Source: an uncultured Saprospiraceae bacterium
GTDB lineage: Bacteria > Bacteroidota > Bacteroidia > Chitinophagales > Saprospiraceae
Assembly: GCA_937924495.1 (NCBI GenBank)
Contig: CALDSS010000142.1
Span: 1-35,427, forward strand
Length of the DNA stretch: 35,427 nt
Direction of reading: 5' to 3'
Part shown: piece by piece, positions 1-35,427 of the stretch
How the letters are laid out: each line of letters starts with the position of its first letter
Numbering within the stretch: the first letter of the stretch is position 1
Notes under the pieces: model-generated
What the model was told of the DNA's origin: nothing
What the model saw: only the letters and a program-made list of their open reading frames with translations
Databases searched by the model: none
Program-made: the position numbers and the translations under genes

Positions 1-59
1 TGCTTTTGAAAATTGAAACTGAAGAAGGAGTAGCTGTGAAACGGGTGTTTAAAAACTAA
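1..59 (+). CDS. C-terminal end of a T9SS-secreted protein (partial)
   Basis: The frame beginning at base 3 reads LLKIETEEGVAVKRVFKN and stops with TAA at 57-59; the start lies outside the window. The pattern (hydrophobic strand, acidic turn, then a basic ending of the VKRVFKN kind) is that of the last strands of a type A T9SS sorting domain, which directs proteins through the outer membrane in Bacteroidota. A terminator follows 6 nt after the stop. Nothing can be said about the rest of the protein. Confidence 0.7.
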   Translation, partial: LLKIETEEGVAVKRVFKN

Positions 60-64
60 AATAG

Positions 65-99
65 AAAGGCGTTTCTCAACTAAAGAGAAACGCCTTTTT
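65..99. terminator. Bidirectional intrinsic terminator
   Basis: A perfect 13-bp stem (65-77 with 85-97) encloses a 7-nt loop and is followed on the plus strand by a T run. On the minus strand the stem is followed by a T-rich stretch (TTTCTATTTTA). It ends the T9SS cargo gene on the plus strand and probably the mini-ORF transcript on the minus strand. Confidence 0.85.
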
Positions 100-117
100 C
101 TCATTTCCAAAGCGTGA

Positions 118-189
118 TTAGCAACATCCTAGAGGACAACATGCTGGCAATACTGAAATTAACATTGATAGAAGTAACATGGTAATCAT
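118..189 (-). CDS. Cys-rich hydrophobic mini-protein (23 aa), candidate
   Basis: An ATG at 189-187 opens a 23-codon frame ending in TAA at 120-118. The peptide starts M-I-T, has a hydrophobic run (MLLLSMLISVLPA) and ends in C-C-P-L-G-C-C. This resembles a signal or membrane segment followed by two Cys pairs; L-P-A-C is a possible though imperfect lipobox. It lies downstream of sigZ on the same strand. An element nearly identical to the one upstream of sigZ sits at 271-297, and a terminator sits at 65-99, so the segment looks like a complete small transcription unit. No clear Shine-Dalgarno is visible, which is usual in Bacteroidota. It could instead be a chance frame inside a small RNA. I do not recognise a family; metal or thiol binding is only an inference from the cysteines. 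Confidence 0.45.
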   Translation of the reverse strand: MITMLLLSMLISVLPACCPLGCC

Positions 190-199
190 TTTAAAATTT

Positions 200-255
200 T
201 CGGCTTTTTAAATCACAGATTTTCAGCCGATTAAATTGGCAAACTGTGCTTTGCC
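200..255 (-). other. Two hairpins in the leader of the mini-ORF
   Basis: Between the promoter-like element at 271-297 and the mini-ORF at 189 lie two inverted repeats. GGCAAA (238-243) pairs with TTTGCC (250-255) across 6 nt, and TCGGCT (200-205) pairs with AGCCGA (225-230). They could be a structured leader or a weak sigZ terminator. A 14-codon frame beginning MVIKGKAQ starts at 265 just before the first hairpin and could be a leader peptide. Confidence 0.4.
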
Positions 256-270
256 TTTTATCACCATGAA

Positions 271-297
271 GACGGATAGATTTGAAAAAGACGCAAA
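271..297 (-). promoter_or_regulatory. SigZ-type promoter candidate, copy B (mini-ORF)
   Basis: On the minus strand this reads TTTGCGTC-TTTTTCAAATCTATC-CGTC, with 15 nt between GCGTC and CGTC. It begins 5 nt after the sigZ stop codon. The copy upstream of sigZ (966-992) has the same two boxes at the same 15-nt distance, although the spacer carries two indels that cancel. CGTC is a common -10 core for ECF sigma factors. Confidence 0.6.
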
Positions 298-302
298 ATA
301 GA

Positions 303-947
303 TCAACATTTTTTGCAAGGACTTGAAGGTCTTTTTTGAAAATCAATGACTTGACCTCGGCTATCATATTCAAATTCACAACATTTTGTAAACAGGCTTT
401 TGATATGCTCTCTCCCCCGCTGTACTCTTGACTTAGCACCTGACAAAGAGATGCCTATTTTATCTGCAAATTCCTTTTGAGAAATGCCTTGCCAATCGAC
501 CCAGAAAACTGCTTCTGCATATTTAGAATCAATTTCTTCCATAAATGGACACATTGTTTTGAAAAAGAAAATTGCTTCTTCAATGTCTTCAATTTTCGAG
601 TCATTCGATTTTTGAAAATCCTTCAATCTTTGCTGAAACACATCTGCTAAAAATTCCAGATTCTTTAAATCTTGAAATTCTGAATTGTCCATTTTTAAAA
701 AAGTTAATTCGTTTTCAAGTTTTATTTCCTTCTGCGTTTTTCGATAATGATCAGTGATGGTATTTCTGGTAATTCTAAAAAGCCAAGATTCTAACTTTTC
801 CTCTTCTTTCAATTGGCTTTTGTTCTTATGAACTTTCAAAAATACATCCTGCAAAATATCATCTGCTAAAGTGGTTGAATTCACCTTTTGTAAAATAAAA
901 TTGTATAAATGATTTGAGAAATTATTCCAAACAGCCGTGGTACTCAT
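303..947 (-). CDS. sigZ: ECF sigma factor, SigZ-like, with Cys-rich tail
   Basis: This 214-aa protein is a sigma-70 family ECF factor. Region 2 lies near residues 10-70 (ILQDVFLKVHKNKSQL, then SWLFRITRNTITDHYRK). Region 4 lies near 140-190, with a helix-turn-helix (QKEFADKIGISLSGAKSRVQRG). The ending, with CC, E-F-D-like residues, a G-Q-V-I-D-F step and a final C-K-K-C, matches the SigZ subgroup. No anti-sigma gene is adjacent. The four tail cysteines could sense metal or redox state directly, as the C-terminal Cys-rich domain of CorE-type ECF factors does for copper; that is an analogy only. The leader is short: the CGTC box lies 18 nt before the ATG. The same element recurs just after the stop codon, which suggests autoregulation and a downstream target. 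Confidence 0.88.
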   Translation of the reverse strand: MSTTAVWNNFSNHLYNFILQKVNSTTLADDILQDVFLKVHKNKSQLKEEEKLESWLFRITRNTITDHYRKTQKEIKLENELTFLKMDNSEFQDLKNLEFLADVFQQRLKDFQKSNDSKIEDIEEAIFFFKTMCPFMEEIDSKYAEAVFWVDWQGISQKEFADKIGISLSGAKSRVQRGREHIKSLFTKCCEFEYDSRGQVIDFQKRPSSPCKKC

Positions 948-965
948 ATTTACTTTTTTATTGCA

Positions 966-992
966 GACGATAGATTTTGAAAAAGACGCAAA
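966..992 (-). promoter_or_regulatory. SigZ-type promoter candidate, copy A (sigZ autoregulation)
   Basis: The minus strand reads TTTGCGTC-TTTTTCAAAATCTAT-CGTC, then 18 nt to the sigZ ATG. Box spacing is 15 nt, identical to copy B at 271-297. Repetition on both sides of an ECF gene and preserved spacing suggest -35 and -10 elements recognised by SigZ itself. Confidence 0.6.
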
Positions 993-1043
993 TTGAGTTG
1001 ATTGAGTAATCTAATTCAACTTAATTAACCAATCAACTCAATT
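991..1043. repeat. 14-bp perfect inverted repeat after the EamA gene
   Basis: AATTGAGTTGATTG (991-1004) is exactly inverted at 1030-1043 with a 25-nt loop. It starts 12 nt past the EamA stop on the minus strand. It lacks a clean T run, so it is a hairpin or processing site rather than a textbook terminator. It abuts the sigZ promoter copy A. Confidence 0.75.
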
Positions 1044-1054
1044 AACTAATTTTA

Positions 1055-1936
1055 CTAACTCCCCTTTCTACTTACCAAAAACACGCCAGTGAAAATAAAG
1101 ATGGCAGCAATGACTTTATCTATCGTTAAGTAATCTTTCCCATAAGAAATAGCGATGGCAGAAGCAATTATAGGTTGCAAATAAATGTATATCCCAACGA
1201 TGGCAGCAGGAACTTTCTTGAGCGCAAATGCATTGAGGAGGTAGGCGAAAAAAGTTGTAAAAATCAAAACGTACGCAACAGCAGCCCAAATCCCAGTTGA
1301 AAAGTTATTCCAATTAATTTCAGCTACATCCTGAAACCCGAAAGGCAAAACCATCAAAAATCCAAATATATATAATCGGCTGAGGATTGTAATGGGGTTA
1401 TACTTTGCCATCAACTTTCTAACCAAAACTAAATAAAAGGCATAGCTAACGGCATTCAAGAAAACTAATAAATCGCCCATCAGCTGCTCAGATTTCAAGC
1501 TAACTGAATTGCCATTTAGAATCAGATAAATCGCACCAATTAAACCTAAGATAATCCCTACCGCTTTTTTTAGGGTGATGGATTCTTTTAGCAAAATAGC
1601 ACCGCCTACCAGCACAATGATGGGAGTTGAAGTCAGGAGCAAAGAGGCATTGATAGCCGTGGTCATTTTCAAACCAATAAAAAAAGGTACTTGATTGGCA
1701 AAAACGCCAAAGAATGCACAAAGAATGATGAGCTTCCAATCTTCGCTATCAATTTTCTCATTAACATACAGATAGCGAACCAGATTGAACAAAACAAGTC
1801 CTGCAGTGGCCCTTAGCAAGATAAATCCTATAGGCTTGACAAAACCAGGATCAAGAACTTCTTTGGCGATGGTGTAATTTGCTCCATAAATTAGAGCGAC
1901 AGAAAAGAGGGCTAGGTGAGCTGTGAAATTTTTCAA
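1055..1936 (-). CDS. EamA/DMT-family inner-membrane transporter
   Basis: The 293-aa protein is almost entirely hydrophobic, with about ten membrane segments in two homologous EamA halves (roughly residues 5-140 and 150-290). The first half carries the family-typical LLRATAGLVLF and PIIVLVGGAILLKES stretches; the second carries YAFYLVLVRKLM, VYLQP-like (IYIYLQPIIASAIA) and IFTGVFLVSR. EamA proteins (drug/metabolite transporter superfamily) usually export amino acids or metabolites; the substrate cannot be read from the sequence. Length is normal. A TACATTTG box at 1964-1957 lies about 20 nt upstream of the ATG and fits the Bacteroidota -7 element, though no clear TTG partner is visible. Confidence 0.9.
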   Translation of the reverse strand: MKNFTAHLALFSVALIYGANYTIAKEVLDPGFVKPIGFILLRATAGLVLFNLVRYLYVNEKIDSEDWKLIILCAFFGVFANQVPFFIGLKMTTAINASLLLTSTPIIVLVGGAILLKESITLKKAVGIILGLIGAIYLILNGNSVSLKSEQLMGDLLVFLNAVSYAFYLVLVRKLMAKYNPITILSRLYIFGFLMVLPFGFQDVAEINWNNFSTGIWAAVAYVLIFTTFFAYLLNAFALKKVPAAIVGIYIYLQPIIASAIAISYGKDYLTIDKVIAAIFIFTGVFLVSRKGS

Positions 1937-1940
1937 ACCA

Positions 1941-1978
1941 ATAAGAATTTAGAAAACAAATGTATTCTAAATTCTTAT
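1941..1978. repeat. 14-bp perfect inverted repeat between beta-helix and EamA genes
   Basis: ATAAGAATTTAGAA (1941-1954) is exactly inverted at 1965-1978, with a 10-nt loop that contains the TACATTTG box of the EamA gene. The right arm includes the stop codon of the upstream gene (1975-1977). It could act as terminator hairpin, operator, or both. Confidence 0.7.
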
Positions 1979-3738
1979 CGAATCCATTTTAAGGTTTGGA
2001 TTAACTGATTGTTTTCTTTTATCTGAATGAAATAAATACCGCTTTCAAAAGAGGAGTAATCAAAAGAGGAATTTCCGGCAGGTAATACTCCCCTACTCAT
2101 TGAAGCACCTAATACATTTTGAATAGAATAACTTCTATTTTCTTCACTTGGATTGGAAAGATTCAATTGACCTTGTGGTGAAGGGTTAGGAAAAACCTCC
2201 ACTAAATTTTCAGTAATAAAATTATGAGTTGAAGAAGTTGGACTGGAGCAGGTTGTTTTCATTCCATCCATCACAAATCGTTCTTTGGCCAAGTTGAATT
2301 CGGTTTCAAGTCCTAATGGTAATCCAATCAATTCAATCTCTTTCATTCTATCCTTTAACTCAGAAAAAGGCTGAAGGTAGTATGTACTATCCTCCAATTG
2401 AGCAGTATTGTCCGGAAGAACAATACCTAAATAATGATTGGCAAATGTAAAATGCCCAGAACCCGCTAAGGCATAAAGTGGAACAATCGGTTGCGCTGTA
2501 TTTCTAACAATCAAATTTCCAACTATATTCTGATCATTAGACGGCACTCCATTATTCATAAAAATGCCATAAGATTCGGTTCGATTCCTGAAAAAAGTAT
2601 TGTACTTTCCGTTGGTTCCATGAGAATCATCAATTACGATGTTTTGGCAAATATTTCCTTCTATCAAATTATCAAAAGGGTAATTGCCATGAAGCACAAT
2701 ATCGCCAGCAGAATTTGAAGGGAGCAAAAGTGTTTCCCAATAAGGATCAAAGGAATAATTATAACCTATCACATTATTGTTGGCACCTGACTGAAACAAG
2801 ATGGAATGTCTTAGATGATTAAAGACGTTGTCTTCAATCAAACAAAATTTACTTGCGCTTTGGAGGGTTGTACCATAAGCTCTTCCACCTCCACCATAAT
2901 TGAAACCATCCTGAAAGTAGGAACCCTCAACGGTGATGTTTCGGCTTTTATCAATCAATACATGAGAAAAGGTGGTATTATAACTTTCTACGCATGACAC
3001 CCAGCAATTGTAAGCATTTCTAAAATAGATATTGCTGGATTGATCAGGTGTTTCTTTGGTAGGTTCAATTCTAATCTTTTCAATTCCGACATTTTCAATT
3101 GCGTGGATGCGCGAAACTCTTGCGTATTTTTCTACCTCAAATTCTTGATTGGTGCCCTCTTGGAAAAATAAATTAGTTCCGTCAATTTCATCAACTATCG
3201 CTATGTTACCAGTTGTGTTTTTTGCCCAAGCAGAGGTTACTTTATCCTCATCGTCCTGAAAAATGTAAAGCAAATCACCTTCATTCCAAAGTGGTCCGAA
3301 GTTGAGGACTGAACTCATTGAGTTTTTTGGCAAGTCATATTTTAGCGTGATGACATCTGTTTCAATTTCACCGAAAACCTCAATTAGAGAGTGATTTCCT
3401 AAATCCAAAAATTTAAAAATTGTTTCGGCACCATCCCCCGTAATGATTTTATTGCTGTACAACTGAATGGGTTCTTCAAATACGTAGGTGCCAGCAGGGA
3501 AATAAAAAATGACAGGAATAAAACGATAGGACTCGAGTATGCGATTGAACTCCTTGCCAACGGTCATATTTTCAGAGCCAGACATACCCAAGGTGCTCAC
3601 ATTGATCTCTCTTGTGAATTCTTGGCTGTTTTTATCAGCTCCTACTTCTAACCAATTTCCAAGACGTTCGGGGGGAATAACTTGACCGTGAAGGAAGGTT
3701 AGAAGAAAACAAAAGCAAAATACTAATGAATTCTTCAT
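1975..3738 (-). CDS. Secreted pectate-lyase-like right-handed beta-helix protein with T9SS sorting domain
   Basis: This is a 587-aa protein. Residues 1-18 form a Sec signal peptide (MKNSLVFCFCFLLTFLHG). Residues about 70-480 contain the features of the pectate-lyase-3/beta-helix fold: a PAGTYVF-type strand, SNKIITGDGAETIF, and repeated short N-rich rungs (ITVEGSYFQDGFNYGGGG, FCLIEDNVFNHLRHSILFQS, NNVIGYNYSF). Residues about 513-587 are a type A T9SS sorting domain (VFPNPSPQGQLNL, LPAGNSSFDYSSFESGIYFIQI, final IQTLKWIR). It is predicted to be exported to the cell surface or medium and to act on a polysaccharide. Catalytic residues cannot be assigned with confidence, so lyase activity is only a fold-based guess. 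Confidence 0.85.
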   Translation of the reverse strand: MKNSLVFCFCFLLTFLHGQVIPPERLGNWLEVGADKNSQEFTREINVSTLGMSGSENMTVGKEFNRILESYRFIPVIFYFPAGTYVFEEPIQLYSNKIITGDGAETIFKFLDLGNHSLIEVFGEIETDVITLKYDLPKNSMSSVLNFGPLWNEGDLLYIFQDDEDKVTSAWAKNTTGNIAIVDEIDGTNLFFQEGTNQEFEVEKYARVSRIHAIENVGIEKIRIEPTKETPDQSSNIYFRNAYNCWVSCVESYNTTFSHVLIDKSRNITVEGSYFQDGFNYGGGGRAYGTTLQSASKFCLIEDNVFNHLRHSILFQSGANNNVIGYNYSFDPYWETLLLPSNSAGDIVLHGNYPFDNLIEGNICQNIVIDDSHGTNGKYNTFFRNRTESYGIFMNNGVPSNDQNIVGNLIVRNTAQPIVPLYALAGSGHFTFANHYLGIVLPDNTAQLEDSTYYLQPFSELKDRMKEIELIGLPLGLETEFNLAKERFVMDGMKTTCSSPTSSTHNFITENLVEVFPNPSPQGQLNLSNPSEENRSYSIQNVLGASMSRGVLPAGNSSFDYSSFESGIYFIQIKENNQLIQTLKWIR

Positions 3739-4105
3739 TTCCTGGATTATAATAAGTCGAAATATACGATTATAGTTTCAAAATTTGTTCCATCAATCTT
3801 TACTTTTCAAAGATTTGACTTTTGGAATTGCAAACATATTTTAAAAATGATTATTTAAAGAATCGAAACCAAAATTTAACTAAGAAAAACCAAAAATAAT
3901 TGGGTTAAAATCTTGGTCAACCCGACTAGAGCGCGACTTTATCTAAAAACTGCTGTCATTTGTCGTAAATGATGCCTTTTGAATGATATAAATCGAATAT
4001 TTGTATCGATTCTTGTGAGGAATCACCGCGACTAAAGAGCGACCAGTAATGATTCTTGATTTATTGAATCGCTCATTTTTTTCATTAACTGGTTAAAATT
4101 GTTTG
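3739..4105. other. Gene-free intergenic region, possible structured RNA
   Basis: No convincing reading frame occurs here. The plus strand between about 3925 and 4080 contains paired words (GAGCG near 3929 with CGCTC near 4072; AATCGA...TCGATT near 3989-4008; GATTC...GAATC) and then a T run. A strong terminator follows at 4106-4139. A plus-strand non-coding RNA would explain a terminator with no gene before it, but no known RNA family is recognised and no clear promoter is visible. Confidence 0.3.
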
Positions 4106-4139
4106 AACCGCTTTTCCCTCTGGTTAAGCGGTTTTTTTT
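4106..4139 (+). terminator. Intrinsic terminator without an upstream gene
   Basis: AACCGCTT (4106-4113) pairs with AAGCGGTT (4126-4133), followed by a run of T to 4139. The nearest gene to the left is on the opposite strand and starts at 3738, so this ends some unannotated plus-strand transcript. Confidence 0.75.
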
Positions 4140-4459
4140 CAACAACAAAAGATTAAAATGAAAATTTGGCAAATTTGTTGAACCACTATCACTAATTGCC
4201 CTTCAAAATTTTTCAAAAAAGAATTTGAAGCACTCCTATTTTTTTCCGAATGGCCTTCGAATAAATTCTAAATAATTAGTTAATACAAAATAAATTTTAT
4301 TATTTTCGTACGTTCAAATATTTAGCAGTACATCGCGTTTTAAAAATTTAATCTTTTAAAGATTAACCGATTTTCGAACCTGACCATATTAAAAGTGTTG
4401 ATAAGTTATTGATTATCAGAATTTTATCGATATTTTCTGGTCTCAAAAAAAAATGGGAA

Positions 4460-4636
4460 ATGAAAAAAAGAAGAGTTAAAAGTAATTTTACTTCTTTGAT
4501 TAAAAAATTGACAAAAGCCGCTAAAGAGCGGAAATCTGAAAACCAGTCAATTATTCAAAAGTACTCTGAAAATGCCTCCAATCAATTGGATGAAACGATT
4601 TCAGAGTTAATTTCTAAAAAAATAATTACGCAGTAA
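4460..4636 (+). CDS. Small basic protein of unknown function
   Basis: From the ATG at 4460 the product is 58 aa: a strongly basic start (MKKRRVKSNFTSLIKKLTKA), a lysine-rich middle and a helical Q/E/S-rich second half ending SKKIITQ. The frame is open upstream to an ATG at 4409 (75 aa), but the added residues look unlike the rest and the inner ATG gives the more natural basic N-terminus. A strong terminator begins 17 nt after the stop, which argues that it is a real gene. No family is recognised. The charge pattern would suit nucleic-acid binding, but that is a guess. Confidence 0.5.
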   Translation: MKKRRVKSNFTSLIKKLTKAAKERKSENQSIIQKYSENASNQLDETISELISKKIITQ

Positions 4637-4652
4637 TTTTAATACAAAAATT

Positions 4653-4689
4653 AAAAAGCGTCTTGATTAGTTTCAAGGCGCTTTTTTTT
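4653..4689 (+). terminator. Intrinsic terminator of the small basic gene
   Basis: A 13-bp stem with one G-U pair (4653-4665 with 4674-4686) encloses an 8-nt loop and runs into eight T's. Confidence 0.88.
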
Positions 4690-4857
4690 GTGCATTTTTT
4701 CTTTGGAATTTAATCTTTCAAAGTTATTTGTCTCTCTTTAGAGGGAAATGTCGATAGTCAGCGGGAGGAATTTTCCACTTATACAAAGACTTCCTATCCC
4801 CTTCAAAAAAAATCAAACTTATTATTCCTGCTTTGAAGAAAATTGGCTATGTACAGT

Positions 4858-4887
4858 ACAAAACATAGGTTTACTAAACTTTGCTCT
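4858..4887 (+). repeat. Interspersed repeat, copy 1
   Basis: A stretch beginning ACAAAACATAGGTTTAC recurs at 10544-10571 as ACAAAACATGGGTTTAC, with weaker similarity continuing about 35 bp further (GAT..TTTCAA.GC.). The two copies sit in the same orientation on either side of the 5.2-kb surface-protein gene. The surrounding interval 4690-4990 holds no credible gene. Confidence 0.5.
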
Positions 4888-4992
4888 AATTATGGACTGA
4901 TATTTCAAGCGTTTTATACAGTAATTGTCTCGAAGATTAAGTTTAGTAACCCTCAAATTTCACTTTTGTCCTGTAGCCAGGAAAATTGGTTC

Positions 4993-5031
4993 TAAAAAAA
5001 TAAAGGGTTCGGAATCGCTTCCAAACCCTTT
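4993..5031 (-). terminator. Terminator of the type-B surface-protein gene
   Basis: On the minus strand CAAAGGGTTTGGAA pairs with TTCCGAACCCTTT across a 4-nt loop with one mismatch, followed by ATTTTTTTAG. It lies about 95 nt past the stop at 5127. Confidence 0.8.
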
Positions 5032-5126
5032 GATAAAACCAAACAGTTTGTATTTCTATTTCCTGATTGAAATCAGAAAGACAAACAGAAAACCTTTTTC
5101 TTTATGTTTCTAAACTAAATAAACGC

Positions 5127-8100
5127 TTATCGTTGCATTTGAATGTAATCTGCCATTTGCTCTCCGTCACCTAAATCGATAACGATATAATAAGTACCTG
5201 ACGGAAGCATCGCACCATAGAAATCACCTTTCCAAGGGAAATCATTTGAATACCCTTCTTTCTTAAATACAAGGTTGCCCCAACGGTTATAAACTCTTAC
5301 TGTATTGTTTGGATAAGAATCGATATTCTTGATAGTCAGGTAGTCATTTTCAAAATCACCATTTGGAGTGATACCCGTCATGATTTCCAATTCTCTACCG
5401 TCAACAGACATTAGTACCGTGATTTCGTGACAATTTCCAGCTGCATCGCAAATTTCTAAACAAAACTGATCGTCTCCAACGAAGTCTTGATTAGGAATAT
5501 AAGAGAAACAACTTCCAGCAGCTAATTCAACTGTTCCATTTTCAGGATTTTCGCAAAGCATCAACGTTGCATCTGAAGGAATTGGAAAATCATTCAATAT
5601 ACAAATGTTATTCAATGGAACATTCACCATTGTTTGCAACCTTGAAGTATCTGGATAATTCGCCTCCTGACAGTCTGAATCGACAGTCAAATTATCAACT
5701 ACGATTTCACATCCTTGAAAATCTTGAATGGTAACTGCATAAGAGTTTCCAGCAGAAAGGTTATTTGCTGTGTTGCTGATACTCTGAGAACCGCTCCATA
5801 AGAAAGCATAATTTCCATTTCCACCTTGTACCAATAATTGAATTGCTCCATCATCACCAACACATGTTTCATTGGTAATCGTTGGCATCACATCCCATGG
5901 ACTAACCGTGGAAGTCAACTCAACAGTTGTTTGAGCGGCACAGCCATTCTTATCAACGGAAATTACATAAGTTCCTTCTAATAAATTGGTGATTGGAGTG
6001 GTTCCAATAAAGTTATTGTTAAAGTCATAAATATCAAACTCGCTGCTTAGAGTTGAAGAAATGGTTCCACTATCAAAATCACCTGGACAGGTGAAGCCAT
6101 CAATTACAAAATCTTCATTGTCAACGGTTGGTTGATTGGGAGCAGCGAAGGTCAAAGATTCTGAAATCTGACATCCTCTCGCGTCGAAAATCGTAATTTC
6201 ATAAGTCCCTGCAGCAATATCCGTATAGCAAATTTGCTCACCAACACCTATATTATTTCTATCTCCTAAAGATGTTTGTACGATATAAGGGGCTTCACCG
6301 TTAGCCAACTCAAAACAAAGCTGACCATCGGCAAGCGCACAATCAGAAGGTTGAGTCTGATCAACTGATAATTGCATCGCATTTTCGACAATTGTAACTG
6401 GTAATACTGTTTCGCAACCTGTAGGATTCTCAACTACCAAGTTGTAATCTCCAGCAGGAAAACCAGAAATCATGGATAATTGGTCGCCATTGATTACTTG
6501 TACGATACCCAATTCAGCGACCGTTACTCGATACTCGCCCGTTCCATTCACTTGTAACGAAACAACTCCAGATGCATCTCCTGGACAGAATGGCTCGACA
6601 ATCTGCCCTAATAAAACTTCAGGAGCATCTGCAGACGCCAATGCAATTTGTTCAATTTGGAAACAACCTGTATTCTGATCTACGATTCTTAAAGTATAAA
6701 CACCAGCAGAAAGGTCTGTTGCACTACTTGAAGTTGAAACCGTTTCTCCGTTTTCATTCAACCATTCGATTGTAGAATTTGAAGGAGCATTCATGATTTC
6801 GATACTTCCATTTGAAGTATTACAATCAGGCATAAATATGGTTTGTGTAAGACCAAAATCAGTTTCCATCGCCTCAATTTCAACATTAAGGTTTGAAGCA
6901 CATCTTCCTTCGTCAGCTAAAGTAATGGAATACAATCCAGCAGCTAAATCAGCGAAGGTGGTCGTATTACTCATCAAAACAACGTCTTGCTGAATCACTC
7001 CGTTTGCATTACTAAAGGTATAAGTGTATGGAGCGCTTCCTCCGCTGATGCTTAACGCAAAGGAGCCAGTTGCATCATTACATTCTGTATTTGCTTTTTC
7101 AATTACCGTTAAGGTAGGTGTTTCGCTTCTGTATAGTTTGAAATTTTCAACTACGGTACATCCACTTTCTCCCTCAATGATTACTTCAAAATCAGTTGAA
7201 TCAGCAGTTGGCGTAGCTTCAAAAGTTAAGACACTGCCATTCGAGTTTTCATTTGAAAAATTACCACTTGAGTTGATATTATACGAGACGATATTCTCAC
7301 TAATTTCAATAGTAACTTCTTTTGGATTTCCATCACAACTATATGTTCTATCAATTGGATTTAAAACAGTAGGCGCAGCATTGTCCATTATCATCACAGC
7401 GCCCTGGCTGTAAGGACTCGTACAAGTTGCACCAGCAAATCTGATTTCAACCTCAAAAGTTCCACCAGCCAAACTAGTGAATTCATTATCAGTAGTCCAA
7501 GTTGCACCGCCATCAATACTGTATTCAACGCCAGTATCAGTTGACTCTACCGTTAAGGTTGCATCATTTGCGCCACAAGCGGTTGGAGCAGTAGTAGTAA
7601 CATTTGTAATCATAGGAGTCAATGGGCCGGTGAAAATCACATCATCCGCCCATTTTGTAGTACAACCCGTTTCTACACTTCTAACCATGATGCCATAAGT
7701 ACCTTTCGGAAGATCCAAGAAAGAACTATTAGAACTCCAAGTTAATCCACAATCAATACTATATTCTAAAGCATTTCCGCCGTCAGTTGCAGTGATTTTG
7801 ATAGAACCATCCTCTGTATCACACGAAGTCAAATCTTCGCTCAATACCTCAACAATAACAGGTGCTTGCGTTACTTCAACACGAACGGTGTCAACTGTTC
7901 CGCAGCCAGCCGTGCCGCCAACAGTAACAATATAAGTGGTAGAGGTAGAAACATTTGCAATCGGATTGGCAACCGTTGGGTCGCTCAAACCAGTAGCAGG
8001 AGACCATAAGTAAGATGTACCCGTCGATGCTGAAAGTGTTACTTCTTCACCACCACAAGCATTTACCGTAGTTCTTGTTCCTGAACCTGCACCAGCGCCA

Positions 8101-10361
8101 CCAATTGTAACAACATTAGAGGTCATGCTTGAACAGTTATTTGCGTCCGTAACCGTCAAAGTTGTAGTATAAGTACCTTCCATATCATAGACATGCGAAG
8201 GACTAACATCTGTTGAAGTATTCGTATCTCCAAAATCCCAAGAATAGGAAGCTAAACCACTTTGGCTTGGAGTAAAGTTTGTTGCATCACCTAAACAAAC
8301 TCCTGCAAAACTGAAGTCAGAACTTGGAGGTGCTAAGAGCGTAACTTCTACTTGGTCTGTAGTGCTACATCCTTGACCATTATCAGCTGTAACTGTATAA
8401 GTTGTTGAAATAGAAGGAGTTACCGTAATCGGCGTCCCAATGTCGCCATTTGACCAGGTGAAAGTGCCAGTACCACCAATCGTTTCTAATTGGAAAGAAG
8501 AACCTTCGCAATTAGCAGCTACTGGTTGTATTTGCACCTGCGGACAAATGATAATATAAGTCGTATCACAAATAGTTCCATCTACGTTATCACAATGAAT
8601 AACACAAACTTCATCAGTTTGCATAAAATCAGATTGTGGCACTAATTCAACACAATCCGATCCATTCGTAGGATTGACATTAACAAAAGAACCATTGCTA
8701 CAAACAGATGTCGTTCCTAAACCATTTGGAAGATCCAAAACCGTAGTCAAACACTCCGTTGTGGTTTGGTCAGTTGGAATCGTTACGTAAACCGTATCCG
8801 TAGGTAGGTTTGTTGGTGGCGGTGGTGGGTCATCCACACACGGCGCAGCATTGTTTGCATTTAAGCAAATTGGAACATCTGCTCCATAGGCAAATACAAA
8901 AAGTTGTTGACCAACATTTGCGTTTTGGCTATTTGGTGGAAAAAAGGCGTCCACATCGTTTTCGATGAGTTCCACTACTCCTCCGCCACCGCAATCGCCA
9001 TCATTCGTAAAACTGAACAATGGAATTTTTGTACCCTCAATATAATTTATATCAGAAGTTGGGAAAGTCGCTAATGAGATAGTAAAGTAATCATGATTTG
9101 GAGCCTCCATTGGGCTTGAATATGTTCCGTTTATACTAAATGATACATCTGGAACTTCAGATTGCAAATCACTGATGATTAATCCGCCAGCCGGAGCTTT
9201 TAACGTCACCTGTAAATTACTTGTAATATTTGAAGGAGATGCCCATGTAACATCAGACAATAACGAAACTTGATATCGTCCTCCTGAGAGTTGCTCAATT
9301 TCATAATACATAATACACGGATCGCCTGCACACCCTTCTAATTCAAACGGCCCGACCTGTGTAATACAAAGGTTTACTGTATTTCTAACTTGTATGTAAT
9401 AAGTACCTGCTTCCAATCCAGTAAACTCATTGCTAACTTGCCAAGTGGCGCCTAAGTCAACACTATATTCGATTGGTTCTCCTCTATCTGTTCTTGCATC
9501 AATGGTAATTGTACCATTTGCCGTATCACAATCTGGGTTGGTAAATTGCTGGTCAAGAATAATAGGACCCAATGGACCTGGGAGATTTATTACACCAACT
9601 TCTTCCAAACAAATAGAAGCAACGTCGCGAACCCAGATATTAAAATCTCCTGAATTGAGTCCAGTAAAAACAGGCTCATCCTGCCAAGTATCACCATCAT
9701 CAATACTATAAACTAAATCAAGTCCGAGATCAGTTGAAGCAAAAATTTCTATAACACCATCTGAATCACCACAAGTAGTAGGTGAAGTCAATTCTACACC
9801 ATTGAAGGTAATACCGCATCCTACATTAGATAAACAAGTATAACCTTGGTCGGCGTACGAACCAGAATATGTATTGACACCTAAGCCCGCACCTGCTACA
9901 GAAATAGCATTTCCAACATTAACATTTTGAGAATTTGGTGGTAAAAAAGGATCGTCAGTATTGTCTATGAATTCCAATGCGCCAGTACACGTGCCTATAT
10001 TTTCAAATGAAAAAACGGCTACTTCTTCTCCAGTTACATATTGAATGTCCATAGTGGAGCTAACTAAGGAAAAGGAAACATAATCAAACCCGCTATTTTC
10101 TTCAGGACTAACGACTTGGACGGATTTGTTCCACAACCCTTTAAAACTCATCATATTTCCTACATCAAAGCCTCCAGTTGGCACTCGCATGGAAAGTTGT
10201 GAGGAGACAGTAGTAGCAAGCGGCCCACTGTAATTTACATCTGGTCTAAAATAAACAATGTAGGTTTTATTATCTGGCTGCAGTGCAGCTCTAACTTTTA
10301 CTTGTGCAGATAAAACCTGAAAAGCAAATAGTCCAATTAATAGGAATAAAAGTTTTCTCAT
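5127..10361 (-). CDS. Giant modular surface protein with duplicated N-module, PKD and SprB-like repeats, type B T9SS domain
   Basis: This 1744-aa protein has a signal peptide (1-19, ending VLSAQ). A first copy of the cluster's N-terminal module spans about 20-176, with FDYVSF, FIDNTDDPF and PPNSQNVNVG. Two SprB-like repeats (177-345) carry YSIDDGDTW and YSVDLGATW. A second copy of the N-module spans about 346-505 (ELIENDVDAFF, PPNSQNANVG), followed by a proline linker near 511-517. A PKD domain lies at about 680-753 (SYSWDFGDTNTST...TVTDANNC). Further Ig/SprB-like repeats run to about 1560, and a Big/cadherin-like module spans 1570-1650 (IPNQDFVGDDQFCLEICD). The end is a gliding-motility-associated type B sorting domain (1661-1744: ITPNGDFENDYLTI, VRVYNRWGNLVF, final DYIQMQR). 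It is predicted to be exported by T9SS and held at the surface. Adhesion or gliding is inferred from SprB-like content only. Confidence 0.9.
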   Translation of the reverse strand: MRKLLFLLIGLFAFQVLSAQVKVRAALQPDNKTYIVYFRPDVNYSGPLATTVSSQLSMRVPTGGFDVGNMMSFKGLWNKSVQVVSPEENSGFDYVSFSLVSSTMDIQYVTGEEVAVFSFENIGTCTGALEFIDNTDDPFLPPNSQNVNVGNAISVAGAGLGVNTYSGSYADQGYTCLSNVGCGITFNGVELTSPTTCGDSDGVIEIFASTDLGLDLVYSIDDGDTWQDEPVFTGLNSGDFNIWVRDVASICLEEVGVINLPGPLGPIILDQQFTNPDCDTANGTITIDARTDRGEPIEYSVDLGATWQVSNEFTGLEAGTYYIQVRNTVNLCITQVGPFELEGCAGDPCIMYYEIEQLSGGRYQVSLLSDVTWASPSNITSNLQVTLKAPAGGLIISDLQSEVPDVSFSINGTYSSPMEAPNHDYFTISLATFPTSDINYIEGTKIPLFSFTNDGDCGGGGVVELIENDVDAFFPPNSQNANVGQQLFVFAYGADVPICLNANNAAPCVDDPPPPPTNLPTDTVYVTIPTDQTTTECLTTVLDLPNGLGTTSVCSNGSFVNVNPTNGSDCVELVPQSDFMQTDEVCVIHCDNVDGTICDTTYIIICPQVQIQPVAANCEGSSFQLETIGGTGTFTWSNGDIGTPITVTPSISTTYTVTADNGQGCSTTDQVEVTLLAPPSSDFSFAGVCLGDATNFTPSQSGLASYSWDFGDTNTSTDVSPSHVYDMEGTYTTTLTVTDANNCSSMTSNVVTIGGAGAGSGTRTTVNACGGEEVTLSASTGTSYLWSPATGLSDPTVANPIANVSTSTTYIVTVGGTAGCGTVDTVRVEVTQAPVIVEVLSEDLTSCDTEDGSIKITATDGGNALEYSIDCGLTWSSNSSFLDLPKGTYGIMVRSVETGCTTKWADDVIFTGPLTPMITNVTTTAPTACGANDATLTVESTDTGVEYSIDGGATWTTDNEFTSLAGGTFEVEIRFAGATCTSPYSQGAVMIMDNAAPTVLNPIDRTYSCDGNPKEVTIEISENIVSYNINSSGNFSNENSNGSVLTFEATPTADSTDFEVIIEGESGCTVVENFKLYRSETPTLTVIEKANTECNDATGSFALSISGGSAPYTYTFSNANGVIQQDVVLMSNTTTFADLAAGLYSITLADEGRCASNLNVEIEAMETDFGLTQTIFMPDCNTSNGSIEIMNAPSNSTIEWLNENGETVSTSSSATDLSAGVYTLRIVDQNTGCFQIEQIALASADAPEVLLGQIVEPFCPGDASGVVSLQVNGTGEYRVTVAELGIVQVINGDQLSMISGFPAGDYNLVVENPTGCETVLPVTIVENAMQLSVDQTQPSDCALADGQLCFELANGEAPYIVQTSLGDRNNIGVGEQICYTDIAAGTYEITIFDARGCQISESLTFAAPNQPTVDNEDFVIDGFTCPGDFDSGTISSTLSSEFDIYDFNNNFIGTTPITNLLEGTYVISVDKNGCAAQTTVELTSTVSPWDVMPTITNETCVGDDGAIQLLVQGGNGNYAFLWSGSQSISNTANNLSAGNSYAVTIQDFQGCEIVVDNLTVDSDCQEANYPDTSRLQTMVNVPLNNICILNDFPIPSDATLMLCENPENGTVELAAGSCFSYIPNQDFVGDDQFCLEICDAAGNCHEITVLMSVDGRELEIMTGITPNGDFENDYLTIKNIDSYPNNTVRVYNRWGNLVFKKEGYSNDFPWKGDFYGAMLPSGTYYIVIDLGDGEQMADYIQMQR

Positions 10362-10543
10362 GACAAATACTGTTTGGTGATCTGTTTTTTCCGAAGCAGG
10401 AGGGTTCGCTTCTTTAAGGATTCTTATTTAAGTAAGAGGGGTAAGAAATAAGTGAAGGGGGAATAACAGAAATTAATAAGCAATCATCTTACCAGAATTG
10501 TATTTTAAACCTAAAATTTCAAATATGTAAGTGTGGGCACAAG

Positions 10544-10571
10544 ACAAAACATGGGTTTACAAAACTTCGCT
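10544..10571 (+). repeat. Interspersed repeat, copy 2
   Basis: This is the partner of 4858-4887, same orientation. It lies in the 432-nt gap 10362-10793, which otherwise holds G-rich tracts at 10438-10441 and 10457-10461 and two terminators, but no gene. Confidence 0.5.
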
Positions 10572-10678
10572 TTCGCAAAATGCGATGATTTCAATGCTAT
10601 TCGCGAATTTTTTAAAAATTTAGTTTAAGCATTAAAACTCCTTACTACACAAAACATTAGAGTAAGTTCTAACAATAA

Positions 10679-10712
10679 AAGAACAGCCACACCTTTCGGC
10701 ATGACTGTTCTT
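10679..10712. terminator. Bidirectional terminator hairpin
   Basis: Fifteen consecutive pairs, three of them G-U on the minus strand, with a tetraloop. T-rich stretches follow on both strands (TTTTTG on plus, TTTTATTG on minus). It is the second of two hairpins behind the 280-aa gene. Confidence 0.7.
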
Positions 10713-10744
10713 TTTGTTGAAAACCAATCTTTTAATGTGATAAC

Positions 10745-10777
10745 CAAAAAGCCCAAAGTCCAAAGGACTCGGGCTTC
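10745..10777 (-). terminator. Terminator of the 280-aa surface-protein gene
   Basis: On the minus strand GAAGCCCGAGTCC pairs with GGACTTTGGGCTT over a 3-nt loop and runs into TTTTTGG. It starts 17 nt after the stop. Confidence 0.8.
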
Positions 10778-10793
10778 AAATTAGGTTATAAAA

Positions 10794-11636
10794 TCACATT
10801 CTAATTTTTTGAAATTTATCTAAAGTGATGCTCCATGACGCTCCTTTCAACTTTAGGAAATAAGTTCCTGCTGCAAGGTTTGCAATTTGGAAAGGATGCA
10901 AATTATGTCCAGTAATCAAATCAATAGATTTGTGAGACATAGTTCTACCTAAAGCATCAACGATTTCTGCTTGTACATTTTCTGAAGGATATCCCCAATC
11001 AAATTCAAGGAAGATTTCAACTTCAGCTGGAATGGGATACAAATCAAAATCTGAGATTAACTCCTCAGAGTCGAATGTATGCGTATATAATTCTTGACAG
11101 TCCGCTCTGCCTTTTTCGTTGAAAATTCCACCGAAAGCATTGTGACCGTATCCATAAACTGCGATACTTTGACCTACATTTGCCATCATAGAATTGGGTG
11201 GCATGAATGGATCCGTTTTATTATCAATTAATTCAACAGGAGCGCTACAACCAAACTCGTTTGCAAAAGAAAGCACTGGAATTGAAACACCTTCTACATA
11301 AGGCAAGTGCAACAATCCTGAATTACGCATTGCAAAGGAGATGTAATCCACTTCAGGTGCTTCCTCAGGAGCATTAGAGCGAGAGTTATAATCCCATTCT
11401 ACACCTGGATACAGTCCTGTTACTTCTGTTGGAAAAAATAGCCCAGTTGGAGCTTTTACAGTTACTTGTGAAGCACCTGTTAGATTTGCTGGCATTTTGT
11501 AGGTTGCCATTGGGACCAAAGACACGATATATTTTTTAGTTGTCTTTTCATAGTCCATTCTGAATTGTACTTGTGCAAATATACCACTTACACAAAATAC
11601 TATCAAAACGATAGTGAGTAAAGAGTGTTTATACAT
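10794..11636 (-). CDS. Minimal member of the surface-protein family: N-module plus type A T9SS domain
   Basis: This 280-aa protein has a signal peptide (1-21, ending GIFAQ). The shared N-module spans about 22-180: QVQFRMDYEKTTKKYIVSL, KAPTGLFFPTEV, VDYISFAM, VELIDNKTDPFMPPNSMMAN and VGQSIAV. A type A sorting domain spans about 195-280 (DLYPIPAEVEIFLEFDW, AEIVDALGRTM, LAAGTYFLKL). It has no repeats between the two, so it shows that the N-module can stand alone as an exported unit. The PPNS...NVGQ form of the motif groups it with the neighbouring 1744-aa protein rather than with the two larger ones. A long hairpin lies in its upstream region (11711-11780). The function of the module is unknown to me. 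Confidence 0.85.
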   Translation of the reverse strand: MYKHSLLTIVLIVFCVSGIFAQVQFRMDYEKTTKKYIVSLVPMATYKMPANLTGASQVTVKAPTGLFFPTEVTGLYPGVEWDYNSRSNAPEEAPEVDYISFAMRNSGLLHLPYVEGVSIPVLSFANEFGCSAPVELIDNKTDPFMPPNSMMANVGQSIAVYGYGHNAFGGIFNEKGRADCQELYTHTFDSEELISDFDLYPIPAEVEIFLEFDWGYPSENVQAEIVDALGRTMSHKSIDLITGHNLHPFQIANLAAGTYFLKLKGASWSITLDKFQKIRM

Positions 11637-11710
11637 GGTTATGTTATTTGAGAATTTCTAACATTTAAAATGTAAAAATTCTTCAGTTAATTGTTTCTTA
11701 CAAAAAAAGT

Positions 11711-11780
11711 GGGGGCGTATTACTCGGATGGTGTTTGTTCACAAAGTTTGAATAAAAAAAATTGAGTACACACCGCCCCC
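11711..11780. promoter_or_regulatory. Long GC-rich hairpin upstream of the 280-aa gene
   Basis: GGGGGCG (11711-11717) pairs with CGCCCCC (11774-11780), and TACTC (11721-11725) with GAGTA (11764-11768), around a 38-nt loop in very AT-rich DNA. It starts 75 nt upstream of the start codon at 11636. It may be a leader structure or operator. The rest of the 464-nt gap (11637-12100) holds no gene. Confidence 0.45.
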
Positions 11781-12042
11781 CTTTCAAAAAATAAAAAAAT
11801 GTTGTTCTTAAAAAAGCTTTATTGATTTTAGATAGTTATTTCCCTTTTCAACTCAAAGTTAAGGCATTTAAAAATTACTGTAAATACCTGATTATCAGAA
11901 TTTTATACCCAAATTGCATTATATAACGAATAACGAATATTGCGTTTGCTTTTATCGGATTATGAACGTTTGTCAAAGCGTTTTGAGTAAAAAAAATTAA
12001 GCATTAGACGCAAAATAATTTCTATAAAAAATCCCTTAACTA

Positions 12043-12084
12043 CAAAAAAAATAGCAGTGGTACAACACTTTGCCGCACCACTGC
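12043..12084 (-). terminator. Terminator of the TSP3-repeat gene
   Basis: On the minus strand GCAGTGG (12084-12078) pairs with CCACTGC (12060-12054), and the stem is followed by TATTTTTTTTG. It lies 16 nt past the stop. Confidence 0.85.
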
Positions 12085-12100
12085 AATGCGTATAATTCAA

Positions 12101-15100
12101 TTAATCAATTACTTCTGGCAACTGCTCTGTAATAAAGAAACTTGGGAACAGGTTCGGATTGTCAGGATGACTCAACACGTTGAAGAAAATCATCTGATCA
12201 ACATCATTGCTTAATCCTTGATACTTCACTTCTCCATCCATATTGGTATCACCACCATGATAACCTTCATAAATGAAGTTGAATTGGAAGTTCGTATTTA
12301 CTGGAGCAGTAAACACATCAAAGAATACTTTATCTCTATCTGGATTGGCTATACCAGCACCTTGATAGACAATGTAATTGTTACCATCTGCATTACCTCC
12401 CCAAAGCATCGCAAAACCTCCGCTTATTACCTGAGCATGTTCTCCATAAGTAGGCGTATCCACATCTGTAAAATCAACCATTGGAGCAGAGCCAGTGCTT
12501 GTTGAAAGACTGATCGCATTGGCTGTCATGACACCCAAGTGATTTCTATGTCTAATAGAAATATAGTAGGAAGCTGCACCATCAACTTGAAAATTGACTG
12601 GACTAACTCCATCTACATCTACCACATCGCCATCTCTTTGTACTAATGCTGAACGAGATTGAACAACCACTTTTGGATCAGCTGCTGACCGCAATTCGAC
12701 AAATACCCAATCTACGATGGCATCATTTCCGGAGACACCGAATGTCGTTGCATCATCTACAACTGTTTCTCCTCCGCCTGCACCAACATGAATAAAAGGT
12801 GTTGTTACAAAATCAGGTTTTAAGTCCGTATATGGTTCGATTGCTGGTAAGAATCCTTTGTTCCTAATATCATCATCCATCAATCCTGCATTGGTATCCA
12901 TCGCACCTTGTAAGAAGACTCTAAGGTTTGAATAAACAATATCAGAACCACCAGTTTGACAGTCAGGCCCGGTTGCATCTGGCACGCAAGGGTCATTATC
13001 ATCTGGATCGTAGTTGGCTGAACCTGGAGCAGCATCGCCAAAGAATCCATCATTATCATTATCGGCAGAAGGCACGCAGCTTCCAACCGTTGGGTCTGGA
13101 ACACATGCATTTGCATCATCTGGATCAAATAATGGATCCGTGAAACTTACTCCTGTAATGTATCCATCACCATCTAAATCATTGTTTCCAGTACAAGCAC
13201 CTGTTGTGTTATCAGGAACACATGGGTCGCTATCATCTGGATCGTAGTTTGGATTTGAGGAATCGATTCCGCTAAAGAATCCATCATTGTCATTATCCTG
13301 TGCATTTGCTAAACAAGCTGAAGAGCTTTGATTTGGAATACATGGATTGTTATCATCTGGATCGTATTGAGGATTAGATGGATCAACACCACCTTTATAT
13401 CCATCACCATCGTTATCCGTAACATTCGCATTACATGCAGGTGAATTAGTATCTGGCACACATGGGTTAGCATCATTCGGATCGAAATTCGGATCGAATG
13501 GGCTAATACCTGCCATGTATCCATCACCGTCATTATCCGTTGCAGTCAATCCACAGTTAGGATTATTTGCATCAGGATCACACGCATTCAATGGATCTGT
13601 TCCGTTGGTTGTTTCATCAATATCAGAAATACCGTCGTTGTCTGAATCACTATTTGGATTGTATTGACCAGCATCATCACCGTCATTCACACCATCATTA
13701 TCATCATCTGGGTCATTTCCATTAACAATACCATCGTTGTCAAAATCACAACCATTGAATGTCCAATCAGGAACACATGGATTGTTATCATCTGGATCGA
13801 ATAGTGGATCATTTGGATCAAGGTTACTTGCATATCCATCTCTATCTGCATCCTGACCAACACATGCTGGATTGTTTTCTAATGGATCACATGGATTTAA
13901 TGGGTCAGAATCTGTGTTGGGATCGTAATTTCCATCAAAACCAGTTTCTGCATTATCAACCAATCCATCCAAATCAGAATCAGAGTTTTTATCATAATCA
14001 TCAACGTCATCAGCATCAAGAACACCATCAGCATCATCGTCATCATCAATTGAGTTAATCAATCCATCATTATCGAAATCACAATTACCTACAGTGAAAT
14101 CTGGAACACATGGATTGTTATCATCTGGATCAAAACGTGGGTGACCTTGCGCATAGGTTGGTGAATATCCGTCACCATCCACATCATCTGCATTACAAGC
14201 AAATGCATTAGGATTAGGGTCGCATGGATTTAATGGATCCGAACCGTTGAACGTCTCCTCTACATCGCTTACGGTATCTCCATCGGTATCACTGTGCGGA
14301 TCATAAGGGTCAATGTCCAAATTGTCATCTACGCCATCGCCATCATCATCTGGGTCGGTAGCATTTTGAATGCCATCATTATCAAAATCACATGATGGGA
14401 AAGTTGCCAAAGGATCGCATTGATCTAATGCACTGCTCTCTCCTGGATCATGAATTCCATTAAGATTATCATCTTCGATTCCATCCTGAATACCGTCAAA
14501 ATCAGTATCTGGGTTTCTTGGATTCATTTCTCCGATGTTTACGATTCCATCACGGTTGCGATCTTCTAAACCATCAGAAACCATATCTCCATCGGTATCA
14601 TAATTCAATGGATTGGTATCAATTCCTGCATCATAATCTCCGTCACCACCTGTCTCAACGATGTCTGGAATAAGGTCGTTGTCGCTATCAGAATATTCAT
14701 CATACGGATCAACATCTGAAACATCATTTACACCATCATTATCATCATCTGGATCAACTGAGTTGATTAATCCATCACCATCATAATCGCATTTTGCAGC
14801 TTCTAAACTTGGGATACAAGGATCTGAATCATTCGGATCGTAGAATGGATGACCTGGTGCAAAATTCTCGAAAAATTGGTCACCGTCATTATCTACTCCA
14901 CTACAAGCTAATGCGTTAGGATCTGGCTCACAAGGATTTAATGGGTCTGTATCACTTGAAGTAGGATCGTAACTTCCATCGTTACCCGTTTCGTCAGCGT
15001 CAGAAATACCATCTGCATCACTGTCACTTTCTGGGTTGTAATTTTCTACATCATCTGTATCATTTACACCGTCTCCATCATCGTCATCATCCACATCATT

Positions 15101-18100
15101 TGTCAATCCGTCACCATCAAAATCACATGAAGGTGTATTATTGATTGGGTCACAGAAATCTAATGGATCAGTTTCGATTGAAGTATCAACGAATCCATTT
15201 TTGTTGATGTCTTCATCTCCATCTAAATATCCGTCACCATCCGTATCAGGATTCAAAGGGTCTGAATCAATTCCAACATTATAAACACCGTCGTCTTTTG
15301 TTTCTTTGGTGTCAGAAATTCCATCATTATCAGAATCACTATTCGGATCTAATCTATCCACGTCATCTACATCTGCAACACCATCACCATCATCATCTGA
15401 GTCCACATCATTATTCAATCCATCTCCGTCAAAATCACAAGTATCAAGGAATGCATCAGGATCACATGGGTCAAGTGGATGACTTTCTGTAGGTTCAACA
15501 AAACCGTTGAAGTTTGAATCTTCTTGGCCATCATCGTATCCATCACCATCTGTATCAGGATTCAATGGATTAGTTTCAGTTGGATCAAGATTTCCATCTT
15601 GATTCGCATCTTCAACCCCATCTTCGATACCATCGTTGTCAGTATCTTTATCTAATGGATTTGTATCACTTCCCGGATTGTAAATTCCATCTAAACCAGT
15701 TTCGATATTATCAGGAATTTCATCGTTATCAGAATCACTATTTGGATCAAATTGATCAACATCCTGCACATCAGCAACGCCATCACCATCATCGTCTGGA
15801 TCTATATCATTAGTTTGACCATCATTGTCAAAATCACATTCATCATAAATGGCTAATGGCTCACATCTGTCTAATGGATTAGATTCACCAGTTGCCGGAT
15901 TATAAATGCCATCAAAATTTAAGTCTTCTTCACCATCTGAAAAACCATCATTATCTGAATCAAGATCTAATGGATCCATTTCTCCAGGATCTTGCTGTCC
16001 ATTTCTATTTTGGTCTTCTTCACCATCTGAAACAAAGTCATCATCCGTATCTGGGTCTAAAGGATTGGTATCAATCCCAGGATCATAAGAGCCATCCATT
16101 CCCGTTTCTACGTTGTCAGAAATTCCGTCATTATCACTATCACTATTCGGATCGAAGTTATTCACATCATTAATATCATCTACCCCATCATTATCATCAT
16201 CTGGATCATCGGCATTTAAAATACCATCATTGTCATTATCACAAGTAGTATTTGTTCCAACAGGATCACATGGATCCAATGGATTACTTTCTCCCGCTTG
16301 CATAAAACCATCTTGGTTAGCATCTTCTACACCATCATCTACCCCATCAAAATCCGTATCTGCTAATAAAGGATCTGTTTCATTCGGATCTTTAGAACCG
16401 TTTTGATTTGCATCTTCTACTCCATCAATAATTCCATCACCATCTGTATCATTATCAATCGGATTGGTATCAATTCCAGCATCATAAGAGCCATCCATTC
16501 CTGTTTCTACATCATCAACGATACCGTCATTATCACTATCACTATTTTTATCATAATCATCAACGTCCTGAATGTCAGGCACTCCATCATTATCATCATC
16601 GGTATCCACATCGTTATTCAAGCCATCGCCATCAAAATCACAATTGAAAGCTGAACCATCAGGGATACATGTATTTGCATCGTCTGGATCATATTGAGTA
16701 GAACCTGTTGGATAATTTGCAAAATATCCATCACCATCATTATCAATATCATTACATGACCCTGCATTTGAATTGGGGTCACAAGGATTTAATGGATCTG
16801 ATCCGTTGGTTGTTTCGTTAATATCTGAAATCAAATCTCCATCAGAATCACTATTTGGATCATAAGGATTGACGTCATCGACGTCATTTACACCATCACC
16901 ATCATCATCTGGGTCTAGTTGATTTGAGATACCATCGTTGTCAAAATCACATGGGTCATTGATTGCATTCGGATCACATTCATCTAATGGGTCACTTTCT
17001 CCTGCATCAACCACGCCATTTCCATTAGCATCTTCTGTTCCATCCCACAAAGCATCACCATCTGTATCCACATTTAAAGGATTCATTTCTCCTGCATCAA
17101 CCACTCCATTTTGGTTGGTATCCTCTACGCCATCATCTACGCCATCGTTATCTGTATCAGCATCGAGCGGATTGGTATCCGTTCCTGCATCGTAAGAACC
17201 ATCTGCGCCAGTTTCTATGTTGTCAGAAATTCCATCTTGATCAGAGTCTGAGTTTACGTTGACTTGATCCACATCATCAATATCATTCACCCCATCGTTA
17301 TCATCATCTGGATCAAGTTGATTTATGATGCCATCATTATCAAAATCGCAAGTAGGGGCAGCAGTACTTGGATTACATGGATTTAATTCATCTGGATCAT
17401 GCAATGGATCTGTTGCTGGCAAACTTCCGTAATATCCATCACCATCATCATCTGTTCCGATACATGCTATTACGGTATTATCCGGATCACAAGCATCTAA
17501 TGGATCGGAGCCAGCATTGGTTTCATCTAAATCGCCAACTCCATCGCCATCTGAATCACTAGTGGTGTCAAAATTCTGAATATCTTGTATATCATCCACT
17601 CCATCTCCGTCATCATCTGCATCTACATCATTCGCTTGACCATCGTTATCCCAATCGCAAGAAGCATAAATTGGCTTTGGGTCACATATATCTCTAGGGT
17701 CAGATTCTCCTGGATCAACTTGTCCATTTCGGTCTGCATCCTCTACGCCATCATCAATTCCATCTCCGTCAGTATCAGCGTTTAAAAAATTCGTTTCGGT
17801 TGGTGGGTCGTAAATTCCATTATTATTAAGGTCTTCTATAATGTTAACCAATCCATCGCCATCGTCATCGCGGCAATCAGCATCAGTTCCATAATTACCT
17901 GTATAAAAATATTGAGCGCCAGTTAAAAGGTCAAAAGCAGAAAGCTCATTCCCTGGGTTATTCCCTATAGAGTTAGGCAACTGAGCGAAGGGATCGAACT
18001 GGTTATCTATTAGATAGATTTCTCCAGCACAATTGGTGGTTCGTTGAAAGTTGATAAGCTCAACCTCTACGCCACTTTGATAAATAATGGTAGGAACATC

Positions 18101-18418
18101 AGTAGCAAAACCAACTGACATATAATCCTTGAAAGGGTTCTCAATTGGAGCATTTACGGTAGATGGATTAGGATCCCATGTTCCGTTTACTGAAGTAATC
18201 GTCGAGATACTAAATCCATTAGGAACAACTAAAGTTATTTGGCCCGAACCCGTGACAGTTGTACCAGAAGTATTAGTTGTTGGTTTTGCATAAACCCGGT
18301 AGGTAAGTCCATCTCCATCAATTCTTACACTAAACTCAATTTGTGCAACGAGAGTTGTGGACATTAGAAAAAAGAGTGCTACCAGATAATTTTTAAAACT
18401 GTAAAAATTTACTTTCAT
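12101..18418 (-). CDS. Giant acidic surface protein with TSP3-like calcium-binding repeats
   Basis: The start is taken at 18418, where MKVNFYSFKNYLVALFF begins a normal signal peptide; the frame extends 14 codons further to 18460. The product is then about 2105 aa. The N-module (about 27-180) has KDYMSVGF, YLIDNQFDPF and LPNSIGNNPGN. About 1640 residues of Asp-rich repeats follow. Twelve long units open with CDFDNDG, then DPDDDNDGVND, then SDSDNDGISD, several with ETGxDGSYD and DTDGDGxxDGxEDxNxxG. Then come five short units of about 40 aa (DNDGDGY...YDPDDxNPCVPD). Paired cysteines recur and suggest disulfides. The last 280 residues are a C-terminal domain shared with the 2185-aa neighbour, ending ITEQLPEVID. 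By homology with thrombospondin type 3 repeats, the rod should bind many Ca2+ ions. No standard T9SS signal is seen. Confidence 0.9.
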   Translation of the reverse strand: MKVNFYSFKNYLVALFFLMSTTLVAQIEFSVRIDGDGLTYRVYAKPTTNTSGTTVTGSGQITLVVPNGFSISTITSVNGTWDPNPSTVNAPIENPFKDYMSVGFATDVPTIIYQSGVEVELINFQRTTNCAGEIYLIDNQFDPFAQLPNSIGNNPGNELSAFDLLTGAQYFYTGNYGTDADCRDDDGDGLVNIIEDLNNNGIYDPPTETNFLNADTDGDGIDDGVEDADRNGQVDPGESDPRDICDPKPIYASCDWDNDGQANDVDADDDGDGVDDIQDIQNFDTTSDSDGDGVGDLDETNAGSDPLDACDPDNTVIACIGTDDDGDGYYGSLPATDPLHDPDELNPCNPSTAAPTCDFDNDGIINQLDPDDDNDGVNDIDDVDQVNVNSDSDQDGISDNIETGADGSYDAGTDTNPLDADTDNDGVDDGVEDTNQNGVVDAGEMNPLNVDTDGDALWDGTEDANGNGVVDAGESDPLDECDPNAINDPCDFDNDGISNQLDPDDDGDGVNDVDDVNPYDPNSDSDGDLISDINETTNGSDPLNPCDPNSNAGSCNDIDNDGDGYFANYPTGSTQYDPDDANTCIPDGSAFNCDFDGDGLNNDVDTDDDNDGVPDIQDVDDYDKNSDSDNDGIVDDVETGMDGSYDAGIDTNPIDNDTDGDGIIDGVEDANQNGSKDPNETDPLLADTDFDGVDDGVEDANQDGFMQAGESNPLDPCDPVGTNTTCDNDNDGILNADDPDDDNDGVDDINDVNNFDPNSDSDNDGISDNVETGMDGSYDPGIDTNPLDPDTDDDFVSDGEEDQNRNGQQDPGEMDPLDLDSDNDGFSDGEEDLNFDGIYNPATGESNPLDRCEPLAIYDECDFDNDGQTNDIDPDDDGDGVADVQDVDQFDPNSDSDNDEIPDNIETGLDGIYNPGSDTNPLDKDTDNDGIEDGVEDANQDGNLDPTETNPLNPDTDGDGYDDGQEDSNFNGFVEPTESHPLDPCDPDAFLDTCDFDGDGLNNDVDSDDDGDGVADVDDVDRLDPNSDSDNDGISDTKETKDDGVYNVGIDSDPLNPDTDGDGYLDGDEDINKNGFVDTSIETDPLDFCDPINNTPSCDFDGDGLTNDVDDDDDGDGVNDTDDVENYNPESDSDADGISDADETGNDGSYDPTSSDTDPLNPCEPDPNALACSGVDNDGDQFFENFAPGHPFYDPNDSDPCIPSLEAAKCDYDGDGLINSVDPDDDNDGVNDVSDVDPYDEYSDSDNDLIPDIVETGGDGDYDAGIDTNPLNYDTDGDMVSDGLEDRNRDGIVNIGEMNPRNPDTDFDGIQDGIEDDNLNGIHDPGESSALDQCDPLATFPSCDFDNDGIQNATDPDDDGDGVDDNLDIDPYDPHSDTDGDTVSDVEETFNGSDPLNPCDPNPNAFACNADDVDGDGYSPTYAQGHPRFDPDDNNPCVPDFTVGNCDFDNDGLINSIDDDDDADGVLDADDVDDYDKNSDSDLDGLVDNAETGFDGNYDPNTDSDPLNPCDPLENNPACVGQDADRDGYASNLDPNDPLFDPDDNNPCVPDWTFNGCDFDNDGIVNGNDPDDDNDGVNDGDDAGQYNPNSDSDNDGISDIDETTNGTDPLNACDPDANNPNCGLTATDNDGDGYMAGISPFDPNFDPNDANPCVPDTNSPACNANVTDNDGDGYKGGVDPSNPQYDPDDNNPCIPNQSSSACLANAQDNDNDGFFSGIDSSNPNYDPDDSDPCVPDNTTGACTGNNDLDGDGYITGVSFTDPLFDPDDANACVPDPTVGSCVPSADNDNDGFFGDAAPGSANYDPDDNDPCVPDATGPDCQTGGSDIVYSNLRVFLQGAMDTNAGLMDDDIRNKGFLPAIEPYTDLKPDFVTTPFIHVGAGGGETVVDDATTFGVSGNDAIVDWVFVELRSAADPKVVVQSRSALVQRDGDVVDVDGVSPVNFQVDGAASYYISIRHRNHLGVMTANAISLSTSTGSAPMVDFTDVDTPTYGEHAQVISGGFAMLWGGNADGNNYIVYQGAGIANPDRDKVFFDVFTAPVNTNFQFNFIYEGYHGGDTNMDGEVKYQGLSNDVDQMIFFNVLSHPDNPNLFPSFFITEQLPEVID

Positions 18419-18566
18419 TTTTTTAGAGTTTTCTTCTCTTATTTTTTGTGAGACTCCCATCTCTTAAAAAAGAAAATGGGCAGATTATAACCTTGGGTGG
18501 GATTTGAAATTGCGACCTAATAAAAGAGACATTTTTTAAAGATGTAGTTTTCTTAAAACTCAGATT

Positions 18567-18599
18567 GGCGGCATTCCGAACTGAGTTCGAAATGCCGCC
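18567..18599 (-). terminator. Hairpin behind the Ig-repeat gene
   Basis: GGCGGCATT (18567-18575) is inverted at 18591-18599, with the stem continued by CGAA/TTCG around CTGAG and a single mismatch. The T run on the minus strand is weak. It lies 19 nt past the stop at 18619. Confidence 0.65.
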
Positions 18600-18618
18600 T
18601 TTCTGAATTGCAATTATG

Positions 18619-21600
18619 TTATGGTAATTGTTCTAATACAATGAAATTCGCAAGTGTATTTTCATTACCTGGGTGTAATAGAACCGTATTCAGAAGAATC
18701 ATGTTTCTATCATTATTTGGTCCCTGATAAATTGACACACCATCTAAGTTGTAATCCTCTAAGAGGTATCCTTCTAAGATGTGGTTTGCGTTTGGACCGC
18801 CTTGTGGGCCCGTATCATTATTCGGGTCAGAAAGTACTTTCAAGAAAATCTGAAGTACATCTGTGTTTGGTCCTTGATAGATAACTCTTCCATCAGGTCT
18901 CAAATCTCCTGCCCATAAGTAGTTGTTTTTGGTTTTGACATTACCAAAGTTGGTGTTGAACATTGGATTATTTCCATGTCTTACAATGGCAGTATCTCTA
19001 AAGTCAACTACTCTTACATCTGGCGAAAGTTCAGGAGCATCAACCGTCATTACACCTAAGTGATTTCTGTGACGTAATGCAACATAATATTCACCAGCTA
19101 CAACAGTCGTATCAAAAGTAACTGAAGATACACCATCAACATCAACTACATCCCCATCAGATTGAATCAAAGCTGCACGAGTAGCAACTACACTATCAAT
19201 TTTGTTGGCATGTCTTAATTCTACAAATACCCAATCAACGATTCTATCATCACCAGTTACGGCCAATACCGTTGGGTCAGTAATGGTTTCACCACCCCCA
19301 GGTCCAGCGTGCACGAATGGTCTGATTGTATCAATTTGTCCATTAACTTGAGCAACATATTTTATATCAGAATATGGCTCAACAGTTGGAATCAATCCTT
19401 TGTCATTCAATTTAGTGCTCATCTTCTCATTGATAGTTGCAACACCACTAAACGAAGGTCCGTAAAGAAGGCCTTTCACGTCAAGTGCTATACCGAAACA
19501 AGCAGAGCTTATCAAAGGATCACATGGGTCACATGGGTTTCCGTCAAGGACTCCGTCACCATCAGTTTCTTCTTGGTTACTGATTCCGTCACCGTCCCAA
19601 TCTTCATCACCATCATCGTCACCGTCCATGTCAACGTCCACATTGAATTGTCCATAATTCAAACAAGAGTATTCCCAAACATCATCCAATCCATCATTAT
19701 CATCATCTTCATCAATGTCATTGATTTCTCCATCCATGTCGAAATCACAGAATCCTAAAGTATCAGATACGATGTGTAACAATGCTGAGTCTGAGTAAAA
19801 TGGAGAACAGGTTGGAAGCTCTACTCTCAAACGGAATACGGTGTCACCACGCGTCTGCATGATATCCATAGAATCCAATTGCAACAAAGTAGTTTCTGTA
19901 CCATGAACCCAAGTATCATCATTTACATCTGACCACATGTTAGTAGAAACATCTAACACCTCCCATTGGTAAGTCATTACACCTGAACCACCGTTGGTAA
20001 CACCAACTTGGAAGAAGTATGCTTCGTTACGACAAGCAGTCAATCCTTCTAATGGGTCGAAAGTCAATGGCCCTTCTACAGTCAATCTTGCATTATCAGA
20101 GTAAATAATATCACAGGTATTGGTCCAAATACCGCAACGGTATCTTCTACCATATAGACCCGCAACATCAGCAATATCTAAGCGGGGTGAGTTTACATTA
20201 CTGTATGGAGCAGCGTTGGCCAAATCAGTCCAGATGACACCATCCGTACTTACTTGCCATTGATAATTAACAGTTCCACCAGTTCCATTGTCAGCTGCAA
20301 TTTCGAAGAATGCAGGCTCACCAGAACATACGGTAGTATCGTTTGGCATATCAGTAAATTCGATTGGCCCTTCGATAGTCAACGTTGCAGGATTAGTCCA
20401 AACCGTTGCACATGTTGAAGTCCAAACTCTTACTCTGAATTCAGCACCGTTCAATGTATCAGAATTTATATCAGATACACTTAAAGTATCAGAACGAACA
20501 CCATTGTAGAAACTATCAAGATTAGAAGTCAAATCCATCCAACCCATTCCTCTATTGATTTCCCACTGATAATTCACAGTACCTGCACCCATGTAATTCA
20601 ACTGAGTCGTAAAGATTACTGAGTTGTTATTACAATCTGTGATAGGCAATGGATCGGTTGGTGTCAATGGTCCTTCTACTGTAATGATTCCTGGCTCAGA
20701 ATATTCGTTAGGACAAGTAGAGGTACTGATTTTTGCTCTGTACCAGTTTTGGTCTAAACCAGCCACATCAGTAATGATCAAAGTATCATTTGTTACGTCT
20801 GTGTAAATTGGATCAGACTCCAATGCGTCTTGCCAAGTAATACCTCCATTTTCGCTATACTCCCATTGGATGTCAACGGCACCATTACCTGGATTGGTAA
20901 AAGCAGCGACCATAATGGTATCGCTACCAGCACATACAATAATATCATCAGGATGATTTGTAAAGTCTAATGGTCCTTCTACGTTAAGTAATGCCTCATC
21001 AGAAGTAATGCTTGTACATTCTCCAGTTTGAATAATTACTCTGAATCTGTCTCCATTATCAGTTGCATCAATTTCACCTTGTTGTAAAACAGGTGTTGTA
21101 TAACCGTTGAATGCTTCAGTTCCAGCCGTTGAGATATCAACCCATCCCGCTGCATCTTCTGCTCTGTTTATTTGCCATTGATATTCTAAAGTTCCACCAC
21201 CCAAGTTTTGAGTAGAGATGAAGAATACTACATCTTCTGCATCACATGCAATTACATCAGTTGGATCATTTGTGATAGAGATAGCTCCTTCAACGGTCAA
21301 GATGGCATCGTCAGAATACTGAACACCACATGTTGGGAAGAAGTAAGATACTCTGTACCAGTTTTGGTTGTAGGTATGATCCGCTCCTGTAATTACTAAA
21401 TTTGTAGAATTGATTCCTGAATAAACAGGGTCAGCAGCAGAAACATCTGCCCAAGTTGCACCAGCATCTGTACTTACTTGCCACTGCCATACTGGTGTTC
21501 CAGATGCACCGTTTGTGAAAGCAATATCAAACTGAGCTACCCCTCCTGAACATATTGTATCATGTGCTGGCTCAGTAGTAATTTCTACTGCACCTTCAAT

Positions 21601-24600
21601 TGCTAAACGTGCACCATCAGAGATAGTCACCGCACAAGTTCCTGTCCAGATTCTTACTCTAACCGAGTCACCATTCATTTCTTCAACAAGTGGTGCAATA
21701 CTAACAGTATCAGTAGTTGTACCGTTGTAAGTGGTATCATTCACCAAGTCAACCCAACCCGCACCTGGGTCAGAAGCTCTCTTGATTTCCCATTGATACA
21801 TTATATCTCCAGAACCGTCATTTGTTACGCCAGCAAAAACTTGTGCGTTTCCTTCTGTACAAAGTGTCACATCTACAGGTTGACCGTCAGGGTTAATATC
21901 AAATGGCCCTTCAACGGTTAATTCTGCAAATTCTGAGATTACCCAATCACACTCACCAGTTCTTACTTTTAATCTATATCTATTATCGTATAATCCAGTT
22001 ACATCAGAAATCTGTAAATGTCTCGTATCTACACCTGAGTAAACACCACCGTTAGCCATTTCAGAGTAGTTTACTGTATCTTCAGAAATTTCCCATAAAT
22101 ACTCAAGTACTCCATCATTTTCACTTTCAGCTAATGCAAAGAACTCCGCTGGATTACCCGAACAAACCGTAGTATCGTTTGGCATGTCAGTGAACTCAAG
22201 TGGTCCTTCAATTACCATTCTTACACATACAGAAGCAATAGAAACACAGGTAGGTGTGCTAACGATTACTTTAAGCGAATCTCCATCATTACCACCTTGA
22301 TCAGTATTTAATGATAGTCTTGGAGTATTCACTCCATTATATACCGAGTTATCAACAAGATCAATCCATCCACCTCCTAAGGCAGATTTCAATTGCCATT
22401 GATACGCAACATTTCCTGCTCCAGGGTTGATAACAACCGTTTCAAAAATTGCTTGGTCATTTCTACAAATTGTATCATTGACCGGTTGAGAATCAATTGA
22501 CAAAGGTCCTTCTACAGAAAGCAATGCTTCAATACTTGCAACCGCACCACAGGAATGTGTTCTTGCTTCTACTCTATAAAGAAATTGATTTTGTAGATAT
22601 GAAATTCCCGTAAGGGTCAAATCAGAGGTAGCAGCGCCACTATAGACAACACCACCGGTAGATGCGCCATCAGCAACATCATTCCAAGTTGTTCCACCGT
22701 CAGTACTTACTTGCCATGCAAAGTCAAAATTACCTTGAGCAACAGTTGCACTTGATGTGAATGTATGATTGTCACCATCACAAATATCAATGTCTTGTGG
22801 CTCAGAAGTGAACTCAGCTCCATCAGATATTTCTATAAATGCATGACGAGAAGTGTCTCTTGAACACTCTCCTGACCAGAAAATTACACGGTAATAATTG
22901 CCATTTACGGTGTTTGAAACATCTACAGATAACGTATCAGTAGAAGCTCCATTATAAGTCATATCATTCATGAGGTTTGTCCAAGTGACTTCATTATCCG
23001 TAGATACTTGCCACTGGTAACTAACCGTTCCAGCATTCGCACTTAAACTTTGGTTCTCGACACCAACGATGAATTCCAATGCCTGAGCAGAACAATCTAA
23101 AATATCGTCTGGCTCGTCGGTAAGTACGATAGGGCCTTCAACAGTTAATAACCCTTCCGTTGAATTTACAACTGAACAAGTAGGTGTTGTATAAGCTCTT
23201 CTGAAAAGATTATCAGAATAAGTTCTAACATTACTTACGGTCAAGGTGCCAGTAGTTGTACCGACAAAATCAGCGCCTGAAGCAGGCAACCAAGTCGTAC
23301 CACCATCAGTAGAATATTCCCAGCTACCACTTACCGTTCCGAGTGGTGCGCTTGCTTCAGAATAGAATTCTGCAGTTTCGTCATTACATACTGATGTGTC
23401 TCTTGTTTCAAGATCTACCATGATTGGGCCTTCAACATTCAATGTTGCCCAAGCTGAGAATACTGTATCACAGTGCTCTGTGGAAATGGCTAAACGGAAT
23501 TGATATAAATTCAAACCATCAATATCTGAGATTTGAAGTGAATCCGTATCCGCACCTGCGTAAGGCGTACCGTTTACTACATTTGAGTACCCTGCCGCAG
23601 TAGCTGAAGTTCTTACTTGCCAACTATAAATAATTGAAGTATCTGCGTTTATAGAGCCATTTGAAGAAGGTGCATAGAAAGCTGTTGGGTTTTCTACACA
23701 TTCTATTACGTCTGTAGGATTAGCAGTAATTGCTAAAGGGCCTTCAATTGCAACAATTGCTTGACCTCTAACTGTATCTACAGGACAACCTCTACTATCC
23801 ACAACAGAAACAACTCTGAAAGTATCCGTAGCAGTCAATGTAATATTAATTGGGTCGCCTGATTCGTAATTATTAAGTGTTGTATAATTACAATCTTTAT
23901 CTTTATAAACAACGGTATATGGTGACCATCCGTCAACGATGTCAACAAAGATGTCAACATTATCTTCAGAAGCACACATTACAGTATCACCTCTCATTTC
24001 AGCAGCTAATGGGTGAATTGGGTCACAAGCATTACAGGCTTCAGAAGCATCTGCTTCTAAACTGAAATTACCATCACCATCCAAATCTTCATTTAAAGCT
24101 ACATCGTATAAACCGTTACCATTCAAATCTTCAGGAATGGTATCAAAGTTTCCGTCACCGTCTCTATCTTCACTCATGGCAGCATCGTACACACCATCGC
24201 GGTCAAGGTCTTCTGCTAAGAGAGAGAAGTTACCATCACCATCTAAATCTTCATCAAGTGATGCATCTAAAACACCATTACCATTTAAATCTTCACCAGC
24301 ATCAAGGATTCCGTTGCCGTTATAATCCTCATCAATACAGCTATCATAAAGGCCGTTACCATTCAAATCTTCAGAAATTGGATCAAAGTTTCCATCACCA
24401 TTCAAATCTTCATTAATCACTAAATCCAACACACCATTGCCGTTCATATCCTCAGAGAACTCATCCCAGTTTCCGTCACCATTCAGATCTTCATCTAAGG
24501 CAGTATCCCAAGAACCATTTCCATTTAAATCTTCAGAAATTGGATCCCAGTTTCCATCGCCATTAGTATCTTCTTGAGCATCCAATAGTCCGTCGCCATC

Positions 24601-25176
24601 ACAATCATTACAGCTCCAGCCAGATAAAGCATAATTGCGCGACCATGCATATAAATACAAAATTGGCAAATAACCTTTATCAATAACATCAAAGTTGTTA
24701 CCAGGATTATTATTAGCTGAGTTGGGTAAAACATTAAAAGGATCGGTATTATTATCGATCAAGTAAAGAGTATCTGGACAAGGTCCTACTTTTTCAAATG
24801 TAAAAAGAAGGGTCTCTGTCGTATCAGATAAACCATCGTTTGGAAAACTAGACAAATATCCAATACTAATATAATCATAGTTTGGATTCTCTGATGGAGC
24901 ATTAACACGCGCATTTTGCGACCAGATACCGTTTACGTTTGTCATATTGGCGAAAACGAAACCAGTAGGTGCAACAATAGTGGCCTGCGCAGATCCCACA
25001 TCGACATTATTCGACGGAGACTGGATTGACCCATTGTGTTTAACAAAAACTCCCCATCTAGATGTGTCATTGGGTAATAATTGAAGTTTCATTTCTACTT
25101 GTGCAAATGTAGTCGTAAGACCTAGAAGCAATAGAAAAGCAGACAATAAGAACTTCAATGTAAATGTCTGTCTCAT
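18619..25176 (-). CDS. Giant surface protein with EF-hand-like and 13 Ig-like repeats
   Basis: This 2185-aa protein has a signal peptide (1-26, ending TTTFAQ) and the N-module (about 27-188: YDYISIGYL, LYLIDNNTDPF, LPNSANNNPGN). Calcium-type Asp loops (190-377) alternate as EDLNGDGNFD and EDLNGNGLYD. A PKD-like segment (about 385-480) precedes thirteen Ig-like modules of about 100 aa (485-1800). Each has a Cys near the start (TTVCSG), a YQWQVSTDGG core, a Y-R-V strand with a second Cys, and a closing LTVEGP. A short TSP3-like stretch (about 1805-1890) leads into the C-terminal domain (1896-2185: VDWVFVELR, DGDVVDVDGVS, RHRNHLGVMT) and two dockerin-like loops, ending VLEQLP. It is the first gene of the cluster in transcription order. 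Surface adhesion is inferred from architecture. Confidence 0.9.
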   Translation of the reverse strand: MRQTFTLKFLLSAFLLLLGLTTTFAQVEMKLQLLPNDTSRWGVFVKHNGSIQSPSNNVDVGSAQATIVAPTGFVFANMTNVNGIWSQNARVNAPSENPNYDYISIGYLSSFPNDGLSDTTETLLFTFEKVGPCPDTLYLIDNNTDPFNVLPNSANNNPGNNFDVIDKGYLPILYLYAWSRNYALSGWSCNDCDGDGLLDAQEDTNGDGNWDPISEDLNGNGSWDTALDEDLNGDGNWDEFSEDMNGNGVLDLVINEDLNGDGNFDPISEDLNGNGLYDSCIDEDYNGNGILDAGEDLNGNGVLDASLDEDLDGDGNFSLLAEDLDRDGVYDAAMSEDRDGDGNFDTIPEDLNGNGLYDVALNEDLDGDGNFSLEADASEACNACDPIHPLAAEMRGDTVMCASEDNVDIFVDIVDGWSPYTVVYKDKDCNYTTLNNYESGDPINITLTATDTFRVVSVVDSRGCPVDTVRGQAIVAIEGPLAITANPTDVIECVENPTAFYAPSSNGSINADTSIIYSWQVRTSATAAGYSNVVNGTPYAGADTDSLQISDIDGLNLYQFRLAISTEHCDTVFSAWATLNVEGPIMVDLETRDTSVCNDETAEFYSEASAPLGTVSGSWEYSTDGGTTWLPASGADFVGTTTGTLTVSNVRTYSDNLFRRAYTTPTCSVVNSTEGLLTVEGPIVLTDEPDDILDCSAQALEFIVGVENQSLSANAGTVSYQWQVSTDNEVTWTNLMNDMTYNGASTDTLSVDVSNTVNGNYYRVIFWSGECSRDTSRHAFIEISDGAEFTSEPQDIDICDGDNHTFTSSATVAQGNFDFAWQVSTDGGTTWNDVADGASTGGVVYSGAATSDLTLTGISYLQNQFLYRVEARTHSCGAVASIEALLSVEGPLSIDSQPVNDTICRNDQAIFETVVINPGAGNVAYQWQLKSALGGGWIDLVDNSVYNGVNTPRLSLNTDQGGNDGDSLKVIVSTPTCVSIASVCVRMVIEGPLEFTDMPNDTTVCSGNPAEFFALAESENDGVLEYLWEISEDTVNYSEMANGGVYSGVDTRHLQISDVTGLYDNRYRLKVRTGECDWVISEFAELTVEGPFDINPDGQPVDVTLCTEGNAQVFAGVTNDGSGDIMYQWEIKRASDPGAGWVDLVNDTTYNGTTTDTVSIAPLVEEMNGDSVRVRIWTGTCAVTISDGARLAIEGAVEITTEPAHDTICSGGVAQFDIAFTNGASGTPVWQWQVSTDAGATWADVSAADPVYSGINSTNLVITGADHTYNQNWYRVSYFFPTCGVQYSDDAILTVEGAISITNDPTDVIACDAEDVVFFISTQNLGGGTLEYQWQINRAEDAAGWVDISTAGTEAFNGYTTPVLQQGEIDATDNGDRFRVIIQTGECTSITSDEALLNVEGPLDFTNHPDDIIVCAGSDTIMVAAFTNPGNGAVDIQWEYSENGGITWQDALESDPIYTDVTNDTLIITDVAGLDQNWYRAKISTSTCPNEYSEPGIITVEGPLTPTDPLPITDCNNNSVIFTTQLNYMGAGTVNYQWEINRGMGWMDLTSNLDSFYNGVRSDTLSVSDINSDTLNGAEFRVRVWTSTCATVWTNPATLTIEGPIEFTDMPNDTTVCSGEPAFFEIAADNGTGGTVNYQWQVSTDGVIWTDLANAAPYSNVNSPRLDIADVAGLYGRRYRCGIWTNTCDIIYSDNARLTVEGPLTFDPLEGLTACRNEAYFFQVGVTNGGSGVMTYQWEVLDVSTNMWSDVNDDTWVHGTETTLLQLDSMDIMQTRGDTVFRLRVELPTCSPFYSDSALLHIVSDTLGFCDFDMDGEINDIDEDDDNDGLDDVWEYSCLNYGQFNVDVDMDGDDDGDEDWDGDGISNQEETDGDGVLDGNPCDPCDPLISSACFGIALDVKGLLYGPSFSGVATINEKMSTKLNDKGLIPTVEPYSDIKYVAQVNGQIDTIRPFVHAGPGGGETITDPTVLAVTGDDRIVDWVFVELRHANKIDSVVATRAALIQSDGDVVDVDGVSSVTFDTTVVAGEYYVALRHRNHLGVMTVDAPELSPDVRVVDFRDTAIVRHGNNPMFNTNFGNVKTKNNYLWAGDLRPDGRVIYQGPNTDVLQIFLKVLSDPNNDTGPQGGPNANHILEGYLLEDYNLDGVSIYQGPNNDRNMILLNTVLLHPGNENTLANFIVLEQLP

Positions 25177-25684
25177 AAGAAAATTGTTTCTTTGTTTTTA
25201 TTCTAAATAGTTTAGTAATGGGCGGAAAATATCAATTGTGGGGGGGAGAGATTTCAAAAGAGCTTACAGCACCCTTAGTCCGATTCATTATGACCGAATT
25301 GAGTGACTAAAAAAGTCGAACAGCTAAAAGAAATGAATAGAAATTAAACCTAATGAAAAGTTTGGAGGGAAGTTGTAGGAGATTTTTAGGTATAATATTT
25401 CATGGTGTCCATTCCTCGTTTTCGCAATTTCAAAATGTCATAGCCCAAAGCTTAATTGAGCAAAAGACTATTTTATGTTTAATGCGTAGAGCAACTATAA
25501 TGGAGGGTATTGTATAGTAATTTTAGACAACAACTATACCAATAGATTAATTTTTTATCTGATAAAAGGGTATTATTTACATTCTTTTCAATACCATAGA
25601 AAAAGATATTAATAACAGTTCACTTACAATTATCGAAAAATATAGACGTTTTTTCATCCGTTTTTTGTCTTCAAAAGTTCATGA
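25177..25684. other. Intergenic region upstream of the surface-protein cluster
   Basis: No frame of credible length or composition is present. Notable items are a 7-G tract at 25240-25246 (C on the coding strand, 64 nt upstream of the start at 25176) and TTAGTC...GACTAA inverted words near 25276-25311. The rest is plain AT-rich DNA. Confidence 0.5.
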
Positions 25685-25730
25685 TAAAAAAAGGCCTAAT
25701 CTCAACTAAGATGAACTTAGTAAAGCCAAA
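25685..25730 (-). terminator. Terminator-like hairpin behind the AAA+ gene
   Basis: On the minus strand GGC, an inner CTAAG-TTCAT-CTTAG hairpin and GCC are followed by TTTTTTT. It lies about 130 nt past the AAA+ stop. A T run is also present on the other strand. Confidence 0.55.
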
Positions 25731-25858
25731 AAAATACTTATAGGAGACTTCTGTTCCTGTCTTATAAGCATTGGTAGTAACTTTCCGAATAAAGATCAGA
25801 AATATGGTTGAAAACTGAATTCTTATTTAGGACAGATGCTCTGTTCTGATTAGGAAAA

Positions 25859-28498
25859 TCAACTATTACGAGCACCGAAACCAATTTTCTTTTTGGTAAA
25901 AATATCTGATTCAGAGTTGAAAGAAAGCGATTTTAAATCTTCGATATGAATCATTTTAGTATCAATTTTTAGTCTTTCTTCGATAGAAAATTTTGACAAC
26001 CGCAGATTCTGATTTTTAACAACATCATCAACAATACCACGAATGGTTCGTGCATTTCCAAAATATTGATCGCGATATTCAAAAATGAAATTGAAGTATT
26101 TCAAAAGCTTTTCACGTGCATCTTCAGCCAATTTCAGATTTTTATTATCCAATAAAAAATCTGCAATTTCCATCAATTCCTCTGCAGAGTAGTCTTCAAA
26201 TTTCAAAACTTTATCAAAACGAGAGTTCAAACCAGGATTGGCTTTCAGGAAGGCATCCATATTTTCTGGATAACCTGCTGCAAAAACAAAAAATTCTCCT
26301 CGCCGATCCTCCATACGTTTCAATAATGTTTGAATTGCTTCATCGCCAAAATCTCCTTGGGCAATGCCTTTTTTCGTTGTGAGGGCGTAGGCCTCATCAA
26401 CAAAAAGCACGCCTCCAAGAGCTTCATCGATTTTTTTAGCTGTTTTGATAGCGGTCTGCCCTACAAACCCTGCAACCAACCCTTGGCGGTCGGTTTCAAT
26501 CATGTGCCCTCGTTCCAGTACGCCAAGCGCTTTATAAATTCTCGTCAATATTCGGGCAACGGTCGTTTTACCCGTGCCGGGGTTCCCGACAAAAACAGTA
26601 TGAAAAGAGAAATTTTTCAATACTTCTTGATCTGACTCTTTGTAATAGCGTACCAACTCTATGAGTTCATAGATTTGAGCTTTTACTTTTTTGAGACCAA
26701 TCAATTTATCTAATTCTGCCAACGACTCTTCCAAAAAGCCCTCATCTATTGGAATATTTGGAAGCTGCTTTGGCTTTTTATAGTCAATTTTTAAAATATC
26801 TTCTAGCGTGATTGTTTCCAAGACCTTCTTTTCGGCTTTTTCTGGATTGGGCAATGACATGACTCGCAATCCCAAATTCACTTTTGCTTTTTCTATCAAA
26901 TCATGAATGAAACGTGCATTTCCAAAAGTTTTATCCCTATCACGGTAGGCGTGAATAATGATTTCCTCAATTTTTCGGCTTGCCGCATTTGTTAGTTTGA
27001 CATCCATTTTCTCACAAGCGTATTTCGCAATAACGGTCAACTCCTGCGGCAAATAATCTGCAAATTCAAAATTATGTTTAAATCTACTTTTTAGTCCAGG
27101 ATTAGAAATTAGAAATTTCTCCATCTGTTCAGGATAACCAGCTACAATAACTGACAAATCGCCTTTACCGTTAGAGAGTTCTTTTACTAAAATTTCAATC
27201 ACTTCTCGACCAAAATCCTTGTTGTCTTCTTTGGAACGAACTAAAGAATAGGCCTCGTCAATAAAAAGTACCCCTCCTCTCGCTTTTTCGATTGCTTCTT
27301 TAACTTTTGGAGCTGTTTGGCCAATATATTCACCAACCAAATCTACTCTATCTACCTCATGGACATGTCCTTTGGAGAGTAAACCCATTTTATGGTAGAG
27401 TTTACCCATCATCTTTGCCACCGTTGTCTTACCTGTTCCAGGGTTACCAGTAAAAACAGAGTGAACATTGATTCTATCATTTTCGACAAATCCTTTTTCT
27501 TTTCTTAACTGTAGAAAATGGATGTATTTGGCATGATCCTTTACTTTTTGTTTGATTTCACTGAGACCAATTAAATTTTCCAGTCCTTCTAATACTTCCT
27601 CAAACGTCTGATGTAAATCCTCAATTGGATTCATTAACAAAGGTGAGTCTTGGTTGGGTAACCAAACAGCAGGCGTGCCTTCCTCAAAATCATCACAAAC
27701 CTCAAAAGGAATGACGGCCAACACATGATCCATAAAAATCAATTCGGCTGTGTAGTGATCCGGTCGCCAACTTGCTTTGGCATTCGAGCCCCAACCAGCC
27801 GTAAGTGTCACTACTTCATTTTTCTTATCAATTCGCTGTAAGCGAATAATTTGCCCTTTCAACTCACGAGCGTCATTATAGAATTTTACAAAAATTTCAC
27901 TCTGCCAGCTATGTGTTAGGTTGAGGTTTTTGAAAATAATTTCTAAATATATATAACGTGTCTCCTCGGCCGAAAACTTTTTATAATAAACTCTTTCCTC
28001 CTCTATCACGTCATCATACGAGCCTTCATACAGTCGGATAGATTGTACATTTAAGTAGGGATTATCAAATTTCTGAATTTCTCGACCTGCATCTTCTATG
28101 TAAAAATATTTGGAAGAAATTTTTTGACCATCTAACCATGCTTCCCAAAAATAGGTACCTCTCTTCCAAAAAGCACCATCGCTCTTATTACCCCAACCCT
28201 CCCGAATGTAAACGATGTTATCATACTTGCTTACATTCTTGGAGATAGGCAATGAGCAAATCTCAGTCTTGTTTTTGTGAAAGGAAAAACATTTAAGGAC
28301 AAGATTGATTTCCCAATCTTCTTGGTCAAACATTTTATTATAAAAGGAAAGTTCGGCGTAGATAAATGATGTATCAAAACGGTCAAAGACTTGACGATAA
28401 CGTTTTTTGTTATCCGCCAACCATTCAGTCGAGGAGTAAACTCTCAACTCTTTGAATTTGTAGTGGACATCCGGCGATTCATTAGTTACCTCGAACAT
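25859..28498 (-). CDS. Double AAA+ ATPase of the CbbX/SpoVK type with duplicated N-terminal domain
   Basis: This 879-aa cytoplasmic protein has two AAA+ modules. The first has Walker A GNPGTGKTT (351-359), pore-loop YIGQTA (391-396), Walker B GGVLFIDEAYSL (408-419), an arginine-finger region NPGLKSRF (466-473) and sensor 2 FGNARF. The second repeats these: GNPGTGKTT (638-646), FVGQTA, GGVLFVDEAYAL (695-706), NPGLNSRF (754-761), FGNARTIRG. These are the hallmarks of the CbbX/SpoVK/EccA clade, whose members remodel protein complexes. Residues about 15-135 and 150-267 look like two copies of one beta-rich domain, each with an REGWG or TAGWG turn followed by W, Y and a closing F-x-V/I strand. I cannot name that domain. 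Both ATPase sites look intact. The partner protein is unknown, and the gene stands alone between two gaps. Confidence 0.92.
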   Translation of the reverse strand: MFEVTNESPDVHYKFKELRVYSSTEWLADNKKRYRQVFDRFDTSFIYAELSFYNKMFDQEDWEINLVLKCFSFHKNKTEICSLPISKNVSKYDNIVYIREGWGNKSDGAFWKRGTYFWEAWLDGQKISSKYFYIEDAGREIQKFDNPYLNVQSIRLYEGSYDDVIEEERVYYKKFSAEETRYIYLEIIFKNLNLTHSWQSEIFVKFYNDARELKGQIIRLQRIDKKNEVVTLTAGWGSNAKASWRPDHYTAELIFMDHVLAVIPFEVCDDFEEGTPAVWLPNQDSPLLMNPIEDLHQTFEEVLEGLENLIGLSEIKQKVKDHAKYIHFLQLRKEKGFVENDRINVHSVFTGNPGTGKTTVAKMMGKLYHKMGLLSKGHVHEVDRVDLVGEYIGQTAPKVKEAIEKARGGVLFIDEAYSLVRSKEDNKDFGREVIEILVKELSNGKGDLSVIVAGYPEQMEKFLISNPGLKSRFKHNFEFADYLPQELTVIAKYACEKMDVKLTNAASRKIEEIIIHAYRDRDKTFGNARFIHDLIEKAKVNLGLRVMSLPNPEKAEKKVLETITLEDILKIDYKKPKQLPNIPIDEGFLEESLAELDKLIGLKKVKAQIYELIELVRYYKESDQEVLKNFSFHTVFVGNPGTGKTTVARILTRIYKALGVLERGHMIETDRQGLVAGFVGQTAIKTAKKIDEALGGVLFVDEAYALTTKKGIAQGDFGDEAIQTLLKRMEDRRGEFFVFAAGYPENMDAFLKANPGLNSRFDKVLKFEDYSAEELMEIADFLLDNKNLKLAEDAREKLLKYFNFIFEYRDQYFGNARTIRGIVDDVVKNQNLRLSKFSIEERLKIDTKMIHIEDLKSLSFNSESDIFTKKKIGFGARNS

Positions 28499-28759
28499 AT
28501 TAATTTTCCTCGGTTAGTATCAGTGCCTAAATTTAGGAAGTGCTAAGGAGATTGGCAATAGTAGTTAGAAATTATTTTTAAAAAAATAATAGGAACAACT
28601 AAAAAATAAAAATTTATGTTTCAAGACAAAGGGAGGTTTTTTAAATTTAGGTTGCAGCCTAAAATCTGTTTTTAAACAAATTAGGAATCACCTGATTTAA
28701 TACCATTATCTTAGGTTTGGCATTAATCTCGCAGTTGCAGGAAAAAAGGTATTTTTATA
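28499..28759. other. Divergent intergenic region with palindromes
   Basis: The gap separates the AAA+ gene (minus) from the sulfotransferase-like gene (plus). CCTAAATTTAGG (28527-28538) is a perfect 12-bp palindrome 29 nt upstream of the AAA+ start. Related words recur as TTTAGG-TTGCAG-CCTAAA near 28646-28663. These could be operator sites. No matched Bacteroidota promoter pair was found. Confidence 0.35.
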
Positions 28760-29503
28760 ATGACAGCTGCATTCCAATCAATTCTCAAATATTTGGGTTC
28801 AAGAGGTTTTAAAACTACCTCCAATCATCCAAACTCCGATCATAAAGCATTTATCGATCCTTCTCTTTTTGTAATTACAATCGGCAGCAATAATAGTGAA
28901 ACGTTTCTTGAACTTGAGGATTGCCTTTCAAAATTAGGCGTTCGTTCATTTTCACTCCACAAGAGTTATAAGAATCACTCGAAGTTGAAAGCAATCAGCC
29001 ACGCGGCAAAAATAAAGTATCAGGAAGATAGCATCCCAAAATTGCCTCGCAAGAACTTTTATTGGGAGCAGATTTTTGAAACGAAAAGAAATGTTTTTAA
29101 TGGTTTTTCTGGTTTAGCTTCTATGAATTTTGCACCAGAAGTACTTGATTTTTATTCAAATACACATAATTGCAAAATCATATATTTAAAGGAATGTTCC
29201 GAAAATTGGCATCGACCGATTTTTGAAAAAATTTTCCAACTTGAACAAAAAGGAATGAATCAAGAACAGCTCAATCATTTGTTTGCGCCTCAATTAGGGT
29301 TGATAAAAAACCTAACCAGTCAATATCACGTGAAGGGTGACTCAGCAAGAGAAAATAGCCAAAGAATCTATGATGAGCATCTTCAAAACATAAGAGCTGA
29401 CCTTGTCAACTATTCAAGTTTTGAATTTTCAGGAAAGGAAGACTTTGCGATACTTTCAGCGTTTTTAGCACAAAAATCTCAGAAAAAAGTATTCGGCATG
29501 TAA
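28760..29503 (+). CDS. Sulfotransferase-like protein with degenerate P-loop
   Basis: This 247-aa protein resembles the Sulfotransfer_4 type of P-loop fold. A first strand and loop FVITIGSNNSETFLELEDCL, then KLGVRSFSLHKSYKNHSK, correspond to the PAPS-binding strand, helix and YHM..H region. NGFSGLASMNFAPEVLDFYS then KIIYLKECSENWHRPIFEKI corresponds to the D.P..F..LY and ILT.RD...W segment. The usual GxGRTGT P-loop is replaced by GSNNSET, and the R-D pair by K-E, so catalysis is doubtful. No signal peptide or membrane segment is seen. The MFS gene follows after 31 nt on the same strand, so the two may be co-transcribed. The assignment rests on pattern memory and is moderate at best. Confidence 0.5.
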   Translation: MTAAFQSILKYLGSRGFKTTSNHPNSDHKAFIDPSLFVITIGSNNSETFLELEDCLSKLGVRSFSLHKSYKNHSKLKAISHAAKIKYQEDSIPKLPRKNFYWEQIFETKRNVFNGFSGLASMNFAPEVLDFYSNTHNCKIIYLKECSENWHRPIFEKIFQLEQKGMNQEQLNHLFAPQLGLIKNLTSQYHVKGDSARENSQRIYDEHLQNIRADLVNYSSFEFSGKEDFAILSAFLAQKSQKKVFGM

Positions 29504-29534
29504 TGCTATCTTGCAGCAAAATTTAAGCAATTAG

Positions 29535-30761
29535 ATGTCTGACCCGAATAGTCAAAAATCTGTTTCTCCGCTAGTCATCATTTTCTTGACTGTTTTCCTA
29601 AGCATGTTGGGGGTGACTATTATTTTGCCAATACTTCCTGCGATTTTTGAAGGAGAAACTGCCCTTTTTGCCAATCGTTTCGACCAGCAAGAAAGTTCGT
29701 TATTGTATGGAGCGCTTATCATCAGCTACTCTTTAATGCAGTTTATTGGGGCTCCAATGCTGGGAGCACTTTCAGATAGATTGGGGAGAAAACCCGTCCT
29801 TTTGATGACGAATCTTGGGGCGCTGATTGGTTATTTGCTATTTGGTTATTCCCTTACACAAGGATGGTTGTGGATGCTTTTTGTCAGTAGAATGATTCCG
29901 GGGTTCATGGGTGGAAATGTGGCTGTAGCCCTGTCAAGTATCGCAGATATCAGTGATGAAGACTCAAAAGCTAAAAACTTTGGATTGGTAGGTGCCGCTT
30001 TTGGAATTGGATTCATAATTGGGCCCTCTATCGGAGGGCTGTTGGCAGGCTGGGGTTCGCTGGCAACTCCGTTTTGGTTTACCGCAATTTTGTTGGTATT
30101 CAACCTAATATTAATTTATTTTTTCTACCCCGAAACCAACAAAAATAAAATTGACCGTGAAATCACTCCTTTACAAGCAATAAAGAATATCCAAAAGATA
30201 AGAGGAATGAAAAACCTCTCCAACACCTTTTTGGTAGTGATGTTGGTTTCTTTTGGGTTTTCGTTTTTTACTCAATTTTTTGCCATTTATCTGTATCGAG
30301 AGTTTGCTTTTTCGGTAAGAGATGTTGGATGGCTTTTTGGATGGGTAGGTTTTTGGTTGGCACTTACTCAGGGAGTAATTATTCGATATATAACGGTAAA
30401 ATTCTCTTCCGAGCAAATTTTGAGTATCTCTATTTTATTCGTAGGAATTTTCATTTTGATGCTTTTATTGCCCACTCAAAAATGGATGTTTTATATGGTG
30501 CAACCGTTGATTGCCATTAGTTATGGGTTGACTAATCCTAATCTAACAGCAATGGTTTCTAAACTGGCTAAACCAGAACAACAAGGAGAAATTCTGGGCC
30601 TAAATCAATCGATGTCCTCGTTGGGGCAGATTATTCCACCAATGATTGGTGGCTATTTGGCAGGAATAAATGCCACGTGGCCAATCATCGCTTCTGCGGT
30701 TTTGATGGCAACGGCTTGGATGGTATTTTTTACGAAAGTCAGAAAGAAAATTGAGAATTGA
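29535..30761 (+). CDS. MFS transporter, TCR/Tet-like exporter
   Basis: This 408-aa protein has about twelve membrane helices. The MFS motif A is clear between helices 2 and 3 (GALSDRLGRKPVLL, residues 77-90). The helix-5 region GAAFGIGFIIGPSIGGLLAG matches the antiporter motif C typical of drug/H+ exporters (G-x-x-x-GP-x-x-GG), and the PALSDRLGRRPV-like context is that of TetA relatives. It probably exports a small molecule using the proton gradient; the substrate is unknown. Length is typical for the family. The stop codon at 30759-30761 lies inside the left arm of an inverted repeat shared with the convergent methyltransferase gene. Confidence 0.9.
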   Translation: MSDPNSQKSVSPLVIIFLTVFLSMLGVTIILPILPAIFEGETALFANRFDQQESSLLYGALIISYSLMQFIGAPMLGALSDRLGRKPVLLMTNLGALIGYLLFGYSLTQGWLWMLFVSRMIPGFMGGNVAVALSSIADISDEDSKAKNFGLVGAAFGIGFIIGPSIGGLLAGWGSLATPFWFTAILLVFNLILIYFFYPETNKNKIDREITPLQAIKNIQKIRGMKNLSNTFLVVMLVSFGFSFFTQFFAIYLYREFAFSVRDVGWLFGWVGFWLALTQGVIIRYITVKFSSEQILSISILFVGIFILMLLLPTQKWMFYMVQPLIAISYGLTNPNLTAMVSKLAKPEQQGEILGLNQSMSSLGQIIPPMIGGYLAGINATWPIIASAVLMATAWMVFFTKVRKKIEN

Positions 30762-30896
30762 GAGTGGAGAATTAAGAATTTTCATGCGAAATTTAACTGT
30801 TCTCGATCTTTTTTGAAAAAGCGAAATAAAATCGACGGTTTACAGGCTATGTCTTCTCAAAATTCAAAATTCTTGTTCTCCCTTCATTTTTCAATT
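30756..30896. repeat. Inverted repeat spanning both stop codons of convergent genes
   Basis: The left arm (30756-30782) begins AATTGA and ends AAGAATTTT. The right arm (30866-30896) is its imperfect inverse, with a GAGAA core match and a 4-nt indel. Each arm contains the stop codon of one of the two convergent genes. It is probably a shared, bidirectional end-of-transcript structure. Confidence 0.55.
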
Positions 30897-31463
30897 AAAG
30901 CATTCTAAAACAAAGGCAGGTGGCATATTTCTCGCCTCAAAATGTACCTCTATATTTTTGAAAAACTTTTCATATAATTTCTTAGCAAGAAGAGAATAAT
31001 TAATCTGAATAAAGCGGCCTCCTAATTTTAGGTTTTCAACGGAAGTTCTAAGGATCCTTTTCCCCAATTCTTCTGGGAGAGAAACAAATGGGATGGCAGA
31101 AACGATATTGTCTGCTTTTTCAAAACCATATTGAGCGAGATATTCAGGAAGTTTTTCCGCCGAATCTTCAATTACTTTTACACGTGGGTCTTTTATCTTT
31201 TCTCTGATTGTATTGCAAAATTTCTCATTTACCTCAAAAGTCAAAAGTAGGGCATCTTCTCTCATATTTTTTAAAATATGTTCTGTCACTACTCCATCTC
31301 CTGCGCCTAATTCCACTATGATTTTTGAATTATCAAAATCTACGTAACTCACCATCTTTTCACATAAAAACTGAGAACTACGTGTAAACGTCCCCACTGT
31401 TCTCAAATTTTTGAGACTCTCTCCAAGAAACTTCAGCTTGTTCATAAAGTTATTTTTTCCCAC
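30891..31463 (-). CDS. SAM-dependent methyltransferase, phospholipid N-methyltransferase (PmtA)-like
   Basis: This is a 190-aa class I methyltransferase. KNLRTVGTFTRSSQFLCEKM near the N-terminus is the family signature of PmtA-like enzymes, which are related to rRNA adenine dimethylases. Motif I is VELGAGDG (50-57), the acidic motif II region follows in LLTFEVNEKF, and IVSAIPFVSLPEE matches the NxPF-like motif IV position. PmtA enzymes methylate phosphatidylethanolamine at the inner membrane face; the exact acceptor here cannot be read. The second Met (at 31445, MNKLKFLGES) is an equally good or better start, giving 184 aa. It is convergent with the MFS gene. Confidence 0.82.
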   Translation of the reverse strand: MGKNNFMNKLKFLGESLKNLRTVGTFTRSSQFLCEKMVSYVDFDNSKIIVELGAGDGVVTEHILKNMREDALLLTFEVNEKFCNTIREKIKDPRVKVIEDSAEKLPEYLAQYGFEKADNIVSAIPFVSLPEELGKRILRTSVENLKLGGRFIQINYSLLAKKLYEKFFKNIEVHFEARNMPPAFVLECFN

Positions 31464-31576
31464 AGTAATTGCTTTCTGACTTGGGTTGTTTTGAAAGAAA
31501 ACACAAAGAAAACCTTTTATTATAAATTCGTAAACTTAGAAGTTATATAATAATTGAGATTATTGGTAAAAATTAG

Positions 31577-31602
31577 GATTAAGAACTTCTTTTTTCTTAA
31601 TC
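31577..31602. repeat. 9-bp inverted repeat in a divergent intergenic region
   Basis: GATTAAGAA (31577-31585) is inverted exactly at 31594-31602 around CTTCTTTT, between the methyltransferase (minus) and the DUF6089 gene (plus). It may be an operator. Confidence 0.35.
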
Positions 31603-31687
31603 TCCTTCTGTTAAAACAAACATATTTTACTTTTTAAAATACAAATTAATACAATGATTTGGGTACAAAATTCAGTTATTGCTAACA

Positions 31688-31695
31688 TACCTTTG
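31688..31695 (+). promoter_or_regulatory. Bacteroidota-type -7 element for the DUF6089 gene
   Basis: TACCTTTG matches the TAnnTTTG consensus and lies 29 nt upstream of the ATG at 31725. A TTTG at about 31658 is a possible -33 partner, although the spacing of about 26 nt is long. Confidence 0.6.
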
Positions 31696-31724
31696 CAACC
31701 TAAATTAAAAAAAATCCTCCCCTT

Positions 31725-32591
31725 ATGTTTCGTAGTATTTCTATCTTAATTTTTATTTTTTTCGCTTCATTTCTATTTGGTCAAAGTTTTGAAGTGGGTG
31801 CTACTTTTGGTATTTCAAATTACTCCGGTGATTTTGTTCCAATGCTTCCTTTCTCAGCAGAAACCAATTTAGCAGCCGGTGGTTTTGCTCGGTTAAATTT
31901 CAGTAAAAACCTGTCAGTCAAAACTTCTTTTATGACCACCACCTTATCTGGTTCTGATAGTAATTATGACAATTTTCAGAGAAATCTCTCTTTCCGTACT
32001 CCAATTACAGAAATTGCAATTATTCCTGAGTATAATTTTACTTTTTTTAAAGAAAACAAATTTCTGAAGGATTGGAGACCCTTCCTTTTTGCGGGTGTAG
32101 GAATGTTTAAATTTAATCCGCAAACGATGTACAGAGGAAGTTATGTAGATCTGCAGCCGTTGGGGACTGAAGGCCAAGGAATGCCGGGTCAACCAGCAAA
32201 ATATGGCCTAACTCAAATTGCTATTCCCTTTGGAGGAGGCGTAAAAATGGAAATAAATAGAAGCTGGAATCTTGAATTCTTCATGAATATAAGATACACT
32301 TTTACGGATTATATTGACGATGTCAGTACAAATTATGCCTCAAACCTGGATGAACTGATCAATGCTAACGGAACTTTAGCTGGCGATCTTTCTTCTCGCC
32401 AGTGGGAATATCTAAACCAGCAATGTTTGTGTGAGGATCATACACCAGCAAATACTTACAGTCCCAGTACTCAAAGAGGTGGTGAAGATATTGGAGACTA
32501 TTACTTTACGGTAGGTGTTGCAGTTTCTTATAAAATCTTCAAATTTTCGGAGAAAAAGAACCACAAAGAGAAATGTCCAAAATGGAAGTAG
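31725..32591 (+). CDS. DUF6089-type outer-membrane beta-barrel protein
   Basis: This 288-aa protein has a signal peptide (1-19, ending SFLFG), then an N-terminal EVGATFGISNYSGDF of the kind common to DUF6089 proteins. Alternating hydrophobic strands follow (AAGGFARLNFSKNLSVKTSF, AIIPEYNFTFF, PFLFAGVGMFKFNP, AIPFGGGVKMEINRSWNLEF). The late strand DYYFTVGVAVSYKIF is followed by a lysine-rich tail. It is predicted to form an outer-membrane barrel; no enzymatic or transport role can be assigned. The C-terminal KKNHKEKCPKWK tail is typical of the family in this phylum. Length is normal. Confidence 0.85.
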   Translation: MFRSISILIFIFFASFLFGQSFEVGATFGISNYSGDFVPMLPFSAETNLAAGGFARLNFSKNLSVKTSFMTTTLSGSDSNYDNFQRNLSFRTPITEIAIIPEYNFTFFKENKFLKDWRPFLFAGVGMFKFNPQTMYRGSYVDLQPLGTEGQGMPGQPAKYGLTQIAIPFGGGVKMEINRSWNLEFFMNIRYTFTDYIDDVSTNYASNLDELINANGTLAGDLSSRQWEYLNQQCLCEDHTPANTYSPSTQRGGEDIGDYYFTVGVAVSYKIFKFSEKKNHKEKCPKWK

Positions 32592-32602
32592 GAAAGTTCA
32601 AA

Positions 32603-32654
32603 TTCAAGAATCAAGTTTAAGAACAATAAAATGAACTTGTACTTGATTCTTGAA
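32603..32654. terminator. 14-bp perfect inverted repeat between convergent genes
   Basis: TTCAAGAATCAAGT (32603-32616) is exactly inverted at 32641-32654. It lies 12 nt after the DUF6089 stop and 16 nt beyond the stop of the OadA-like gene. On the plus strand it is followed by CTTGTTTTT. It is probably a shared terminator. Confidence 0.65.
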
Positions 32655-32669
32655 CTTGATCTTGTTTTT

Positions 32670-34556
32670 CTATTTAAGTCGCAAAATCACATCCTCTTCC
32701 TCGATATCCTCACCACTGATGGCTGCAATCTCAACCACAGTTCCACCTTTATCGGCAGTAATGGCATTATAAACTTTCATACTTTCGATGTAGCCGATTA
32801 CATCACCCGGTTTTATTACATCTCCTACCTTTACAGGAGATTCACTATTATCTTTTGTTAATAGGAATTTCCCTTCCAACGGAGCTATAATTTCAGCAGT
32901 AGATTCTGAAATACTTGCAGTTGGTGCAGCGGCTCCTTTCTGAGTATTATTTGATGAGGATGAAGCCACGCCACTATCGTTTCCGTAGGAAACTTTGACT
33001 CGATAAGATTCGCCATTTACATCAATATTTAACTCTTTTGGTTGACCTGACATCATCATCGGAACACCAGCGGCAGCGGCAGGTATTTTACCAGCATCAG
33101 CTCTTCTTTTCGCCAAATCAGCCGAGAATTTTTCTTTTGCTTTGCCAGATTTGAAATCTTCATATTGAGGTGGATGCATGGCATATTCCAATAACTCCTC
33201 ATCATCTTGACCATAATCCCAACCTTTTTCATCCATTTTTTGAGCAAAGAATTCCAACTCATCTGGATATAAATCTTGCGGATTACCGTAGAAAAACTCT
33301 TTGTTTTGCTCATTGGCGATGGCTTGAATTTCATCGCCCAACTGACCTGGTAATTTACCTGATTTACCGAGCAACATGCCCCATGTATTTTCATCAATCA
33401 AAGCCCATCTTGGTTTGCCTTTGATGAGATTCAGAGCATTCATCAAAGAAACATTTTTCACATACTGGCTAAATGGAGTCACCAACGGCGGATACCCCAT
33501 CTGAGGCCAAGCATGTTGCACTTCTTCAAATAATTTAACCAATAAATCATCTCTCGAAATCTCTGGCTTTCCTTTTTTCTTCAATAATTTGTTAGTAGAA
33601 GCCAAACTCTTTTCAAGGTCAGCCATCAAACTACCCATCATACCTCCTGGAAGACCAGGGCCAATGAGCAATGAATTCATTTTCCGATTATTAGGCGAAA
33701 TATAAAAGCCCAAATAGTCATCCATAAACTCCTGAGAAAGCGATCTTGCTTGCATGTAGGCCTTCATATTCACTTCTGGCACACTGAAACCTGCATCTCT
33801 CAACATCTCACGAACTGCCAATACATCTGCATGGCCTGTTCCCCAACTCAAAGGCTCCATTCCAACATCAATAATATCCGCCCCTGCCCTTGCTGCCTCC
33901 AAGGAAGAAGCGATGGAAAAACCAGGGGTGGAATGTCCATGATATTGAACTAAAATATTAGGATGATTGGATTTGATTCCCTTGATAATTTTCCCAACGG
34001 AAACAGGACGACCAATCCCAGCCATGTCTTTGATGCAAATCTCCTGAGCACCTATTTCAACATATTTACTGGCAAGGTCGATGTAATAATCGACGGTATG
34101 AACGGGTGAGAACGTCAAACTCAAAGCACCCTGCGCAATCATTCCCGCCTCCTTTGCATATTTAAAAGATAGCTCCAAATTTTGTGGGTTGTTAAGTCCA
34201 TCAAAACTTCTCGAAATATCTGTCCCCTGCTTCTTTTTTACTTGAAACATCAACTTTCGAATATCGGAAGGAACGGGGCTCATACGAATTCCATTCAATC
34301 CTCTTTCCAACATTTGGGTTTGAATGCCCACATCGTTGAAGGGTTGTGTCCATTTTCTTACGGCAGTATTGGGGTTTTCACCAAAAAGCAGATTTACCTG
34401 CTCAAATCCTCCTCCATTCGTTTCTACTCTCGCAAAGCAGCCCATGTCAATGATTGGTCCAGCCACTCTCGTCAATTGGTCAACACGCGGCACATACTTT
34501 CCAGCAGATTGCCACATATCACGATAGACCAAACAAAGTTTAATATCTTTTCCCAT
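32670..34556 (-). CDS. oadA: OadA-like carboxyltransferase with biotinyl domain
   Basis: This 628-aa protein has a TIM-barrel carboxyltransferase (about 1-470) and a C-terminal biotinyl domain (about 553-628). The barrel has R-D-M-W-Q-S (12-17), the lysine motif KDMAG (176-180), the metal-site histidines H206 and H208 in YHGHSTPG, and VTPFSQYV (359-366). The biotin-acceptor lysine is K594 in ESMKVYN. The family comprises oxaloacetate/methylmalonyl-CoA decarboxylase alpha subunits and pyruvate carboxylase B subunits. Several usually fixed stretches differ (YRDMWQS for LRDxxQS, HGHSTPG for HTHDTxG), so the substrate is uncertain. An OadG-like gene lies 4 nt upstream, but no beta-subunit gene is in the window. 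A Pro/Ala/Ser-rich linker joins the two domains. Confidence 0.85.
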   Translation of the reverse strand: MGKDIKLCLVYRDMWQSAGKYVPRVDQLTRVAGPIIDMGCFARVETNGGGFEQVNLLFGENPNTAVRKWTQPFNDVGIQTQMLERGLNGIRMSPVPSDIRKLMFQVKKKQGTDISRSFDGLNNPQNLELSFKYAKEAGMIAQGALSLTFSPVHTVDYYIDLASKYVEIGAQEICIKDMAGIGRPVSVGKIIKGIKSNHPNILVQYHGHSTPGFSIASSLEAARAGADIIDVGMEPLSWGTGHADVLAVREMLRDAGFSVPEVNMKAYMQARSLSQEFMDDYLGFYISPNNRKMNSLLIGPGLPGGMMGSLMADLEKSLASTNKLLKKKGKPEISRDDLLVKLFEEVQHAWPQMGYPPLVTPFSQYVKNVSLMNALNLIKGKPRWALIDENTWGMLLGKSGKLPGQLGDEIQAIANEQNKEFFYGNPQDLYPDELEFFAQKMDEKGWDYGQDDEELLEYAMHPPQYEDFKSGKAKEKFSADLAKRRADAGKIPAAAAGVPMMMSGQPKELNIDVNGESYRVKVSYGNDSGVASSSSNNTQKGAAAPTASISESTAEIIAPLEGKFLLTKDNSESPVKVGDVIKPGDVIGYIESMKVYNAITADKGGTVVEIAAISGEDIEEEDVILRLK

Positions 34557-34560
34557 GCGT

Positions 34561-34842
34561 TTATTTAGCTAATTTTTCGATTGAAATAATCTTTCCTTGC
34601 CCACCAGTCATTGCTTCGACAGCAGCGACAATTGCAGCTATTTTTTCATTTTCCTTTTTATCATCTTTTTTAGAAAGAGCAGTTTTGGCTCGCCTTGAAG
34701 TAGCAATTTCGGCTACAGGTGCAAATCGATTGACAATATTGATTAAAACTTTACCCGTGAGCACCACTAAGCTTAAAATCAAGAAGACCGTGGTCATCCC
34801 AACAGCCAATACGGTAAGTGCAGTTTGCAGATTCTCAGACAT
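34561..34842 (-). CDS. oadG: OadG-like small membrane subunit
   Basis: The start is set at 34842 (MSENLQTALTVLAVGMTTVF), giving 93 aa. A longer frame runs to 34920, but the promoter at 34867-34896 would then lie inside the gene. One membrane helix spans about residues 6-30 (VLAVGMTTVFLILSLVVLTG), as in OadG, the gamma subunit of sodium-pumping decarboxylases. A charged linker (SRRAKTALSKKDDKKENEK) and a short IAAIVAAVEAMTGGQGKI segment follow. In the family, the gamma subunit holds the alpha subunit to the membrane-bound beta subunit. It forms a two-gene operon with the OadA-like gene, 4 nt downstream. Confidence 0.75.
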   Translation of the reverse strand: MSENLQTALTVLAVGMTTVFLILSLVVLTGKVLINIVNRFAPVAEIATSRRAKTALSKKDDKKENEKIAAIVAAVEAMTGGQGKIISIEKLAK

Positions 34843-34866
34843 AGTATAGGTTGGTTTCGTAGTTAG

Positions 34867-34896
34867 CAAAGTTAGAAAACGAATGATTATTTTCAA
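34867..34896 (-). promoter_or_regulatory. Bacteroidota-type promoter of the oadG-oadA operon
   Basis: On the minus strand TTG (34896-34894), 19 nt, TAACTTTG (34874-34867), then 24 nt to the ATG at 34842. It matches the TTG-N19-TAnnTTTG consensus and decides the start codon. Confidence 0.75.
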
Positions 34897-34933
34897 CTCC
34901 AATGCTAACTTCCAACTCATTTTCTCGTAAATT

Positions 34934-35092
34934 AGTACTTGGACACAAATATCCTTAAATTTGAATGGCTTATTTTTCCGCTATTTTCCCTTTAAAAATA
35001 AGTCCGTAGCGAGGCTATGTACTGATTTTTTAAGAAAAACTATCGAAAAAATAAGCTCATTCCATTTCTAAATATATTTATGTCCAAATACT
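34934..35092. mobile_element. MITE-like long imperfect inverted repeat
   Basis: The 159-bp stretch has 19-bp terminal inverted repeats, AGTACTTGGACACAAATAT (34934-34952) and the inverse of AGTATTTGGACATAAATAT (35074-35092), two mismatches apart. The inverse relation continues inward through GCTTATTTTT and the centre AGTCCGTAGC-GAG-GCTATGTACT. It has no coding capacity. It sits between the divergent oadG and rpsT promoters without touching either. A cruciform or bidirectional regulatory hairpin is an alternative reading. Confidence 0.55.
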
Positions 35093-35138
35093 TAGTGAAA
35101 AATAATACCAAATTGAGGTAAAAAATTAACGACTCAAT

Positions 35139-35170
35139 ATTTCATAATCCGAACAAAAGACCTATTTTTG
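35139..35170 (+). promoter_or_regulatory. rpsT promoter
   Basis: TATTTTTG (35163-35170) matches TAnnTTTG. TTTC at 35139-35142 lies 20 nt before it as a weak -33 element. A TCGTTT-GAAA-AAACGA hairpin (35175-35190) lies at the start of the predicted leader. Confidence 0.6.
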
Positions 35171-35227
35171 CGCCTCGTTTGAAAAAACGACCTAATCATT
35201 AACAAGAAAGAATAATTTTTAAGATAC

Positions 35228-35427
35228 ATGGCTAATCATAAATCAGCAAAGAAAAGAGCTCGTCAAGACGAAAAGAAACGTGTCAAAAACAGATACTATA
35301 AAAAAACTGCTCGTACATCAATCGCGAAGTTACGTGAGATGACTGACGGTGGTGAGGCTAAAAAATTCTTACCAAAGGTGATTGCGATGGTTGATAAATT
35401 AGCAAAGAAGAACCAATGGCATGATAA
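35228..35427 (+). CDS. rpsT: 30S ribosomal protein S20 (partial, cut by window end)
   Basis: The ATG at 35228 opens a frame of 66 complete codons to the window edge. The start MANHKSAKKRARQDEKKRVK is diagnostic of S20, a primary 16S rRNA-binding protein of the 30S subunit. Next come NRYYKKTARTSIAKLR, which is also typical, and VIAMVDKLAKKNQWHD at the edge. About 15-20 further residues are expected outside the window. A Bacteroidota promoter lies about 57 nt upstream. Confidence 0.95.
   Translation, partial: MANHKSAKKRARQDEKKRVKNRYYKKTARTSIAKLREMTDGGEAKKFLPKVIAMVDKLAKKNQWHD

Follow-up and report, generated by a model that had tools for sequence, protein, structure and literature searches.

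We propose that four tandem genes on the minus strand of a Saprospiraceae contig, spanning positions 5127-25176 of the window (the whole 35,427-nucleotide stretch analysed), on balance probably encode a non-cellulosomal surface scaffold held together by cohesin-dockerin-like contacts. We infer binding from the predicted fold of an N-terminal module, the homology of a C-terminal doublet to dockerins via intermediates, the co-occurrence, adjacency and subtype matching of module and doublet across genomes, and the presence of T9SS tails.

The set comprises a 1744-aa scaffold-like protein (5127..10361, minus strand, as for all coordinates below) with a signal peptide, two modules, PKD and SprB repeats and a T9SS type B tail; a 280-aa anchor-type protein (10794..11636) with a signal peptide, one module and a T9SS type A tail; and two giants. 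The 2119-aa giant (12101..18460), for which the second Met of the ORF (residue 15) is the probable start, carries a signal peptide, a cohesin-fold module (as predicted below), long TSP3-like DxDxDG repeats and a beta domain with a dockerin-like doublet. The 2185-aa giant (18619..25176) has a signal peptide, such a module, Asp-rich repeats, approximately 14 Ig-like repeats (counted by eye) and again a C-terminal beta domain with a dockerin-like doublet. As the first-pass annotation had claimed, each of the four products opens with a hydrophobic stretch resembling a signal peptide and then the common module, and the C-termini are of three kinds. These are a T9SS type B sorting domain in the 1744-aa protein (5130..5384; PF13585/TIGR04131), a type A sorting domain in the 280-aa protein (10818..11042; PF18962/TIGR04183), and a common unit in both giants. 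Neither the giants nor 16 C-terminal units of this kind matched a type A or type B T9SS CTD when searched with T9SS models, Pfam and NCBIfam. Pfam and NCBIfam returned no enzyme domains in any of the four proteins, and a cellulosome reading was dropped because dockerin-bearing carbohydrate-active enzymes are thus absent among them.

The module is approximately 160 residues long and occurs five times in the window, the 1744-aa protein holding a second copy. Two subtypes had been described from the sequence, and our alignment bears them out: PPNS..NVG in both modules of the 1744-aa protein (module 1 at 9822..10301, module 2 at 8829..9317) and in the 280-aa protein (11091..11570), and LPNS..NNPGN in the 2119-aa (17873..18340) and 2185-aa (24610..25098) giants. 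Pairwise BLASTP among the five copies gave identities of 30-45%, with best E-values between different copies of about 1e-7 to 1e-30 (mostly <1e-12), so that their likeness lies far beyond chance. All five agree in 20 alignment columns, among them D-Y, P-x-E, I-x-N, D-x-F, PNS and N-x-G as well as one Cys and a final Cys. Three more copies lie on other contigs of the same genome. A 290-aa putative anchor with an LPNS..NNPGN module is encoded elsewhere in that genome, and relatives contain multi-module proteins resembling scaffoldins. The module had been called unnamed, and by sequence it is: neither the copies in the window proteins nor an aligned set of 73 modules matched a Pfam or NCBIfam model, apart from scattered single matches among the 73 that we take as chance.

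Structure prediction points to a specific fold. An AlphaFold2 model of the 280-aa protein's module, built from the alignment of 73 sequences, reached a pLDDT of 93.2; the first 16 Foldseek rows for this model were all cohesins or modules resembling them (best E 1.2e-3), with CBM3 chains likewise among the matches. VIA-align ranks 1-37 were all cohesin-type modules, with the first unrelated row at Z 7.6. The module is thus predicted to be a cohesin-type beta-sandwich. The first-pass annotation had named a match to a characterised domain such as cohesin as what would refute its claim, and such a match exists by fold (Foldseek; VIA-align, Z 11.0) but not by sequence profile: the Pfam cohesin model PF00963 matched none of the window proteins or 73 modules, and hhalign of the module against 31 Pfam-positive cohesins of the same bacterial family gave 0.3%, with no sequence relation detected. 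A search of the PDB by sequence alone, using the module profile, returned interferon-activable protein 202 chains (E 0.004), which we take as chance because the fold search disagrees, together with one weaker designed protein. Because the module matches cohesins by fold, its fold is not new; the family and its pairing are apparently undescribed in searchable material.

The unit common to both giants spans approximately 290 residues and consists of a beta domain followed by two D-x-N-x-D-G..YQG..ND repeats. In the 2185-aa giant the beta domain (DWVFVELR domain, 18919..19494) is possibly X-module-like, its structural match being weak, and the dockerin-like doublet (18622..18918) is of subtype AGDLRPDGRVIYQG with EQLP at its end. 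In the 2119-aa giant the corresponding DWVFVELR domain (12407..12943) is followed by a doublet (12104..12406) of subtype GGNADGN..YQG, with loop 2 reading GDTNMDGEVKYQG. The D-x-N-x-D-G repeats are visible in the doublet alignment, with loop 1 degenerate in the 2119-aa giant; the predicted model is unreliable over the doublet. The unit matched nothing in Pfam or NCBIfam, 16 C-termini giving scattered single matches that we take as chance. Four of these 16 touched the choice-of-anchor X model, with a best E of 0.037. Pfam Dockerin_1 (PF00404) likewise gave no direct match to the window C-termini or to 40 YQG doublets. In relatives the same beta domain precedes sister doublets, and of these 16/20 match Dockerin_1 (best E 2.3e-9), so we read the giants' tails as divergent dockerins; aligned profile to profile, YQG and sister doublets reach an hhalign probability of 96.4% (E 1.1e-9). 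Judged from these comparisons, the doublet is homologous to dockerins via intermediates occupying the same position. Structure prediction adds a weak pointer: the top Foldseek row for the C-terminal model was an X-dockerin chain (E 0.021) and VIA Z was at most 4.5, both for a low-confidence model whose pLDDT falls below 50 precisely at the doublet.

To follow module and doublet across genomes, we used a sample of 150 genomes of the family. The doublet was present in 21 of the 23 module-positive genomes compared with 18 of the 127 others (Fisher P 5e-13, phylogeny only partly removed). A module started within 1 kb downstream of 37 of 78 doublets, against 0.05 expected; for the remaining 41 no downstream module was detected, in part because contigs end or the neighbour is divergent. 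Across 36 adjacent pairs, doublet subtype tracked module subtype (r 0.785), with correlations as high in 19 of 20000 within-genome permutations (P ~0.001, phylogeny only partly removed) and in 60 of 20000 when the same-genus genome was excluded. A doublet gene followed by a small module gene with a T9SS tail is an arrangement that recurs across many genera, in sequences that differ greatly. TIGR04183 matched 9 of 10 short proteins downstream of doublets (7 above cut-off), and Por_Secre_tail matched all 9 such proteins in sister systems, which as a bridge to Pfam Cohesin gave no match. Some genomes hold more than 200 first-look doublet candidates and almost no Pfam cohesin. This co-occurrence, adjacency and subtype matching support an earlier suggestion that the module has a role in anchoring or a partner in common, and make it specific: the candidate partner is a recurrent dockerin-like doublet encoded in the neighbouring gene.

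The C-terminal beta domain and doublet might instead be a non-canonical export or sorting signal unrelated to the modules, which would then be ordinary adhesive beta-sandwiches. We regard this as unlikely. In its favour, almost every copy seen of the unit stands at the C-terminus, has a conserved EQLP-like end and occupies the place of a T9SS tail, and first-look candidates abound in some genomes with almost no Pfam cohesin. The doublet, however, resembles dockerins rather than beta-sandwich T9SS tails and matches no T9SS model, and an export signal would leave unaccounted for both the subtype matching and the small secreted protein, bearing both a module and a T9SS tail, that so often lies directly downstream. 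Less probable still is that modules and doublets form one travelling cassette in a repeat-rich adhesin locus, with no direct contact; duplication of like tandem genes would also give correlated subtypes and fits the adjacency, but the recurrence of one gene order across many genera despite great sequence divergence favours a functional pair, and the folds correspond to a known binding pair. Equally improbable is that the modules bind glycans or minerals as an adhesive tip with no partner protein, much as CBM3 uses this general type of fold: CBM3 chains appear among the Foldseek matches and the module sits at an exposed N-terminus, but cohesins clearly outrank CBM3 in both Foldseek and VIA-align, and such binding does not predict linkage to a dockerin-like doublet.

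Under the scaffold reading that we favour, the N-terminal module would act as a cohesin-fold socket and the giants' C-terminal doublet as a divergent dockerin-like plug behind a beta domain, as in the X-dockerin dyad. T9SS would export the 280-aa and 1744-aa proteins, which a type A tail in the former and a type B tail in the latter would fix to the surface, making their sockets the anchoring points. Type B cargo is anchored by PorP-like proteins (PMC9143113); reading the window ORFs by eye, we recognised no PorP-like gene beside the 1744-aa gene. Judged by subtype pairing, the 2119-aa giant would plug into the PPNS..NVG sockets (the 280-aa protein and both 1744-aa modules), and the 2185-aa giant into the LPNS..NNPGN sockets (the 2119-aa N-terminus, the 290-aa anchor and its own N-terminus). 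This pairing implies a putative fibre chained head to tail in the order surface - 280/1744 - 2119 - 2185, which further 2185 copies might lengthen and whose stalk would be made of calcium-binding or Ig-like repeats. Physical binding, calcium dependence and assembly order are presumed rather than observed, and function as an adhesin or matrix fibre is likewise presumptive. It is conceivable, though doubtful, that a broader Saprospiraceae route exists in which a small co-encoded cohesin-fold protein with a T9SS tail recruits giants lacking a T9SS signal, perhaps in the periplasm with joint export, serving hundreds of plug-bearing proteins in some genomes.

Cohesin-dockerin pairs are chiefly known from the cellulosomes of anaerobic Firmicutes. 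One study of a T9SS-bearing Bacteroidetes genome states that it lacks cohesins and dockerins, like other genomes of the Bacteroidetes (PMC5831590). Our literature search, which most subscription journals fall outside, found cohesin or dockerin in Saprospiraceae not described, with one incidental paper only. If the proposal is true, a divergent T9SS-wired pair would account for the surface retention of giants without a T9SS signal, several unnamed domains found in many Saprospiraceae genomes would gain a function, and a new orthogonal plug-and-socket pair would be at hand.

Compared with PF00963 cohesins, including the non-cellulosomal one of a Clostridium perfringens glycoside hydrolase (PDB 2vo8), the window module is alike in beta-sandwich type, length, tandem copies within scaffold-like proteins and linkage to dockerin-type partners, but lacks detectable sequence or profile relation, has two conserved, paired Cys as well as a long loop of the form LIDN..DPF..PNS, and is N-terminal in T9SS-type surface proteins. 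As for T9SS cargo of types A and B, the corresponding tails are present on the 280-aa and 1744-aa proteins, whereas the giants have neither. What the giants appear to have in common with the type II cohesin - X-dockerin pairs found in cellulosomes (PDB 4wi0, 4u3s, 2b59) is a beta domain and, behind it at the C-terminus, a duplicated repeat of putative calcium-loop type, but the giants' loops carry a YQG insert and an EQLP tail, no cellulases are present, the pairing is predicted and the structural match weak. The Dockerin_1 doublets of other Saprospiraceae have the same position and preceding beta domain and a profile-profile match of 96%, with 12-residue loops and W-N-N-R-N helices where the window doublets are of the YQG type with longer loops.

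Four tandem minus-strand genes encode proteins of 1744 aa (5127-10361), 280 aa (10794-11636), 2119 aa (12101-18460) and 2185 aa (18619-25176), the last two hereafter the giants, each opening with a signal-peptide-like segment followed by a module of about 160 residues. The first-pass annotation had proposed this shared N-terminus, and pairwise comparison bears it out: the window modules, including a second copy at residues 349-511 of the 1744-aa protein, are 30-45% identical in pairs, with best E-values between different copies of about 1e-7 to 1e-30 and 20 invariant columns in their alignment. The two subtypes it distinguished, PPNS..NVG and LPNS..NNPGN, are real, and the module is indeed unnamed by sequence, with no Pfam or NCBIfam match in the window proteins and none consistent across 73 relatives. 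Directly upstream of the giants lies an 879-aa protein (25859-28498) with two domains that read by eye as CbbX/EccA-type AAA+ ATPases; downstream of the 1744-aa gene is a 587-aa secreted protein (1975-3738), by eye apparently parallel-beta-helix-like with a T9SS-type tail, and at 32670-34920 stand an ordinary 628-aa oxaloacetate-decarboxylase-like alpha subunit with a biotinyl domain and a 119-aa OadG-like gene (also by eye).

AlphaFold2 modeled the 280-aa protein's module from an alignment with 73 sequences at high confidence (mean pLDDT 93.2, pTM 0.88). When the model was compared with the PDB, Foldseek placed cohesins or modules resembling them at ranks 1-16 (best E 1.2e-3), and VIA-align ranks 1-37 were cohesins or cohesin-containing constructs—counting rank 27, titled only as a protein-protein interaction module—led by a Clostridium perfringens cohesin (Z 11.0, rmsd 3.1 over 122 residues), with the first other row at Z 7.6. 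Profile-profile comparison with 31 Pfam-positive cohesins of the same bacterial family found nothing. The match to cohesin that the first-pass annotation had named as something that would refute its proposal is present in the predicted fold and absent from the sequence profile, and the safe statement is that the module has a predicted cohesin fold but lies, by sequence, outside Pfam Cohesin.

A scan of GTDB genome contigs found 29 module loci, mostly in Saprospiraceae and all in MAGs labelled Bacteroidota, and a 73-sequence profile detected the module in 23 of 150 family genomes and, across the phylum, in only 3 of 395, the window genome among them. Tandem modules are frequent: a 3832-aa protein has several, and one partial protein has as many as five. 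The window genome holds three further copies (contigs C33, C125 and C82): a 290-aa protein whose module is of the NPGN type and which, by reading, has an apparent T9SS tail, and two proteins of 218-220 aa with little besides signal peptide and module. Proteins of about 210-240 aa with a signal peptide, one module and no T9SS tail recognised by eye occur at nine loci, including those on C125 and C82; some come right after the gene of an anchor (a short module protein with a T9SS tail), and a role as periplasmic partners or as caps is conceivable.

The giants are homologous over their last ~290 residues, and this unit recurs, whole or in part, in 78 of 150 family genomes. It comprises a beta domain recognisable by the motifs DWVFVELR and RHRNHLGVMT, followed by two D-x-N-x-D-G-..-Y-Q-G-..-N-D repeats (the YQG doublet) with a hydrophobic helix-like stretch, and an EQLP tail; T9SS models did not match it. 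YQG doublets have no direct Pfam match. In relatives, 20 other beta-domain copies precede short doublets with 12-residue loops, 16 of which match Pfam Dockerin_1 (best 2.3e-9), and YQG doublets align to these (probability 96.4%, E 1.1e-9). Because of these two links, we read the giants' tails, by transitive sequence homology, as divergent dockerins. The structural model of the unit is poor at the doublet and resembles X-dockerin weakly, its first Foldseek row being the X-dockerin chain of a complex with type II cohesin (E 0.021) and VIA-align Z of at most 4.5. Two relatives (G005 and G115) each yielded ~240 first-look DWVFVELR-domain candidates, 17 scored per genome; the sampled proteins finish in canonical dockerin doublets, with almost no Pfam cohesin found there.

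Doublet and module are also linked genetically. YQG doublets occur in 21 of 23 module-positive vs. 18 of 127 other family genomes (Fisher P 5e-13), and for 37 of the 78 doublets in module-positive genomes a module on the same strand starts less than 1 kb downstream, where random placement predicts 0.05. In genomes without a profile-detected module, the doublet gene is often still followed by one for a secreted protein that has a more divergent domain with the same pattern. Short module proteins directly after YQG doublets matched the T9SS type A tail model in 9 of 10 cases, above cut-off in 7. In sister systems, with canonical dockerin doublets behind the same beta domain, the neighboring gene often encodes a 250-410-aa secreted protein, and all nine short downstream proteins tested carry type A tails. 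Six loci encode small secreted FCLRL..LGSSNLQF..W.YNGGTTQTV proteins with T9SS tails, either immediately or a short way downstream of giants with canonical dockerins; these proteins, for which Pfam has no model, probably form one more cohesin-like socket family. One genome (G062) carries two near-identical duplicated loci separated by ~4 Mb; in both, two genes for divergent modules come after a YQG-doublet gene.

Across 36 adjacent pairs, doublet similarity tracks downstream-module similarity (r 0.785). Permuting pairings only within genomes, which preserves genome relatedness, reached the observed correlation in 19 of 20000 trials, or 60 of 20000 with the same-genus genome left out. Within the window, the NNPGN-type module of the 2119-aa giant comes after the AGDLRPDG-type doublet of the 2185-aa giant, and the GGNADGN-type doublet of the 2119-aa giant is followed in turn by the 280-aa protein's NVG-type module; the nearest relatives share this arrangement. 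Joint inheritance of doublet and module as a cassette could add to this signal.

The 280-aa protein bears a type A and the 1744-aa protein a type B T9SS tail; the giants bear none. Proteins with a type A tail become covalently linked to lipopolysaccharide, and those of type B are bound to PorP-like proteins (PMC9143113), so the modules of both tailed proteins should be surface-displayed as sockets, while the giants would carry a plug in place of the tail. In the simplest model, the anchored proteins would receive the plug of the 2119-aa giant in their NVG sockets, and the 2185-aa giant would dock on the 2119-aa giant's NNPGN socket, on the 290-aa anchor or on another 2185-aa copy. The bodies of the giants (TSP3-like DxDxDG repeats; Ig-like repeats) would form long stalks. 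We infer binding, calcium dependence and order of assembly.

Cohesins and dockerins occur outside cellulosomes, and this family is rich in canonical ones, with Pfam cohesins in 140 of 150 genomes and, in other parts of the window genome, seven matches to cohesin and seven to dockerin. On three other contigs of that genome (C132, C67 and C136), large proteins at eight loci carry a canonical Pfam dockerin and cohesin ~80 residues apart in one chain, then an apparent T9SS-type tail, and are a second, distinct cohesin/dockerin set. One T9SS-bearing Bacteroidetes genome was reported to have no cohesins or dockerins (PMC5831590), and our literature search, incomplete in coverage, found no such socket-plug pair in Saprospiraceae. 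What appears to be new is the sequence-divergent socket family, the YQG plug subtype and the recurrent genetic coupling of both to T9SS-tailed anchors.
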